This document shows positions 1 through 64,000 of a DNA stretch of 64,000 bases, one piece after another; position 1 is the stretch's first letter, and each line of letters begins with the position of its first letter. This DNA comes from Ureibacillus acetophenoni (GTDB lineage: Bacteria; Bacillota; Bacilli; Bacillales_A; Planococcaceae), in assembly GCF_900220965.1 (NCBI RefSeq), contig NZ_OBQC01000009.1, forward strand, positions 62,001 through 126,000, given 5' to 3'. The notes below the pieces were generated by a model. The model was not told the DNA's origin. It saw nothing but the letters and a program-made list of their open reading frames with translations, and ran no database searches. A program made the translations under genes and the position numbers.

Positions 1-835
1 GTTCAAAAGCACCAAAGACTACTGGGGTTTCAAAGTCCTCAGCTGATTTCAATAAATAAGTTACATTGACAGGTGTCATCACTGCATAGGAAGTTCCATC
101 CACCATTATTAAAAAACGACCTCTAATTAATGATTGAATGGCAAAATCAGGTCGTCCCGTATAATGGGTTGCAGGTAGAATCCAATTTTTTTTATTGATA
201 AATTCCATTAATGAATCCGCACTAATAACAATGTCAGTGTCGATATTGTTTAACTCTCTTTTCAGTTCCTCTAAAATCCCTTTGTTAGCAATGTCATCGA
301 TATAGAGAATGGCGACAGCGGTTTTTGTACGTTTACCGATTTCCAACTTTTCTACGCATAAAGAGTTAGAGGGGAATCGTTTTCGAATAAGGGCGATATT
401 AATGGATAGATCTTCTATAAAATTATCCCTTGGCCCTTTTACAAGGGCTTCTAGGTTTGTATCTTCTGGGTTTCGATTCGGTTTTCGTGCAATATTACTA
501 GCGTAAAGAAGTTGTAGTTCATCAAAACATATGAGTACCTTTCCACTGTAAACTGATGTTATTACGTCATCTTTGTTTGTAATGGGATTAAATTCAGGGA
601 TTGGTAGTTGTTCAATCATGGTTTTATCTATTGATTGATTCGTTGATCCGTTAAAAAGATTCTCAATTTTTGGTAGAACGACTGAATATAACATTTGTTG
701 GTCGACCATGGCATCACATTTCACAAAGTGAACTTCAGATCCATTAAAGATGAATGTACTGATTAATACATCCTCTGATTTTTCAAACAGTTGTTTAATA
801 GTAGCTAAGGTTACTGCTTGTCCGGCTCTGTCCAT
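1..835 (-). CDS. GerA-family germinant receptor subunit A (partial, 3' end outside window)
   Basis: This is the N-terminal 278 residues of a GerA/GerKA-type spore germination protein, the A subunit of a nutrient germinant receptor in the spore inner membrane. The visible part is the soluble N-terminal domain, which contains the family segment VKGPRDNFIEDL followed by INIALIRKRF. The membrane half lies beyond the window edge. The start is an ATG at 835, directly preceded by an in-frame TGA; a weak GA-rich stretch lies upstream. It overlaps the restored reading of the upstream permease gene by about 25 nt, as expected in a ger operon. Here the B-type gene comes before the A-type gene. Confidence 0.88.
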   Translation of the reverse strand, partial: MDRAGQAVTLATIKQLFEKSEDVLISTFIFNGSEVHFVKCDAMVDQQMLYSVVLPKIENLFNGSTNQSIDKTMIEQLPIPEFNPITNKDDVITSVYSGKVLICFDELQLLYASNIARKPNRNPEDTNLEALVKGPRDNFIEDLSINIALIRKRFPSNSLCVEKLEIGKRTKTAVAILYIDDIANKGILEELKRELNNIDTDIVISADSLMEFINKKNWILPATHYTGRPDFAIQSLIRGRFLIMVDGTSYAVMTPVNVTYLLKSAEDFETPVVFGAFE

Positions 836-1976
836 TCAGTATCACTACTTTCTCGTGCTGTGTTTTTATTTTCCGAGCGTGTACGTTGGACGGTTTTATT
901 CGACTTTTTCCCGGAGATAAGTACAATAATCCACAATACAATTAGTAGAATGAAAAAGAAAATAAAAGTAGATATCAAAAATTCAAAATTGTTTAATGTA
1001 AAAAAAACGTATCATCTAAAAGGAATAGTATTAAATTAATAATGAAAAACGGTGGAACCATATAAGTCCAAATACGTTTTCGTTTACCAGCTATATTTAA
1101 TATGTCCGCAGCGATGAATAATAATAACCCCACGCGGATAAATGTCCCTGTTAACCATTGATAAATTGATAGGAAATCCATATGTTCAATAAAGCGACCT
1201 ATAGAAACTAAGCCCCACTCTTCATAGGCAGGATATCTATGCTTGGCTGCTTCTTCCGGGCCAAATTCTGTTATTGCACCAATAAGCGGACCCATCGTTA
1301 ACCATGATAAAATTACAATCATAATAACGATATGGAACCATTTAAATGATTTTTTTAAATGTTGCTGTATAAATAAAAGCAATGTGATTTCAATAAGCCC
1401 AGAAGCTGGATAGACGGCTGCTTTGAAAATTGGTGAATAACCATGTTCGAAAAAAGGCCTTAATAAGCTAAAATCTTTCACTTGTAAATTAACAAAAGCA
1501 ACATAAAAACCTAAAATGACAACAACAAATAAGACTAGTACATTGACCATTACAATTGTTTGAATGTTTGTTGAAACAAGTAAAAAACAAACAATTATAT
1601 ATATCGTGAGTAATATAAGTTGCGGTGTGGCATCTAGAAATGTATCGGATATCCAAAGTATTGTTTCGTGCATGGTGAAAGCGGCTAATAAAAAAAGATA
1701 AACTACAACAGTATATAAAATGATGGAAGACCCTACTCTCCCTAATTTCTCCCTTAACCAATCTTTCAGTGGCATTTGGTTTGTGCCTTTTTGAATATAG
1801 ATCATTAATAATAACAGAGGAAATATAAAAACCGCCGCAATAATGACGGAAGCCCATCCGTCTCTTTTCGCTTGCTCCAGTATAGGCGGAAGAATCGTCA
1901 CATGATTTTTCAACCCTATAAAGGTCATGACGAGTAAAATAGCATGAATTATACTAAACTTTCCGATTTTATTCAT
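811..1976 (-). pseudogene. GerAB-family germination permease, frameshifted at a T8 run
   Basis: This is an APC-superfamily spore germination permease (GerAB/GerKB type), the membrane B subunit of a germinant receptor. The uninterrupted frame (993-1976) gives 327 residues with about nine hydrophobic segments and ends abruptly after LLDDTFFLH. The break falls at a run of eight T on the coding strand (A8 at 1000-1007). Adding one T restores a further hydrophobic helix (FLISTFIFFFILLIVLW) and a polar tail, ending at 811 inside the next gene, about 388 residues in total. The extended reading has the expected terminal helix and operon overlap, so the gene looks frameshifted. A sequencing or assembly slip, or phase variation, could also explain it. 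Family assignment is firm; functional state is unknown. Confidence 0.8.
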
Positions 1977-2074
1977 TCAAGAACCTCAATCAAAATTTGT
2001 TTTGTTCAGTTTTTCCATTTATGGGGATAAATAAACGGGGTGAGGGATTGGGGAAGTAAGTTTACAATGAGAAA

Positions 2075-2292
2075 GTGACTTCGGGACAAAATAAGAAGAG
2101 TCCTGAATAAAGTGTCTCGTAAAAGTGATTCACGGGACAAAAAAAGAAGAATCCCGAAGAAAGTGTCTCGTAGAATGGATTTAAGGGACAAAAAAGAAGA
2201 ATCCTAGAGGAAAGTGTCTCGTAGAAGCGATTTACGGGACATAAAAAGCAGAATCTCTGAGAAAGTGTCTCGTTGAAACGACTTACATATCA
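2075..2292. repeat. Tandem 51-bp hairpin repeat array (TGTCTCGTA family)
   Basis: Four clear units begin at 2112, 2163, 2214 and 2265, exactly 51 bp apart, with a degenerate unit near 2075. Each unit has a left arm like TGTCTCGTA, a loop of about nine bases and a right arm like TACGGGACA, followed by an A/G-rich spacer. The unit at 2214-2241 pairs over all nine positions if one G-T is allowed. The array lies between the start of the germination operon and the brnQ terminator. The short minus-strand reading frame across it (2006-2191) is just translated repeat. Confidence 0.85.
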
Positions 2293-2361
2293 AAAAATGA
2301 AGAATTATTGGAAAATGCCTAGTAAGAAATCTAGCGCAAAGTTAATCTAAATGATGGTATC

Positions 2362-2401
2362 AAAAAAATACCACGGCCAAAACACGAAATTGACTGTGGT
2401 A
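2362..2401 (-). terminator. Rho-independent terminator of brnQ
   Basis: On the minus strand an imperfect 12-bp stem (arms TACCACAGTCAA and TTGGCCGTGGTA) is followed by a run of seven T. It lies just downstream of the brnQ stop codon. Confidence 0.85.
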
Positions 2402-2411
2402 CTTTTCTAAT

Positions 2412-3728
2412 TTATTTCATTACTTCATCTACCGAAGATTTACCTCTTCCAATAACTGCCCCAATTATAACACCAGCTAATGCAGGCAATATCCATCCGA
2501 CTCCTTGATCGTAAAGTGGGATAAAACTCAGTGCATCGGATAATGATTTTCCTAGGAAAGTGACATTAATTGTTTCAATAATACTAAAAATCGCTGTTAA
2601 AATAATCGAAACTCGATAAACAGAAAGATTCACATATCGATTAAATATCCCTAATAAAATCAAAACAATTGCCAGTGGATAAATCATTCCTAATATAGGG
2701 ACGGAAATCGCCAAAATTTGATTTAAACCTAAGTTCGCTACTGCAAAACTAACAATTGCCGTAATTGTAGCCCACACTTTATAAGAAAAGACAGGGATAA
2801 GTTTTGAGAAATACTCACCACATGAAATAACTAAACTAATGGACACACATAAGCAAGCAACAGTAAACAATAATCCTAGAATTACAATACCTGCGGGTCC
2901 AAATAATTCATTCATTACAAGTGTCAGTACTTCAGCACCGTTGTCTAGTTGTTCAATAGAAGATACCGATGCACCTAAATACGTGAGTATACTATAAATG
3001 ACAGCTAATAAAACCCCTGCACCGAGCCCTGCAAGCAACATGTACTTTGAAAGTGCTGCATTATCTTTAATTCCTTTTGCGCGAATGGTATTCACAACGA
3101 CGATTCCATAAACAAGCGCGGCTAAAGCATCCATTGTTAAATATCCATCTAAAAATCCTTGGAAAAAGCCGTTTGATGTATATAGCTCAGTAGCTTGAGC
3201 GTATGGAGAAACTGGTGTGAAAATGGCTTTTACAAAAATAATAGCGATTAAAATTAATAAAATCGGTGTTAGCAGTTTGCCAAAACGGTCAACGAGCTTT
3301 GATGGCGATAAACTTAAAGCTAAAACAATTAAAAAGAAGATGACAGTATAAATGAATAGCATCATTGATCCGCCTTTTAAATGTTCAGGTAAAAAAGGGT
3401 TGATACTCATTTCATAAGCAACTGTTCCTGCTCTTGGAATTGCTAAGCCAGGCCCGATTGACAGATAGATTAGCACTGGGAAAATGATTGCAAACAGTGG
3501 GTGAACTCGAGTAGCCAATGTATTAAAACTTCCGGCTTTCCCAATTGCAATGACCCCTAAAATTGGTAATCCTACGGCAGTGATAACAAAACCAATTAGG
3601 GAAATCCACATTTCTTCACCAGCTGAGTTCCCTAAAAATGCAGGGAAGATCAAGTTTCCAGCGCCAAAGAACATGGAAAATAACATAAAGATAATAAATA
3701 ATAATTCTTGATTTTTAAGTTTAGGCAT
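2412..3728 (-). CDS. brnQ: Branched-chain amino acid:cation symporter BrnQ
   Basis: This 438-residue integral membrane protein belongs to the LIVCS family (BrnQ), which takes up leucine, isoleucine and valine with a cation. The N-terminus has the family segment MFFGAGNLIFPAFLG, and about twelve hydrophobic segments follow. Length is typical. The ATG start is preceded by an AAGGAGAA ribosome binding site. The gene stands alone with its own terminator, downstream of the 21-bp repeat region. In the family, expression usually follows amino acid supply (CodY), but I could not identify a CodY box by eye. Confidence 0.93.
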   Translation of the reverse strand: MPKLKNQELLFIIFMLFSMFFGAGNLIFPAFLGNSAGEEMWISLIGFVITAVGLPILGVIAIGKAGSFNTLATRVHPLFAIIFPVLIYLSIGPGLAIPRAGTVAYEMSINPFLPEHLKGGSMMLFIYTVIFFLIVLALSLSPSKLVDRFGKLLTPILLILIAIIFVKAIFTPVSPYAQATELYTSNGFFQGFLDGYLTMDALAALVYGIVVVNTIRAKGIKDNAALSKYMLLAGLGAGVLLAVIYSILTYLGASVSSIEQLDNGAEVLTLVMNELFGPAGIVILGLLFTVACLCVSISLVISCGEYFSKLIPVFSYKVWATITAIVSFAVANLGLNQILAISVPILGMIYPLAIVLILLGIFNRYVNLSVYRVSIILTAIFSIIETINVTFLGKSLSDALSFIPLYDQGVGWILPALAGVIIGAVIGRGKSSVDEVMK

Positions 3729-3822
3729 TACATTCTCCTTAATAAATAAAAATATCTTTGTAGTATAACAATTTCGATGGATGGTGCCTATATAATGTGA
3801 AAAAGAAGTAATATTAAAAATA

Positions 3823-3893
3823 GTTGCTCATTTTGAGGTTGAAGTTGCTCAATCCCACCCAAAAGATGCTCAATAAGGCATAAAAGTTGCTCA
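3823..3893. repeat. 21-bp tandem repeat (TTGCTCA core)
   Basis: The core TGCTCA occurs at 3825, 3846, 3867 and 3888, exactly 21 bp apart, with diverged bases between. It lies in the 365-bp stretch between dtpT and brnQ (3729-4093), which otherwise holds only the dtpT terminator. Unlike the 52-bp arrays the cores are direct repeats without an inverted partner. Confidence 0.75.
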
Positions 3894-4029
3894 TATATTC
3901 CGCGTACTAAACCAAAACTCGCTTAAATCATATTCCTAAAAATTTTAATCCCCTTATAGTTTGCTTAATTCTTCAAATTCTATTTCTGTCCCCCAATAAT
4001 TCTTTTATGTGAAAGAACCATCTGCCATC

Positions 4030-4070
4030 TCAAAATAAATAAGGCCGACCAGTTTAATCTGGTTGACCTT
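4030..4070 (-). terminator. Rho-independent terminator of the peptide transporter gene
   Basis: A 12-bp stem with two G-T pairs (AAGGTCAACCAG against CTGGTCGGCCTT on the minus strand) is followed by a T-rich tract. It lies just past the stop codon at 4094. Confidence 0.75.
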
Positions 4071-4093
4071 AATTGGTAACTATGAATTATTAA

Positions 4094-5491
4094 CTAACTC
4101 TTTTCCATTGTCTTTTCATCGTCCCCAAGCATTTTCATAAGCTTTTTAGAAAGTGCAATAAGGATGAAGCCAAGTACGATTACAGCAGCACCAATGACTG
4201 CAAATACTTCAAAGTATCCTAAACTTGAAGTGAATGCACCTAACTGACCAGCAACGATGTTAGCTACGAACGAGCTTGCCATCCAAACGGCCATTAGTAA
4301 AGAAGCGAATTTAACAGGCGCATACTTACTTACAAATGATAAACCAACAGGTGATAAGAATAACTCACCGACTGTATGGAAGAAATAAGTAAACACAATA
4401 AACATAATATTTGCTTTCATTGCAATGTTATTTTCATCACTACCTGTTTGCATAATAGCAAATAGTAATACGATAAATCCAACACCTAACAGAATCATCC
4501 CGATCCCCATTTTCACTGGAACTGGAAGATCCCCACGTTTTGAATTTGATAATTTAACCCAAAGCATAGAAACGAGTGGAGCTAAAAGGATGATAAATAA
4601 TGGGTTAACAGACTGGAACCAAGATGTTGGAATTTCCCAACCAAAAATTGTACGGTCAATAAATTTGTCCGTATAAATACTTAGGGCACCACCAGCTTGT
4701 TCAAACCCTGCCCAGAAGAACACAACAAATGCAGCTAAAATGAAAATAACTTTTGTTCGGTTTTTCTCTTTCTTCGTTAACTTTTGTTTTTCTTGAACAC
4801 CTGTAGTTGAAACTTTAGGTTTACCTACTGTTTTTTTACCAATATCACCTAAGAAACGGTTACCTAGAGCATTAAACAAGATTTGTCCTATGATCATACC
4901 GATTGCAGAGGCAAGGAAACCATATTTATAACCATATTCAATAACGCCGTTAACATCTACTGCAAACCATTTATCTGTAATGGCACCAATTAGTAACGGA
5001 GCGAAGAATGCACCAGTATTGATACCCATATAGAAAATCGTAAACGCAGCATCGCGGCGTTTATCATTTGGTCCGTATAATTCACCGACGATTGTAGAGA
5101 TATTTGGTTTGAAGAATCCATTACCAATAATAAGTAATCCTAAACCAATGTAAACAGCGGTAAAACTTTGATGACTAAATAGTACAATATTCCCTAATGC
5201 CATCGTAATACCACCGATAGTGATCGCCAATCGTTGTCCTAAGAATCTATCAGAAAGATAACCACCTATTAACGGGGTAAAATAAACTGCTCCGGTAAAG
5301 AATCCGTATAACATAAGAGCCGTTCCTTCGTCCATTCCTAAACCACCACTTATTAATGATTTAGTTAAGTAAAGGATTAAAATTGCTCTCATTCCATAAT
5401 AACTAAAGCGCTCCCACATTTCCGTCATGAATAACAGATATAATCCAGGAGGGTGTTTCTTCGTTTGTTGATCTAAAGTTGTACTATTCAT
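4094..5491 (-). CDS. dtpT: POT/PTR-family proton-coupled di-/tripeptide transporter (DtpT-like)
   Basis: This 465-residue member of the major facilitator superfamily, POT branch, imports di- and tripeptides with protons. The N-terminal segment EMWERFSYYGMRAIL is the family hallmark (ExxERFxYYG), and GFFKPNIS follows in the next signature region. About 12-14 transmembrane segments are present, with a charged cytoplasmic linker around residues 225-245. The ATG is preceded by GAGGG. It is monocistronic with its own terminator. The symbol follows the family; the exact peptide preference cannot be read from sequence. Confidence 0.93.
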   Translation of the reverse strand: MNSTTLDQQTKKHPPGLYLLFMTEMWERFSYYGMRAILILYLTKSLISGGLGMDEGTALMLYGFFTGAVYFTPLIGGYLSDRFLGQRLAITIGGITMALGNIVLFSHQSFTAVYIGLGLLIIGNGFFKPNISTIVGELYGPNDKRRDAAFTIFYMGINTGAFFAPLLIGAITDKWFAVDVNGVIEYGYKYGFLASAIGMIIGQILFNALGNRFLGDIGKKTVGKPKVSTTGVQEKQKLTKKEKNRTKVIFILAAFVVFFWAGFEQAGGALSIYTDKFIDRTIFGWEIPTSWFQSVNPLFIILLAPLVSMLWVKLSNSKRGDLPVPVKMGIGMILLGVGFIVLLFAIMQTGSDENNIAMKANIMFIVFTYFFHTVGELFLSPVGLSFVSKYAPVKFASLLMAVWMASSFVANIVAGQLGAFTSSLGYFEVFAVIGAAVIVLGFILIALSKKLMKMLGDDEKTMEKS

Positions 5492-5861
5492 TGAAATCCC
5501 TCTAACTATTTTAAGTTATATTAGCATAACAATAGTAATGGAATTTAAAATAAATAGTCAATGAATATATAAAAGAATCATTCTTATGAAAACTATTAAT
5601 CTTTGTTATTTTCTATGAATTCTCGCTTCATTATTGATTGAAAGGGTTTTATTTTCTCAATAATTAAGGAAGATAACCAACATGACCAGATATTTCTATA
5701 TCAATATTATGGAACTCTTAGTTAGTTATGTTTTTATTAAATCACCATCAAATTTTATTGTTCGATATTATATTAATATATTTATTTGCGCGATAAATTT
5801 GGACGTTGAATCCAACATTTCCATCAATAGTTTGTTGACAATTTTTTTAAAAAATACTTAC
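5492..5861. other. Intergenic region, no gene recognised
   Basis: This AT-rich stretch separates the peptide transporter from the small RNA. It must contain the minus-strand dtpT promoter. A TTGACA at 5834-5839 lies upstream of the RNA promoter but has no well-spaced -10. An open frame at 5682-5924 has no good ribosome binding site, no recognisable protein features, and runs into the RNA, so I do not call it. Confidence 0.6.
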
Positions 5862-5890
5862 TTGCACATAGAAATAGAATCTCGTAATAT
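5862..5890 (+). promoter_or_regulatory. Sigma-A promoter of the 6S RNA candidate
   Basis: TTGCAC (5862-5867), a 17-bp spacer and TAATAT (5885-5890) predict a start near A5897. That is exactly where the 5' closing arm of the structured RNA begins. Confidence 0.7.
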
Positions 5891-5896
5891 AACATT

Positions 5897-6084
5897 AAAG
5901 CTGCGTTGTACGTACGAATATTAAGTTTTAACCTTTAAGCTGTAAAAGGGAGTTTTAGATCGAAGATGGATTGGCGGGCATCACCCAATACGCGTGATGA
6001 TATACAGGAAATCTTTTGCGAACACCCACTTGGAGGAGTGGTGGTTTAAAACTTTCTATAATAATTACGGCAAAGCGGCTTTCC
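5897..6084 (+). ncRNA. ssrS: Probable 6S RNA (RNA polymerase-binding regulatory RNA)
   Basis: A promoter-terminator bounded transcript of about 190 nt with no reading frame. Its ends pair: AAAGCTGCGTTGT (5897-5909) with GGCAAAGCGGCTTT (6069-6082), about 12 of 13 positions counting wobble. A second long-range stem joins AAGTTTTAACC near 5923-5933 with GGTTTAAAACTT near 6046-6057, and a hairpin with CCACT/AGTGG arms sits on the 3' side. Length, closing stem, large interior and 3' hairpin are those of 6S RNA, which sequesters the housekeeping holoenzyme. The main alternative is a leader RNA for the downstream YtaF-like gene. I see no yybP-ykoY (Mn2+) riboswitch core, and a terminator lies between the RNA and the gene. 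Confidence 0.65.
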
Positions 6085-6100
6085 TACATAGTAGATACAA

Positions 6101-6134
6101 AGCACTCTGAAATCATTCAGGGTGCTTTTTTTTG
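6101..6134 (+). terminator. Rho-independent terminator of the 6S RNA candidate
   Basis: Stem AGCACTCTGA against TCAGGGTGCT with one G-T pair, followed by eight T. It ends the upstream RNA 80 bp before the next coding start. Confidence 0.85.
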
Positions 6135-6215
6135 TATTTTGCAGTTTAAATTAAATGTCATTATGTAACCCTCGTTCATAACATATGGAGGGAACTCGTT
6201 TGAAAGGAGTAAATA

Positions 6216-6857
6216 ATGAGTGATTTAATTGCGATGTTTCTTTTAGGATTTGCAGTAAGTCTCGATAGTTTTACTGTAGGTTTAACTTATGGAATGCGTA
6301 AAATTAGAATTCCAATGAAATCATTAATTATTATTTCATCATGTACCTTTATCTTATTGTTATTAGCAATGGGATTCGGTTCGTTTATTGAATTATTTAT
6401 TTCCTACGAAGCTGGGGAAACTATTGGTGGGATCATCCTTATAGGAATTGGGATATGGGTTCTTTATCAATTTTTCACATCACAAATTGAAAAACCTACT
6501 AATGAAAATAAAAAAGATGTCAAAATCATTGAAATTGAATTTAGATCAATATCTGTTGTAATAAAAATATTAAAACGGCCGATGGAAGCTGATTTTGATC
6601 AATCTGGGGTTATTAGTGGGAAAGAAGCGCTTTTTTTAGGGCTTGCTTTATCATTAGATTCTTTCGGTGCAGGAATTGGTGCCGCATTAATTGACTTGCC
6701 ACCCATCTTATTTTCAATTGTTATAACTGTTTCTAGTACTTTATTTGTAATAGCTGGCATTAATATTGGGAGAATATTTAGAAATGTTCACTGGATGAAA
6801 AGTCTAACATTTTTACCGGGGATCGTTTTAATATTAATCGGTTTAATTAAGATTTAA
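6216..6857 (+). CDS. ytaF: YtaF-like sporulation membrane protein (MntP/DUF204 superfamily) with EF-hand-like loop
   Basis: This 213-residue protein has two homologous halves of three membrane segments, each carrying the SLDSF motif (residues 15-19 and 146-150). That places it with YtaF and, more distantly, MntP-type Mn2+ exporters and the CadD/LysE-like fold. Between the halves, residues 126-137 (DFDQSGVISGKE) match a canonical 12-residue EF-hand loop at positions 1, 3, 5, 6, 8 and 12. GAAAGGAG precedes the ATG. In B. subtilis ytaF sits near mutM/coaE; here it stands next to a Ca2+-type P-ATPase. YtaF is called a sporulation protein by family; the transported ion is unproven. Confidence 0.82.
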   Translation: MSDLIAMFLLGFAVSLDSFTVGLTYGMRKIRIPMKSLIIISSCTFILLLLAMGFGSFIELFISYEAGETIGGIILIGIGIWVLYQFFTSQIEKPTNENKKDVKIIEIEFRSISVVIKILKRPMEADFDQSGVISGKEALFLGLALSLDSFGAGIGAALIDLPPILFSIVITVSSTLFVIAGINIGRIFRNVHWMKSLTFLPGIVLILIGLIKI

Positions 6858-6870
6858 CATACAAATCAAG

Positions 6871-6904
6871 GACGTTAATCAACTTATAGGATTAACGTTT
6901 TTTG
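6871..6904 (+). terminator. Rho-independent terminator after ytaF
   Basis: Stem ACGTTAATC against GATTAACGT followed by a T run, 15 bp past the stop codon. The remaining 250 bp to the next gene is AT-rich, with no further element recognised. Confidence 0.8.
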
Positions 6905-7161
6905 ATGGGAAAATGAGAGTTCTATACCAGTAATCCCTCCCAACTTCATATCTACTATTCCCTCTACGATATGAAATAGAATTTATATATTTTAAATGTG
7001 AATTTAATATTAAATTAAATCTAGTTTTTAAAAATTATCATCATTTAATTAGTATATTTCTCAGATTTCAACCATAAATTTCATTATATTGAATGATCAT
7101 CTTGTGATATAGCTTCATCGCTTAAAGTAAATATCTTTCAATAGAACAGGAGGGGTAGTAA

Positions 7162-9759
7162 TTGAATGCAACAGAATATTACCGAGAATCTGTACAAGAG
7201 GTTATGAAAGAATTGGATGTAACTGACCATGGATTAACAGATTATGAGGTTCGAATGAGGCATAAAAAGTACGGATATAACGAATTAAAAGAAGGAAAAC
7301 AGAAAAATGCAGTCCAAATATTTTTAGAGCAGTTCAATGACTTTTTAGTCATCATATTGATTGTAGCGGCTATTATATCAATGTTTCTTGGAGATATAGA
7401 TAGCTCGATCGTTATTTTAGTCGTCATTACCTTAAATGCTGTTCTAGGTACAGTTCAACATATTAAAGCGGAAAAATCTTTAAATAGTTTAAAAGAATTA
7501 GCAGCACCAATCTCAAAAGTATTAAGAGAAGGACGAGTCGTTGAAATTCCGTCAAAAGAGGTTGTTGTTGGAGATATTCTTATATTAGAGGCCGGGGATT
7601 TTATTAGTGCGGATGGTCGAGTGACTGAAAGCTACAATCTACAAATTAACGAAAGTTCACTTACGGGCGAATCACTGGCGATTCATAAAATGGTAAGTTC
7701 CATTCAGGAAGAAGAATTAGCACTTGGTGACCGAAAAAATATGGTGTTTTCAGGTAGTTTTGTTACAAATGGTCGTGGACAAGCTATCGTTACATCTATT
7801 GGTATGAATACTGAAATTGGTAAAATTGCTAGTTTACTAGATAGTGCGAAAGAGAAAAAAACACCTCTTCAAGTGAGTCTTGAACAGTTTGGAAAACGAC
7901 TTGCAATTGGGATTATTATCCTTTGTATTATCATATTTGCACTGGACATAATTCGCGGTCGTGAGCTAATTGATTCGTTTATGTTTGCGGTGTCTTTAGC
8001 TGTAGCAGCGATTCCAGAAGCATTAAGTTCCATTGTAACGATTGTTCTAGCCTTTGGAACACAAAATATGGCGAAAGAAAATGCCATTATGCGTAAATTA
8101 CATGCAGTTGAAAGTTTAGGTAGTGTTTCAATTATCTGTTCAGATAAAACAGGAACGCTCACTCAAAATAAAATGACGGTTCAGAAAGTACTTTTAGGTG
8201 AAGAAATTCTGTCATATGATCAGTTAAAACTAAACAAGGGGCTTCATCGAAAATTTGTGGATATGGCTTTATTATGTAATGATGCAATCATTGCAGATGG
8301 TAAACAAATAGGAGACCCGACCGAATTAGCCCTTGTAAATTTAGGGCATGAATATCAATTGAATGAGCAAATTGTGCGCGGACTTCATAGTCGAGTAGGT
8401 GAAATACCATTTGATTCAACACGAAAATTAATGAGTACTGTTAATAAAATGGGCAATCACTACGTCATGATTACAAAAGGTGCGATAGATGTACTTTTAC
8501 CTCACATTAGCAAAATTGAAACACCTAATGGTAGCCAAGCAATTAGAAAACAACATATTGATAAGATCCAAGAAGCAACTTATAGTTTTTCAAATGAAGG
8601 ACTCCGAGTTTTAGCCATTGCTTATAAAGAAGTATCTTCATCAAAAATAAGTGTACATGACGAAAATAATTTTACCTTTGTTGGGTTGGTTGCAATGATG
8701 GACCCACCTCGCGAGGAATCTGCTCAAGCAGTGGCGGATTGTATAGATGCGGGCATTAAACCTGTCATGATTACAGGTGATCATAAAATTACTGCCACAG
8801 CGATCGCAAAACAAATTGGTATTTTAAAAGATCCATCTGAAGCAATAGAAGGTAAAGAAATAGAAAAATTATCAGATAAAGAATTACGAGATAAAGTTGA
8901 AAACATTTCTGTGTATGCTCGTGTATCGCCAGAACATAAAATTCGGATTGTTAAGGCTTGGCAGGAAAAAGGTCATGTTGTTGCAATGACGGGTGACGGG
9001 GTAAATGATGCACCAGCTTTAAAACAATCAGATATTGGTGTAGCAATGGGGAAAACAGGAACAGAAGTAGCAAAAGATGCTTCCTCAATGATCTTAACCG
9101 ATGATAATTTCTTAACGATTGTAAGAGCAATCTCCAACGGTCGAAGCATTTACGCGAATATTAAAAATTCAATTATGTTCTTATTATCCGGAAATGCAGG
9201 AGCAATTTTTGTAGTTCTTTTTGCAACAATATTTGCACTGCCTGTCCCATTCGCACCTGAGCATTTATTGTTTATAAATTTATTGACAGATAGTTTACCA
9301 GCGATTGCAATTGGTTTAGAGCGACACAATAGAAAAATCATGAAAGAAAAACCGCGGAATATTCATGAACCGTTGTTAAATAAAAAATTTGTTTCCCAAG
9401 TAGCATTCGAGGGGACCGTGATTGGGGTAGTTACCGTTATTGCATTCCAAATCGGATTATCGACCGGTGATCCAGTTGTAGGTACTACAATGGCTTTTGC
9501 AACGCTATGTTTATCGAGATTATTCCATGGATTTAACTGTCGTTCAGAACAATCTATTTTTAAAATTGGTATTTTCTCAAACTTAACTGTTTGGATCGCC
9601 TTCTTAATCGGTTTTACACTGTTAAACTTAGTACTCATTACAGGATTGTTTGAATCAGCAGTGTTAAACCATTTACAATTATTAACGGTTTATGGGTTAG
9701 CGATCATACCATTAATTGTCATTCAACTTGATAAACTATTCTTTAGAAGAAGTGAATAG
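7162..9759 (+). CDS. P-type ATPase, Ca2+-transporting type IIA (SERCA/PMR1-like)
   Basis: An 865-residue cation pump that exports Ca2+ at the expense of ATP. Visible parts in order: actuator TGES (168-171), M4 PEAL (285-288), phosphorylation site DKTGTLT (D328), nucleotide-site KGA (about 439-441), and TGDGVNDAP (610-618). Against SERCA, the site II residues in M4 (Glu of PEAL) and M6 (Asn and Asp of INLLTDSLPA) are present, but the M5 glutamate of site I is replaced (NAGA), suggesting one ion per cycle. The start is TTG at 7162, chosen because AGGAGGGG lies five bases upstream; no ATG fits as well. The neighbouring YtaF-like protein with an EF-hand-like loop supports a calcium role. Mn2+ transport is possible. 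Confidence 0.9.
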   Translation: MNATEYYRESVQEVMKELDVTDHGLTDYEVRMRHKKYGYNELKEGKQKNAVQIFLEQFNDFLVIILIVAAIISMFLGDIDSSIVILVVITLNAVLGTVQHIKAEKSLNSLKELAAPISKVLREGRVVEIPSKEVVVGDILILEAGDFISADGRVTESYNLQINESSLTGESLAIHKMVSSIQEEELALGDRKNMVFSGSFVTNGRGQAIVTSIGMNTEIGKIASLLDSAKEKKTPLQVSLEQFGKRLAIGIIILCIIIFALDIIRGRELIDSFMFAVSLAVAAIPEALSSIVTIVLAFGTQNMAKENAIMRKLHAVESLGSVSIICSDKTGTLTQNKMTVQKVLLGEEILSYDQLKLNKGLHRKFVDMALLCNDAIIADGKQIGDPTELALVNLGHEYQLNEQIVRGLHSRVGEIPFDSTRKLMSTVNKMGNHYVMITKGAIDVLLPHISKIETPNGSQAIRKQHIDKIQEATYSFSNEGLRVLAIAYKEVSSSKISVHDENNFTFVGLVAMMDPPREESAQAVADCIDAGIKPVMITGDHKITATAIAKQIGILKDPSEAIEGKEIEKLSDKELRDKVENISVYARVSPEHKIRIVKAWQEKGHVVAMTGDGVNDAPALKQSDIGVAMGKTGTEVAKDASSMILTDDNFLTIVRAISNGRSIYANIKNSIMFLLSGNAGAIFVVLFATIFALPVPFAPEHLLFINLLTDSLPAIAIGLERHNRKIMKEKPRNIHEPLLNKKFVSQVAFEGTVIGVVTVIAFQIGLSTGDPVVGTTMAFATLCLSRLFHGFNCRSEQSIFKIGIFSNLTVWIAFLIGFTLLNLVLITGLFESAVLNHLQLLTVYGLAIIPLIVIQLDKLFFRRSE

Positions 9760-9766
9760 ACGCAGT

Positions 9767-9803
9767 AAAAGGTCAACCTGGTTTTTCATCAGGCTGACCT
9801 TTT
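9767..9803. terminator. Bidirectional terminator between the ATPase and GNAT genes
   Basis: A 14-bp stem (AAAAGGTCAACCTG against CAGGCTGACCTTTT) with A and T runs on its two sides, between convergent genes. Confidence 0.8.
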
Positions 9804-9829
9804 ACCTTTAAGCAAGTGTTTGATAGAAT

Positions 9830-10405
9830 TTATAACTTTAATAAAACTTTTTCAAATCTTTCCTTCACTTCATTCCACTCTTCGACAATGATACTGTACA
9901 TAACCGTATGGCGAATGATGCCTTCTTTACGGACCATATGATTACGTAAAATACCTTCTTTTACTGCACCAATTCGCTCAATGGCTTTTTGTGAACGAAT
10001 ATTTTCATGTCCAGTTTTAATTTGAATTCGTTGCATCCCAAAATGTTCGAATCCATATTTCAATAGTAGATACTTACAATTTGTATTTATATTTGTACGC
10101 CAAACGCTAGGAGTTAACCATGTTGAGCCAATTTCTAATCGTTTATGTTGTAAAGAAATATCCATATAAGTTGTTGCACCGACTACTTGCCCCGTGCTCT
10201 GTTCAATAATGACAAATACATAATCGGTTTTGGCTTCACGTTTTTTAATTCCATCTTGCACGTATTGTATGACACTTTCCTTAGTTAACAGTTCAACAGA
10301 CATATGCTCCCAAATCATTGAATCAGCAGCTGCTTTAAAAATTCCCTCTATGTGTGAGTGGTTAATCGGTTCCAGTCTTACGATTTCGTTTTGCAAAACT
10401 TCCAT
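9830..10405 (-). CDS. GNAT-family N-acetyltransferase (RimJ/RimL-like)
   Basis: This 191-residue protein has the GNAT fold of the RimJ/RimL-like group, which transfers acetyl from acetyl-CoA to amino groups. The order of segments is typical: the N-terminal IVRLEPI strand, VGATTYMDIS then LEIGSTWL for the central sheet, and the C-terminal ENIRSQKAIERIGAVKEGILRNH, the region that closes over CoA. I place the start at the ATG at 10405, preceded by AAAGGTGG at good spacing. An earlier in-frame ATG at 10456 would add 17 residues without a good ribosome binding site. The substrate is unknown. Confidence 0.85.
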   Translation of the reverse strand: MEVLQNEIVRLEPINHSHIEGIFKAAADSMIWEHMSVELLTKESVIQYVQDGIKKREAKTDYVFVIIEQSTGQVVGATTYMDISLQHKRLEIGSTWLTPSVWRTNINTNCKYLLLKYGFEHFGMQRIQIKTGHENIRSQKAIERIGAVKEGILRNHMVRKEGIIRHTVMYSIIVEEWNEVKERFEKVLLKL

Positions 10406-10784
10406 AAATAGTCCACCTTTTAATAAGATTTGCATTTCATGTTTTAATAATGACAAATATAATAGAAATAATAAATAGTAAATTCAAAATTATCAGATTG
10501 AAATAATATATTAGTTAGGAATAGAGAAAAATACTATTTCAATGTAAACCCACTTTGAAGATTTCGAAAAGAATTATTTCTTAAGGGATGAGAGAATTTA
10601 TTAGTACATCAAATGCATTTGGATTATTATAAATGAGGAAGATTGGTGTCTTTCTTTTTTCTGAATTTGCCCGCATTTAACATATTATTTGTATTATAAT
10701 AGTTAATACAGAATATATTAGAAGAGGGTATTAAATTTATATATGTTCAGTTTAATCTATTAACTATTTTGGGATGTGTGTTAC
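10406..10784. other. Divergent intergenic region
   Basis: This 379-bp AT-rich spacer separates divergent genes. A TATAAT at 10695-10700 could be the -10 of the phosphatase gene, but I see no well-placed -35. No repeats or structured RNA were recognised. Confidence 0.5.
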
Positions 10785-11549
10785 ATGGAGAAAGTTTTTG
10801 TCATAGGAGATATTCATGGGAACTATGAATTACTAGAAAACATTTTAACCAAATGGAATTCTGAAGATGAACAGCTTGTGTTCCTTGGTGATTATATCGA
10901 TCGTGGGCCAGATAGTTTGAAAGTGTTAAGAAAAGTGATGGATTTAACTAAAAATCATGGAGCTATCGCTCTTAGTGGTAATCACGAACAAATCTTTCTG
11001 TATTGGCTTAACAGTCCTGAAAAAACTTCCGAATTTTACTTCCACGAAAAAGTCGGTGGTATTGAAATGATACATAGTTTGTACCCAGATTTGAAGGAAA
11101 ATATAATACTTAGTAATGTGAATGTTGTAGAGCTGGCATCGAAGGTTAAAGGTGAGTTTTCAGCGGAAATTGATTTTATTAAAAATCTAAAAATATATCA
11201 CCCTTGGAACGAATTTTTATTTGTCCATGCGGGCATTGATGTTCATGTAAAAGATTTCAAGCAGACAAAAGTAGAAAATTTTTATTGGATTCGCGAAGAG
11301 TTTCATAAAACTCCTCATTTGGCGAAGGAAATTGTTGTTTTTGGACACACGCCCACAGTAAATTTAAATGAAGACAAAAACAATAACGTTTGGATTTCTC
11401 CTTGTCGTAAGAAAATTGGGATTGATGGCGGAGTCATATACGAAAGTGGCCAACTACATGGAATTGTCTTAACGAGAGATTCAAATGAGCATACTGTCTA
11501 TGCTACAAAAAGAGATGAAGATGTATTTTCATATACGATTAAAATATAA
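10785..11549 (+). CDS. PPP-family metallophosphatase (serine/threonine phosphatase or Ap4A hydrolase-like)
   Basis: A 254-residue calcineurin-like phosphoesterase. All metal-site motifs are visible: GDIHGN near the N-terminus, GDYIDRG, GNHE, then VHAGID and VFGHTP. These hold the two metals and the catalytic histidine. The set is that of PPP-type protein phosphatases and symmetrical dinucleoside tetraphosphatases (PrpE and ApaH relatives). The start is taken as ATG 10785, about eight bases after GGGATG; an in-frame GTG at 10776 overlaps that site. It is monocistronic. The natural substrate cannot be decided from sequence. Confidence 0.88.
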   Translation: MEKVFVIGDIHGNYELLENILTKWNSEDEQLVFLGDYIDRGPDSLKVLRKVMDLTKNHGAIALSGNHEQIFLYWLNSPEKTSEFYFHEKVGGIEMIHSLYPDLKENIILSNVNVVELASKVKGEFSAEIDFIKNLKIYHPWNEFLFVHAGIDVHVKDFKQTKVENFYWIREEFHKTPHLAKEIVVFGHTPTVNLNEDKNNNVWISPCRKKIGIDGGVIYESGQLHGIVLTRDSNEHTVYATKRDEDVFSYTIKI

Positions 11550-11584
11550 GGCACTTCTAATTTTTTGTAGAAGTGCCTTTTCTT
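11548..11584. terminator. Bidirectional terminator
   Basis: A 12-bp perfect stem (AAGGCACTTCTA against TAGAAGTGCCTT) followed by T-rich sequence. It serves the phosphatase gene and probably the convergent YdjG-like gene. Confidence 0.82.
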
Positions 11585-11594
11585 ATGGATTTGA

Positions 11595-12704
11595 TTAAAT
11601 ATAACCTTCATTATTAAGATATAAGAAGATTCCAACTGCAATTAACCCAAGTAAGACAGCAAATGCGACTTTAATAGGTGAAATCGGTGATTGCCCACCA
11701 ACTTTTCCAGTTTGTCCATTGACCATAAACTGATATATTTTTTCTTTATATTTAAATGAAGACAACCATAACGGAAGCATTAAATATTTATATTTTACCT
11801 TTGAATGGACCGTTGAAATTTGAAGATTAGCGACTTTATCTGCAAAATGCCGTTGTCTAATATGGCTATCAATTTCACTTCTTAGTCGTGAATGGATTTC
11901 TTGTTTTGCCTGTTCCCATCCTTCTTCTAATCCAACACTATACCGCTCTGCAATATATCCATGTAGGAAGTCTTTGTTAAAGGTAAGGGATTGATGAGTC
12001 CCAAAAGGCTCTACTTGTTTAAGAATACGATCATTGTAACGTTTGGAAGCACGAACAAGATGGTCGTCTATAAATCTTTCATAGGTTCCGCTCGTATGGT
12101 ACCAATCTGTTACTGTCCGAGTTTTTCCATCTTTATCAGAAACTGTTCGATTTTTCCCGTATCGAGCTGAGTACTTTGTTCGTGTTTTTGAATCGAATGT
12201 CCAATAAGGTAAATAAACACCAGAAAAAGCATCCGCTTTTGCCGATCGTTTTGCTTCGTTAGGAGCGAACCATTTTCTTTTAATCCATTTTCGGAAGTTA
12301 CTATTTGCCTGTTCTTTTGTAACGGCAAATGGAATGATGCCATTAGGTTCCAATGAGTTTTCAGCAGCAGCTTCCATTACATGGTTGGAGCCACAATAGG
12401 GACAAACATTGGCAACTTCAAGGGCATCATATATCATTTCAGCCGCACAGGCATCACATATGACGACCTTCTTTTCTTTTCCCCATTCAAAACTTTTTTG
12501 TGCTTCAGCTTGGTGAAAATCTAACTCTTGTGCAAATTGATCTTCTATTGAATCAGGCTGATCAATTTCTTCTTCGTATCCACAAAAGGAACAGTGTAGT
12601 TTTCCTGATTCGGGATTGAACTGAATGGAGGCACCACAGGTAGGGCATTTTGCATCATGTTCATCAACTTCTTTTAAATACTCTTCTTGCCGTTCATTGG
12701 ACAT
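11595..12704 (-). CDS. ydjG: YdjG-like zinc-ribbon membrane protein
   Basis: A 369-residue protein with two N-terminal zinc ribbons (CPTCG with CSFCG, then CDAC with CPYCG), a long central domain with YLPYWTFDS, and one membrane helix near the C-terminus (about residues 345-363). This matches B. subtilis YdjG, sometimes labelled PriA-like because of the ribbons. In B. subtilis YdjG, YdjH and the SPFH protein YdjI are encoded with PspA under SigW and act together at the membrane. Here the gene lies 14 bp downstream of the YdjI homologue, so the two are co-transcribed. Neither pspA nor ydjH is adjacent. The biochemical role is unknown. Confidence 0.75.
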   Translation of the reverse strand: MSNERQEEYLKEVDEHDAKCPTCGASIQFNPESGKLHCSFCGYEEEIDQPDSIEDQFAQELDFHQAEAQKSFEWGKEKKVVICDACAAEMIYDALEVANVCPYCGSNHVMEAAAENSLEPNGIIPFAVTKEQANSNFRKWIKRKWFAPNEAKRSAKADAFSGVYLPYWTFDSKTRTKYSARYGKNRTVSDKDGKTRTVTDWYHTSGTYERFIDDHLVRASKRYNDRILKQVEPFGTHQSLTFNKDFLHGYIAERYSVGLEEGWEQAKQEIHSRLRSEIDSHIRQRHFADKVANLQISTVHSKVKYKYLMLPLWLSSFKYKEKIYQFMVNGQTGKVGGQSPISPIKVAFAVLLGLIAVGIFLYLNNEGYI

Positions 12705-12718
12705 GAGTGCGTGCCTCC

Positions 12719-14044
12719 TTACTTATGATCATTTTCATTTATGACATCGCCACATTCAGGACAGAATTTAGGTGATAGTGAAGAATCTTGTGGCTCCCAG
12801 CCGCATTTATCACATACGATTTTTTTATTCGATGGTTTAGGTGTACCACATTCCATACAAAACTTACCTTTGTTGACCGTTCCACATTGACAAGTCCATG
12901 AATCATCAACTGGCTTTTTTGACCCACATTCAGAACAGAAATTTCCTATGTTTTCCTGTCCGCATGAACATTTCCATGTGTTTGCTGAAGGGGGAGTTGA
13001 AGTTGGTTGTTGTGAAGCTTGCTGCTGAGTTTGTTGTTCTTGCCCCATTGCGAAAAGATTACCCGCATTTAAGCCACCTGCTTGCTGGGCCATGTTCATA
13101 CCAGCGAAGCCAACAAATGCGCCGCCTTTATTTTCCGCTGCTTTACGCATTGCATCACTTTGAGCATCAACTAATGTTGCTCCAGCCATTGTCGGATTAC
13201 GGAAAACAGCACTTCTTTGTAGCTGTTTAATCATGTTTTCATCTTCTTCTGATGCTTTGACAGAGTTAATACCAAAGGATACAATTTCAATTCCTCGAAT
13301 TTGTCCCCATTTATCTGAAAGAACTTCATTTAACAGTTTTGCCAGTTCTAATGTATGTCCTGGTAATTCACTATAACGAATACCACTTGCAGAAATTTTA
13401 GCAAAAGCTGGTTGAAGAGCAGTTAATAGTTCGGAACGAAGCTGTCCTTCAATTGAAGATCGTTTGAATTCATCCTCCACATTTCCAGAAACATTTGTAT
13501 AGAAAAGAATTGGATCGATAATTTTATATGAATACTCACCATGACAACGAATGGAAATATCAATGTCTAGTCCGATGTTACGATCGATTACTCTAAAAGG
13601 AATCGGTGTAGGTGTGCCATATTTGTTTCCAGGGATTTCTTTCTTATTAAAGAAATACACACGTTGATCTTTTCCTGGCTCGCCACCGAATGCAAATCGT
13701 TTTCCAAATTCCTCAAAGCTTCTTTTAATGGATTCACTTAAATCGCCATAGAAAATACTTGGCTCTGTTGAAGTATCGTAAACGAACTCACCAGGTTCTG
13801 AACAAAACTCAACAATTTTCCCTTGCTCAACGATAATCATACATTGGCCTTCGTTCACAGCAATGATTGATCCGTCTGAGATTATGTTAGTACTTCCTTT
13901 TCGATTGGAACTTCGTTTACCAGTACGTTTTTTCCCTTTTGTGATTAAAATGTCAGCAGGTATAGCTTCGCAATAGAAATAATCTCTCCATTGGTCTGCC
14001 AGTACACCAGATAGTGCACCAACCCCAGCTTTTAATAATCCCAT
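12719..14044 (-). CDS. ydjI: YdjI-like SPFH-domain protein with C-terminal zinc ribbons
   Basis: A 441-residue SPFH (stomatin/flotillin-like) protein. The N-terminal part (about 1-310) carries the domain, with AVNEGQCMIIVEQGKIVEFCSEPGEF as its opening region split across strands. A Gln/Ala-rich linker follows, then three CxxC-type zinc ribbons (residues about 357-437: CSCG/CSECG, CQCG/CMECG, CDKCG/CPECG). In B. subtilis YdjI helps place PspA at the membrane. GGAGGG precedes the ATG. It is the first gene of the pair with the YdjG homologue. Promoter elements for SigW are not evident to me. Confidence 0.8.
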   Translation of the reverse strand: MGLLKAGVGALSGVLADQWRDYFYCEAIPADILITKGKKRTGKRSSNRKGSTNIISDGSIIAVNEGQCMIIVEQGKIVEFCSEPGEFVYDTSTEPSIFYGDLSESIKRSFEEFGKRFAFGGEPGKDQRVYFFNKKEIPGNKYGTPTPIPFRVIDRNIGLDIDISIRCHGEYSYKIIDPILFYTNVSGNVEDEFKRSSIEGQLRSELLTALQPAFAKISASGIRYSELPGHTLELAKLLNEVLSDKWGQIRGIEIVSFGINSVKASEEDENMIKQLQRSAVFRNPTMAGATLVDAQSDAMRKAAENKGGAFVGFAGMNMAQQAGGLNAGNLFAMGQEQQTQQQASQQPTSTPPSANTWKCSCGQENIGNFCSECGSKKPVDDSWTCQCGTVNKGKFCMECGTPKPSNKKIVCDKCGWEPQDSSLSPKFCPECGDVINENDHK

Positions 14045-14077
14045 CCCAGAATCCCTCCAAATAATTATTTTTATCTA

Positions 14078-14290
14078 TTCAGTTAATGTACGTAAAACTC
14101 CCCCCTTAAGATTCAATAGATCATAAAGATAGGTGGTAGAAAACGGACACTAACAATCCGATTGGTTGCAGACTAAAAACGCCACGTCCTGTGGCAACGT
14201 CTGCATGACCCACATCCTGTGGGCCCCAACTAGCCATCAGATGAATACAGGGATGCCCACCTGATGGAAGTTTCGCTTTATGAAACCATT
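14078..14290. repeat. Dispersed structured element, copy 1
   Basis: This block shares many segments in the same order with 26575-26755: AAGATTCAATAG, CGCCTGCATGACCCA-like, TCCTGTGGG, CCATCAGA and AGATGGAAGTTTC. It contains three hairpins: GCCAC/GTGGC around 14181-14195, CCCACA/TGTGGG around 14209-14223, and CCATCAG/CTGATGG around 14234-14267. On the minus strand it lies in the leader region of the YdjI-like gene; on the plus strand it is upstream of the FemAB-like gene. The rest of 14045-14555 is AT-rich with no other element recognised. Confidence 0.7.
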
Positions 14291-14555
14291 ATACTATTGT
14301 TTTTATTGAAATTTTCTAAAGAATGATTAAACCTCTCAAGTTTTTCCAAAAACTATGGTTTTTAAATATGAAGAAGAAGAAAATCTATCAGCTAAGTTCT
14401 AAAAATAATTTTTAAGAATATATTTTTATAGAAGATTTTATGTTTATTAATTAGATTTATTGATGTGGAAAGATAATACAATTGTTTTCATTGTAATAAT
14501 ACTATTATTTCCAGGGAAATAAGAACAAGTATCGACATTATAAGGAGGAGATTAT

Positions 14556-15269
14556 ATGTTGCAAATTCATAGAAACTTTCTAACAATACCAACGAATGAT
14601 ATTTATTTTGAAAATAAGAAAGGTAAAAGTAGATATAAAGCAAAACTATCTTGGTATACTCATCGATTAAAACCTAGTCGTCGATTAAAGAGTAAACAGA
14701 CCATTCATGTTAACTTGCAGCAAGAAGAATTAACTCTCATTAATAATCTCCCTAACCAAACGAATGATATTCTATTTGAATATAGTAAAGAAAAGTTTAA
14801 AATCGTTTCATTACCAAGTCCCTCCAATGAGCAATTAAGAGATTTTCAACGATTTTTTAATGAACATACAAATGAAGAGAAGTTGAACCGCTCAAAATTT
14901 CAATCGTTATTATCTCTCCGCGATCAAAAAGCACTATGTTTAACTAAAATTGAAAATGAAGATAATGAAACTCTATGCTATCGAATCTATGTAGTAGATG
15001 GACAAAATGCTCTACTTTTATACGCCTCTAATACGAATATGGAGGAATCAACCCAATCAAACCTAATCCTATGTTGGGAAAATATAAATATGTTCAGGAA
15101 GTTAGGGTACTTAATCTATGACTTCGGTGGAATAGATTACGAACAACCAAAACGATTGACCGATTATTTTGGCGGCAGTGAAGTAACGGTATTTTCTGGA
15201 TATATTGCGAAGTCACCTATTTTGAAAATGATTGCCAAAATAAGTCAATGGAGAGAAGAGAAAATATAG
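14556..15269 (+). CDS. FemAB/GNAT-fold protein of unknown function
   Basis: A 237-residue protein preceded by a strong AAGGAGGAG site. The C-terminal part resembles the GNAT-like fold of FemAB and Acetyltransf_6 proteins: a helix with LGYLIYDFGGID, then a segment ending TDYFGGSEVTVFSGYI, comparable to the family's YDFGG and FKxGFGG blocks. The N-terminal half is basic and diverged. There is no signal peptide or clear membrane helix. It is flanked by terminators or spacers and appears monocistronic. Transfer of an aminoacyl or acyl group is a guess from fold; the substrate is unknown. Confidence 0.6.
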   Translation: MLQIHRNFLTIPTNDIYFENKKGKSRYKAKLSWYTHRLKPSRRLKSKQTIHVNLQQEELTLINNLPNQTNDILFEYSKEKFKIVSLPSPSNEQLRDFQRFFNEHTNEEKLNRSKFQSLLSLRDQKALCLTKIENEDNETLCYRIYVVDGQNALLLYASNTNMEESTQSNLILCWENINMFRKLGYLIYDFGGIDYEQPKRLTDYFGGSEVTVFSGYIAKSPILKMIAKISQWREEKI

Positions 15270-15378
15270 ATGGATTTGCTTTTGCCCTTGGACAAATCTA
15301 TTTCCAAAAGTACACACCTAACTTTAAGTTTCATAATTTGTTATAATAATAGGACTACATGTTAGAAAGGGTTTTATT

Positions 15379-16266
15379 ATGACAAAGAAACCACATTTGT
15401 TAGTTGTAGATGGTATGGCATTATTATTCCGATCATTTTTTGCTTCAAGTGCAATGGGGCATTATATACGTTTAGAAGATGGAACACCAACGAATGGAGT
15501 ACAAGGATTTGCAAGACATGTCTTAACTGCTCAAAGTCTTATGAAGCCAACACATCTTGCCGTTTGTTGGGATATGGGTGCACAAACATTCCGTAATGAA
15601 TTGTTCGATGGATATAAAGCAAATCGTCCAGCACCACCAGAAGAAATGCTTCCTCAATTTGATATGGCGAAAGAAGTTTCTGAACTAATTGGTTGGAAAA
15701 ACTTCGGTGTAGAGGGTATGGAAGCAGATGATACAATCGGTTCCATGGTAGAAAAGTGGAAAGATGACGCAGATATAACAATTATTAGTGGAGATAAGGA
15801 TTTACTGCAACTGTTAAATCCAGCGACAACGATCGCGTTTACAAAAAAAGGATATACAGAATACGATGTATACACGGAAGAGCGCTTTAAAGAGGAATAC
15901 CAAATCGAACCGCAGCAATTTGCGTTTGTGAAAGCTTTCATGGGCGATTCTAGTGACGGCTATCCTGGCGTTAAAGGGATTGGACCTAAAACGGCATTAC
16001 AACTAATCCAAAACTTCGGTTCAATAGACGAGGTATTAAATAATTTAGACCAATTAAAACCAGCTCAAAGAACAAAGATTGCCGATAATGTTGACATGTT
16101 AAAACTTTCTTATCAATTAGCAACAATTGAAACAGGCATGCAAATTGACGCTAGTTTAGAAGATTTGGAGTTAGAAGATTATTCAACAGAGCGTTTTGAA
16201 GAACTGGAACAAAGAGGCTTTAGATTAATCGTAAAACACGCAAAATCATTATATTCGTTTGCATAA
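15379..16266 (+). CDS. ypcP: 5'-3' exonuclease / flap endonuclease YpcP
   Basis: A 295-residue stand-alone version of the PolI 5'-nuclease domain, matching B. subtilis YpcP in length. It cleaves 5' flaps and RNA primers during lagging-strand maturation and repair. Acidic metal-site residues appear in VDGMALLFR, AVCWDMGAQTFR (with GYKANRP), MEADDTIG and ISGDKDLLQL. The H3TH DNA-binding segment follows (DSSDGYPGVKGIGPKTALQL). An AAAGG site precedes the ATG. It has its own terminator. Confidence 0.93.
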   Translation: MTKKPHLLVVDGMALLFRSFFASSAMGHYIRLEDGTPTNGVQGFARHVLTAQSLMKPTHLAVCWDMGAQTFRNELFDGYKANRPAPPEEMLPQFDMAKEVSELIGWKNFGVEGMEADDTIGSMVEKWKDDADITIISGDKDLLQLLNPATTIAFTKKGYTEYDVYTEERFKEEYQIEPQQFAFVKAFMGDSSDGYPGVKGIGPKTALQLIQNFGSIDEVLNNLDQLKPAQRTKIADNVDMLKLSYQLATIETGMQIDASLEDLELEDYSTERFEELEQRGFRLIVKHAKSLYSFA

Positions 16267-16271
16267 AAATA

Positions 16272-16314
16272 TAGGGTGTTTTGATAGATTTGGGCTATCA
16301 AAACACCCTTTTTG
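16272..16314 (+). terminator. Rho-independent terminator of ypcP
   Basis: A perfect 14-bp stem (GGGTGTTTTGATAG against CTATCAAAACACCC) followed by five T. Confidence 0.92.
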
Positions 16315-16339
16315 TTATTTAGGTATGCCGTTCTATGTG

Positions 16340-16970
16340 TCCAATTACTTATTGGTGAAGTAGCGAAGGTAACATAGATCGTCTCTATGTTACCATTTAT
16401 TTGAAAATGAAGTGGGAAAGGTAACGTATGAGGCTTCTATGTGACTGTTTATCTGGAAATAAAGTAAAAAAAGGTAACATAGGCGACTTCTATATGACCA
16501 ATCACTCGAAAATGAAGTAGTAAAGGTAACAAAGGTGGCTTCAATATAACTGTTGATTTGAAAAAGAAGCAGAAAAGGGAACATAGACCGCTTTTATGAG
16601 ACATTCAACTACAGAATGGAATAAACTGTCCCGAAAAGGGTTTTTATGAGACACTTCAACCACAGAAATGGAGTAAACTGTCCCGTAGAGGGCTTTTATG
16701 AGACACTTCAACCACAGAAATGGAGTAAACTGTCCCGTAGAGGGCTTTTATGAGACACTTCAACCACAGAAATAGATTAAACTGTCCCGTAGAGGGCTTT
16801 TATGAGACACTTCAACCACAGAAATGGAGTAAACTGTCCCGTAGAGGGCTTTTATGAGACACTTCAACCACAGAAATAGAGTAAACTGTCCCGTAGCGGG
16901 CTTCTACGGGACATCTCAACCACAAAAAGGAACAAACTGTCCCAGATGCCGCTTCTATGAGACTTCCTCC
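16340..16970. repeat. Tandem 52-bp hairpin array with two stem families
   Basis: Twelve units start at 16368, 16420, 16473, 16525, 16577, 16627, 16679, 16731, 16783, 16835, 16887 and 16939. Spacing is 52 bp with deviations of one or two. The first five have GGTAACATAG-like left arms; the rest have TGTCCCGTA. The units at 16368 (arms GGTAACATAG and CTATGTTACC) and 16887 (TGTCCCGTA and TACGGGACA) pair perfectly. The spacer in the second family is TTCAACCACAGAAATGGAG-like. The array fills the space between the convergent ypcP and C39-like genes. Reading frames here are translated repeat. Confidence 0.9.
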
Positions 16971-17000
16971 AACAGTTTATATTGAAATTGTCTCATAGAC

Positions 17001-17513
17001 TCAAGCATCAACTTCCTCAATTTTCACATACGATAACACCTTGTAATTATCCGCATAGCGCACTTTACGGATTTGACTGTCTCGATTTTTCCAGCCATTA
17101 TCATGTAATATTAAATACAACTCATTATTTTTTATTTCATAGCCTATTAAGGGAACCCAATGATATTTAAAATTGGACTTGTATTTCCATTGAAAAGTAA
17201 AATATCGGTCAAACTTCATCGCTACAGGTCTTCCTTGATCTAGCTGTTCCAATGCTTCATTTAATGAACAGCGTGATACTTTCCAATTGGAACCTAATAG
17301 TTTACGCAAGTTTTTAATCAGTCTCCATCGAAATAATCCGATCTTTGTACCACCGAGTTTTTTATATAATTCGTTAATAGAAAAATTTAAATTGCCATTA
17401 AGATAGTTTAAAATAACATATATCGTCGTTGGACCACATGCTGAATTTTGATAATTTGGGTGTATCGATTTGTCATATTGGGAACAACCCGTTACATTAA
17501 GCTGTACGCTCAT
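17001..17513 (-). CDS. C39-like papain-fold cysteine peptidase family protein
   Basis: A 170-residue protein of the Peptidase_C39_2 type. The putative active-site residues are Cys in the segment QNSACGPTTIY, His in YHWVPLIGY and Asp/Asn in LILHDNGW, in the order expected for papain-like enzymes. There is no signal peptide, so it probably works in the cytoplasm or is released another way. The frame begins at 17522, but ATG 17513 is preferred because AGGTGATG stands five bases before it. The product is small for the family and its substrate is unknown. Confidence 0.72.
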   Translation of the reverse strand: MSVQLNVTGCSQYDKSIHPNYQNSACGPTTIYVILNYLNGNLNFSINELYKKLGGTKIGLFRWRLIKNLRKLLGSNWKVSRCSLNEALEQLDQGRPVAMKFDRYFTFQWKYKSNFKYHWVPLIGYEIKNNELYLILHDNGWKNRDSQIRKVRYADNYKVLSYVKIEEVDA

Positions 17514-17583
17514 TAACATCACCTAATCAATATGATTTAGACCACGATTATAACATACAAATAGCAAGTTCGGAGGAACCACA

Positions 17584-18279
17584 TTGAAACATTATCAAAC
17601 ACTACTATTCGATCTTGATGATACATTGCTTGATTTTGGTAAGGCGGAAAATCAAGCTCTAGAAAAATTATTTATGGAGTTAAACATTCCATTAGATGAG
17701 AACATGAAAGAAACTTATAAAATGTTCAACACTGGACTATGGATAGCGCATGAAGAAGGGAAAATTGGACGCGATGAACTAGTTAATACTAGGTTTGCCA
17801 TCTTTTTTGATCACTACGGTAAAAAAGTAGACGGAGTCGAATATGAAACAAAGTATCGCAGCTATTTAGATGAAGGACATCAATTAATTGATGGAGCGAT
17901 GGAATTAATTCAAGCACTTCATCAAAAATATGACTTATACATCGTAACAAATGGAGTCATTACAACTCAGGAGAAGCGACTAAAAGATTCAGGACTCGCA
18001 CAATATTTTCGTCACGTCTTTGTTTCGGAAGAAGTAGGTTATCAAAAACCGAGGATTGAGTTTTTTGAGTATGTTTTCAATCATCTGGGCAATGTTGATT
18101 TGGACAAAACTTTGATCATAGGGGACTCATTAACCTCTGATATTCAAGGTGGAGCAAATGCGGGAATTGATAGTTGTTGGTTCAATCCGCATAGAAAAAT
18201 TAACAACACTGGTGTTCAGCCGACTTATGAAATTAAAATGTTGGAAGAATTGCAGTTAATGCTAAATAATAAAAAATGA
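17584..18279 (+). CDS. HAD-family YjjG-type pyrimidine nucleotidase
   Basis: A 231-residue HAD hydrolase. Motif I is FDLDDTLLDF (nucleophile Asp, acid/base Asp), motif II IVTNG, motif III the Lys of YQKPR, and motif IV GDSLTSDIQGG. Sequence style and length match YjjG/YfnB, which removes phosphate from noncanonical pyrimidine nucleotides. The start is TTG at 17584, supported by CGGAGGA eight bases upstream. The gene faces away from the C39-like gene and ends before a hairpin array. Confidence 0.85.
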   Translation: MKHYQTLLFDLDDTLLDFGKAENQALEKLFMELNIPLDENMKETYKMFNTGLWIAHEEGKIGRDELVNTRFAIFFDHYGKKVDGVEYETKYRSYLDEGHQLIDGAMELIQALHQKYDLYIVTNGVITTQEKRLKDSGLAQYFRHVFVSEEVGYQKPRIEFFEYVFNHLGNVDLDKTLIIGDSLTSDIQGGANAGIDSCWFNPHRKINNTGVQPTYEIKMLEELQLMLNNKK

Positions 18280-18299
18280 TGATAATACCAATTACAAGG

Positions 18300-18628
18300 G
18301 TCTCTTTAATGGACAAAACGGATGGAAAAGGCACGTGAAATGTCCATTATGAGGGCTTTAATAGACAAAACGAGTGGAAATTATGTTCAAATTGTTCATT
18401 ATAAAGGGTTTAATGGACAAAACGGATGGAAAAGGCACGTGAAATGTCCATTATGAGGGCTTTAATAGACAAAACGAGTGGAAATTATATTCAAATTGTT
18501 CATTATAGAGGGTTTAATGGACAAAAGGGAAGGGAGAAGCAGGCGAAATGTCCATTATAAGGATAATAATGGACAATACGACCTAAAAATTTGGCCAAAC
18601 TGTCCATTATCACCAAAATCCGAAGCTA
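18300..18628. repeat. Tandem 52-bp hairpin array (TGTCCATTA family) with 104-bp doublet
   Basis: Left arms TGTCCATTAT or TGTTCATTAT start at 18341, 18393, 18445, 18497, 18549 and 18601, exactly 52 bp apart; right arms are TAATGGACA or TAATAGACA. The unit at 18549 (TGTCCATTAT against ATAATGGACA) pairs perfectly. Two unit types alternate, so 18300-18403 and 18404-18507 are near-identical 104-bp copies. The array lies between convergent genes. Confidence 0.9.
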
Positions 18629-18642
18629 CTTAAGTAAATTTA

Positions 18643-18695
18643 AGTTAAAAAGTCGGTTTGGATAACTAAAAGTTCTCCAACCGACTATTTTTATT
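18643..18695 (-). terminator. Terminator of the tautomerase gene
   Basis: On the minus strand AGTCGGTTGGAGA and TCCAAACCGACT form a stem followed by a short T run. T-rich sequence also follows on the plus strand, so it may act in both directions. Confidence 0.7.
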
Positions 18696-18707
18696 TTTTT
18701 TTCAAGC

Positions 18708-18911
18708 CTATTTCCCAGCTTTTCTTCTCTCAGTTACTGTTTCACCAGCAATTCCCCAGTTATCCGTTTCTACTTCATCGATTACGACAACAGTTGTAGC
18801 GGGATTCTTTCCTAAAACATCTACTAACAATTGAGTAGCTCCTGCAATAAGCTGAGCTTTCTTTTCAGGTGTGACATTTTCATTGGTAATTTTAATGTTT
18901 ACGTATGGCAT
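18708..18911 (-). CDS. 4-oxalocrotonate tautomerase family protein
   Basis: A 67-residue member of the 4-OT family. After loss of the initiator Met the N-terminus is Pro-1 (PYVNIKITNE), the catalytic base of the family. The two-helix, two-strand length is typical, and VIDEVETDNWGIAGE matches the usual C-terminal half. AGGAAAGGGG lies upstream of the ATG. Bacillus homologues are listed as YwhB-like tautomerases. The physiological substrate is not known, and no catabolic operon is adjacent. Confidence 0.88.
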   Translation of the reverse strand: MPYVNIKITNENVTPEKKAQLIAGATQLLVDVLGKNPATTVVVIDEVETDNWGIAGETVTERRKAGK

Positions 18912-18988
18912 TTGTAATTAACCCCTTTCCTATAATTAGTATAATTGTAAACTATCAACATAACTACTTGCATCCTCTAATTTAACAA

Positions 18989-19037
18989 TAGAAAAAAGCT
19001 ACCTTCCCAATTCCACGAGGGAAACAGGAAGGTAGCT
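18989..19037 (-). terminator. Rho-independent terminator of the thioredoxin-like gene
   Basis: On the minus strand GGAGCTACCTTCCTG and GGAAGGTAGC form the stem, followed by a run of six T. Confidence 0.88.
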
Positions 19038-19048
19038 CCAAAATCCAA

Positions 19049-19363
19049 TTATTGTGCTTGTAAAAATCCAATAACATCTTCTGGAGATTTTGCGTTAGCA
19101 CTGTGTAAGTGAGCTAATTTTTCTCCATTTTTGTAGATTAATAAACTTGGGATCCCCATAACTTGATATTTTTCAGCTAGTTCTGGGAATTCATCGCGAT
19201 TGATTTCGTGCCAGTTATATTGACTGTATTCCTCAATAATTGGGTCAATAAACATGTTCATACGTGTGCAATCTGGGCACCAACCAGCATAAAATTTAAC
19301 GATTACTGGTTGATCTGAATTAATAAGTTCATTAAATTGTTCAACAGAAGTAATTTCTTTCAT
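19049..19363 (-). CDS. Thioredoxin-like protein with WCPDC active site
   Basis: A 104-residue thioredoxin-fold protein. The active site is WCPDC (Cys29 and Cys32), and the cis-proline loop is MGIPSLLIY. There is no signal peptide, so it acts in the cytoplasm. It resembles B. subtilis YtpP-type proteins more than TrxA. The start is the ATG at 19363; the upstream in-frame GTG at 19372 leaves almost no room after AAGGAG. Whether it reduces disulfides generally or serves a particular client is unknown. Confidence 0.86.
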   Translation of the reverse strand: MKEITSVEQFNELINSDQPVIVKFYAGWCPDCTRMNMFIDPIIEEYSQYNWHEINRDEFPELAEKYQVMGIPSLLIYKNGEKLAHLHSANAKSPEDVIGFLQAQ

Positions 19364-19509
19364 TTTCTTCACGCTCCTTATTTGTAGTGTACATGGATTC
19401 GGTAATTCCGAAAAGAAATTTGCCTAGACCTAAACCAGACTTAGTAGAGCTATGAAATAAACTAATTTCTATTATTCTTTTAAATTTTTAGAAAATTGCA
19501 AGAAAATGA

Positions 19510-19656
19510 TTGATAAAACTGACAAAATATTCTACACTAAGAAGAGAAAAGATGTGTTTTTAAGCGGACGTACATAAAGTAATCAATAAATCCGCTGAAG
19601 AAAGAGGCCAGAGCAATCTCTTTCTAAACAACAGCTTTTATTTTTTACACAAAAAA
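19510..19656 (+). promoter_or_regulatory. fad operon promoter and leader
   Basis: TTGATA (19510-19515), a 17-bp spacer and TACACT (19533-19538) form a plausible promoter. The leader then contains two possible hairpins: AGCGGA/TCCGCT (about 19563-19595) and GAAAGAG/CTCTTTC (about 19599-19625). A closer promoter overlapping the FadR site is also possible. Confidence 0.45.
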
Positions 19657-19674
19657 TGAATGAGTATTCATTCA
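19657..19674. promoter_or_regulatory. FadR operator
   Basis: TGAATGAGTATTCATTCA is a near-perfect palindrome that fits the Bacillus FadR consensus (TGAATGAMTANTCATTCA) apart from the allowed variable positions. FadR releases it when long-chain acyl-CoA binds. It lies 25 bp before the fadN start, so it should repress the fadNAE operon. Confidence 0.85.
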
Positions 19675-19699
19675 AAGGGTGACGAAAGGGGATGTACTC

Positions 19700-22084
19700 G
19701 TGACTTACAAAATTCAAAAAGCGGCCGTACTTGGCTCAGGGGTAATGGGTTCTGGTATTGCAGCTCATTTAGCGAATATTGGAATTCCTACATTATTATT
19801 AGACATTGTTCCAAAAGAATTATCGAAAGAAGAGGAAGCAAAAGAATTAACAACAGATAGCCCTGCATTCCGAAATCGCTTTACGCTATCTGCGCTTCAA
19901 AAATTACAAAAACAAAAACCAGCTCCTTTAACATCAAAGAAAAGTCTCGACTTATTAACAATCGGGAACTTAGAAGATGACCTAGATAAGTTAAAAGATG
20001 TTGATTGGATCATTGAAGTTGTCGTGGAAAACCTTGAAGTGAAAAAGAGCTTATTTGAACGTGTTGATGCAGTTCGTAAAGAGGGAACAATCATCAGTTC
20101 CAACACATCAGGTATTAGTGTCAATGCGATGGCAGAAGGACGTTCCGAAGATTTCAAAAAACATTTTTTAGGTACACATTTCTTTAATCCACCAAGATAT
20201 TTAAAACTATTAGAAATTATCCCGACAGAACATACAGATCCAGCAGTTGTTCAATTTGTAAAAATATTTGCGGAAGATACGCTTGGAAAAGGTGTGGTTA
20301 TCGGGAAAGACACACCGAACTTTGTTGCAAACCGAATTGGGACGTATGGTTTATTAGTAACTTTACGTGAAATGATTGAACGAGGGTTTACAGTTGGGGA
20401 AGTAGATTCAGTTACTGGTCCTTTAATTGGCCGTCCGAAATCTGCGACATTCAGAACGCTAGATGTTGTTGGTTTAGATACATTTTTACACGTTGCAAAA
20501 ACTGTTTATGATCAAACGACAGGAGAAGAACAAAAAGTATTTGATGTCCCTGAAGTAATGAAGAAGATGGTTGAAAACGGCTGGCTTGGTGCAAAGTCAG
20601 GGCAAGGATTCTTTGTTAAACGTGATAAAGAAATCTATGAAATTGATATTGATACTCTAGAGTATGTTCCAGTAAAAAAATTGAAAACACCATCGATTGA
20701 AATGGCAAAGCAAACTAAAGGCTTATCAAATAAAGTGAAAACACTTGTCTATGCAAAGGACCGTACAGGTGAATTATTGTGGAATATCTTTGCGCCAACT
20801 TTAATTTACTCAGCAGAACTAAATGGAGTCATTGCTGATAATATCGTAGAAATCGATAACGCACTAAAATGGGGCTTTGGCTGGTCACAAGGACCATTTG
20901 AAATGTGGGATGCAATTGGCGTGAAACAATCAGTTGAGCGTATGGAACAAGAAGGCCGTGAAGTACCTTCATTTGTAAAAGAGATGCTTTCAAAAGGCAT
21001 TGAATCATTCTATACAGAAATCGATGGCGATGTAGCATTCTACAACGGTTCTGAGTATGAAAAAGTACCTGTGAATGAAAAAGTTATAGACCTTAAACGC
21101 TATAAGAAAAAGCACGGGGTTATTAAATCAAATTCTGGTGCTAGTTTAATAGATTTAGGTGATGGAATTGCATTACTTGAATTCCATTCAAAATCAAATG
21201 CTATCGGTCTTGATATCGTTCAAATGATTAACTACGCAATTGATGAAGTTGAAGCGAATTACAAAGGTCTCGTCATCGGAAACCAAGGTAAAAACTTCTG
21301 TGTAGGTGCAAACCTTGGAATGATCCTAATGGAAGCACAAGATGATAACATTTTCGAATTAGACTTTGTCATTCGTTCATTCCAAAAAGCAATGCGTAAA
21401 ATTAAATACAGTAAAAAGCCAGTAGTTGCTGCTCCATTTGGCATGACACTTGGTGGTGGTGCAGAGGTTTGTTTACCAGCTACTCACATTCAAGCATCAG
21501 CTGAAACGTACATGGGTCTAGTAGAAGTTGGTGTTGGCCTAATCCCTGGTGGAGGCGGTAACATTGCACTGTATGAGAAATTCCTTAAAGGATTACCAAA
21601 TGGTGTAGAAATTGACTACCAAGCAATCGCGACAAAAGTATTTGAAACAATTGCTATGGCTAAAGTGTCTACTTCCGGTGAAGAAGCGAGAGATAATAAT
21701 TTCTTAAGCTTTGCAGATGGAATTTCTGTGAATCCAGATCATTTACTTTATGATGCTAAACAAGCAGCATTAGCTATTTATGAAGCTGGTTATGTTCCTT
21801 CGGTTCCTAAAAAGGTGAAAGTGGTAGGTGCGCCTGGTTATGCAACTTTATTACTTGGAGCGCAAGGTATGTACCAATCTGGATACATCAGTGACCACGA
21901 CTTAAAAATTGCGAAAAAACTAGCATACGTTATTGCTGGTGGGTTAGTACCATATGGAACAGAAGTAACCGAAGATTACCTTTTAAATCTTGAAAGAGAA
22001 GCATTTTTACAGCTTGTTGCAGATCCAAAGTCACAAGCGAGAATGCAACATATGCTTGTGAAGGGTAAGCCACTTCGCAACTAA
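19700..22084 (+). CDS. fadN: FadN: 3-hydroxyacyl-CoA dehydrogenase / enoyl-CoA hydratase
   Basis: A 794-residue bifunctional beta-oxidation enzyme. The N-terminal NAD-binding domain starts with VLGSGVMGSGIAAHLANIG, followed by the dehydrogenase segments SNTSGI and FNPPRYLKLLEII. The C-terminal part is the crotonase/hydratase-like domain (GNQGKNFCVGANL, then PFGMTLGGGAEVCL). Length matches B. subtilis FadN. I choose GTG 19700, with GAAAGGGG eight bases before it, over the GTG at 19679. It is first in the fadN-fadA-fadE operon behind a FadR operator. Confidence 0.95.
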   Translation: MTYKIQKAAVLGSGVMGSGIAAHLANIGIPTLLLDIVPKELSKEEEAKELTTDSPAFRNRFTLSALQKLQKQKPAPLTSKKSLDLLTIGNLEDDLDKLKDVDWIIEVVVENLEVKKSLFERVDAVRKEGTIISSNTSGISVNAMAEGRSEDFKKHFLGTHFFNPPRYLKLLEIIPTEHTDPAVVQFVKIFAEDTLGKGVVIGKDTPNFVANRIGTYGLLVTLREMIERGFTVGEVDSVTGPLIGRPKSATFRTLDVVGLDTFLHVAKTVYDQTTGEEQKVFDVPEVMKKMVENGWLGAKSGQGFFVKRDKEIYEIDIDTLEYVPVKKLKTPSIEMAKQTKGLSNKVKTLVYAKDRTGELLWNIFAPTLIYSAELNGVIADNIVEIDNALKWGFGWSQGPFEMWDAIGVKQSVERMEQEGREVPSFVKEMLSKGIESFYTEIDGDVAFYNGSEYEKVPVNEKVIDLKRYKKKHGVIKSNSGASLIDLGDGIALLEFHSKSNAIGLDIVQMINYAIDEVEANYKGLVIGNQGKNFCVGANLGMILMEAQDDNIFELDFVIRSFQKAMRKIKYSKKPVVAAPFGMTLGGGAEVCLPATHIQASAETYMGLVEVGVGLIPGGGGNIALYEKFLKGLPNGVEIDYQAIATKVFETIAMAKVSTSGEEARDNNFLSFADGISVNPDHLLYDAKQAALAIYEAGYVPSVPKKVKVVGAPGYATLLLGAQGMYQSGYISDHDLKIAKKLAYVIAGGLVPYGTEVTEDYLLNLEREAFLQLVADPKSQARMQHMLVKGKPLRN

Positions 22085-22152
22085 ATCTACGAAACTCGAA
22101 ATAAAGAATCATATATTCAGTACAAGGAAATGGTGAAGGGGGATACAAACTT

Positions 22153-23325
22153 ATGCGCGAAGCCGTTATCGTAGCCGGTGCACGAACGCCAATCGGTAAA
22201 GCAAAAAAAGGCTCACTTGCAAATATGCGTCCGGATGATTTTGGTGCACTTGTCGTTAAGGAAACGTTGAATAGAGCAGGATATGAAGGTCCAATTGATG
22301 ACCTAATTATGGGTTGTGCAATGCCAGAAGCTGAGCAAGGAATGAACGTTGCTCGAAATATTGGAGCTCTTGCTGGATTACCAGATACAACACCAGCGAT
22401 TACAATTAATCGTTTCTGTTCATCTGGATTGCAATCGATTGCATATGCTGCAGAACGTATTATGTTAGGCCACTCAACAGCAATTATTGCTGGCGGGGTT
22501 GAGTCGATGAGTATGATTCCGATGACAGGAAATACAATTCGTTTAAATCCTAAATTAGCCGAAGAAGCACCACAATACTATATGAGTATGGGGCATACAG
22601 CTGAGGAAGTTGCAAACCGTTACGGTGTAAGTCGAGAAGATCAAGATGCGTTTGCTGTACGTTCACACGAACTTGCACTAAAAGCTATCCAAGAAGGGAA
22701 ATTCAAGGACGAGATCGTTCCAGTTGAAGTTGTTCAACATTATGTAGATGCGAACAACAAACTACAAAAGAAAACCTTTATTTTTGACACTGATGAGGGT
22801 GTTCGTCCAGAAACTTCAATGGAAGGTTTAGCGAAATTAAGACCTGCATTCCATGTAAAAGGGTCAGTAACTGCAGGGAACTCTTCTCAAACATCAGATG
22901 GTGCTGCAGCGGTATTAGTAATGGATCGTGAAGAAGCGGAAGCACAAGGGTTAACACCAATGGCAAAGTTTTTAGGATTTGCTGTAGGTGGAGTTCCACC
23001 AGAAGTGATGGGAATTGGTCCAATTGAAGCTGTACCAAAAGCTTTGAAAATTGCTGGACTATCAAAAGACGATATCGATTTATGGGAGCTAAACGAAGCC
23101 TTCGCCTCACAATCAGTTCAAGTAGTGAAATCTCTTGAAATCGATATGGAAAAGGTAAATGTGAATGGTGGAGCTATTGCGTTAGGGCATCCACTTGGAG
23201 CAACAGGAGCCGTCCTTACATTAAAACTAATTCATGAGTTAAAACGACAAGGTAAGAAATACGGTGTCGTGACAATGTGTATCGGCGGCGGGATGGGTGC
23301 TGCTGGTGTATTTGAAGTACTTTAA
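22153..23325 (+). CDS. fadA: FadA: acetyl-CoA C-acyltransferase (3-ketoacyl-CoA thiolase)
   Basis: A 390-residue thiolase that cleaves 3-ketoacyl-CoA with CoA to give acetyl-CoA. The nucleophilic Cys lies in INRFCSSGLQSIA, the His in NGGAIALGHPLGATGA and the second Cys in VVTMCIGGGMGAAGVFE. Length is typical. GAAGGGGG precedes the ATG. It lies 68 bp after fadN and 213 bp before fadE, that second gap holding a folded element. Confidence 0.96.
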   Translation: MREAVIVAGARTPIGKAKKGSLANMRPDDFGALVVKETLNRAGYEGPIDDLIMGCAMPEAEQGMNVARNIGALAGLPDTTPAITINRFCSSGLQSIAYAAERIMLGHSTAIIAGGVESMSMIPMTGNTIRLNPKLAEEAPQYYMSMGHTAEEVANRYGVSREDQDAFAVRSHELALKAIQEGKFKDEIVPVEVVQHYVDANNKLQKKTFIFDTDEGVRPETSMEGLAKLRPAFHVKGSVTAGNSSQTSDGAAAVLVMDREEAEAQGLTPMAKFLGFAVGGVPPEVMGIGPIEAVPKALKIAGLSKDDIDLWELNEAFASQSVQVVKSLEIDMEKVNVNGGAIALGHPLGATGAVLTLKLIHELKRQGKKYGVVTMCIGGGMGAAGVFEVL

Positions 23326-23343
23326 CTTGCCTAAGCTCACAGT

Positions 23344-23453
23344 AAAAGCTGGGCGGACAAATTTGCCAAGGCGAATTTGATGAAAAGAGTTAGATCAGCT
23401 ACTGGTGAACTGCTCACTACTACCGTTGCCTCCGAGCAGTCCACCTAGCTTTT
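23344..23453 (+). ncRNA. Candidate structured RNA element between fadA and fadE
   Basis: An outer stem pairs AAAAGCTGGGCGGA (23344-23357) with TCCACCTAGCTTTT (23440-23453), 14 positions with two wobble pairs. Inside are two hairpins: CAAATTTGC/GCGAATTTG (23358-23379) and ACTGCTC/GAGCAGT (23409-23440). This gives a three-way junction. I do not recognise it as a known riboswitch. Confidence 0.55.
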
Positions 23454-23492
23454 CTATATATAGGTTCTGTGAAAGCCAAGTAAATCGCTAAT

Positions 23493-23513
23493 GTGCCAGG
23501 TTCATCCTGGCAC
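23493..23513 (+). promoter_or_regulatory. Hairpin in the fadE leader
   Basis: A perfect 8-bp stem (GTGCCAGG against CCTGGCAC) with a five-base loop ends eight bases before the fadE ribosome binding site. There is no T run, so it is probably an mRNA stability or processing structure rather than a terminator. Confidence 0.55.
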
Positions 23514-23538
23514 ACAAACTAAGGGGAGGAAATTTGTT

Positions 23539-25320
23539 ATGGTACAAACAACAAACATTATTAAAGGCGGAAGTTTCTTAATTGAAGATGTTGACGTAAA
23601 TCGCGTATTTACTCCAGAAGATTTTACTGATGAACATAAAATGATTGCAAAAACTACGGAAGATTTTGTTGCAAACGAAGTATTTCCTTTAGTGGAAAAA
23701 CTAGAAAATCATGAATTTGAACATTCATTAGAATTAATGGCTAAAGCTGCGGAACTTGGTTTACTTGCTGCAGACGTACCAGAAGAATATGAAGGTTTAG
23801 GTTTAGATAAAATATCATCTGCATTAATTGGTGAAAAAATGTCCCTTGCAGGTGGATTCTCTTTAACACACGGAGCTCACGTAGGAATCGGTTCTCTTCC
23901 TATTGTATTATTCGGTAATGAAGACCAAAAGAATAAATATTTACCGAAATTAGCAAGTGGTGAAATGATTGCTGCTTATGCATTAACAGAACCAGGTTCA
24001 GGATCTGATGCATTAGGTGCTAAAACGGTTGCAAAATTAAATGAAGCTGGAACTCACTATGTACTAAATGGTGAAAAGCAATGGATTACAAATGCTGGTT
24101 TTGCCAATGTATTTGTTGTCTATGCAAAAATTGATGGTGAACATTTCACTGCGTTCATCGTAGAGCGTGACTATCCGGGTGTTTCTGTAGGTCCAGAAGA
24201 AAAGAAAATGGGGATCAAATCTTCATCAACACGTACATTAATTTTAGAAGATGTTCAAGTTCCAGTAGAAAATCTACTAGGTGAAGTTGGAAGAGGGCAT
24301 GTTATCGCGTTCAATATTTTAAATATTGGCCGTTATAAACTTGGTGTTGGTACAGTTGGAGGTTCAAAACGAGCTTTAGAACTAGCAATCCAATATACGA
24401 ACCAACGTCAACAGTTCAAAACTAAACTATCAAGTTTTAACTTAACAAAAGAAAAGCTAGCTACTATGGCAGCTACTTTATATGCTTCTGAATCATTAAA
24501 TTATCGTACAGTAGGTTATTACGATGAAGTAATGAATAATCTTGGCACAGAAGGACAAAAAGATCCAAAAGCAATTGCAAAAGCAGTGGCAGAATATGCG
24601 ATTGAATGTTCTATTGCTAAAGTATTTGGTTCAGAAACATTAGATTATATTGCTGATGAAGCGGTTCAATTACACGGTGGTTATGGCTTCATGTCAGAAT
24701 ACGAAGTAGAGCGCATCTATCGCGATTCTCGTATTAACCGTATTTTCGAAGGTACAAACGAAATTAACCGTTTAATCGTTCCTGGAACATTCATGAAGAA
24801 AGCATTAAAAGGTGAATTACCACTTCTGAAAGTAGCTCAAGATCTTCAAGAAGAATTGTTAATGATGATGCCTGAAGAGATTGGAGAGGAAGCTTTAGCT
24901 CAAGAAAAATACCTTGTAAAAAATGCGAAGAAAATCGGTATTTTAGCAGCAGGTATTGCAGCACAAAGATTTGGTGCAAAATTAGAGCAAGAACAAGAAA
25001 TTCTTGTAAATATTGCAAATATTGCAAACCAAATCTTTGCAATGGAATCTGTTGTACTTCGAACTGCAAAAGCAATCGAACGTGATGGTTTAGAAAAATC
25101 GAAACAAAAAATCCTTTATACAGAAATCTTCTGTCAAGAAGCCTTTGCTGAAATTGAAAAAGAAGCGAAAGAAACAATTTTAGCATCAGCTGATGGAGAT
25201 AACGCTCGAATCATGTTATCCGCATTACGTAAATTAGGAAGATTTAATCCATACAATATTATTCCTAAAAAACGTGAAGCTTCTGAAAAGTTAATCGAAG
25301 CTGAAAAATATGTTGTATAA
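23539..25320 (+). CDS. fadE: FadE: acyl-CoA dehydrogenase
   Basis: A 593-residue FAD-dependent acyl-CoA dehydrogenase for the first step of beta-oxidation, with the C-terminal extension usual for Bacillus FadE. Visible motifs: YALTEPGSGSDA and EKQWITNAGFA in the middle domain, then QLHGGYGFMSEYEVERIYRD and RINRIFEGTNEINR with the flavin and catalytic Glu region. ATG 23539 is chosen because GGGGAGG stands just before it; the frame is open further upstream to 23491 without a site. It closes the fadNAE operon. Confidence 0.95.
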   Translation: MVQTTNIIKGGSFLIEDVDVNRVFTPEDFTDEHKMIAKTTEDFVANEVFPLVEKLENHEFEHSLELMAKAAELGLLAADVPEEYEGLGLDKISSALIGEKMSLAGGFSLTHGAHVGIGSLPIVLFGNEDQKNKYLPKLASGEMIAAYALTEPGSGSDALGAKTVAKLNEAGTHYVLNGEKQWITNAGFANVFVVYAKIDGEHFTAFIVERDYPGVSVGPEEKKMGIKSSSTRTLILEDVQVPVENLLGEVGRGHVIAFNILNIGRYKLGVGTVGGSKRALELAIQYTNQRQQFKTKLSSFNLTKEKLATMAATLYASESLNYRTVGYYDEVMNNLGTEGQKDPKAIAKAVAEYAIECSIAKVFGSETLDYIADEAVQLHGGYGFMSEYEVERIYRDSRINRIFEGTNEINRLIVPGTFMKKALKGELPLLKVAQDLQEELLMMMPEEIGEEALAQEKYLVKNAKKIGILAAGIAAQRFGAKLEQEQEILVNIANIANQIFAMESVVLRTAKAIERDGLEKSKQKILYTEIFCQEAFAEIEKEAKETILASADGDNARIMLSALRKLGRFNPYNIIPKKREASEKLIEAEKYVV

Positions 25321-25332
25321 TTAATTAAAATG

Positions 25333-25372
25333 AAGGTACCCTTTTATTACTTTAAAGGGTGCCTTTTCATTT
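25333..25372 (+). terminator. Terminator of the fad operon
   Basis: AAGGTACCCTTTTA and TTTAAAGGGTGCCTT form a stem followed by a T-rich tract. Confidence 0.85.
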
Positions 25373-25416
25373 GTTATACTAAAGATATTATTTTTCAAAA
25401 TTAGGAGGTAATACAT

Positions 25417-25773
25417 ATGATAGTTCAATTTATACACTATCCAAGATGTACAACATGTAAAAAAGCACAAAAATGGCTAGAAGAAAATGGAATAAATTAC
25501 GAAGCAATTCATATTGTGGAACAAACACCTTCAAAAGAAAAGCTGGAGACGTTGTGGAAAAATAGTGGATTGCCTTTAAAAAAATTCTTTAACACGTCAG
25601 GTCAAAAGTATAAAAGTTTAGGGTTAAAGGACAAATTAAGTGCGATGTCGGAATCTGAACAATTAGAACTTTTAGCTTCTGACGGTATGTTAATTAAGCG
25701 ACCTATTGTAACAGATGGTAATAAAGTGACACTTGGCTTTAAAGAAACAGAATTTGAAGATGTATGGAATTAA
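25417..25773 (+). CDS. yusI: YusI: ArsC/Spx-family protein
   Basis: A 118-residue thioredoxin-fold protein of the ArsC/Spx family. The N-terminal redox motif is CTTC (Cys11, Cys14), followed by the family's KKAQKWLEENGI helix and the RPIVTDG segment near residue 97. Annotated as arsenate reductase-like in many genomes, but no ars genes are nearby. It matches B. subtilis yusI in position between fadE and gcvH. A GGAGG site precedes the ATG. The true function is not established. Confidence 0.9.
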   Translation: MIVQFIHYPRCTTCKKAQKWLEENGINYEAIHIVEQTPSKEKLETLWKNSGLPLKKFFNTSGQKYKSLGLKDKLSAMSESEQLELLASDGMLIKRPIVTDGNKVTLGFKETEFEDVWN

Positions 25774-26091
25774 CTGATTAAATAAATTAGTTTCACAATT
25801 CAGTGTTTTTAAACAGAAACACGAACATTAGGGAAAAATGTTGTGGTATCATTCGTGTTATTATAAGGGGGATGTTTTTTCGTAGGGGCGACTTTAAACT
25901 CTTCTTCTATAATTTCTGCGTATTCACAAGTCTTGCGCTATTCCTGATGGTTGACTGTCTTCATTACAATCTGAAATAATGTTCGCCTTTCTCGAATAAT
26001 CTATTGATGAAATTAGTTTCTGTACCTTGTTTTTATGTTGGAAATATGGCACACTTAAGTTGAAAATACTACATATCGTTGGAGGGGTATT
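25774..26091 (+). other. yusI-gcvH intergenic region
   Basis: This 318-bp stretch contains a weak GTGTTT/AAACAC hairpin around 25801-25820, and the gcvH promoter and leader. A 35-codon frame from ATG 25871 directly abuts AAGGGGG, leaving no spacing, and its product has no recognisable features. I therefore do not call it. No riboswitch core was recognised. Confidence 0.5.
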
Positions 26092-26472
26092 ATGAGCACA
26101 CCAAAAGACTTACGTTACTCAAAAGAACATGAATGGGTTAAAGTAGAAGATGGAAAAGCACGTATCGGAATTACACATTTTGCACAATCAGAATTAGGCG
26201 ACATCGTATTCGTTGAATTACCACAAGTTGGCGATGAAATTCAATTAAACGAACCTTTTGGTAGTGTAGAATCTGTTAAAACTGTATCAGAACTTTATGC
26301 GCCGGTTTCAGGTAAAGTTGTGGAAGTAAACTCAGAACTTGAAGATAGCCCTGAATTAGTAAATGAATCTTCATACGATCAAGCATGGATGGTTGTTGTA
26401 GAATTAAACAATGCTTCTGAAGTGGACGAATTACTAACTCCAGAACAATACGAAGAACTAATCGAAGAATAA
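26092..26472 (+). CDS. gcvH: Glycine cleavage system H protein
   Basis: A 126-residue lipoyl carrier protein. The lipoylation site is Lys63 in [18 protein letters not shown], and the N-terminal YSKEHEWVK is typical. It shuttles the aminomethyl group in glycine cleavage and, in B. subtilis, is the obligate acceptor from which lipoyl groups are passed to other enzymes. lipA in this same window makes the lipoyl group. GGAGGGG precedes the ATG. Synteny with yusI and yusF matches B. subtilis. Confidence 0.97.
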
Positions 26473-26479
26473 TAAGTAA

Positions 26480-26510
26480 AACGCCAGGGTTAATGAACTG
26501 GCGTTTTTTT
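26480..26510 (+). terminator. Rho-independent terminator of gcvH
   Basis: AAACGCCAG and CTGGCGTTT form the stem, with seven T following. Confidence 0.92.
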
Positions 26511-26574
26511 AAAATACTAATATAATATATTACCGTTTCTAAATCTGATCATCTATTTTATCCTGGTGTACCCG

Positions 26575-26755
26575 TTCGTATAACCCCACCTCAAGATTCA
26601 ATAGCTGGAGTTAACGAACGCAAACACGACGATTTAGTTGCAAGTTAAAACACCACGTTTTGCCTCAACGCCTGCATGACCCATGTCCTGTGGGCCTCAA
26701 CTAACCATCAGAAGGAAAAGTGATCCCTACAGATGGAAGTTTCACTCTATTTCCT
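26575..26755. repeat. Dispersed structured element, copy 2
   Basis: This is the second copy of the element at 14078-14290, in the same orientation. It keeps AAGATTCAATAG, CCTGCATGACCCA, TCCTGTGGGCC and AGATGGAAGTTTC in order but has lost pairing in the first hairpin. CCATC/GATGG and CCCAtg/TGTGGG stems remain. It sits directly upstream of yusF. Confidence 0.7.
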
Positions 26756-26794
26756 AGCATTGCATAGGTACTTACAATTCGTGAGGTGAGCAAT

Positions 26795-27136
26795 ATGACA
26801 GTTGAAAAGTGTATTATCGTTGAAGGTCGATCGGATATGTTAAAATTAGCCCCTATTATTTCAGAAGATGTACAAATCGTTTGCACAAATGGGACAATTA
26901 GCGAGGATGCGTTACTCGAATTAATAGAACCTTATGAGGAATGTAAATTATATACATTCTTTGATGCAGATAAATCTGGCGAAAAACTAAGAAATCTTAC
27001 AAAAAGAATTTACTCAGAGGCGGTTCATTTATTAATTCCAAAAACGTATTTGGAGGTAGCTAACGCACCGAGCAAAGTATTAGCTCAAAGGTTACGAGAA
27101 GCAAGATTCTCAGTGCATAAACGATATTTAATATAA
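26795..27136 (+). CDS. yusF: YusF: toprim-domain protein
   Basis: A 113-residue stand-alone toprim domain. The conserved Glu is in CIIVEGRSD near the N-terminus and the DxD is in FFDADKSG. These bind Mg2+ in primases, topoisomerases and OLD/RNase M5-like nucleases. ATG 26795 is chosen because AGGTGAG lies about five bases before it; the GTG at 26786 overlaps that site. Position between gcvH and yusE matches B. subtilis. The nucleic acid target is unknown. Confidence 0.85.
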   Translation: MTVEKCIIVEGRSDMLKLAPIISEDVQIVCTNGTISEDALLELIEPYEECKLYTFFDADKSGEKLRNLTKRIYSEAVHLLIPKTYLEVANAPSKVLAQRLREARFSVHKRYLI

Positions 27137-27173
27137 AATAAAAAATCCTCTAGGTATAAGTATAAATAAGTGT

Positions 27174-27216
27174 GGGTGACTCAAAATTCCTTTATAGCGA
27201 GTTTTGGTCACCCTTT
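27174..27216 (+). terminator. Probable terminator between yusF and yusE
   Basis: GGGTGACTCAAAA and TTTTGGTCACCC form a stem with a bulge and a short T run. Confidence 0.6.
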
Positions 27217-27264
27217 CGTAATTTTGTTATGATATATAAAAAGATTTAGTTTAGGATGAGTGCG

Positions 27265-27567
27265 ATGGAAGAATGGAATCGACAACTATGGGAAAAGAAA
27301 TGTGAAGAAAATGAAGTAACAGCGTTTTACTTATATACACCTATGTGTGGTACTTGTGCAGTGGCCTCTAAAATGATGGGAGTCGTTGAACAAGTGATAT
27401 CTGATGTGCCAATTGGACAAGCAAACTTAAACTTTTTAGAAGACTTAGCAATGGACCTGAAAATCGAAAGTGTCCCTTGTCTTCTGATTAGCCGTCATGG
27501 AAAAATTGAAGAGAAAATTTATGCCTTTGAATCTGTGCAAAATATCTATGAAAAGTTGAAAAAATAG
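27265..27567 (+). CDS. yusE: YusE: thioredoxin-like protein with CGTC motif
   Basis: A 100-residue thioredoxin-fold protein. The active-site motif is YTPMCGTCAVA, and the cis-proline loop is ESVPCLLIS. It matches B. subtilis yusE in position, between yusF and the methionine transporter. No signal peptide is seen. I prefer ATG 27265, eight bases after AGGA; ATG 27256 overlaps that site and would add three residues. Confidence 0.85.
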   Translation: MEEWNRQLWEKKCEENEVTAFYLYTPMCGTCAVASKMMGVVEQVISDVPIGQANLNFLEDLAMDLKIESVPCLLISRHGKIEEKIYAFESVQNIYEKLKK

Positions 27568-27630
27568 ATTGACGGATAAATGTATCCATGATAAAGTAAC
27601 ATTCATAATAAAACAAAATATAATAACTAG

Positions 27631-27796
27631 CTCTTATAGAGAGAGGCGGAGGGAAGTGCCCTATGAAGCCCGGCAACCATCATAAATGTGAAAAGGTGCC
27701 AAATCACTCAAAGTACTTACTTTGAAAGATAAGAGAAGGCAAATAGATTTTACTGTGTAAATTATCCCTTCTACTTATCAAAGTGGAAGGGTTTTT
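27631..27796 (+). promoter_or_regulatory. S-box (SAM-I) riboswitch with terminator
   Basis: CTCTTAT at 27631 opens P1 and pairs with ATAAGAG near 27729-27735. Between them are the conserved GAGGCGGAGGGA, GCCC, AGCCCGGCAACC and AAGGTGCCAA blocks of the SAM-I aptamer. A terminator (CCCTTCTACTT against AAGTGGAAGGG, then T run) ends at 27796. A TATAAT at 27619-27624 is the likely -10. High SAM should end transcription before metNIQ. Confidence 0.95.
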
Positions 27797-27966
27797 ATAT
27801 TTTATAGAAAGTATTAAATGATGTTCAAAAAGTGAACATCATGAGGAAGTCGATATTGTTAATTATTAGTAAGCCAATAAGAATTATGGAAGATTAAGAG
27901 AATGATTACAATTAATTAACAAAGGTAACCTTATAGGTAGCCTATCTAATTAAAGGAGTTTATCTC

Positions 27967-28992
27967 ATGATTGAGTTACAAAATATTTCAAAACTATATA
28001 ACACGAAAAATGGTGAAATTACTGCTGTTAATGACGTAAGTCTTACCATTCACCAAGGTGAAATCTTTGGGATTATTGGATACAGTGGCGCAGGTAAAAG
28101 TACGATGATTCGACTGTTAAATGGTTTGGAAAAGCCATCTAGCGGTAAAGTGCTTGTCAATGGACAAGAGATTTCATCAATCTCGGGTGGAAAACTTAGA
28201 GCTGCACGCCGAAAAATCAGCATGATCTTCCAACATTTTAATCTTTTATGGTCAAGAACCGTAGAAGAAAACATTGCGTTTCCACTAGAAATTGCAGGTG
28301 TGAAGAAGGAAGAACGCGCAAAAAAGGTTAAAGAATTAATCGACCTTGTTGGTTTAACTGGTAGAGAAAAATCTTATCCTTCCCAACTATCTGGGGGACA
28401 AAAACAACGTGTAGGTATTGCACGAGCACTCGCAAACAATCCAGAAGTATTACTTTGCGATGAAGCAACAAGTGCCCTTGATCCAGAAACTACAGATCAA
28501 ATTTTAGATTTATTACTTGATATTAATAAGCGACTTGGCTTAACGATTGTTCTTATTACTCATGAAATGCACGTGATTAGAAAGATTTGTCATCGTGTTG
28601 CAGTAATGGAAGCAGGAAGTGTTGTGGAACAAGGTGAAGTACTTCGAGTGTTCCAAAATCCACAAGCACCTATTACAAAGAAATTTGTGATGCAAGTATC
28701 AGGATCTAAAGAATCAAAAGATTCCATCGAGCAAATATTAAAAGCATATCCGACTGGAACAATCGTCAAACTTTCTTTTGTTGGTAATAAATCAGAGCAA
28801 CCAATTATCGCTCAGCTTATTAAAGAGTTTAATGTGGATGTAAATATCGTTCACGGAAATATATCTCAAACAGCTAATGGACCATATGGAACACTTATCG
28901 TTCAAATTGATGGTGACAAGCAAAATATTGAGAATGCATTGAGACATCTAGATTCACTTGAAATACAAGCGGAGGTGATTGAACTTGATTAA
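27967..28992 (+). CDS. metN: MetN: methionine ABC transporter ATP-binding protein
   Basis: A 341-residue ATPase of the methionine uptake transporter. Walker A is GYSGAGKST (38-46), the signature is LSGGQKQRVGIARAL and Walker B is VLLCDEATSALD. The C-terminal NIL domain (about 265-341) is the regulatory methionine-sensing domain. AAAGGAG precedes the ATG. It is the first gene behind the S-box riboswitch and overlaps metI by a few bases. The same gene is called yusC in B. subtilis. Confidence 0.96.
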   Translation: MIELQNISKLYNTKNGEITAVNDVSLTIHQGEIFGIIGYSGAGKSTMIRLLNGLEKPSSGKVLVNGQEISSISGGKLRAARRKISMIFQHFNLLWSRTVEENIAFPLEIAGVKKEERAKKVKELIDLVGLTGREKSYPSQLSGGQKQRVGIARALANNPEVLLCDEATSALDPETTDQILDLLLDINKRLGLTIVLITHEMHVIRKICHRVAVMEAGSVVEQGEVLRVFQNPQAPITKKFVMQVSGSKESKDSIEQILKAYPTGTIVKLSFVGNKSEQPIIAQLIKEFNVDVNIVHGNISQTANGPYGTLIVQIDGDKQNIENALRHLDSLEIQAEVIELD

Positions 28993-29653
28993 TCAATTAT
29001 TTCCGAATGTAAAATGGGACAAAATGTGGGATGCTACATACGAAACAATCTATATGACAGGAATATCAACAATTGCGACGTTTGTTTTAGGTTTGGCCAT
29101 TGGGATTTTGTTGTTTTTAACAAGTCCACATCAACTTTGGGCTAACAAATTATCGAACTTCATCATTGGAGCATTTGTCAATGTATTCCGTTCAATCCCA
29201 TTTATAATCCTAATTATTTTGCTTATTCCATTTACGAAGTTTTTACTTGGAACAATTCGTGGAACGAACGCGGCATTACCAGCTTTAATTATTGGAGCAG
29301 CGCCATTCTATGCACGAATGGTACTGATTGCACTTCGAGAAATCGATAAAGGTGTAATCGAAGCTGCTAAATCAATGGGTGCTAAAACATCGACAATTAT
29401 TTGGAAGGTTTTAATTCCAGAATCTATGCCAGCATTACTTTCAGGGATCACTGTTACAGCTGTTGCCCTTGTTGGTTATACAGCAATGGCAGGTACGATT
29501 GGTGCAGGTGGTTTAGGTAACTTAGCATTTATTGACGGGTTCCAACGTAGTCGTGATGACGTAACGTTAATGGCGACGATTATAATATTAGTCATCGTAT
29601 TTATCATTCAATTTATTGGAGATTTCATCACATCTAAGATTGACAAGAGATAA
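28985..29653 (+). CDS. metI: MetI/MetP: methionine ABC transporter permease
   Basis: A 222-residue permease with five or six membrane segments. The coupling motif EAAKSMGAKTSTIIWKVLIPE is visible in the second half. It forms the transmembrane pore with MetN and MetQ. Two TTG codons fit the start: 28979 is only three bases from GGAGG, while 28985 is nine bases away, so I prefer 28985. It overlaps the end of metN, indicating translational coupling. The B. subtilis counterpart is metP (yusB). Confidence 0.93.
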   Translation: MINQLFPNVKWDKMWDATYETIYMTGISTIATFVLGLAIGILLFLTSPHQLWANKLSNFIIGAFVNVFRSIPFIILIILLIPFTKFLLGTIRGTNAALPALIIGAAPFYARMVLIALREIDKGVIEAAKSMGAKTSTIIWKVLIPESMPALLSGITVTAVALVGYTAMAGTIGAGGLGNLAFIDGFQRSRDDVTLMATIIILVIVFIIQFIGDFITSKIDKR

Positions 29654-29719
29654 GAAACTGGTGTCCATGGCATGAGCCATTCACATAAAAAACAACAAGT
29701 ATGAAGGAGAATAAATAAA

Positions 29720-30601
29720 ATGAAAAAACTATTATCATTTTTAGTTTTATCTTTAATGGTTATTATTTTAGCAGCTTGTGGTGCTTCTGAAGAATCAAAA
29801 ACAGAAGATACAAATGCTAATGAAGGAACAGAAAACACTGAAACGGAAAACACAGAAACTACTGAGCCAACGAAATTAGTTGTAGGTGCTTCAAACGGTT
29901 TACACGATTTAATTTTAGAACAAGCTCAACCACTTTTAGCTGAAGAAGGTATTGAGTTAGAAATCGTACCTTACCAAGATTATGTGTTACCAAACGAACA
30001 TTTAGAGTCTGGTGACTTAGATGCTAACTATTTCCAACACATTCCTTACTTAGAAGATGAAATTGCACAAAAAGGTTATGACTTTGTAAATGCTGGTGGA
30101 ATTCACGTTGAGCCAATCGGTATTTATTCTCAAGAATATGCTTCTTTAGATGAATTACCAGATGGTGCAACAATTATTATTTCAAACTCTGTAACTGACC
30201 AAGGTCGTATTTTATCTTTACTAGAAGTTGAAGGATTAATTAAACTAGATCCAGATGTTGAAAAAACTATTGCAACAATCGATGATATCGTAGAAAATCC
30301 AAAAAATTTAGTAATTGATAACAGTTCAGCTCCTGAAATGTTAGTTACTTATTATGAAGAAGGCGAAGGAGATGCAGTTGTTATCAACTCTAACTTCGCA
30401 ATCGATGCTGGTATTAACCCACTTGAAGATTCAATCGCAATTGAAGGTTCTGAATCTAAATACGTTAACGTAATTGCTGTACGCGCTGAAGACAAAGATA
30501 ACGCTGCAATTAAAAAATTAGTTGAAGTGCTACGTACAAAAGAAATTCAAGATTTCATCGTTAACGAGTGGAAAGGTGCAGTAGTTCCTGTATCTGAATA
30601 A
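29720..30601 (+). CDS. metQ: MetQ: methionine-binding lipoprotein
   Basis: A 293-residue substrate-binding lipoprotein. The signal peptide ends in the lipobox LAAC with Cys20 as the lipidation site. A Glu/Thr/Asn-rich linker (about 21-48) leads to the NLPA/MetQ domain, beginning TKLVVGASNGLH and with YFQHIPYLEDE. It delivers methionine to MetNI. GAAGGAG precedes the ATG. It is last in the metNIQ operon and followed by a strong terminator. Confidence 0.96.
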   Translation: MKKLLSFLVLSLMVIILAACGASEESKTEDTNANEGTENTETENTETTEPTKLVVGASNGLHDLILEQAQPLLAEEGIELEIVPYQDYVLPNEHLESGDLDANYFQHIPYLEDEIAQKGYDFVNAGGIHVEPIGIYSQEYASLDELPDGATIIISNSVTDQGRILSLLEVEGLIKLDPDVEKTIATIDDIVENPKNLVIDNSSAPEMLVTYYEEGEGDAVVINSNFAIDAGINPLEDSIAIEGSESKYVNVIAVRAEDKDNAAIKKLVEVLRTKEIQDFIVNEWKGAVVPVSE

Positions 30602-30612
30602 TATATAATAGA

Positions 30613-30653
30613 AGAAACTCTTGGTAATTTTACCAAGAGTTTCTCTTTTTTTA
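30613..30653. terminator. Terminator between metQ and gltC
   Basis: A perfect 14-bp stem (GAAACTCTTGGTAA against TTACCAAGAGTTTC, sharing loop bases) followed by a T run. It serves metQ and possibly the convergent gltC. Confidence 0.9.
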
Positions 30654-31556
30654 TCTAAATTGGGTTAAACGAGAGAAGAAGTTAGCAACAAAATCTAAAA
30701 ATACTTGTTCGGAAGGAGCCATATCACGATTAATCGGATAAATAACCCCTACAGTACGAGTAATTTGAGGATTATCAATGGGTACTTTTACTGTAAAACG
30801 AGGAATGTTATCGTTTATGGAACTATCAGGAAGTAATGTTACACCAATTCCCGCAGCCACTAACCCCTTTAGTGCGTCCATATCTTCTCCTTCAGATTTG
30901 ACGTTTGGTACAAATCCGACTGATTTACACGCATCGATTGCTACTTTATGTAAAATATAACCTTCTGGGAACAATACAAATTTCTCGTTTCGTAAGTCTG
31001 ATAGATTTAAACGTTCTCTTTTAGCGAATGGATGATTGGCGGGTAATAGAGCGTGAATGCTTTCGCTAAATAATATCATCGTGTCAGTTACTTCATCTTT
31101 TGGAGGGACAGGACCTAAAAATGCAAGATTTAATTCTCTATTTTTAACTGCATCGATTAAGTATCGATAAGATCCTTGTCTTAACATAAATGAAACATCA
31201 GGATATTCTTTTTTGAAAGCAGAAATAACGGTCGGTAATACATAACTTGCTAAGCTTGTTGGGAAACCGATTTTAATCGTTCCTTTTGCAGGATCTAAAT
31301 ATTCTTCTACCTGTTTGGCTGCAAAATCAATTGCCTTCAATGCAGTAATAGCATGTTCCAAAAAAATTTTGCCAATTGGTGTCAACTTTACATTTCGACC
31401 AATCCGTTCAAAAAGTGGTGTACCTAGCTCGTCTTCTAGGTTTGCAATTTGTCTAGAGACTGCTGACTGGGCTACATGGAGATGTTCAGCTGCTTCAGAA
31501 ATATGTTCCCTTTCTGCCACTTCAACAAAGTATCGTAATTGCCGTAATTCCAACAT
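30651..31556 (-). CDS. gltC: GltC: LysR-type activator of glutamate synthase genes
   Basis: A 301-residue LysR-type regulator. The helix-turn-helix is in ISEAAEHLHVAQSAVSRQI near the N-terminus, and the effector domain follows with FPTSLASYVLPTVI. Sequence closely follows B. subtilis GltC. It is divergent from gltB, as in B. subtilis, where GltC activates gltAB with 2-oxoglutarate and responds to RocG. ATG 31556 is chosen; the GTG at 31562 overlaps AAAGGGG. Confidence 0.94.
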   Translation of the reverse strand: MLELRQLRYFVEVAEREHISEAAEHLHVAQSAVSRQIANLEDELGTPLFERIGRNVKLTPIGKIFLEHAITALKAIDFAAKQVEEYLDPAKGTIKIGFPTSLASYVLPTVISAFKKEYPDVSFMLRQGSYRYLIDAVKNRELNLAFLGPVPPKDEVTDTMILFSESIHALLPANHPFAKRERLNLSDLRNEKFVLFPEGYILHKVAIDACKSVGFVPNVKSEGEDMDALKGLVAAGIGVTLLPDSSINDNIPRFTVKVPIDNPQITRTVGVIYPINRDMAPSEQVFLDFVANFFSRLTQFR

Positions 31557-31673
31557 TTCCACCCCTTTTATCTAATATGTAGATTAATTCCATTTAAATT
31601 ATATATTATTAATATTAATTCAAATGCAATAAAATGTAAATACGCTATTTTACTTGATTAGGGGGGAAATACT
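31557..31673. promoter_or_regulatory. gltC-gltB divergent control region
   Basis: This 117-bp very AT-rich region separates divergent starts and must hold both promoters and GltC boxes. Partially symmetric TTAATATTAATT-like runs occur, but I cannot define a box with confidence. GGGGGGAAA before 31674 is the gltB ribosome binding site. Confidence 0.5.
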
Positions 31674-34600
31674 ATGACATATCATCAACTTCCGGATGCA
31701 CAAGGACTCTATTCTCCGACATTCGAACACGATGCTTGTGGTATTGGATTTTATGCAAATATAAAAGGAATTGCTTCACATGAAATTGTAAGAAACGGTT
31801 TAGAAATGTTAAGTCGATTGGACCACCGTGCAGGTCGTGGTGGCGACGGAAAAACAGGTGACGGCGCTGGGCTTATGGTTCAAATTCCAGATACTTTTTA
31901 TAAGAAGAATTGTTCAGAATTACCATTACCTAAAAAAGGAGAGTACGGTGTTGGCCAACTATTTTTCACCGATAACGATGTGGAAAGACAAACAATTGAA
32001 CATAAAATTAATGAATTAATAGAACAAGAAGGTCAAACTTTAATAGGTTGGAGAACTGTTCCAACGAATAATGGACAGTTAAGTGAAAATGCAAAGAGAA
32101 CTGCACCCGCAGTAAGACAAGTTTTTATACAATCAAAAGGTGTTAAAGATACATTAGCCTTTGAAAGAAAGCTATATTTAATCCGTAAACAAGCGGAAAG
32201 TTGGGCAAAGAACAATAAATTCAAATTTTATTGCCCAAGCATGTCAAGTCAAACGATAGTGTTTAAAGGATTGTTAACACCACTAGAAGTTAGTGAATTT
32301 TACATTGATCTGCAAGATAAGGGTTTTACTTCCGCATTTGCAATTGTACATTCACGTTACTCGACGAATACATTTCCAAGTTGGGAACGAGCACATCCGA
32401 ATCGTTACATTGTTCATAATGGAGAAATTAACACATTGCGTGGAAACGTCAACTGGATGACAGCTCGTGAAAAGCAGTTTATATCTGATGCCTTTGGAGA
32501 TGATTTACAAAAAGTATTACCAATTATCGATCAATCAGGTTCGGATTCATCGATGTTAGATAATGCTTTTGAGTTTTTTGTTTTAGCTGGCCGTACTCCT
32601 GCTCATACAGCAATGATGCTCATTCCAGAGCCGTGGACAGAAAACCCTCATATGACAAAAGAAAAGAAAGCTTTCTATGAATATCATGCGAATTTAATGG
32701 AGCCTTGGGATGGTCCTACTGCTATCTGTTTTACAGATGGAAAGCAGATAGGTTCTATACTTGACCGTAACGGATTAAGGCCTGCCCGGTACTATGTTAC
32801 GAAGGATGATATGATTGTTTTTTCTTCTGAGGTTGGTGTTGTAGATATTGACGAAGAAAACGTATTGTACAAAGAACGTTTAAGTCCGGGTCGGATGCTT
32901 TTAATAGATTTAGAGAAGGGGAAAATCATCTCAGATGATGAACTGAAAAGCCAAATGGCCAATGCAGAACCTTATGCTAAATGGCTAGATGAAAACAAGT
33001 TTTTAATTCATGCAGATAGTGAAGAACTTCCGGATATTAGTCAACTTCTTAAAAGACAAAAAGTGTTTGGATACACGTATGAGGATATTCATAAGTACAT
33101 TCATCCTATCGCTTCAAGTGGGAAAGACCCTCTAGGTTCGATGGGGAACGATTCACCATTAGCTGTATTATCAGAACGGCCACAATCTTTATTTAATTAT
33201 TTTAAACAGTTATTTGCTCAAGTAACAAATCCTCCAATTGATTCAATACGTGAACATATTGTTACTTCAACAATGACCCACTTGGGTGCAGAGGGTAATT
33301 TACTTCATCCAAATGGTGAGAATGCTAGACGGATCTATTTGGAAACTCCAATTTTAACAACTAGTGAATATAATCAAATCCTCCTATTAGATGATCATCA
33401 GTTTAAAAGTAAGGCAATCTCATTGGAATTTACGGAATCTTTAGAAAAGGAATTGGATAGAATTTTTTCTGAAGCAGTAAGTGCAATAAACGAAGGGAAT
33501 AGTTTAATAGTTTTATCCGACGAATTAGGGGATACAAATGTACCGACGATTCCAATTTTGCTTGCGGTAAGTGGGTTGCACCAACATTTAATTCGTACAG
33601 GTAATCGCACAAAAGTAAGTATTATCGCAAATTGTGGTGAGGTTCGTGAAGTACATCACTTTGCTGCACTAATTGGTTTTGGGGTAGATGCGGTACATCC
33701 TTACTTAACCTATGCGACAATTGCTGACATAGTTAATAAGGACCATCTGAACTTAAGTTACAAAGAAGCTGTGAAAAATTATCGTAAAGGTATAACAGAT
33801 GGTGTTGTAAAAGTAATGTCAAAAATGGGGATTTCAACTGTTCAATCTTATCGTGGTGCTCAAATTTTCGAAGCGGTAGGTATTAGTAAAAAGGTAATTG
33901 ATCACTACTTCACAGGTACTGCCTCACAAATTGATGGTATAGATCTTGTGACGATTGGGGAAGAAGCACTTAAACGCCATGCACAAGCTATTAATTCTAG
34001 CGAAGAATTGGAATCCGGTAGTGATTTTCAATGGCGAGCAAACGGAGAACATCATGCTTTTAATCCGAAAACAATCCACACATTACAATGGGCGACTCGC
34101 AAAAATGATATTGGGCTATACCGTATGTATGCCGAAATGGCTAATGAAGAGCAAATAGGATTTTTAAGAAATCTATTTGAGTTTAGAAATGATATTAAAC
34201 CAATTCCATTGAACGAAGTTGAATCCGTTGATTCCATTGTAAAACGATTCAAAACCGGTGCGATGTCCTTTGGTTCTATTTCGCAAGAAGCTCATGAAAC
34301 ATTAGCAATTGCTATGAATCGTCTAGGGGGACGTTCCAATTCTGGGGAAGGTGGAGAGCATCCAGCTCGTTATGAGATTGATAAAAATGGAGATAACAGG
34401 AACAGTGCAATTAAACAAATTGCTTCTGGCCGTTTCGGTGTGAAGTCTCATTATTTAGTAAATGCAAATGAGCTTCAAATTAAAGTAGCCCAAGGTGCAA
34501 AACCAGGTGAAGGTGGTCAACTCCCGGGGAATAAAGTATATCCTTGGGTGGCAGAAGTGCGCGGATCTACACCAGGTGTTGGGTTAATATCACCACCACC

Positions 34601-36194
34601 ACATCATGATATTTACTCGATTGAAGATTTGGCGGAGCTTATTTACGATTTGAAAAATGCCAATCATCATGCGAGAATCTCTGTGAAATTAGTAGCAAAG
34701 TCTGGGGTAGGAACGATTGCTGCTGGTGTTGCAAAGGGAGGGGCAGATGTAATTGTCATTTCTGGATATGACGGTGGAACTGGTGCATCACCTAAGACTT
34801 CTATAAAACATACGGGATTACCTTGGGAACTAGGTTTAGCAGAAGCACATCAGACGTTGATGTTAAACGGACTACGTGATCGAGTAACGTTAGAAACCGA
34901 CGGCAAATTAATGACAGGGAAAGATGTTGTCATGGCAGCACTGCTTGGTGCAGAAGAATACGGTTTTGCAACTGCGCAGTTAATCGTATTAGGGTGTGTC
35001 ATGATGCGAGCTTGTCATTTAGATACTTGTCCAGTGGGGGTTGCGACTCAAAACCCAGAACTACGTGAGAAATTTATGGGAAAACCGGAACATGTAGTGA
35101 ATTATATGCGATTTGTTGCAGAGGAAATGCGCGAATTAATGGCTAAACTTGGTTTCCGCACTGTAGAAGAAATGGTTGGACGAACAGATGTATTACAAGT
35201 GAGTAAGCGTGCCGATGAGCATTGGAAAGCAGGCCAACTTGATTTGACTTCATTACTTTATCAAGTGCAAGGAACAAGTGCTAAAACAAAACAGCAAGAA
35301 CAAGACCTTCAAATTGATGAAACGTTAGATATGCGAGTTCTATTAGGGAAAGTAGAAAAGTGCATTAGGGAAAAAGAGAAAGTTGCGCTAGAATACGAGA
35401 TTAAAAATACTGACCGAGTAGTAGGAACAATTATTGGAAGTGAAATAACAAGAAAATACGGTGAAAAAGGGTTAAAAGAAGATACAATCACATTAAAATT
35501 CAATGGTCATGCAGGACAAAGTTTCGGTGCATTTGCACCAAGTGGTCTGACGCTTTCGGTAACTGGTGATGTGAACGATTACTTTGGTAAAGGTTTATCT
35601 GGTGGTAAGTTAGTATCTATCGCTCCAATTAAGGGAGAGCAAGAGAAAAACGTTATTGCAGGCAATGTATGCTTATACGGTGCTTCAGGTGGTACAGCGT
35701 TTATTAATGGACGTGCTGGAGAACGTTTTGCAGTTCGAAATAGTGGAGCAAATGTGGTCGTAGAAGGTATCGGAGATCATGGCTGTGAATATATGACAGG
35801 TGGTCGCGTAGTAGTTTTAGGGGACGTAGGTAAAAACTTTGCTGCAGGAATGAGTGGAGGTATAGCTTATGTCTTACCAACGGACAAAGATGAATTTACA
35901 TCAAATTGTAATATGGAAATGATTCAACTTGAAAGACTTAAGGACAAAGATGAAATTAGTTTAGTGCGTTCTATGATTATCCAACATTTAGAGCATACAG
36001 ATAGTACAATCGCGCTGGATATTTTAGCTAAGTGGGAGCACTTTGTACCTAAATTTATGAAAGTTGTTCCAACAGATTATCAAAAGATGATTGAAAAGAT
36101 TAATAGACTTAAATTAGTTGGACTAACTGAGGACGATGCTGCAATACAGGCTTTCATGGAAACAACTGGTACTAAAGAATTTGTTTTAAAATGA
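31674..36194 (+). CDS. gltB: Glutamate synthase large subunit
   Basis: A 1506-residue NADPH-dependent glutamate synthase large subunit (gltA in B. subtilis naming). A short propeptide precedes the catalytic Cys22 in HDACGIGFYANIKG, which removes amide from glutamine. The central and FMN domains follow; GDGGTGASPKTS-like sequence is near 34800. The [3Fe-4S] cluster region is CVMMRACHLDTCPVG. The C-terminal beta-helix (GXXGXXX) domain ends the protein. It forms the holoenzyme with the GltD product 16 bp downstream. Confidence 0.97.
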   Translation: MTYHQLPDAQGLYSPTFEHDACGIGFYANIKGIASHEIVRNGLEMLSRLDHRAGRGGDGKTGDGAGLMVQIPDTFYKKNCSELPLPKKGEYGVGQLFFTDNDVERQTIEHKINELIEQEGQTLIGWRTVPTNNGQLSENAKRTAPAVRQVFIQSKGVKDTLAFERKLYLIRKQAESWAKNNKFKFYCPSMSSQTIVFKGLLTPLEVSEFYIDLQDKGFTSAFAIVHSRYSTNTFPSWERAHPNRYIVHNGEINTLRGNVNWMTAREKQFISDAFGDDLQKVLPIIDQSGSDSSMLDNAFEFFVLAGRTPAHTAMMLIPEPWTENPHMTKEKKAFYEYHANLMEPWDGPTAICFTDGKQIGSILDRNGLRPARYYVTKDDMIVFSSEVGVVDIDEENVLYKERLSPGRMLLIDLEKGKIISDDELKSQMANAEPYAKWLDENKFLIHADSEELPDISQLLKRQKVFGYTYEDIHKYIHPIASSGKDPLGSMGNDSPLAVLSERPQSLFNYFKQLFAQVTNPPIDSIREHIVTSTMTHLGAEGNLLHPNGENARRIYLETPILTTSEYNQILLLDDHQFKSKAISLEFTESLEKELDRIFSEAVSAINEGNSLIVLSDELGDTNVPTIPILLAVSGLHQHLIRTGNRTKVSIIANCGEVREVHHFAALIGFGVDAVHPYLTYATIADIVNKDHLNLSYKEAVKNYRKGITDGVVKVMSKMGISTVQSYRGAQIFEAVGISKKVIDHYFTGTASQIDGIDLVTIGEEALKRHAQAINSSEELESGSDFQWRANGEHHAFNPKTIHTLQWATRKNDIGLYRMYAEMANEEQIGFLRNLFEFRNDIKPIPLNEVESVDSIVKRFKTGAMSFGSISQEAHETLAIAMNRLGGRSNSGEGGEHPARYEIDKNGDNRNSAIKQIASGRFGVKSHYLVNANELQIKVAQGAKPGEGGQLPGNKVYPWVAEVRGSTPGVGLISPPPHHDIYSIEDLAELIYDLKNANHHARISVKLVAKSGVGTIAAGVAKGGADVIVISGYDGGTGASPKTSIKHTGLPWELGLAEAHQTLMLNGLRDRVTLETDGKLMTGKDVVMAALLGAEEYGFATAQLIVLGCVMMRACHLDTCPVGVATQNPELREKFMGKPEHVVNYMRFVAEEMRELMAKLGFRTVEEMVGRTDVLQVSKRADEHWKAGQLDLTSLLYQVQGTSAKTKQQEQDLQIDETLDMRVLLGKVEKCIREKEKVALEYEIKNTDRVVGTIIGSEITRKYGEKGLKEDTITLKFNGHAGQSFGAFAPSGLTLSVTGDVNDYFGKGLSGGKLVSIAPIKGEQEKNVIAGNVCLYGASGGTAFINGRAGERFAVRNSGANVVVEGIGDHGCEYMTGGRVVVLGDVGKNFAAGMSGGIAYVLPTDKDEFTSNCNMEMIQLERLKDKDEISLVRSMIIQHLEHTDSTIALDILAKWEHFVPKFMKVVPTDYQKMIEKINRLKLVGLTEDDAAIQAFMETTGTKEFVLK

Positions 36195-36210
36195 AGGGGG
36201 GACTTGAATC

Positions 36211-37689
36211 GTGGGAAAACCGACTGGATTTATGGAATATGAAAGGGAAACAGCGGAGGAACAGCCACCAATAGACCGAGTGGAAAATTGGAATGAATAT
36301 ACGAAGCGAATGTCAGATGAAGCATTACAAACTCAAGGTGCACGATGCATGGATTGCGGAACTCCATTTTGCCTCATGGGGATTGAAATCCGAGGAACAG
36401 CAGCGGGTTGTCCAATTCAAAATGTTATACCTGAATGGAATGATTTAGTATATAAAGGGCACTGGAAAGAAGCGTTACAACGCCTTCAAATGACTAATAA
36501 CTTTCCGGAATTTACAGGGCGTGTATGTCCAGCGCCTTGTGAAGGGGCATGCACACTTGCTATCAGTGACCCAGCAGTAGCAATTAAATCTATAGAACGT
36601 TCTATTATAGATAAAGGCTTTGAAAATAATTGGATCACACCACGAATTCCATCAAGTCGCTCAGGTAAAAAAGTAGCCGTTATTGGTTCAGGTCCTGCAG
36701 GGTTAGCTTGCGCTGACGAGTTAAATCAACTTGGTCATAAAGTAACAGTCTATGAGCGCGCGGATCGACCTGGTGGGTTACTAATGTATGGAATTCCGAA
36801 CATGAAATTAGAAAAAGATGTTGTTGAACGGCGAATAAATTTACTTTGTCAAGAGGGGATTGACTTTGTATTAAATACGGAGATTGGAAAGGATGTATCA
36901 CCTGAAGTTTTAAAGTTACGCTATGATGCGGTCATTTTATGTACAGGCGCACAGCAACAGCGAAGCTTGCGGATTGAAGGTAGTGACGCAATTGGTGTTC
37001 ATTTAGCGATGGATTATTTAACTGGTGTAACGAAGAGTTTACTAGATTCGAATTTGGAGGACGATCAAGCAATCGATGTGAATGGTAAAGATGTCATTGT
37101 CATTGGTGGTGGTGATACGGGTGCAGACTGCGTTGCGACATCAATTCGCCAAAAAGCACGGTCTGTCTACCAATTTGGGAAGCATCCGCAATTACCTTTG
37201 AAACGAACAGAGGACACACCGTGGCCACAGGATCCAAATGTATATAAATTGGATTATGCTTATGAGGAAGCTGATGCAATTCATGGCGCAGATCCGCGGG
37301 AATACTGTATCCAAACACAAAAAATCGTTAAAGATAGCAAAGGTCGTGTCAAAGAACTGCATACGATTCAAATGGAGAAACTCTTAGGTGAGGACGGGTT
37401 TCATTATTTTAAAGAGATTCCAGGAACGGAAAAAGTCTGGCCAGCTCAGGCAATCTTTGTTGCAATTGGATTTGAAGGAGTAGAAAAGGAGTTGCCTCTC
37501 CAATTTGGTGTCAAGGTTTCAAATAATAGAGTAAAAGCATCGTTAAAAGATTTCAAAACAAATATAGAAGGCGTATTTGCCGCAGGTGATGCAAGACGAG
37601 GCCAAAGTCTTGTCGTTTGGGCCATTAAAGAAGGCCGAGCAGTTGCTGCAAACGTTGATGCGTATTTAGCAGCTGAAGTGTGCAAGTAA
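36211..37689 (+). CDS. gltD: Glutamate synthase small subunit
   Basis: A 492-residue FAD/NADPH-binding subunit (gltB in B. subtilis naming). The N-terminal part carries Cys clusters for two [4Fe-4S] centres ([25 protein letters not shown]). The FAD motif is [16 protein letters not shown] and the NADPH motif is [14 protein letters not shown]. It passes electrons from NADPH to the large subunit. The start is GTG at 36211, after AAGGGGGG. It is co-transcribed with gltB. Confidence 0.97.
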
Positions 37690-37693
37690 GAAT

Positions 37694-37731
37694 ATGCGTT
37701 TTTCGGATTCCCGGAAAACGCATTTTTTTAT
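37694..37731 (+). terminator. Rho-independent terminator of gltBD
   Basis: ATGCGTTTTTCGG and CCGGAAAACGCAT form a stem followed by seven T. Confidence 0.9.
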
Positions 37732-37754
37732 GAGGTTATATATTAGGAGGGGAA

Positions 37755-38880
37755 ATTGTGGTTGATAAAGGACAAAAGGGAAGGGCATTTAGGTGGAAGG
37801 GTCTTTTATAAGGTTGATAAAGGACGAAAGGGATGGTAATTTAGGTGGAAGTGTCTTTTATAAGGTTGATAAAGGACAAAAGGGAAGGGAATTTAGGTGG
37901 AAGTGTCTTTTATAAGGTTGATAAAGGACAAAAGGGATTGTAATTTAGGTGGGAATGTCTTTTATAGGGTTGATAAAGGACAAAAGGGACGGTAATTTAG
38001 GTGGAAGTGTCTTTTATAGGGCTTGTAAAGGACAAAAGGGATTGTAATTTAGGTGGAAGTGTCTTTTATAAAGTTGATAAAGGACAAAAGGGGTAGTAAT
38101 TTAGATGGAAGTGTCTTTTATAAGGTTGATAAAGGACGAAAGGGATGGTAATTTAGGTGGAAGTGTCTTTTATAGGGCTTCTAAAGGACAAAAGAGATTG
38201 TAATTTAGGTGCTAGTGTCTTTTATAAGGTTGATAAAGGAAGAAAGGGATAGTAATTTAGATGGAAGTGTCTTTTATGAGGTTGATAAAGGACGAAAGGG
38301 ATGGTAATTTAGGTGGAAGTGTATTTTATAGGGCCCCTAAAGGACAAAAATGGTGGCAATTTAGTTGGGAGTGTCTTTTATAGGGCTTGTAAAGGACGAA
38401 AGAGAAGTCAAATGGAAATGTCTTTAATAAGTGGATGAAGGCGAATATAGGAAGAAATTCAATAGGAGTTGGTCTTCATTAGAGGTGATAAGAACCATTT
38501 TGGCATCAATTTCTGTAAGAAATGGTCTTGATAAGGTAGATGAAGCCCACTTTGATATGAAATTCGAATATAAATGGTCTTGATTAGTTTGATGAGAACC
38601 AGTTTGGCATGAAATTCTTTGAGAATGGTCTTTATAAGGTAAATGAAGAACATTTTGAGATGAAATTCGTAGAGGAATGGTCCTGATAATGTCAATGAAT
38701 GACATATTGGAAAGGAATTCAATTAGAAATGTCTTTCATGAGGCCGATGAAGGACATTTGGAGACGAAATTCGATCAGAAATGTCTTTCATAAGGTAGAT
38801 GAAGCCCATGTTGAAATGAAATTCGACAGAATAGTCATTCAAGAGGAAGTTAAAGCCGTTGTCATTAAGAACTTCATCCA
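37755..38880. repeat. Large tandem 52-bp hairpin array with three stem families
   Basis: Left arms start at 37800, 37852, 37904, 37956, 38008, 38060, 38112, 38164, 38216, 38268, 38320 and 38372 (all 52 bp apart), then 38419, 38470, 38523, 38575, 38626, 38678, 38730 and 38782 (47-53 bp apart), with a decayed unit near 38832. The first family pairs TGTCTTTTAT with ATAAAGGACA. The middle one (38470-38690) pairs TGGTCTTGAT-like with GATGAGAACCA-like arms. The last has TGTCTTTCAT and ATGAAGGACA. Reading frames here (38424-38896) are translated repeat. Confidence 0.92.
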
Positions 38881-39303
38881 AAAATCTCATTCCTAAGTAC
38901 TATGAAGCCCACTTTTGCGATACCTGCCATTAAGAACTTGCCATCATCATAATAATTAACAAAGCCCATGACTATATCCCTATAATAAAATCCCACGCCC
39001 CGAACCTCACGAAACTTTACAACACAAACACAACACACCCAGATTATGTATCAAATGTATTCATCACACATGATAAGTTTTCATCATTTTCGGGTATTAT
39101 ATACATATTGCCATTGATCGATAAGTTATCCGCATGTTTTTATTGAATTCCATTCTCAATTAAAATAAGTTTATTGAAAATAGAAGTTTCCACTTTTTAA
39201 CTTCAAAAATTTTGTAAAATAAAAAAATGCTTAATAATTGTCTTTATTTATTTGGTTTTTACTAGATGGAATTCATTGCGGAATAAATGTTTTGCAAGCT
39301 AAC
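38881..39303. other. Region upstream of the suf promoter
   Basis: About 420 bp of AT-rich sequence with no gene, repeat unit or clear structured RNA. It separates the decayed end of the hairpin array from the suf promoter. Confidence 0.5.
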
Positions 39304-39332
39304 TTGTTTTCGGTTAAGATTAGAATGATAAT
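39304..39332 (+). promoter_or_regulatory. Sigma-A promoter of the suf operon
   Basis: TTGTTT (39304-39309), a 17-bp spacer and GATAAT (39327-39332). A small hairpin (AATGGT/ACCATT, 39342-39355) follows in the leader. Confidence 0.6.
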
Positions 39333-39379
39333 AAATAAGTAATGGTTTTACCATTCAACGTACAATCGGAGGGAAAATA

Positions 39380-40159
39380 ATGTCTACACTAGTTATAAAA
39401 GATCTTCACGTATCTATAGAAGACAAAGAAATCTTAAAAGGTGTAAACCTTACAATTAATACAAACGAAGTTCACGCAATCATGGGTCCTAACGGTACTG
39501 GTAAGTCTACGTTAGCTTCTGCGATTATGGGACATCCAAAATATGAAGTTACTCAAGGTACAATTGAGTTAGATGGCGAAAACGTACTAGAAATGGAAGT
39601 TGACGAAAGAGCACAAGCTGGTTTGTTTTTAGCGATGCAATATCCATCAGAAATTTCTGGTGTTACAAATGCGGACTTCATCCGTTCTGCAATTAATGCA
39701 CGTCGTGGCGAAGGAAATGAAATTTCTCTAATGAAATTTATCCGCGAATTAGATAAAACTATGGACTTCTTAGAAATGGACCAAGACATGGCTCAACGTT
39801 ACTTAAACGAAGGGTTCTCTGGTGGGGAAAAGAAACGTAACGAAATCCTTCAATTAATGATGATCCAACCTAAATTTGCAATCCTTGACGAAATCGACTC
39901 AGGTCTTGATATCGATGCTTTAAAAGTTGTTGCAAAAGGAATCAACCAAATGCGCGGAGAAGGGTTCGGTTGCTTAGCAATCACTCACTACCAACGTTTA
40001 TTAAACTACATTACTCCAGATCACGTACACGTAATGATGCAAGGTCGCGTTGTTAAATCTGGTGGTCCAGAATTAGCACAACGTTTAGAAGCTGAAGGTT
40101 ACGACTGGATTAAAAAAGAATTAGGTATCGAAGATGAAACAGTAGAACAAGAAGCATAA
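39380..40159 (+). CDS. sufC: SufC: Fe-S cluster assembly ATPase
   Basis: A 259-residue ABC-type ATPase that works in the cytoplasm with SufB and SufD. Walker A is GPNGTGKST (36-44), the signature is GFSGGEKKRNEI and Walker B is FAILDEIDSGLD. Length is usual. It is the first gene of sufCDSUB, the main Fe-S assembly pathway of Bacillales. GGAGGG precedes the ATG. Confidence 0.97.
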   Translation: MSTLVIKDLHVSIEDKEILKGVNLTINTNEVHAIMGPNGTGKSTLASAIMGHPKYEVTQGTIELDGENVLEMEVDERAQAGLFLAMQYPSEISGVTNADFIRSAINARRGEGNEISLMKFIRELDKTMDFLEMDQDMAQRYLNEGFSGGEKKRNEILQLMMIQPKFAILDEIDSGLDIDALKVVAKGINQMRGEGFGCLAITHYQRLLNYITPDHVHVMMQGRVVKSGGPELAQRLEAEGYDWIKKELGIEDETVEQEA

Positions 40160-40179
40160 GGAGAAAGGACGGAACTAAA

Positions 40180-43143
<2,964 letters not shown>

Positions 43144-43164
43144 GGATTGAACGGAGGAAAGAAA

Positions 43165-44562
43165 ATGGCTAAACAAATGCCTGAAATCGGCGATTACAAA
43201 TACGGTTTCCATGATAAGGACGTATCAGTTTTCCGTTCAAAACGTGGATTAACCGAAGATATCGTTCGTGAAATATCAACAATGAAAAATGAACCTGAGT
43301 GGATGTTAAACTACCGTCTTAAAGCGCTAGAAATCTTCTACTCAAAACCAATGCCACAATGGGGTGGAGATCTTTCTGGTTTAGACTTCGATGAAATTAC
43401 GTATTATGTAAAACCATCTGAAGCAACTCAAAGATCTTGGGATGAAGTACCTGAAGAAATCAAGGCAACATTTGACAAATTAGGTATTCCTGAAGCAGAA
43501 CAAAAATATTTAGCTGGTGTATCAGCTCAATACGAATCAGAAGTTGTTTACCACAACATGAAAAAAGACCTTGAAGATTTAGGGATTGTTTTCAAAGATA
43601 CTGATTCAGCATTAAAAGAAAATGAAGATATCTTTAAAAAATACTGGGGTACTGTTATACCATCTTCAGACAACAAATTTGCTGCATTAAACTCAGCAGT
43701 TTGGTCAGGGGGATCATTCATTTACGTTCCACCTGGTGTGAAGTTAGATACTCCATTACAAGCATACTTCCGTATTAACTCTGAAAACATGGGTCAATTC
43801 GAACGTACATTAATTATTGTTGATGAAGGCGCAAGTGTTCACTATGTAGAAGGATGTACAGCTCCTGTTTACACAACAAACTCACTTCACTCAGCAGTTG
43901 TTGAAATCATTGTTAAAAAAGACGCTTATTGCCGTTATACAACGATCCAAAACTGGGCAAACAACGTTTATAACCTAGTTACAAAACGTACGGTTGTTGA
44001 AGAAAACGGTACGATGGAATGGATTGATGGTAATATCGGTTCTAAATTAACAATGAAATACCCAGCATGTATCCTTAAAGGTGAAGGTGCACGAGGTATG
44101 ACACTTTCAATTGCGATTGCAGGTAAAGGTCAACACCAAGATGCTGGTGCAAAAATGATTCACTTAGCACCAAATACATCTTCATCAATCGTTTCTAAAT
44201 CGATTGCAAAACACGGTGGTAAAGTTTCTTACCGTGGTATCGTTAGATTTGGTAAAAAAGCAACTGGCGCACGTTCAAACATCGAATGTGATACGTTAAT
44301 TATGGATAACCAATCTACATCTGATACGATTCCTTACAACGAAGTATTAAATGATAATGTATCTTTAGAGCACGAAGCAAAAGTTTCAAAAGTATCTGAA
44401 GAACAATTATTCTATTTAATGAGCCGTGGTATTTCTGAGCAAGAAGCAACAGAAATGATCGTAATGGGCTTCATCGAACCATTCACAAAAGAACTTCCAA
44501 TGGAATATGCGGTTGAAATGAACCGTTTAATCAAGTTCGAAATGGAAGGTTCTATCGGTTAA
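43165..44562 (+). CDS. sufB: SufB: Fe-S cluster assembly scaffold
   Basis: A 465-residue SufB scaffold, the same length as in B. subtilis, on which clusters form with SufC and SufD. Family segments are [30 protein letters not shown] and [22 protein letters not shown] 43165 is chosen, with CGGAGG upstream; the frame is open to a TTG at 43147. It is the last suf gene and is followed by a terminator. Confidence 0.97.
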
Positions 44563-44572
44563 TTAAAATTTG

Positions 44573-44605
44573 GAGACGAACGCTTAGTTCGTCTCTTTTT
44601 ATTTT
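44573..44605 (+). terminator. Rho-independent terminator of the suf operon
   Basis: A perfect stem (GAGACGAAC against GTTCGTCTC) followed by a T-rich tract. Confidence 0.92.
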
Positions 44606-44790
44606 TTCAGCTGGTTATGGTTTGGATAATAACTAAAATATTTTTATACATATTCACATACAAAAGGTGAAAAACTATCAATTATCTGTGATATTATAAG
44701 GTAAAACTTCCATCAGTGGTCTATCTTTCCACTAATTTAGAAATGTGCACAAATCTTACTCGGAATAGGTTAAGGAAAGGAGGGTTTTTC

Positions 44791-45651
44791 TTGATATACG
44801 TTGGATTAACAGGTTGGGGAGATCACCCTTCTTTATATAATGAGCAATCGACTGCGAAAGATAAGTTATTTAATTATAGTGCACACTTTCCAATTGTAGA
44901 GGTAGATACATCTTTTTATGCGATTCCTTCCGAAAAAAATGTGAAGAAGTGGTGTGCTGAAACACCAGCGAATTTTCAGTTTGTTGTCAAAGCCTATCAA
45001 GGAATGACAGGACATCTACGAGAAGATCTACCTTTTGAAACACGAAATGACATGTTTGAGGCATTTCGAGCATGTGCAACTGCTTTCCAGGAAGAAGGAA
45101 AACTAGCGATGGTTTTAGTCCAGTTTCCCCCTTGGTTTGATTGCCAAGGAAAAAATGTTACATACATTCGGTATGTCAAAGAACGACTAACAGGTTTTCC
45201 AATTGCAATTGAATTTCGAAATCAAACATGGTATGCAGAAAAAAATAGGGAAGAAATGCTACAATTTCTAAGAGAAAATAATCTCATTCATTCAGTATGT
45301 GATGAACCACAGGCAGGTAGCGGTTCAGTCCCACTTGTAAGTGTAGCTACATCTAATGAAAAAGTGTTATTTAGAATTCACGGTCGAAACATTCATGGAT
45401 GGAGAAACGCCGGAAACAGTCAAAATTGGCGTGAAGTTAGGTTCCTATACGATTACAATGAAGAAGAACTAAAGCAAATAGCAAATGTCGTTTCAGATTT
45501 AAAACAACAGTCTAAAGATGTTTATGTTTTATTTAATAACAATTCTGGTCATCATGCTGCAAACAATGCAAAGCAATTAATGAGCATGTTAGATATAGAA
45601 TATAGCGGCTTATCACCAAAACAATTAGATCTATTTGAAGGGGAAATATAA
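44791..45651 (+). CDS. yunF: YunF-like DUF72 protein
   Basis: A 286-residue DUF72 protein with a TIM-barrel-like fold. Typical segments are YVGLTGWGDHPSLY at the start, VEVDTSFYAIPSEKNVKKW, and IAIEFRNQTWY. Position after suf matches B. subtilis yunF. The start is TTG 44791, seven bases after AGGAGGG; the frame is open to 44716. It overlaps the next start by one base. The enzymatic function is unknown. Confidence 0.87.
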   Translation: MIYVGLTGWGDHPSLYNEQSTAKDKLFNYSAHFPIVEVDTSFYAIPSEKNVKKWCAETPANFQFVVKAYQGMTGHLREDLPFETRNDMFEAFRACATAFQEEGKLAMVLVQFPPWFDCQGKNVTYIRYVKERLTGFPIAIEFRNQTWYAEKNREEMLQFLRENNLIHSVCDEPQAGSGSVPLVSVATSNEKVLFRIHGRNIHGWRNAGNSQNWREVRFLYDYNEEELKQIANVVSDLKQQSKDVYVLFNNNSGHHAANNAKQLMSMLDIEYSGLSPKQLDLFEGEI

Positions 45652-46472
45652 TGGAATTCTTTTTATTAGCAATTATTGCACTCTGTTCAGGGATTATAGG
45701 TGCCCTAGTAGGCTTAGGCGGGGGAGTCATTTTAGTTCCTGCTACGCTCTTTATAGGACTATCACTCGGATTTATTCCAGATTTAACACCACAATCTGTC
45801 GTAGGACTTTCAGTTATCATGATGATTTTCACAGGTTTGTCTTCCACATTATCTTATATGAAATCAAAAACGGTAGATTATAAAAGTGGGCTTATTTTTT
45901 TCATTGGTAGTATACCAGGTACGATGTTTGGCGCTTGGGTCAATCAATTTTTAGATTTACCATCTTTTAATCTATACTTTGGTATTTTGTTAATAGTTTT
46001 ATCAACATTGTTATTGGTTAGAGATAAACTTAAACCAGTCAATTGGTTCGTAGAAAATGGAACGAAAAAGCAATATATCGATAGTTCTGGGAAAGAATAT
46101 ATTTATGGTTATCCAATTTGGTTTGCGATTTTACTAACATTTGTTGTAGGCTTTGCTTCAGGTTTATTTGGAATTGGCGGGGGATCAATGATTGTTCCAG
46201 CAATGCTGTTACTATTCCGTTTCCCACCTCACGTAGCGGTGGCAACGTCAATGTTTTTAGTCTTCCTATCTTCATTAGTTAACTCTGCAAGTCACATCGC
46301 ATTAGGAAATGTTCCGTGGATCTATACAATACCAATCATTATTGGGGCATATGTTGGTGCAAAAATTGGTGCTTCCTTAAATAAAAAGATGAAATCAGAA
46401 ACGCTTATTTTTGCTTTACGAATCATTTTATTATTACTTGGTATCCGATCTATTATTGATGGGTTATTCTAA
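45651..46472 (+). CDS. yunE: YunE-like TauE/SafE-family membrane protein
   Basis: A 273-residue member of the TauE/SafE (DUF81) family, with about eight membrane segments in two halves. The repeated GxGGGxxxVPA motif is visible twice: GLGGGVILVPATL and GIGGGSMIVPAMLL. The family is thought to move sulfur-containing or organic anions; the ion here is unknown. It starts inside the yunF stop (TAATG), so it is translationally coupled. Confidence 0.9.
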   Translation: MEFFLLAIIALCSGIIGALVGLGGGVILVPATLFIGLSLGFIPDLTPQSVVGLSVIMMIFTGLSSTLSYMKSKTVDYKSGLIFFIGSIPGTMFGAWVNQFLDLPSFNLYFGILLIVLSTLLLVRDKLKPVNWFVENGTKKQYIDSSGKEYIYGYPIWFAILLTFVVGFASGLFGIGGGSMIVPAMLLLFRFPPHVAVATSMFLVFLSSLVNSASHIALGNVPWIYTIPIIIGAYVGAKIGASLNKKMKSETLIFALRIILLLLGIRSIIDGLF

Positions 46473-46509
46473 ATTCATGTTTTGATTTTTTTGAAAGAAG
46501 GTGGCGTGC

Positions 46510-47871
46510 TTGATCGAAACGATACATTTTTTTCATACGAATGATTTACATAGCCACTTCGAATATTGGCCACGAATGCAATATTACATTAAAGAACAAA
46601 GACTTGCTTTTTCGAAACAGGGAGAGCCGAGTTTTCTATTAGACATTGGCGACCATTTAGATCGCTCAAATATATATACAGAAGCAACGTTAGGTAAAGG
46701 AAATGTGCTTATGTTAAATGAAGCACAATATGATGTTGTAACAATTGGCAATAACGAAGGAATCACACTAGACTATGAGGATCTATATCATTTATATGAG
46801 GGGGCAACATTTGAGGTAGTCGTTGCTAATTTACACTCAAAAAGTGAGGGAAATCCAAAGTGGATTAAACCCTATACAATTCTAATGACAAAATATGGAA
46901 CAAAAATTGGCGTTGTCGGTGCAACAGCAATGTTCCCAGTTTTTTATGATGAACTTAATTGGACAATAACAGATCCAAAAGAGGCCATTAAATTGGTTGT
47001 AAATGAGATAAAAGATCAAGTTGATATTATCCTTTGTTTGTCCCATTTAGGTATTACAGATGATGAATTATTAGCTAAAGAATGTCCTGATATTGACGTA
47101 ATATTAGGTTCACACACACACCATCTATTTTTAGAAGGAAAAATGATAGACAATGTATTATTAACTGGATGTGGGAAATTTGGTGCATATACAGGCCATT
47201 TAACAATTCAATATGATCATCAAAAACGATTACTAATTAAAAAAGAAGAAACGACAATCGAAAATGCTTTATTACCTGAAGTTGAAAAAGAAGGTGAATT
47301 TCTACAATCCCTCGCAACAAAGGGGAAAGAATTATTAAATGAACCTGTCTTTCGAACTTCAAAAATTTACAATAAGGAATGGTTTCATCATTCAAACCTA
47401 TCAAGATTGTTTGCAAAATGCTTACTAGAATTTACCTGGGCAGATTGTGCAATGTTTAATGCAGGGATCTTTTTAGGTGGCTTGAGTAAAGGAATTATAA
47501 CGAAATATGACATTCATAAAATATTACCTCACCCTATTAATGCAGTAGTTATCGAATTAAGTGGAAGTGAACTAAAAGAAGTGCTAATGCTTTCTGAAAA
47601 TGAAGATTGGCCGCTTTTAGAGTTAAAAGGGTTAGGTTTTAGAGGAACAATTTTTGGTAAGCTACTTACTTATCAGTTCTCATTGAATGACCATAACGAA
47701 TTACTAATTGGTGGCCAAATTGCAGATATGAATCGAACATATCGACTTGTTACATTGGACATGTTTACATTCGGCTATTTTTTCCCTAGTTTTAAAGAAG
47801 CGAAAAAGAAATATTATCTACCTTTATTTTTAAGAGACATTTTATCAAACTATGGTGAAAAAAATCTTTAA
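46510..47871 (+). CDS. yunD: YunD-like metallophosphatase / 5'-nucleotidase
   Basis: A 453-residue two-domain enzyme like UshA/YunD. The N-terminal metallophosphatase has HTNDLHSHFE, IGDHLDRS, IGNNEG and GSHTHH. The C-terminal 5'-nucleotidase domain follows from about residue 280 (with FNAGIFLGG). There is no signal peptide, so it acts in the cytoplasm, unlike secreted relatives. TTG 46510 is preferred, four bases after GAAGGTGG; the GTG at 46501 lies within that site. Third gene in a yunF-yunE-yunD operon. Confidence 0.88.
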   Translation: MIETIHFFHTNDLHSHFEYWPRMQYYIKEQRLAFSKQGEPSFLLDIGDHLDRSNIYTEATLGKGNVLMLNEAQYDVVTIGNNEGITLDYEDLYHLYEGATFEVVVANLHSKSEGNPKWIKPYTILMTKYGTKIGVVGATAMFPVFYDELNWTITDPKEAIKLVVNEIKDQVDIILCLSHLGITDDELLAKECPDIDVILGSHTHHLFLEGKMIDNVLLTGCGKFGAYTGHLTIQYDHQKRLLIKKEETTIENALLPEVEKEGEFLQSLATKGKELLNEPVFRTSKIYNKEWFHHSNLSRLFAKCLLEFTWADCAMFNAGIFLGGLSKGIITKYDIHKILPHPINAVVIELSGSELKEVLMLSENEDWPLLELKGLGFRGTIFGKLLTYQFSLNDHNELLIGGQIADMNRTYRLVTLDMFTFGYFFPSFKEAKKKYYLPLFLRDILSNYGEKNL

Positions 47872-47929
47872 GTAATCAACCTAAAACTTTGAACAAATTT
47901 CACGCAAAAATTGATTGGAGCTTTACTAC

Positions 47930-49033
47930 ATGAGACTTATATCACTCGAGGTACTTCAACCTGGGATGGTCATAGCAAAAACAATATGGAATGAAGCATA
48001 TCGACCATTACTTCAAAAAGATGTTGTCGTATCACAGGGTATTATTGAGCGATTAAAACAATTGAATATAAAGTATGTGTACATTGACGACAAAATCTCA
48101 AATGGGATTGAAGTACATGAGTCAATTCCAATTGAAGTTAGAATGGCTGCTATAAAGAAAATAACAGAGTCCTTCCACAAGTTAAAAGGAGTTGAAGGAA
48201 AGAAAGCCTCTTATGTTCTAGACCAACAGTCAGGTGAAATAGGGAAACTTATTGATGGCTTGTTAGAATCTATTTTAAAAAGTACAGAAATGTTAACGAT
48301 ACTAACTGATTCATACATTTATGATGAGTACTTATATCAGCATTCATTTCAAGTTACTTTATATTCCCTTGCCATTGCAAAAGAGTTAGGTTTAACTTAT
48401 GACGAAATGAAACTCATTGGAACAGGAGCCATTTTACACGACGTTGGAAAAATACAAATACCTAGTACTGTTTTATTTAAACCAGGACGTTTAACAGATG
48501 AAGAGTTTGAATTGATAAAACAACATACAACATTTGGATTTGATATTTTAAGAAACTTACATTCCATTTCTTTATTAGTAGCACATTGTGCTTTTCAGCA
48601 TCACGAAAGACTTGATGGAAGTGGTTACCCAAGAGGTCTAACGGAAAAAGACATCCATCCATATGCTAAAATTATTGCTGTTGCAGACGTTTTCGACGCT
48701 ATTACTTCTGATCGAGTATACAGAGACCGAATGCTACCCGCACAAGGAATAGAAATAATCGAATCTGGTAGTGGAAAGATATTCGATTCAAAAGTAGTCG
48801 AAGCCTTTAAGCGAAGTGTCGTACACTATCCAAATGGAACAATTGTGTTGTTATCGGATGGTAGAAGAGGTGTGGTCGCAAAGCAAAACCTACAAGACGC
48901 AGCGCACCCAGTCATTCGTATTTTTGAAGAAAACAATGAAATACTTAGGTCTACTTATATTTTGAACTTAGAAGAACACCTACATATTGCTATTGAAAAG
49001 ATTGAAACAGATTACTTGGCGCATGCCGAATAA
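47930..49033 (+). CDS. HD-GYP domain protein (putative cyclic-di-GMP phosphodiesterase)
   Basis: A 367-residue protein. The N-terminal part (about 1-110) resembles DUF3391 and related sensor regions. The HD-GYP domain follows: QHSFQVTLYSLAIAKELG, AILHDVGKIQIPS, HHERLDGSGYPRGL and VADVFDAITSDR. All metal and GYP residues are present, so it may hydrolyse cyclic-di-GMP. ATG 47930 follows TTGGAG by nine bases; an upstream TTG at 47915 overlaps it. In B. subtilis yunC occupies this position instead. The signal is unknown. Confidence 0.88.
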   Translation: MRLISLEVLQPGMVIAKTIWNEAYRPLLQKDVVVSQGIIERLKQLNIKYVYIDDKISNGIEVHESIPIEVRMAAIKKITESFHKLKGVEGKKASYVLDQQSGEIGKLIDGLLESILKSTEMLTILTDSYIYDEYLYQHSFQVTLYSLAIAKELGLTYDEMKLIGTGAILHDVGKIQIPSTVLFKPGRLTDEEFELIKQHTTFGFDILRNLHSISLLVAHCAFQHHERLDGSGYPRGLTEKDIHPYAKIIAVADVFDAITSDRVYRDRMLPAQGIEIIESGSGKIFDSKVVEAFKRSVVHYPNGTIVLLSDGRRGVVAKQNLQDAAHPVIRIFEENNEILRSTYILNLEEHLHIAIEKIETDYLAHAE

Positions 49034-49035
49034 CA

Positions 49036-49077
49036 ATCTTCTCCTATTCATAAATTACAAGAATAGGAGGAGATTTT
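49036..49077 (+). terminator. Terminator-like hairpin that also contains the yunB ribosome binding site
   Basis: ATCTTCTCCTATTC (49036-49049) pairs with GAATAGGAGGAGAT (49061-49074) over 14 positions with one wobble, followed by six T. The 3' arm contains AGGAGG, which stands seven bases before the yunB TTG. So the same structure could end upstream transcription and hide the yunB site. Confidence 0.75.
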
Positions 49078-49854
49078 TTGTTTTCTCGTAAACCGAACGT
49101 TATGTTTTCCCGTGGAAGAAAAAGAAACTTTCATGCGAAGAAATCCGGAAAGTCTAACAAATTAGCCCTATTCCTTTTAAGCTTCATTGCATGTATTATA
49201 TTATTTTTATTTTATATAAATGATCGATTATTACCTACTTACTTAGACTATGCAGAAGTCCAAACTTATAAAATTGCATCACATGTAGTAACGCGAGCAA
49301 TCAGTGCTAAACAGATTATGAATGTACATGAAATTATTGAATCAGAGCCAACAAATTCGAATATCACGAAGTTTAACACAGAAATTATTAACAAGGAAAG
49401 AGCTGAAATTGTTGCTTTAGTCAAACTACAACTAGAAGAAGCTGAAAAAGGAGACTTAAACCATCTCCCGGAATTAGATAATGTACAATATGATGTTGGG
49501 AGTATGGAAGCTGGGGATGGGATTGTATTTTTTGTTCCATTAGGCCAAGCGCTAAATTTACCGATTCTCGGAAATTTAGGACCAAAAATACCGATCCGAT
49601 TCCATATTATCGGTAATGTAAGTAGTAGCATCGTTTCTGATATTACAGAATTTGGGATTAACAATGCGAAAGTGGAAGTAGGTATTCAAATAAAAGTAAA
49701 TGTTCAAATTATCGTACCTTTTGCTAGTAAAACAGCGACTGTGGAGCAATATATTCCTGTTGCAATAGGAATTGTGCAAAGTCCAGTACCGCATATTTGG
49801 TCTGGAGGAGATAACCAACCATCCATAGAAGTACCAGTGGAGCTACCTCAATAA
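49078..49854 (+). CDS. yunB: YunB: sporulation protein
   Basis: A 258-residue YunB family protein. A basic N-terminus (about 1-28) leads to one membrane helix (about 28-46, LALFLLSFIACIILFLFYI), and the rest lies outside. In B. subtilis it is under SigE and needed for full sporulation. The start is TTG 49078, seven bases after AGGAGG; ATG 49102 is the alternative. Its ribosome binding site is inside a hairpin. Confidence 0.87.
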   Translation: MFSRKPNVMFSRGRKRNFHAKKSGKSNKLALFLLSFIACIILFLFYINDRLLPTYLDYAEVQTYKIASHVVTRAISAKQIMNVHEIIESEPTNSNITKFNTEIINKERAEIVALVKLQLEEAEKGDLNHLPELDNVQYDVGSMEAGDGIVFFVPLGQALNLPILGNLGPKIPIRFHIIGNVSSSIVSDITEFGINNAKVEVGIQIKVNVQIIVPFASKTATVEQYIPVAIGIVQSPVPHIWSGGDNQPSIEVPVELPQ

Positions 49855-49865
49855 GGTAAAGAATA

Positions 49866-49907
49866 TTTATCGGGTATTAGGGGATGTTCATCCCCTAATG
49901 CCCGATA
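49866..49907 (+). other. Long perfect-type hairpin after yunB
   Basis: ATCGGGTATTAGGGGATG and CATCCCCTAATGCCCGAT form an approximately 18-bp stem with a very short loop and one mismatch. There is no T run behind it, so it is either a weak terminator, a bidirectional one, or an mRNA 3' end. Confidence 0.7.
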
Positions 49908-50002
49908 AGGTACGTTAAAAATAATTCCCTAAATATTAAGACATTTATAGTACAATGAATGTAAGTTTATTGTTACAATAGTATTTATATGATAAATTGA
50001 CT

Positions 50003-50152
50003 ACAGATGCTTGAACTTCATTCTAAGACTCATACTTCAAATAATTGGTAGTATGCAAACTCATCTGTAAAGTAGTGGCGTAACCCCTACTAAATGAAGT
50101 TAGGTAAACTGGCAGAATACGAAATTACTATTCGCGTTGCCAAATTACTCTA
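50003..50152 (+). promoter_or_regulatory. Candidate structured leader of lipA with competing stems
   Basis: AACTTCATT (50014-50022) can pair perfectly with AATGAAGTT (50093-50101), enclosing CATACT/AGTATG and AGTAG/CTACT hairpins. ACAGATG (50003-50009) can instead pair with CATCTGT (50062-50068). These two cannot form together without a pseudoknot. A further hairpin uses GGCA/TGCC and GAATA/TATTC (50111-50141). No T-box or known riboswitch core was recognised. The rest of 49908-50234 is AT-rich. Confidence 0.55.
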
Positions 50153-50234
50153 GCACTCTGTTTAACAGCTAAGAAATCTGACGACTGTCGCAACTAAACT
50201 TGTGGCATTAGATGTAGAATAGGGGAGAAAAACG

Positions 50235-51140
50235 ATGACTGTTAAAAAAGATGAAATTCTTCGTAAACCAGAATGGTTGAAAATAAAATTAAACACAAAT
50301 GATGAATATAAAGGCTTAAAGAGATTAATGCGTGAAAAAAATCTGCATACCGTTTGTGAGGAAGCTCGTTGCCCAAATATTCACGAATGTTGGGGTGAGC
50401 GTAGAACTGCGACAATGATGATTCTTGGTGCTGTATGTACTCGAGCTTGTCGTTTCTGCGCGGTTAAAACAGGTTTACCAAATGAGTTAGACACTGCTGA
50501 GCCAGAACGAGTAGCAGATTCAGTGGAAATTATGAATTTAAAACACGTTGTTATTACAATGGTAGCACGTGACGATTTAAAAGATGGTGGAGCTGGCATT
50601 TTAGCAGAAACAATCCGTGCTATTCGTCGTAAATCTCCTCAAACATCTGTAGAAGTTTTACCTTCTGATTTAGGCGGTGTTGAGGAAAATTTACAAATGG
50701 TTATGGATGCAAAACCAGACATTTTAAATCATAATATCGAAACTGTTCGTCGATTAACTCCAAGAGTTCGTGCTCGTGCAAAATACGATCGTTCATTGGA
50801 ATTTTTAAGACGTGCAAAAGAAATGCAACCAGAGATTCCAACGAAATCTTCATTAATGATTGGTCTAGGTGAAACTTGGGACGAAATTTTAGAAGTTATG
50901 GATGATTTACGTGCAAACGATGTGGATATTATGACAATTGGTCAATATTTACAACCAACAAAAAAACACCTTCCTGTTAAAAAATATTACACACCAATTG
51001 AATTTGGTAAGTTACGCAAAATTGCTATGGATAAAGGATTTAAACATTGTCAAGCAGGTCCTTTAGTACGTAGTAGTTATCATGCGGACGAACAAGTAAA
51101 TGAAGCAACGAAAAATAGACAACTTCAATTTGAACGTTAA
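50235..51140 (+). CDS. lipA: Lipoyl synthase
   Basis: A 301-residue radical SAM enzyme that inserts two sulfurs into octanoyl groups on lipoyl domains. Both cluster motifs are present: the auxiliary cluster Cys41, Cys46 and Cys52 ([12 protein letters not shown]) and the radical SAM motif CTRACRFC (Cys68, Cys72, Cys75). The C-terminal RSSYHADEQ has the conserved RSS serine. GGGGAG precedes the ATG. A candidate structured leader lies upstream. GcvH in this window is one natural client. Confidence 0.97.
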
Positions 51141-51173
51141 TAAGTAGTGCGGCTGAAGAAGGGGGATTACCAA

Positions 51174-51527
51174 GTGATTATCGCAGATGGCTATGCGTAT
51201 GAAATAATCGAAGATGTACGTGATGGTTTTCAAGAAGACGTATTCTTAGCACGCTACTCTGATGTTTTAGCTAAATATGATTACATTGTCGGCGATTGGG
51301 GATATGGTCAGTTACGAATGAAAGGCTTTTTCGATGACCGTAACCAAAAATCAACATTTGAAACAAAAATTAGTTCATTTGAAGATTATTTGTATGAATA
51401 CTGTAATTTTGGCTGTGCTTATTTCATTCTTAAAAAAATTGGAAAAGCACCCCGTCAAGTAGAAGTACCTTTGAAAGAGGAAAATAATGACGGTGCAGAA
51501 GAGATAGAACAACAAGAACAAATATAA
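51174..51527 (+). CDS. yutD: YutD-family DUF1027 protein
   Basis: A 117-residue protein of the DUF1027/YutD family. The conserved core is YDYIVGDWGYGQLRMKGFF and YLYEYCNFGCAYFIL. GTG 51174 is chosen because AAGGGGGA lies before it and the product then starts like B. subtilis YutD; the frame is open to 51147. It follows lipA by 33 bp. The function is unknown. Confidence 0.88.
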   Translation: MIIADGYAYEIIEDVRDGFQEDVFLARYSDVLAKYDYIVGDWGYGQLRMKGFFDDRNQKSTFETKISSFEDYLYEYCNFGCAYFILKKIGKAPRQVEVPLKEENNDGAEEIEQQEQI

Positions 51528-51531
51528 CGTG

Positions 51532-51571
51532 AAAAGGACCATCTCATAGTTTTGAGATTGGTCCTTTTATA
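51532..51571. terminator. Bidirectional terminator between yutD and yutC
   Basis: AAAAGGACCATCTCA and TGAGATTGGTCCTTTT form a long stem with A and T runs on both sides. Confidence 0.9.
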
Positions 51572-51838
51572 TTACGATAATAATTCTGTTAAATACTCGC
51601 GTAAATCTTCTGCTTCTTCTTCGGTTTTATTGTAAACATATTCTAAATAGCCTGGTTCATCTAAGTCATCAGCACCAATAATAGCAAATCGACTAGATTG
51701 CATATCTAGCACAAGTACTTTCCCAAAGAATCGTTTCGATTGTACAATTGCCAAATCATATCGTATTAATTTACCTGTAAAACTTACAAATCTAGTTTTT
51801 GTATCTTCTGTGTCATCATATAAGAAAAAGCGTTCCAT
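51572..51838 (-). CDS. yutC: YutC-like DUF3055 protein
   Basis: An 88-residue acidic protein of the DUF3055 (SAV0927) family. It begins MERFFLYDDTEDTKTRFVSF and has the central KVLVLDMQSSRFAIIG segment. It has no membrane helix and no catalytic motif I recognise. GGAGG precedes the ATG. Its position beside yutD matches B. subtilis, where yutC lies in the same place. The function is unknown. Confidence 0.85.
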   Translation of the reverse strand: MERFFLYDDTEDTKTRFVSFTGKLIRYDLAIVQSKRFFGKVLVLDMQSSRFAIIGADDLDEPGYLEYVYNKTEEEAEDLREYLTELLS

Positions 51839-51927
51839 ATTGTTTTATTCCTCCCAATTCCTAAAGATATGGTACTATAAAAAAGAAACGACTATCAACT
51901 TAATTGATTGAATGGGGGCAACATGAC

Positions 51928-52380
51928 ATGTATTTTGTCGATCGAAATAAAATTACACTTACATTAAATCACTTAGAAGAAATCTTAAATCTATTTAAAG
52001 AGTCTAATGACTGGTTAAATAATGATGTATCAAAACTTGCACTACACAGAATCGGACACAATACGATTGAGTCCTTAATGGATGTTGGTAATTTAATTAT
52101 TGATGGATTCATTATGAGAGACCCAGGAAGTTATGAGGATATTATTGATATATTAGTGGATGAAAAAGTAATTACACCTGATATGGACCAACCTCTTAAA
52201 GAAGTAGTTGGGCTTCGTAAAATGCTAGTAAGGGAATTTATTTCAGTAGATAATGAATTGCTATTAAAAGTATTAAATGATAATGTTGAAACACTTAAAA
52301 AGTTCCCTGGCCATGTAAGAAACTATTTAGAAAATGAGTTAGGACCAGTTTCAGCTTTTTTACCGGAGAATCATGAATGA
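51928..52380 (+). CDS. yutE: YutE-like DUF86/HepT-fold protein with a degenerate active-site motif
   Basis: A 150-residue all-helical HEPN protein of the DUF86/HepT family. The family segment DVGNLIIDGFIMRDPGSYEDIIDIL is clear. The HepT RNase/acceptor motif R-x4-H-x-Y should lie in GLRKMLVREFISVDNELL; there the His is Arg and the Tyr is Phe. No MntA-type nucleotidyltransferase is adjacent. ATG 51928 follows GGGGG; the frame is open to 51904. Its last bases overlap yutF (ATGA). A toxin role is therefore unlikely; the function is unknown. Confidence 0.85.
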   Translation: MYFVDRNKITLTLNHLEEILNLFKESNDWLNNDVSKLALHRIGHNTIESLMDVGNLIIDGFIMRDPGSYEDIIDILVDEKVITPDMDQPLKEVVGLRKMLVREFISVDNELLLKVLNDNVETLKKFPGHVRNYLENELGPVSAFLPENHE

Positions 52381-53144
52381 AAACGTATAATGCATATTGT
52401 TTTGATTTAGATGGTACGGTTTATAGAGGAAAAGAAGGTATAGAATCTGCTGTTCGATTTGTTCATCGATTACAGGAAAAAGGATTAGAATACTATTTTA
52501 TAACAAACAATTCTTCGAAGACGACAACTCAATTGCAACACGCTTTAAGAGATGTTGGTATAGAGACTGAGGAGTTTAGAATCTATTCCAGTGCCATTAC
52601 GACAGCAAAGTTCATCTCACAAAACTATAAAGATGCGAAAGTAAATATGATCGGTTCTGAAGGGTTAGAAACAGCTTTAAAAGAAGAGGGAATATCAGTT
52701 ACCGATGATTTACACCCAGATGTTGTAGTCATGGGAATTGATCGAACGGTAGATTATATGAAACTTGCCCGAGCAAGCGCGGCGATACAAAATGGAGCAA
52801 AACTCATTGGTACTAATAAAGACATCAAATTCCCAACTGAGTACGGTTTCTTACCGGGAAACGGTTCCTTTGTTAGTTTAGTTGCGAATGTAGCGGGTGT
52901 TGAGCCCCTTTATGTAGGCAAGCCTTCACCTGTCATGTTAGAAGTCATCCAAGAAGAATACGGATACGGAAAAGAAGACATGGTTATGATTGGTGACAAT
53001 TATGATACGGATATTCTGTGTGGTATTCATTTTGGGTGTGATACAATTCATGTCAATACGGGTGTGACAAGTACAGAAGTAGTTATGGAAAAAGAAGCAC
53101 AGCCGACGTATTGTTATGAGAATTTAGATCAGGTAGAACTATAG
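52377..53144 (+). CDS. yutF: YutF: NagD-type HAD phosphatase
   Basis: A 255-residue HAD subfamily IIA phosphatase. The nucleophile motif is CFDLDGTVYRG, motif II is FITNNSS, motif III is the Lys of VGKPSP and motif IV is MIGDNYDTDI. It resembles NagD and B. subtilis YutF, which act on small phosphate esters such as sugar phosphates. The ATGA overlap with yutE shows translational coupling. Confidence 0.92.
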   Translation: MKTYNAYCFDLDGTVYRGKEGIESAVRFVHRLQEKGLEYYFITNNSSKTTTQLQHALRDVGIETEEFRIYSSAITTAKFISQNYKDAKVNMIGSEGLETALKEEGISVTDDLHPDVVVMGIDRTVDYMKLARASAAIQNGAKLIGTNKDIKFPTEYGFLPGNGSFVSLVANVAGVEPLYVGKPSPVMLEVIQEEYGYGKEDMVMIGDNYDTDILCGIHFGCDTIHVNTGVTSTEVVMEKEAQPTYCYENLDQVEL

Positions 53145-53151
53145 GGAATGC

Positions 53152-53184
53152 GCGCGCGTACAACTTCGGTTGTGCGTTTTTTTA
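53152..53184 (+). terminator. Rho-independent terminator of yutF
   Basis: GCGCGTACAAC and GTTGTGCG form a stem with a TTCG tetraloop, followed by seven T. Confidence 0.9.
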
Positions 53185-53204
53185 TTATGGATTTAAAGGG
53201 GGCT

Positions 53205-54012
53205 AGCGCGCTTGTCCAATAGTCGGGGGATAAATAGACGTTTGGGTATAATTTATGCTTTGTTATGTCCATTATAGGGGTATAAAGGACATTTGGATGC
53301 GATATCTAATTTGTTATGTCCATTATAGGGGGTATAAAGGACATTTGGATGCGATATCTCATTTGTTATGTCCATTATAGAGGAGATAAAAGACACTAGG
53401 ATGCGATATCTCATTTGTTATGTCCATTATAGGGGATATAAAGGACATTTGGATGCGATATCTCATTTGTTATGTCCATTATAGAGGGTATAAAGGACAT
53501 TTGGATGCGATATCTAATTTGTTATGTCCATTATAGGGGATATAAAGGACATTTGGATGCGAATTATTATTAGTGTTGTCTTTTATAGGGGATATAAAAG
53601 ACATTAGGATGTGAATTATTATTAGTGTTGTCTTTTATAAGGGGTATAAAAGACATTTGAACCCGATTTATTATTTGTTATGTCCATTATAGGGCTGATA
53701 AAAGACACTCCGATGGGATTTTCACTTTCAAATGTCCATTATCGACCTTATCAAGACCAATTTCATCAGAATCTCATCACAAACTGGTCCTGATCGACCT
53801 TATCAAGACCAATTTCATCAGAATCTCATCACAAACTGGTCCTGATTATCCTTATCAAAACCAATTTATCGGAATCCCTGCACAAACTGGTCCTGATCGA
53901 CCTTATCAGAACCAATTTCATCGGAATCTCATCACAAACTGGTTCTGATCGACCTTATCAAAACCAATTTCATCAGAATCTCATCACAAACTGGTCCTGA
54001 TTGACATTATCG
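53205..54012. repeat. Tandem 52-bp hairpin array that changes stem sequence along its length
   Basis: Left arms start at 53266, 53317, 53369, 53421, 53473, 53525, 53577, 53629, 53681, 53733, 53785, 53837, 53888, 53940 and 53992. Spacing is 52 bp, or 51 at two steps. The arms are TGTCCATTATA with TATAAAGGACA up to 53525, TGTCTTTTATA at 53577 and 53629, TGTCCATTAT again at 53681 and 53733, then TGGTCCTGAT with ATCAAGACCA from 53785. Register is kept across each change. The array lies between convergent yutF and yuzB. Confidence 0.93.
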
Positions 54013-54028
54013 AGGCCGCCTATCCGCA

Positions 54029-54082
54029 AAAAAACAAAAGACGATCCAAAACCAACAACTGGTTTCGAATCGCCTTCCTTTT
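54029..54082 (-). terminator. Rho-independent terminator of yuzB
   Basis: On the minus strand AAGGCGATTCGAAACCA and TGGTTTTGGATCGTCTT form a stem, followed by a T-rich run. Confidence 0.85.
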
Positions 54083-54108
54083 TAGAGCCAATAAAAAGCC
54101 CCAATATG

Positions 54109-54345
54109 TTAAAACAGAGGGTTTTCCTCTATATACTGATAAATCTTTTTTGTTAACTCTTCAGGTGTGTCTGCTTCTACAATGTCCCCATTTACGAGGG
54201 CATATAAACCGTTGTCACAAACAGTACAGTAGCTTAAGCAGCCGTATTCAAGAACATCTATATTTGGATCGTTTTCTAATATTTCATAGGTTTCTTGTGC
54301 ACCTTTTGCTAGATTACTAATACAAAATTCTACTAGTGGATTCAA
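54109..54345 (-). CDS. yuzB: YuzB-like DUF1450 protein
   Basis: A 78-residue DUF1450 protein. It has Cys in VEFCISNL and a [20 protein letters not shown] segment, a thioredoxin-like ferredoxin fold in the family, possibly holding an Fe-S cluster. AGGTGA precedes the ATG. It is divergent from yutJ, as in the B. subtilis neighbourhood. The role is unknown; its Cys set and NADH dehydrogenase neighbour suggest redox work. Confidence 0.88.
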
Positions 54346-54490
54346 TGGAGTTCACCTCATCAAAATGCTACTCTGTTTTTCTAGTTTCGTCAATCTATCA
54401 GTTTCGAACACAACTCAGAAGTTTTTCCCATACCTGCTAAAAGTAAAGTCACAACTAGTGCTTCTAGAATAAGATATTGTATAAACATTT

Positions 54491-54508
54491 TTGTGAAGAT
54501 TTTCACAA
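54491..54508. promoter_or_regulatory. Rex operator, site 1
   Basis: TTGTGAAGATTTTCACAA is an 18-bp palindrome of the TTGTGAA-N4-TTCACAA form bound by Rex, the NADH/NAD+ sensing repressor of Gram-positive bacteria. It lies upstream of the -35 of yutJ. Confidence 0.82.
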
Positions 54509-54514
54509 AAGATA

Positions 54515-54532
54515 TTGTGAAAATCTTCACAA
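54515..54532. promoter_or_regulatory. Rex operator, site 2
   Basis: TTGTGAAAATCTTCACAA is the exact reverse complement of site 1, six bases away, so the two form an 18-bp inverted repeat as a whole. It overlaps the -35 of yutJ. A shorter TTGTG/CACAA sequence follows at 54558-54572. Confidence 0.82.
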
Positions 54533-54543
54533 TGGGCTATACT
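54515..54543 (+). promoter_or_regulatory. Sigma-A promoter of yutJ
   Basis: TTGTGA (54515-54520), a 17-bp spacer and TATACT (54538-54543). Its -35 lies within the second Rex operator, so bound Rex should block RNA polymerase. Confidence 0.7.
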
Positions 54544-54590
54544 CAGATGTGTATTATTTGTGAACAGCACAAAAATAGAGGGAGAGTTAT

Positions 54591-55664
54591 ATGAAGAACT
54601 TAGTTTTATTAGGTGGAGGTTATGGGAACATGCGAATGTTACTACGTTTGCTACCAAATAACTTCCCGGAAGACACGATGATTACATTAATCGATCGAAC
54701 ACCATTTCACAGTTTGAAAACGGAATTTTATGCGTTAGCAGCAGGAACATCTACAGACAGAGAGGTTCGTGTAGATTTTCCGGAACACCCAAGATTAGAG
54801 CGAATCTATGGTGAAATTACTAAAATTGATACGAAAGAAAAACTAGTTTATTTAGATGAAGATCGTGAAATTCTATATGATGATTTAGTAATTGGGTTAG
54901 GTTGCGAAGATAATTATCATGGTGTTCCAGGAGCGATGGAACATACATATAGCATTCAAACGATTGCAAAATCACGTAATACGTTTGAAAAACTTTGCGG
55001 TCTTCCTGCGGGTTCAACAGTAGGAATTGTTGGTGCAGGTTTAAGTGGGATTGAATTGGCGAGTGAATTACGTGAAAGTAGAGCAGATTTAAAAATTAAA
55101 TTATTTGACCGTTCACATCGTATATTACGCGATTTCCCTGAAAAGTTAAGTAAGTATATTAAAGAATGGTTTGAAAAAAATAATGTGGAAGTAATTGCTG
55201 AATCCAATATTACAAAAGTTGAGGAAAATGCATTATACAATCACGATCAAATCATTCATGTTGATGCTGCCGTTTGGACAGCTGGCGTTCAACCGGTAAA
55301 AGTGGTAAGAGAAATTGAAGATATTGAAAAAGATTCAAAAGGCCGACCTATTACGAATCAATATTTCCAATTAGTTAATGATGAGCATGTATATGTCATT
55401 GGAGACTGCGCTTCATCTGATCTACCACCAAGTGCACAACTTGCAGAAGAACAAGCAGAACGAGCTGTAAGAGCGTTAAAAGCACGTTTTAAAAACGAAC
55501 CACTTCCAGAAACAATGCCTGAAATCAAAATGAAGGGATCTTTAGGTTCTCTAGGTAAAAAACAAGGATTTGCCCTTGTTATGGATATGGCAGTAACAGG
55601 ACGTATTGCGCGTTTAATGAAATCTGGTTACCTTTGGTTTTATAAACGTCAAGTTGATCTATAA
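54591..55664 (+). CDS. yutJ: YutJ: NADH dehydrogenase-like flavoprotein
   Basis: A 357-residue FAD/NAD oxidoreductase of the type II NADH dehydrogenase family. The FAD motif is VLLGGGYGNMRML, the NAD motif is VGIVGAGLSGIELASEL and the second flavin motif is VYVIGDCAS. A C-terminal amphipathic region (about 325-350) would touch the membrane. It probably passes electrons from NADH to quinone. GGGAG precedes the ATG. Two Rex-type operators in its promoter fit control by the NADH/NAD+ ratio, as B. subtilis ndh is. Confidence 0.9.
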   Translation: MKNLVLLGGGYGNMRMLLRLLPNNFPEDTMITLIDRTPFHSLKTEFYALAAGTSTDREVRVDFPEHPRLERIYGEITKIDTKEKLVYLDEDREILYDDLVIGLGCEDNYHGVPGAMEHTYSIQTIAKSRNTFEKLCGLPAGSTVGIVGAGLSGIELASELRESRADLKIKLFDRSHRILRDFPEKLSKYIKEWFEKNNVEVIAESNITKVEENALYNHDQIIHVDAAVWTAGVQPVKVVREIEDIEKDSKGRPITNQYFQLVNDEHVYVIGDCASSDLPPSAQLAEEQAERAVRALKARFKNEPLPETMPEIKMKGSLGSLGKKQGFALVMDMAVTGRIARLMKSGYLWFYKRQVDL

Positions 55665-55671
55665 TAATGAA

Positions 55672-55711
55672 ATAAGGGGTTTTCTAGAACTATCTAGAAA
55701 ACCCCTTTTAT
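55672..55711. terminator. Bidirectional terminator between yutJ and yuzD
   Basis: AAGGGGTTTTCTAGA and TCTAGAAAACCCCTT form a 15-bp stem with A/T runs on both sides. Confidence 0.9.
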
Positions 55712-55722
55712 GTAAATTTGCT

Positions 55723-56049
55723 TTACTCTTCAGAAACAAACCCTAATTTTTCTAAAGCATTAAATACAGGCTTAATTTGAATGTATCCTTCACCGATTAC
55801 TTCATCATTAATAAGTACTAAAGGATAGAAGTATTCATCATTTTGAAGGCGTTCAGCCCATTCTTTATCACGCTCATCAGTTAGTGGTTGTTCAAAGTCG
55901 ATATATCGAATCGTAAACGGTTGATTTGGATATTTACGACTAATAGCTGCCTGTAGCCATTCATATGTATCTTTAGACGATGGTGCATTTACACAACTTG
56001 CACAAATGACATCTGCTCCAAACACTTCTATTATTGGTTTATTTTCCAT
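55723..56049 (-). CDS. yuzD: YuzD-like DUF1462 protein
   Basis: A 108-residue DUF1462 protein with a thioredoxin-like fold in the family. It has CASC near the N-terminus (VFGADVICASCVNAPSS) and a cis-proline-like segment FYPLVLINDEV. It lies divergent to the NifU-like gene, and next to yutJ, as in B. subtilis. The function is unknown; CxxC and neighbours suggest a link with Fe-S or redox chemistry. Confidence 0.88.
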   Translation of the reverse strand: MENKPIIEVFGADVICASCVNAPSSKDTYEWLQAAISRKYPNQPFTIRYIDFEQPLTDERDKEWAERLQNDEYFYPLVLINDEVIGEGYIQIKPVFNALEKLGFVSEE

Positions 56050-56136
56050 GATAAATCTAACAACCTTTCTAACTTATATATTGGATTTTTTCACTTGTTC
56101 ACATTATAATGATTTTAATGAAAGGAGTCGAGGGAA

Positions 56137-56373
56137 ATGACAGAATTAGAACAAAAACAACAAGTACAAGAAGTTTTAGATAAATTACGTCCATTCTTAT
56201 TACGCGATGGTGGAGACTGTGAATTAGTAGATATAGAAGATGGTATCGTTCGTTTACGTCTTTTAGGAGCTTGCGGTAGTTGCCCAAGTTCTACAATTAC
56301 ATTAAAAGCAGGTATTGAACGTGCACTTTTAGAAGAAGTACCTGGAATTATTGAAGTAGAGCAAGTATTCTAA
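56137..56373 (+). CDS. nifU: YutI: NifU-like Fe-S scaffold protein
   Basis: A 78-residue stand-alone NifU C-terminal (Nfu) domain. Cys46 and Cys49 in GACGSCPSS hold a transient [4Fe-4S] cluster between two molecules. It carries clusters from the SUF scaffold to clients. GAAAGGAG precedes the ATG. In B. subtilis this is yutI. It is divergent from yuzD and followed by a terminator. Confidence 0.92.
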
Positions 56374-56387
56374 TTACCAACAGTTTG

Positions 56388-56424
56388 GCTGTCTAATTTG
56401 TAATCAATTAGGCAGCCTTTTTCT
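56388..56424 (+). terminator. Rho-independent terminator of the NifU-like gene
   Basis: GGCTGTCTAATT and AATTAGGCAGCC form a stem with one wobble, followed by five T. Confidence 0.88.
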
Positions 56425-56439
56425 CATTAAACGCTTTAC

Positions 56440-57135
56440 TTAATTTGTCCTTACTTTTTCACGTTCTTCGCGAACGAGTTGCCATTGTTCTTTTGCCATT
56501 TCAATTAATTTCGCTTCTCCACCAATGCTTTGTTTTTCAATTACTTTGGAGAAGAATCGAGTTGCATTTTCTAAGTCATTTATTCTACGGGAAAGTTCCG
56601 CTATCAAATACATAATTCGTACACTAGACATCTGTGTACCCGCATAATCTTCCACAGAGAAGGATTCAATGTAATAATCACGGGCCATTTTCATAAAACG
56701 GTTTTCTTGGTCTTCATTTTCTAAAGAACGATACATCCAAGCAAGTCGAAGGGATAAGCCAGCGAGAGAAACGAATTTTTCCTTTTTAATTGTTCCACAT
56801 ACTAACGCTAGCTTATATGCTTCAATAGCTTTAGAAATGGTTCTTTCACCATTAAAATCGTGTTTAACCCATTTTTTTGTAATTTGCTCTTCAATTACCT
56901 GACGTACACCTGGTGCAAAATACTTTGAGAAATCTTCTGTGAAAGAAAACCCACAATGCTCACAAACGAACACGTTATAATAAAGGCCAATTACGTTAGG
57001 ATCACTGTATATAGGGCGAAAATCTGTATCCGTTTTATCAATTTTTATAAATTTCGAACGTACTTTATAAGACGGGAATTTCTTACTACAATAAATGCAT
57101 TCAATCTGTTTTTCATAGAACGGTGTAATTTCCAT
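56440..57135 (-). CDS. DUF2225 protein with zinc ribbon and TPR-like helices
   Basis: A 231-residue DUF2225 protein. The N-terminal zinc ribbon uses CIYCSKKF and VCEHCGFSF. The C-terminal part, about residues 90-225, is helical and TPR-like. There is no signal peptide or membrane segment. Relatives occur in many Firmicutes with no known function. The TPR part suggests it binds other proteins. GAAGGAG lies before the ATG. Confidence 0.85.
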   Translation of the reverse strand: MEITPFYEKQIECIYCSKKFPSYKVRSKFIKIDKTDTDFRPIYSDPNVIGLYYNVFVCEHCGFSFTEDFSKYFAPGVRQVIEEQITKKWVKHDFNGERTISKAIEAYKLALVCGTIKKEKFVSLAGLSLRLAWMYRSLENEDQENRFMKMARDYYIESFSVEDYAGTQMSSVRIMYLIAELSRRINDLENATRFFSKVIEKQSIGGEAKLIEMAKEQWQLVREEREKVRTN

Positions 57136-57293
57136 AATTTACACTCCTTCATATACCAATCTATATGACTATTATAACAGCAATTTTATTTTATATGTGA
57201 AGCAAAGTACCTATTTTTGAATAAGCAGTATGGTTGTATTAATAAGCAAAAAATTGTTATCATATATGTAGCAGAAGAAGGAAGGTGACAGGG

Positions 57294-57671
57294 ATGACAA
57301 GTGAAAAGAAAGTAGTTAATTTAACAGAAGCAGCAGCTTTTCGTATTAAAGAGATGCAAGAGCATAACGAAGAACAAGGTTCATATTTACGTGTTCTTGT
57401 ACACGGCGGTGGATGTAGTGGATTGTCATATGGCATGAATTTTGACCAAAATTTAGATGAAGAAAAAGATTATACAGATGAACAACACGGCATCAAAATT
57501 CTTGTTTCCCGTGAAGATGCACCAATCATAACGGGAACAAAAATTGACTATAAGCAATCACTTATGGGTGGCGGCTTTACAATCGACAATCCGAACGCTA
57601 TCGCATCTTGCGGTTGTGGAACTTCATTTAGAACAGCAAAAGTAACAGGTACGCCTGAAGTTTGTGAATAA
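57294..57671 (+). CDS. yutM: YutM: A-type Fe-S carrier (IscA/SufA/ErpA family)
   Basis: A 125-residue A-type carrier protein. The three cluster Cys are Cys41 in HGGGCSGLSYG and Cys106 and Cys108 in ASCGCGTSF. It moves clusters from the SUF scaffold to clients. ATG 57294 follows GGAAGGTG; the in-frame GTG at 57285 overlaps it. With sufCDSUB and the NifU-like gene, this window holds most of the cell's Fe-S pathway. Confidence 0.94.
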   Translation: MTSEKKVVNLTEAAAFRIKEMQEHNEEQGSYLRVLVHGGGCSGLSYGMNFDQNLDEEKDYTDEQHGIKILVSREDAPIITGTKIDYKQSLMGGGFTIDNPNAIASCGCGTSFRTAKVTGTPEVCE

Positions 57672-57694
57672 TTAATAATAACAAGACAAATAGA

Positions 57695-57727
57695 ACTCAT
57701 CCTTTTAATTTAATGGATGAGTTTTTC
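57695..57727 (+). terminator. Rho-independent terminator of yutM
   Basis: ACTCATCC and GGATGAGT form the stem, followed by five T. Confidence 0.85.
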
Positions 57728-57792
57728 TATTGTATAAATTCATAAAATGTATAATAGAGATAAGGAAATATTGCAAAGGGTGAGTTGTTAGA

Positions 57793-58296
57793 ATGAAAAA
57801 GGATCGAGGGAAAGTTTGGTTAGGGGTTGCAGGGGTAGTCATTAATTCTGAAGGAAAATGGCTTGTGGTGAAAAAAACATATAGTGGCTTAAAAGGAGTA
57901 TGGTCATTACCAGCTGGATTTGTGAAATTTGGTGAAACTGCAGATGAAGCTGTTGTGCGTGAAGTAAAAGAAGAGACGGGACTAGATTGCGAAGTGACAG
58001 GGTTAATCGGATTACGGACAGGTGTTATTAGACATGAAATTAGTGATAATATGGCGATTTTCTACTGCCAGCCAATGGATGAACACCAATCCTTCACTAT
58101 TCAAGAAAAAGAGATTTCCGAAGTGAAATGGTTAACTGTAGAAGAACTTGTACACGGCGGAGAAGCTTCTGTAATGTTAAGAGAAATGGCTAGCCATGAA
58201 CTGAAAAATCATCAGTTAATGAAAAATGAAGGAATAAACCCTGGGGATGTATTTGAATATTCTTCCTATAAACTATTTTTCAATAAAGGAATATAA
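57793..58296 (+). CDS. NUDIX hydrolase
   Basis: A 167-residue NUDIX protein. The Nudix box fits perfectly: GFVKFGE, seven residues, then REVKEETGL. It should cleave a nucleoside diphosphate linked to some other group. AAAGGGTG precedes the ATG. There is no second domain that reveals the substrate. It appears to be a single-gene unit upstream of cstA. Confidence 0.9.
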
Positions 58297-58466
58297 CATA
58301 TTGAATTCATTACTATTTATTAATTTTTATTAAATTTTACTTATTGCATAGAAACTTTCATAGACTCATATCTTATGAAAAAGTGCTCGAGCAAACTTTT
58401 ACTTATCAAAATTTAGTGTAGATGTATAGTCAGTGTCTAATTATTAAGGTAAGATCGGAGGTTGCT

Positions 58467-60266
58467 GTGAACGCATTATCTATTGTAATAGGTGCGATTT
58501 GCGTACTTGTTATAGGATATCGTTTATATGGATATTTCTTCACTAAGAAAGTATTACGCTTAAATGAAAAAGAATATACACCTGCACATGAGTTCAAGGA
58601 TGGTAAAGACTACGTTCCTACTAATAAGTGGGTTGCTTTTGGTCACCATTTCGCGGCGATTGCTGCTGCCGGTCCTTTAGTAGGTCCAGTGCTTGCTGCA
58701 CAATTTGGTTATTTACCTGGACTTCTATGGTTACTAATAGGAGCTGTAATTGGTGGGGCTGTACATGATGCAGTTGTGTTATTTGCTTCCATGCGACGTA
58801 AAGGGAAATCGCTATCAGAAGTAATGAAAGAAGAACTCGGACCAGTAGCTGGATTTTGTACAGGTCTAGCGATGTTGTTCATCATTACAATAACAATGGC
58901 TGGACTGTCAATGGTAGTTCTGGGCGCATTAGAACGTAACCCTTGGGGAACGTTTGCTGTTGCGATTACAATTCCAATCGCGATGCTTGTTGGGATTGCA
59001 TATAAGAAAACAGGTAATTTAGTAAGAACATCGGCAGTTGGTTTTATTTTATTAATGATTGGTGTCTTTATTGGGCCGATGATTCAGGGTACGGCTTTAG
59101 GTGATTTTTTAACGTTTGACCGTGATACATTAGCAATTATTCTACCTGTTTATGCGTTCTTTGCAGCTGCACTTCCTGTTTGGTTCTTATTAGCACCAAG
59201 GGATTATTTAAGTAGCTTTATGAAAATTGGTGTGTTTATAGCGCTAATTATCGGGGTGTTTATTGTAAACCCTGTTATTCACTTCCCAGCAGTAACGGAA
59301 TTCGTGTACGGTGGAGGACCGATTATTGCAGGTCCGGTCTGGCCGTTTGTATCTATTACAATTGCCTGTGGTGCGATTTCAGGGTTCCATGCATTTATCG
59401 GATCTGGTACAACACCAAAAATGTTAAATCGTTGGGAAGATATTCGTGTCGTTGGCTTTGGTGCAATGTTAGTTGAAAGTTTAGTAGGGGTCATGGCATT
59501 AGTAGCAGCGACATCACTACTACCAGGAGATTACTTTGCAATTAATGCATCACCTGCAGTATTTGCAACGCTAGGAATGGAAACTACGAACCTAGCATCA
59601 TTATCACAAACTATAGGTATGGACTTAGAAGGACGAACAGGTGGAGCTGTTTCGTTAGCAGTCGGGATGACACAGATCTTTATAGGAATTCCTTGGTTTG
59701 CAGAAATGGCATCGTTCTTCTATCAGTTTGTCATCATGTTCGAGGCTGTATTTATTTTAACTGCGATTGATGCAGGTACTCGTGTAGCACGTTACCTCAT
59801 TCAAGACTTCTTGGGAGATGCGTTTAAGCCGTTGAAACGGACGGATTGGTTACCCGGGAACCTTTTTGCAAGTGCTCTAGCCTGTGTTATGTGGGGGTAT
59901 TTATTGTACTCAGGTGAAATTGGAACAATATGGGCATTATTCGGTGTATCTAACCAATTAATGGCTTCGATTGGTTTAGTGTTAGGGGCTACAGTCATCC
60001 TTAAAATGGCAACGAAACGAATCTATGTGTTAACTTGTATCATACCGTTAATGTATCTATATATTACCGTCAACGTAGCGGGTGTGTGGATGATAGTGAA
60101 TGTATATTGGAATAGTGATGCAGGCGGTTATTCTACTTTAAACGGTATATTATCAATCATCATGCTAATTCTAGGTCTAATTATTGTTGTAACTGCAGTG
60201 AGAAAGTGGAAGAAGCTTTGGAATAGCCCAAGGTTTGTTAATGGCAGGGCTATCAGAGCGGTATAA
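58467..60266 (+). CDS. cstA: CstA-family carbon starvation protein / pyruvate-peptide transporter
   Basis: A 599-residue membrane protein of the CstA family with about 16 hydrophobic segments. Family motifs include FGHHFAAIAAAGPLVGPVLA, GAVHDAVVLFASMRRKGKS and FHAFIGSGTTPKM. In E. coli, CstA and relatives take up pyruvate or peptides in starvation. GTG 58467 follows CGGAGG by six bases; the frame is open to 58422. The substrate here is not established. It is followed by a terminator. Confidence 0.92.
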   Translation: MNALSIVIGAICVLVIGYRLYGYFFTKKVLRLNEKEYTPAHEFKDGKDYVPTNKWVAFGHHFAAIAAAGPLVGPVLAAQFGYLPGLLWLLIGAVIGGAVHDAVVLFASMRRKGKSLSEVMKEELGPVAGFCTGLAMLFIITITMAGLSMVVLGALERNPWGTFAVAITIPIAMLVGIAYKKTGNLVRTSAVGFILLMIGVFIGPMIQGTALGDFLTFDRDTLAIILPVYAFFAAALPVWFLLAPRDYLSSFMKIGVFIALIIGVFIVNPVIHFPAVTEFVYGGGPIIAGPVWPFVSITIACGAISGFHAFIGSGTTPKMLNRWEDIRVVGFGAMLVESLVGVMALVAATSLLPGDYFAINASPAVFATLGMETTNLASLSQTIGMDLEGRTGGAVSLAVGMTQIFIGIPWFAEMASFFYQFVIMFEAVFILTAIDAGTRVARYLIQDFLGDAFKPLKRTDWLPGNLFASALACVMWGYLLYSGEIGTIWALFGVSNQLMASIGLVLGATVILKMATKRIYVLTCIIPLMYLYITVNVAGVWMIVNVYWNSDAGGYSTLNGILSIIMLILGLIIVVTAVRKWKKLWNSPRFVNGRAIRAV

Positions 60267-60274
60267 TTAATAAA

Positions 60275-60312
60275 CTGGCGTACTCTACTTTGAGTACGCT
60301 TGTTTTTTATTG
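60275..60312 (+). terminator. Rho-independent terminator of cstA
   Basis: GCGTACTCT and AGAGTACGC-like arms (GCGTACTC/GAGTACGC) form a stem, followed by a T-rich tract. Confidence 0.88.
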
Positions 60313-60341
60313 GGAATGAAAATTTCAATTTTGTCTATTAC

Positions 60342-60416
60342 CGAAATTGCCATACGACTTATCCAAAATTATGTGCAATTTGCACTTAATTTTAAATAAG
60401 TCGTATCCAGATTTCG
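60342..60416. repeat. Long 75-bp imperfect palindrome
   Basis: CGAAAT (60342) pairs with ATTTCG (to 60416); then ATACGACTTAT pairs with ATAAGTCGTAT, AAATTA-like with TAATTT, and GTGCAA with TTGCAC at the tip. Most of its length is paired. It lies in the 333-bp gap between cstA and yuiB, has no T run and no coding capacity. The other bases of this gap are AT-rich with only a promoter. Confidence 0.75.
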
Positions 60417-60541
60417 CCAGAGGATCAATTTTAAATTTTGAAATTCGACTGGCCATTCGGTTACCTTAAATAAACATTAACTTTAGATATTTTATTCATA
60501 CTCTGGTCATCACAAAGCCGACTCACTCTCTACTTTTCTAT

Positions 60542-60570
60542 TTGAAAGCGTTTCATATATAGGTTACACT
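60542..60570 (+). promoter_or_regulatory. Sigma-A promoter of yuiB
   Basis: TTGAAA (60542-60547), a 17-bp spacer and TACACT (60565-60570). TGAAAGCGTTTCA overlaps the -35 and resembles a CcpA cre site, but is one base short of the usual 14-bp form. Confidence 0.6.
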
Positions 60571-60599
60571 AGTTAAGAGAAAATCGGAGGTATACATAG

Positions 60600-60929
60600 A
60601 TGAGTGGTTCAGTTTCCATAGTTCAATTAATAATATCAATCGTACTATTCTTTGTTATGTTCTTTGGTATTGGATTTTTATTAAACATGCTTCTACGTAT
60701 GACATGGTTAATGGTAATTGTTTACCCAATCGTTGTCATATTTATCATTGATGAAGTTAGTTTCTTAGATTACATATTTAAAGCAGGTACAGCTTTCCCT
60801 GCGTTATGGGATAAAATTCTCTCATTACAAGTTGTTGATATTGCAATTTTAGTTGGGGGATTTGCAGGGGCAATCGTTGCTGGAATTGTAATCTTGTTTT
60901 TACGAAAAAGCGGTTACCGGATGTTTTAA
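60600..60929 (+). CDS. yuiB: YuiB-like membrane protein
   Basis: A 109-residue protein of the YuiB family with three hydrophobic segments (about residues 8-32, 36-50 and 78-100). It has no charged catalytic motif. CGGAGG precedes the ATG. In B. subtilis yuiB lies in the same gene group as yuiD and yuiE. The function is unknown. Confidence 0.87.
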   Translation: MSGSVSIVQLIISIVLFFVMFFGIGFLLNMLLRMTWLMVIVYPIVVIFIIDEVSFLDYIFKAGTAFPALWDKILSLQVVDIAILVGGFAGAIVAGIVILFLRKSGYRMF

Positions 60930-60949
60930 CGATTTCCACAACTTTAATG

Positions 60950-60990
60950 AAGAAAAAAAGTGCTATCGTTTTTCGATGGCACTTTTTTTA
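60950..60990. terminator. Bidirectional terminator between yuiB and yuiD
   Basis: AAAAAAAGTGCTATCG and CGATGGCACTTTTTTT form a stem with A/T runs on each side. Confidence 0.92.
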
Positions 60991-61464
60991 ACCAATAAAA
61001 TTGTAATAAATGATAGCGATCAGTATCCCTGTAACGGCACCTGATAATACTTCACTAGGCTTATGACCTAATAATGTTTTTAGTTCTTCGTGTTTCTCTT
61101 CTTGAGATTTGTCTGGCCATCTAGAGATTTCTTTAAAAAATACATGTAAATCATCTCGTATTTGGTTCAGCGCTGCAGCATGTTGTCCAGCTTGGTAACG
61201 AACACCACTTGCATCATACATGACAATCCCAGCAAACATTGCGGCTACTGCGAAGGTAGGGGAGCTTAAGCCGGTTTCAAACCCAACTGCAGTTGCTAAA
61301 CTTGTTACAGCAGCTGAATGAGAACTTGGCATACCGCCTGTTGATGTTAATAGCGACCAATTCACCTTTTTCGTAAGAACGAAATGAATAGGAACTTTGA
61401 TGAATTGTGCGAACAGAATAGAAAATAATGCTAATAATAAAGGTGTATTCTGTAATAATGCCAA
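60988..61464 (-). CDS. yuiD: YuiD-like divergent PAP2 family membrane protein
   Basis: A 158-residue protein of the divergent PAP2 (DUF212) family. The phosphatase-like motif GGMPSSHSAAVTSLA is present, with YDASGVRYQAGQHAAALN following. About four hydrophobic segments. PAP2 relatives act on lipid phosphates, but this branch is uncharacterised. GGTAGGG stands before the ATG. Position next to yuiB and pepA (yuiE) matches B. subtilis. Confidence 0.9.
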   Translation of the reverse strand: MALLQNTPLLLALFSILFAQFIKVPIHFVLTKKVNWSLLTSTGGMPSSHSAAVTSLATAVGFETGLSSPTFAVAAMFAGIVMYDASGVRYQAGQHAAALNQIRDDLHVFFKEISRWPDKSQEEKHEELKTLLGHKPSEVLSGAVTGILIAIIYYNFIG

Positions 61465-61612
61465 AACGAAAAATCCCTACCTTTCTTATTTTATAAAATA
61501 AAGTATAGCATAATTATCTTTTAAGAAATAACAGATTCTTCATTAAATTCACTTTATATTATTGTAAATTTCATTTATGTTATAAAATAGGAATTATGGG
61601 AGGAGTTCAAAA

Positions 61613-63136
61613 ATGAAAATATTAAAAGAAACAAAAGCGTTTGAAACTGTAACATCTGAATTACTTATTATTGGCGTAAGAAAAAATTCGAATCAAGTAA
61701 AAGGATGGGAACAGTTTATTTCCTTTTTTGGAGATTCATTTGAAGAATTTATCAAATCAGGAGATATTGATACTGGCTCAAAAAAATTAACGAAAATTCC
61801 TGTTATTACGTCGAATCAAAATCTAAAAAGAATTTTATTTGTTGGATTAGGTGACCAAAAAACATTAACTGACCAAATTCTAAGAGAAACATTTGGTTTA
61901 GTTGGGAAAGAATTAAAGAAATTAAAAGCAACAAACATCTCAATTTGGCTGGAATCATTTACAGCTGCACCAATTGATGAAAACGACATTGCCTTTTTAT
62001 CTGCTGAAGGAATTGGAATGGGATATTATACAATCCCTCACTATAAAACAACATCAAATGAACCTAACACTTACATTGAGTCAGTTGAATTTGTAACAGA
62101 AGCGGATATTGATGAACTTGTTGCAAGTTTCAAGGTTGGGAAAGTATATGCTGACTCAGTAAATGAAGCAAGAAGTTTAGTAAATAAACCACCAAATCTT
62201 CTAACAGCACCTGACCTTGCAGATTATGCTGTTGAACTGGCTAAACAATATGATTTCGAAGTTGAAATTTTAAACAAAGCTGAACTTGAAGAGCTTGGAA
62301 TGGGTGGAATTTTAGCGGTTAACCGTGGATCTTCTATTGAACCACGATTAATTACATTAAAATATAAAGCAACAGAAGAGTGGGATCAAGTTGTTGGTTT
62401 AGTAGGAAAAGGTGTCACTTATGATACAGGTGGTTACTCTATTAAACCGAAAGCAAGTATGGTCGGCATGAAAGGTGATATGGGTGGAGCTGCTGCAGTT
62501 CTAGGAGCAATGAGAATTGTTGGTGAAACAAGACCTGACCAAAATGTTGTTGCTGTAATCGGTGCAACAGATAATATGATTTCAAGTGATGCGATGAAAC
62601 CAGATGATATTATTACTACCTATAGTGGGAAAACAGTAGAGAATTTAAATTCGGATGCGGAAGGACGTCTTGTATTAGCTGATGCAGTTACTTACGCAAA
62701 ACAACAAGGAGCTAATTACTTAATTGACGTAGCAACTCTTACTGGAGGAGTAATCACTGCATTAGGTTTCGATAAAACAGGAGCTCTTTCAAATAACGAA
62801 GCATTTTTCGATGCATTTATCGAAGCAAGTATCGAAACAGGCGAATTTGTTTGGGGTATGCCGTTAACAGAAAACGATAAAAAACGAATTCGTAAATCTG
62901 ATGTTGCTGATTTAAACAATTCACCAGGTAGCGATGGTCATATGATTTTTGGTGGCGGATTTGTAGGGGAGTTTGTAGAAAACACTCCATGGATCCATCT
63001 AGACATTGCTGGAACTTCTGATTCAAAATCAGGAAATGATATAGGTCCAAAAGGTGGAACAGGTGTGATGGTTCGTACAATGGCAACATTTATAGAACGA
63101 TTCCAAGAATTACAACAAGAACGAAATAGTTTTTAA
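61613..63136 (+). CDS. pepA: Leucyl aminopeptidase (M17)
   Basis: A 507-residue cytosolic M17 aminopeptidase with two metals. The catalytic domain starts near residue 170 and contains GKGVTYDTGGYSIKP, MKGDMGGAAAVLGAM and the signature NLNSDAEGRLVLADAV. It removes N-terminal residues from peptides and fits the peptide-uptake genes in this window. GGGAGG precedes the ATG. It is called yuiE in B. subtilis. Confidence 0.95.
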   Translation: MKILKETKAFETVTSELLIIGVRKNSNQVKGWEQFISFFGDSFEEFIKSGDIDTGSKKLTKIPVITSNQNLKRILFVGLGDQKTLTDQILRETFGLVGKELKKLKATNISIWLESFTAAPIDENDIAFLSAEGIGMGYYTIPHYKTTSNEPNTYIESVEFVTEADIDELVASFKVGKVYADSVNEARSLVNKPPNLLTAPDLADYAVELAKQYDFEVEILNKAELEELGMGGILAVNRGSSIEPRLITLKYKATEEWDQVVGLVGKGVTYDTGGYSIKPKASMVGMKGDMGGAAAVLGAMRIVGETRPDQNVVAVIGATDNMISSDAMKPDDIITTYSGKTVENLNSDAEGRLVLADAVTYAKQQGANYLIDVATLTGGVITALGFDKTGALSNNEAFFDAFIEASIETGEFVWGMPLTENDKKRIRKSDVADLNNSPGSDGHMIFGGGFVGEFVENTPWIHLDIAGTSDSKSGNDIGPKGGTGVMVRTMATFIERFQELQQERNSF

Positions 63137-63218
63137 CTAGTCACTAAAATCTTAATAGGCAACTGCATAACTACTCTTCCTTTTCTAACATATGTTACAA
63201 AAGAAAAGGAGGAATAGT

Positions 63219-63428
63219 ATGACAAATTATTATAGAGGCGGCTATGGAGGCGGCGGCTATGGTTTTGGTTATCCATTTTTAGGTGGATTACTAGGCGGAT
63301 TTCTAGGTAATGTTCTTTACCCAGATAATTATCGTTATCCACATTACTACAGACCACCGTATTATAGACCTTATCCGTACCAACCATATTATCACTATCC
63401 TAGAAGACATCATAGAAGATACTATTAA
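63219..63428 (+). CDS. Small Gly/Tyr/Pro-rich protein, possibly spore-coat-like
   Basis: A 69-residue low-complexity protein. Residues about 6-20 are Gly/Tyr-rich, a short hydrophobic GGLLGGFLGNVLY follows, and the last 35 residues are repeats of Tyr, Pro, Arg and His (YRPPYYRPYPYQPYYHY). The composition is like small coat proteins of Bacillus spores, but this is only a resemblance. ATG 63219 follows AAAGGAGG; the frame is open to 63192. Own terminator. Confidence 0.75.
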   Translation: MTNYYRGGYGGGGYGFGYPFLGGLLGGFLGNVLYPDNYRYPHYYRPPYYRPYPYQPYYHYPRRHHRRYY

Positions 63429-63432
63429 AATG

Positions 63433-63459
63433 AAGCGCGACATGTTCGCGCTTTTTTCT
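63433..63459 (+). terminator. Rho-independent terminator
   Basis: AGCGCGA and TTCGCGCT form a stem with a short loop, followed by six T. The next 180 bp hold nothing recognised. Confidence 0.9.
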
Positions 63460-63639
63460 TTTCAATACGAATTGTATTGAAAAGGAAAACAGGGAATAGT
63501 GATAAGAAAGAATTATTAAAAACTATTATACAAGCTCATCTTTAAAGTATTGATATAGAGTAAATCTTTAACTAATTTGAAAGATACTATTGAAATGAAA
63601 GTTAGGATTCGTATCTTCGTTAAATAGCTAAATGTAATT

Positions 63640-63666
63640 AAAAAGGAGCATCTATTTGATGCTCCC
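63640..63666 (-). terminator. Rho-independent terminator of the mnh/mrp operon
   Basis: A perfect 8-bp stem (GGAGCATC against GATGCTCC) followed, on the minus strand, by five T. Confidence 0.85.
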
Positions 63667-63701
63667 TAGAAATGACAAGCGCAGAAAAAACGCTTCTTTG
63701 T

Positions 63702-64000
63702 TTATATTTTTTTATTTTTCAATTTTCCCTTAAATTCCTCTTTTAAATCGTCGCGAACTGTTCCTGACCAAGGTTTAACTCCTGCAATATACGAAGACCG
63801 GCTCATTATATGAGCACCAACCGGACCAGTAATGAATAAGAATACGACACCTAAGAGAATTCCAGGGTTAAAATGATTTTCATTTAACCAAAAGTGAAAA
63901 AATACACCTAATAGAATACACATAACGCCTAAAGTTGAACTTTTGGATGCTGCATGTGATCTTGAGTACAAATCAGGTAAACGAACAAGACCAATTACTG
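63702..64000 (-). CDS. mnhG: MnhG/MrpG Na+/H+ antiporter subunit (5' end outside window)
   Basis: This is the G subunit of the multi-subunit Mrp/Mnh Na+/H+ antiporter. The reading frame is open to the window edge and encodes VIGLVRLPDLYSRSHAASKS, the family's LPDxYxRxHAxxKS motif; so the start lies beyond 64000. Two hydrophobic segments follow (about GVMCILLGVFFHF and GILLGVVFLFITGPVGA), then a basic tail. G is commonly the last gene of the mrp operon, which fits the terminator just downstream. Confidence 0.92.
   Translation of the reverse strand, partial: VIGLVRLPDLYSRSHAASKSSTLGVMCILLGVFFHFWLNENHFNPGILLGVVFLFITGPVGAHIMSRSSYIAGVKPWSGTVRDDLKEEFKGKLKNKKI

Follow-up and report, generated by a model that had tools for sequence, protein, structure and literature searches.

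REP elements are described as imperfect palindromes of 20–40 bp that occur between genes in many copies per genome and in several types, and their clusters are known as BIMEs (PMC3733652). The arrays analysed here, which were recognized in a 64,000-nucleotide stretch of the Ureibacillus acetophenoni genome (the window), likewise consist of imperfect palindromes of 20–40 bp at many intergenic sites. Unlike REP/BIME elements, the class I palindromes, to which this comparison applies, occurred only in head-to-tail arrays with a period of 51–52 bp and not as singletons; moreover, no GTAG or CGTC tag was noticed in the consensus inspected by eye, and the TGTC and GACA ends are paired. They also differ from the REPINs that accompany RAYT genes, as the arrays do not lie near RAYT-like genes or flank them. 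The hairpins around six RAYT-like genes were not array units, and one of those found in Neobacillus mesonae started with TGTC and ended with GACA, but was 39 bp long.

Simple finders could mistake the alternation of palindromes (about 27 bp) and spacers (about 25 bp) for a CRISPR array, and false CRISPR calls from CRISPR-like tandem repeats have been described (PMC5294841). In contrast to the diverse spacers of CRISPRs, neighbouring spacers of the arrays are 76% identical (24% different), and the palindromes vary too. Similar to the STAR elements of Staphylococcus, the arrays are intergenic direct repeats, but the STAR signature TDTGTTGKGGCCCM occurs in the window at chance level (2 matches with 2 mismatches, 2.1 expected) and nowhere inside the arrays. 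MITEs are dispersed as single copies. The arrays resemble MITEs such as bcr1, RUP, and NEMIS in being short, gene-free, and composed of inverted repeats, but class I is restricted to arrays. The size given for MITEs is 70–300 bp (PMC3733652). The position of A/T tracts at the helical period is shared with phased A-tract DNA and with the targets of wrapping proteins (LrpC, RemA). RemA protects AT-rich 7-bp direct repeats separated by 3-bp gaps, and wrapping of DNA has been proposed for it (PMC8481266); unlike in the case treated there, which concerns a promoter region, the present repeats are inverted and form intergenic arrays of up to 28 units. No description of such arrays was found among the top-ranked results of the literature search.

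Organization of the arrays in the window

The sequence-only reading had listed tandem palindromes at five separate loci, with arms of 9–11 bp, loops of about 6–9 bases, spacers of about 24 bases, and a period of 52 bp in four arrays and 51 bp in one. Both TRF analysis and reading of the individual units confirmed this description. TRF reported period 51 at 2082–2305 and period 52 at 16356–16943, 18305–18576, 37760–38826, and 53259–54011, with the double period in some rows. At all five loci, 27-bp palindromes follow each other head-to-tail with 24–25-bp spacers between them (period 52, or 51 at the first locus). A unit reads as a 10-nt arm, a 7-nt loop, a second 10-nt arm, and a 24–25-nt spacer; many units also allow an alternative reading with a 12-bp stem and a loop of 3 nt. 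The sites held more than had been listed earlier (Table 1). By eye, sites 2 and 5 each comprise a pair of arrays that differ in stem class but share one register (GGTAAC changes to TGTCCC at site 2 and TGTCC to TGGTCC at site 5), while the array at site 4 continues into a TGGTCT class. The final unit of array 2a (16577–16603) is chimera-like with a 3′ arm of the array 2b type, and at 53733, a 5′ arm from array 5a and a 3′ arm from array 5b are combined in one unit. Array 3 starts with a lone GACA arm and ends with a lone TGTC arm. Array 4a lies upstream of a sufC-like gene, and the gene on its other flank is gltD-like, a name based on size and order only. Since the G/C skew was near zero at site 2 (0.02) and was 0.04 at site 5, the arrays of these two sites were left without strand assignment.

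Table 1. Palindrome arrays of the window (positions within the 64,000-nucleotide stretch; a dot marks arrays without strand assignment)
Array	Position	Strand	Features
1	2076..2305	+	TGTCTCGTA..TACGGGACA units, period 51; G-rich strand +; flanked by two minus-strand genes
2a	16356..16603	.	GGTAACATAG class; convergent gap
2b	16627..16999	.	TGTCCCGTAG class; period 52; register shared with 2a; lone TGTC arm at end
3	18305..18610	+	TGTCCATTA class; 104-bp higher-order repeat; convergent gap
4a	37760..38402	+	TGTCTTTTAT class; 12 units, exactly 52 bp each; codirectional gap
4b	38470..38826	+	TGGTCTTGAT class; register of 4a carried on; spacings 52, one 51
5a	53259..53707	.	TGTCCATTAT / TGTCTTTTAT class; period 52; convergent gap
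5b	53733..54018	.	TGGTCCTGAT class

Occurrence in the genome and in related bacteria

The family had been proposed to be genome-wide, and many more arrays were indeed present: the whole genome contained 460 exact tandem pairs of the form TGTC-N19-GACA-N23-26-repeat, compared with 0 in the control, which disposes of the possibility that the genome holds no further arrays. When a covariance model built from the window units was run on the same genome, 144 matches came from the 150 candidates scored out of 5170. On 80 named loci, it gave a single weak match (L019, E 0.018); therefore, the model is too narrow for other stem classes. A looser early detector had flagged nine control regions, most of which were not repeats by eye, and the final palindrome detector accepted spacings of 50–54 or 102–106, with an open scan of distances 40–65 as a check.

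Arrays were found in 13 of the 25 genomes of the Ureibacillus-like genus, the other 12 giving no match, and in none of 236 other genomes of the family. Of 38 additional named genomes (Neobacillus, Cytobacillus, Bacillus, and others), 13 had arrays, and a search at the level of the order yielded the family set again. Among 114 intergenic tandem repeats sampled in five genomes, 76 had a period of 51–53, and the same period was seen in very different stem classes and in several genera. Class I arrays (22 arrays, 253 units) made up about 2% of 684 kb sampled from contigs on which arrays were already known, and in the samples of N. mesonae and Bacillus sp. EB01, which like many others were placed at known matches, no other intergenic tandem repeat was as common. 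Of the arrays detected in those blocks of the Ureibacillus-like genomes G243 and G255 that are syntenic to the window, four, of other stem classes, lie at window sites 2, 3, and 5, and a fifth lies within extra DNA at site 1; the site is conserved while the array sequence is replaced.

Length constraint and helical phasing

The 404 consecutive spacings measured 52 bp in 324 cases, 51 bp in 77, 50 bp in two, and 53 bp in one, and the open scan of distances between 40 and 65 returned 183 at 52, 48 at 51, and at most two at any other value. In the arrays, 16 off-mode spacings stood against 3550 substitutions (1:222), whereas in array-free intergenic DNA of this genome compared with that of U. manganicus in local blastn pieces, 190 gap openings stood against 1014 substitutions (1:5.3). 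Length changes per substitution are thus about 40-fold rarer in the arrays than in ordinary intergenic DNA. Length is thus kept much more strictly than sequence, which argues against recent duplications that decay freely. Locus L148, a duplicate of L209, was left out of these counts as well as of those of edges, open scan, linkage, and strand folding.

The proximity of 52 bp to five helical turns, pointed out previously, was reflected in the base composition, as A/T content is phased at 10.4 bp. In Ureibacillus, harmonic 5 dominated the A/T profile of the 29 arrays with period 52 (power 40.8, next 7.0) and also that of the 11 arrays with period 51 (33.5, next 3.9), and the coherence of A/T steps at this harmonic was 8.4, whereas 500 shuffles of the spacers gave 6.45 at most. 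In 26 arrays of N. mesonae, harmonic 5 was raised (0.67 vs 0.23 shuffled) while the other harmonics remained near the shuffles; the exception was EB01, where harmonic 6 (0.44) equalled harmonic 5 (0.43) and the phasing is less clear. A whole-turn unit with phased A/T, as expected of a phased scaffold, is therefore present, less clearly so in EB01. Since all arrays may share one ancestor, the individual arrays do not count as independent cases of phasing and length. Strong curvature was rejected: in a wedge model with base shuffles of single units as control, 26 of 87 consensus arrays lay at or above the 95th percentile of their shuffled units, and the predicted medians rose only modestly (1.16–1.28 vs 1.09–1.12 shuffled).

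Pairing and covariation

Pairing had been claimed to be kept while the stems change. Among 25 tandem pairs selected in the window, 90.6% of cells formed the named pairs compared with 73.0% after shuffling, and two-sided change was seen in 16 of 20 pairs; when each of 41 arrays contributed a single unit, pairing amounted to 77.0% versus 68.7%. In neither comparison did any of 500 shuffles reach the observed value. Paired changes thus exceed those of the shuffles, and this part of the claim stands. The two measures least sensitive to relatedness, which are the phylogeny-robust ones, did not reach significance on the 41 arrays: two-sided change occurred in 8 pairs where 6.9 were expected (reached by 109 of 500 shuffles), and further pair types numbered 26 compared with 23.0 in shuffles (41 of 500).

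Complementary arms could also arise in a functionless satellite that grows by slippage and unequal crossing-over and in which template switching in quasi-palindromes keeps the arms complementary. The pairing data agree with such an origin in that the local and the across-spacer register are equally supported (194 v 227, p 0.12; not separable), as do the homogenization within arrays, the 104-bp higher-order repeats, and the patchy presence in the genus (13 of 25 genomes). However, such a satellite fits poorly with the roughly 40-fold shortage of length changes, with one period across very different stem classes and several genera, and with A/T positions that are in phase, and we consider this explanation unlikely.

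Strand folding, genomic placement, and orientation

The placement of the arrays is intergenic. Convergent gaps, which make up 16% of gaps, hold 30 of 87 arrays (p 2e-5; gene calls came from a codon-score heuristic, and short intra-operon gaps are counted among all gaps). This enrichment would be expected if the arrays acted as RNA, with hairpins at the 3′ ends of transcripts serving as terminators or protecting the mRNA, and a terminator role has been proposed for clusters of hairpins (PMC8355165); however, 15 of the 87 arrays lie between divergent genes, and terminators are not expected to have an exact length. In the GGTAA..TGCC class, a bulged A and a T.G wobble seem to be kept on one strand (by-eye reading), and of the single example folded, only this strand was stable (z −3.2, other strand 0.9), while oriented G.U cells outnumbered A.C cells 318 to 156 (22 to 13 by array, with 6 ties). 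Strand specificity, as hinted by single folds and G.U counts, was not upheld over 88 arrays: the purine-rich strand had the lower folding z in 43 of them, neither strand being favoured. A search of the whole window and of two N. mesonae loci with Rfam 15 gave no family in the arrays at the gathering score, the best weak match, near array 4, scoring 12.9 bits vs 40. Together with the orientation of the arrays described below, these results make an RNA-level element quite unlikely.

Array orientation, defined by the G/C skew of the array, follows replication. As this bias is shared with ordinary DNA, array-free gaps served as control: of the 72 arrays with |skew| > 0.1, 67 had the G-rich strand as the leading strand, versus 267 of 336 array-free gaps (Fisher p 0.006). 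Beside lagging-strand genes, where the RNA explanation meets a further difficulty, the G-rich strand was leading at 6 of 6 arrays versus 11 of 29 (p 0.008). The count left out arrays with |skew| ≤ 0.1 (78 of 88 if included), arrays whose piece had no flanking gene, and those of EB01, because its sample had no net GC skew; the leading strand of the N. mesonae pieces was assigned by position. Among the N. mesonae class I matches listed (to 3.6 Mb), at least two arrays below 2.5 Mb were plus by eye. A G-rich leading strand is common in ordinary gaps, too (267/336).

Array edges and mobility

In 35 arrays of at least five units, the left edge carried a lone GACA arm in 12 cases and the opposite kind in 2, and the right edge a lone TGTC arm in 18 cases and the opposite kind in 1. 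The cassette that evolves appears to be GACA-spacer-TGTC, bounded by palindrome centres. Such edges suit an element of a GACA arm, 25 bp, and a TGTC arm that would be gained and lost at palindrome centres without benefit to the host, through a recombinase, a transposase, or a replication hairpin, and that would need the five turns for synapsis of its two ends. In line with this model, the three class changes examined visually, at 16577, at 53733, and within L141, all fall in the loop, but a mobile element should also leave single cassettes, and in 662 kb outside arrays, no class I palindromes with a 7-nt loop and only two cassettes with a 24–25-nt spacer were found, which is no excess. Linkage was lower across the palindrome centre than across the spacer centre in distance bins 1–8, 16–24, and 40–52, but showed no drop in bins 8–16, 24–32, and 32–40; a linkage break at palindrome centres was rejected as inconsistent among bins.

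Matches to Y1_Tnp also take in IS200 transposases. Outside the genus, they were present in 13 of 13 carriers and in 7 of 13 non-carriers tested (13 of 25 available). Within the genus, 7 of the 13 carriers (G235, G240, G243, G244, G248, G255, and G256) had none, including the heavy carriers G243 and G255, whereas 8 of the 12 non-carriers had one. Arrays occurred within 6.3 kb around Y1_Tnp (RAYT-like) genes at only 2 of 20 loci. RAYT as a driver was rejected because Y1_Tnp is lacking in the heavy carriers of the genus and the arrays are not near such genes, although the association outside the genus points the other way. Array 4a, the sole array tried, had no plasmid or phage similarity; 37 viral contigs had one isolated match each, judged to be due to chance by a rough estimate. 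No clean empty site that could show a target-site duplication was seen; at site 4, a remnant of half a unit is present in U. manganicus. On this balance, gain and loss of such a cassette is a rather unlikely origin of the arrays.

Possible role of the arrays

As the best reading, we tentatively propose that the arrays are a helically phased double-stranded scaffold for a candidate oligomeric protein that wraps or bridges DNA. The working form would be double-stranded DNA in satellite-like intergenic arrays, in which the five-turn unit (51–52 bp) would repeat an inverted repeat and A/T-rich tracts on one helix face. Repetition on the same face would permit cooperative loading of several copies of the oligomeric protein, by which DNA may be wrapped or bridged. 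The phasing would be read by a protein, for which the wrapping proteins LrpC and RemA, or HBsu, are candidates, and the polarity might, less firmly, reflect coupling to replication or segregation. The sequence-only reading, which had suggested protein binding, condensation, or domain boundaries, is supported in part, namely in the genome-wide family, the kept pairing, the five-turn unit, and the tight length, while the suggested roles themselves are conjectural. The proposal draws on the genome-wide occurrence, fixed period, rare length changes, paired changes, and phased A/T, and further on the lack of class I single units, the intergenic placement, and the replichore polarity. The similar folding of both strands, the conservation of sites with replaced sequence, and the leading G-rich strand were also counted for it; counted against it were the modest curvature, harmonic 6 in EB01, the non-significant robust covariation, the 12 of 25 genus genomes without match, the possible single ancestry of the arrays, and the G-rich leading strands of ordinary gaps.

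A more far-reaching and doubtful extension of the scaffold is that these replication-polarized arrays give Bacillaceae and their Ureibacillus-like relatives a bacterial equivalent of satellite chromatin. The five-turn length would be selected because a putative dedicated protein polymerizes on the arrays, each 52 bp taking one set of subunits, and the sequences of stem and spacer would turn over freely; the stem classes TGTC/GACA, GGTAA/TGCC, CGCG, and TGT-CCAAT might then be interchangeable specificities of one system. An element fixed in length yet tolerant in sequence is unusual for bacteria. The arrays make helical phasing directly testable in vivo and may lead to a chromosome-organizing protein in Gram-positives. 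They are also likely to be a trap for CRISPR finders and assemblers.

Array architecture and distribution

Tandem imperfect palindromes occupy five intergenic sites of the window, where each unit consists of a 10-nt arm, a 7-nt loop and another 10-nt arm, followed by 24–25 nt. Tandem Repeats Finder recovered the five loci described in the sequence-only reading, with periods of 51 at site 1 and 52 at sites 2–5, in line with the one 51-bp and four 52-bp arrays claimed there. By eye, sites 2, 4 and 5 comprise two arrays each, with unlike stem classes and the register nearly or fully kept at the joint.

Positions of arrays, other window features and hairpins beside Y1_Tnp genes
Feature	Position	Remark
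Site 1	window 2076–2305	
Site 2	window 16356–16999	
Site 3	window 18305–18610	
Site 4	window 37760–38826	
Site 5	window 53259–54018	
6S RNA	window 5895–6085	
SAM riboswitch	window 27631–27735	
Bacillaceae-1 RNA (RF01690) region, copy 1	window 14142–14241	the only copy reaching the Rfam threshold
Bacillaceae-1 RNA region, copy 2	window 26613–26712	74% identical to copy 1
Strong hairpin ATGTGCCAGG-TTCAT-CCTGGCACAC	window 23491–23515	start of 609-aa ORF
Hairpins adjoining Y1_Tnp genes	L191:2913–2941; L343:2613–2645; L328:3399–3437	sampled loci from two Ureibacillus genomes and N. mesonae

The arrays had also been supposed to form a genome-wide family, and indeed the generic tandem pattern of the TGTC/GACA stems (class I, TGTC-N19-GACA-N23-26-repeat) matched at 460 places in the own genome, compared with none in the reversed control. 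Within the Ureibacillus-like genus, 13 of the 25 genomes had the pattern (a single match in one of these), and none of 236 genomes from 18 other genera of the family did. Among the named hosts of the genus, tandem pairs numbered 273 in Ureibacillus manganicus, 75 in a strain listed as Lysinibacillus fusiformis S4 5007-2, 23 in U. chungkukjangi and 1 in U. xyleni, while the remaining four named genomes searched had none. Thirteen of 38 additional named genomes were positive, including Neobacillus mesonae (72 matches), N. kokaensis (62), Cytobacillus eiseniae (37), Bacillus sp. EB01 (32) and B. methanolicus (23). A second class (class II, GGTAA-N17-TGCC) was found in 10 of 41 genomes; in our reading, its bulged A and T·G wobble appear to recur while the adjoining stems change. 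Nearly all periods were 51–53, although the species carry different stem classes. When Tandem Repeats Finder was applied to 76 control loci from relatives, with coding repeats left in the counts, the commonest period was 52 (9 of 49 repeats), followed by 21 (8), with one further repeat at 51 and five at 101–105. Contiguous samples totalling 1.9 Mb were taken from five genomes; of their 114 intergenic repeats, 76 showed a period of 51–53 and 8 more one of 102–104. No description of such arrays appeared among the best-ranked full-text matches; the literature drawn on comprises PMC2267715, PMC5294841, PMC1590033, PMC3733652, PMC3940949 and PMC8481266, and the Bacillus species named in part of one published table are B. 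anthracis, B. halodurans and B. subtilis.

Length constraint, helical phasing and arm pairing

Adjacent units differed at 11.6% of palindrome positions and 24.4% of spacer positions, and 16 of 404 spacings departed from the mode of their own array. Length changes occurred once per 222 substitutions in arrays, compared with once per 5.3 in array-free intergenic DNA (own genome versus U. manganicus; 190 gap openings and 1014 substitutions over 5511 aligned positions), and an open-distance scan showed that the fixed spacing is no product of the detector. We take this rarity of length changes as the strongest evidence of constraint on the arrays. Set beside it, a neutral satellite is an unlikely explanation; homogenisation within arrays may contribute to the length constancy.

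The proposal that 52 bp approximates five helical turns held for Ureibacillus: the A/T profile had a single dominant harmonic at 52/5 = 10.4 bp in period-52 arrays (29 oriented arrays) and at 51/5 in period-51 arrays (11 arrays). The N. mesonae arrays, with different stem classes, showed a clear rise in harmonic 5 alone, and in EB01 harmonics 5 and 6 were both raised. The curvature predicted by a wedge model was modest. We tentatively favour the possibility that the arrays are a double-stranded, helically phased scaffold for a putative oligomeric protein, which would use this DNA in phase with the helical turn. LrpC and HBsu are candidates for such a protein. PMC8481266 also treats LrpC.

Across 25 tandem pairs, 90.6% of cells formed the named base pairs (73.0% when shuffled), and shifting the partner by 1–3 columns gave 35–49%. 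The same arms paired just as well across the spacer (90.8%). With one unit per array (41 arrays), pairing reached 77.0% versus 68.7% in shuffles and was equalled by none of 500, but neither the number of pairs changed on both sides nor that of additional pair types was significant. The kept pairing of the sequence-only reading was supported. Template switching in quasi-palindromes could also hold arms complementary, so pairing alone is no proof of function. That the arrays act as RNA hairpins seems quite improbable.

Among 35 arrays with five or more units, a lone GACA arm bordered the left edge 12 times versus 2 for the opposite arm, and a lone TGTC arm the right edge 18 times versus 1; this makes GACA-spacer-TGTC the probable evolving cassette, its joints falling at the centre of the palindrome. 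Within-array linkage agreed with such joints in three distance bins but not in three others. That cassette amplification produces the arrays, which the edges would fit, we consider rather unlikely.

Genomic placement and polarity

After removal of called genes lying mostly inside an array, none of 87 arrays lay within a called gene. Their gaps were convergent in 30, codirectional in 42 and divergent in 15 cases, out of 266, 1140 and 266 such gaps, respectively, with convergent gaps enriched (p 2e-5). Lone class I units were not found outside arrays. The block syntenic to the window carries arrays of different stem classes at sites 3 and 5 in U. manganicus and at sites 2 and 3 in G255, another array-carrying genome of the genus. 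At site 4, U. manganicus shows a single degenerate half unit, and its site 1 gap contains 11.7 kb of extra DNA with another array. By eye, a transposase-like insertion with GCGCG hairpins at its ends fills the site 5 gap of G255 (C1 near 1.277 Mb, L208).

Of 72 arrays with clear skew, 67 had their G-rich strand as the leading strand, as judged from GC skew; EB01 was omitted because its sample had no net skew. The corresponding figure for array-free gaps was 267 of 336, and beside lagging-strand genes it was 6 of 6 for arrays versus 11 of 29 for array-free gaps. On the N. mesonae chromosome, 77 class II matches, oriented by motif, formed 17 clusters: eight minus-strand clusters below 2.5 Mb and nine plus-strand clusters between 3.1 and 4.9 Mb. 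In sign, 16 of the 17 agreed with the GC skew of the local 20 kb, and the one near 2.32 Mb with the neighbouring samples only. Class I polarity in this genome had exceptions, judged by eye. On its presumed terminus side (L322–L326, 4.40–5.62 Mb) there was 1 array in 100 kb versus 47 in 700 kb of the other samples, a depletion that is only a lead, since many of the comparison samples were placed at known matches.

RAYT-like (REP-associated) transposases were rejected as the agent on present evidence, since arrays lay within 6.3 kb of only 2 of 20 of their Y1_Tnp genes. Outside the genus, matches to Y1_Tnp, a domain that also covers IS200 transposases, occurred in 13 of 13 carriers versus 7 of the 13 non-carriers tested out of 25. 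At the three loci tabulated, RAYT-like genes adjoin strong hairpins, with the sequence GTTTGTGTAC-CAG-GTACACAAAC in two genomes of Ureibacillus and TGTCAGGCACC..GGTGCCTGACA in N. mesonae; each gene with its hairpin resembles a REP pair.
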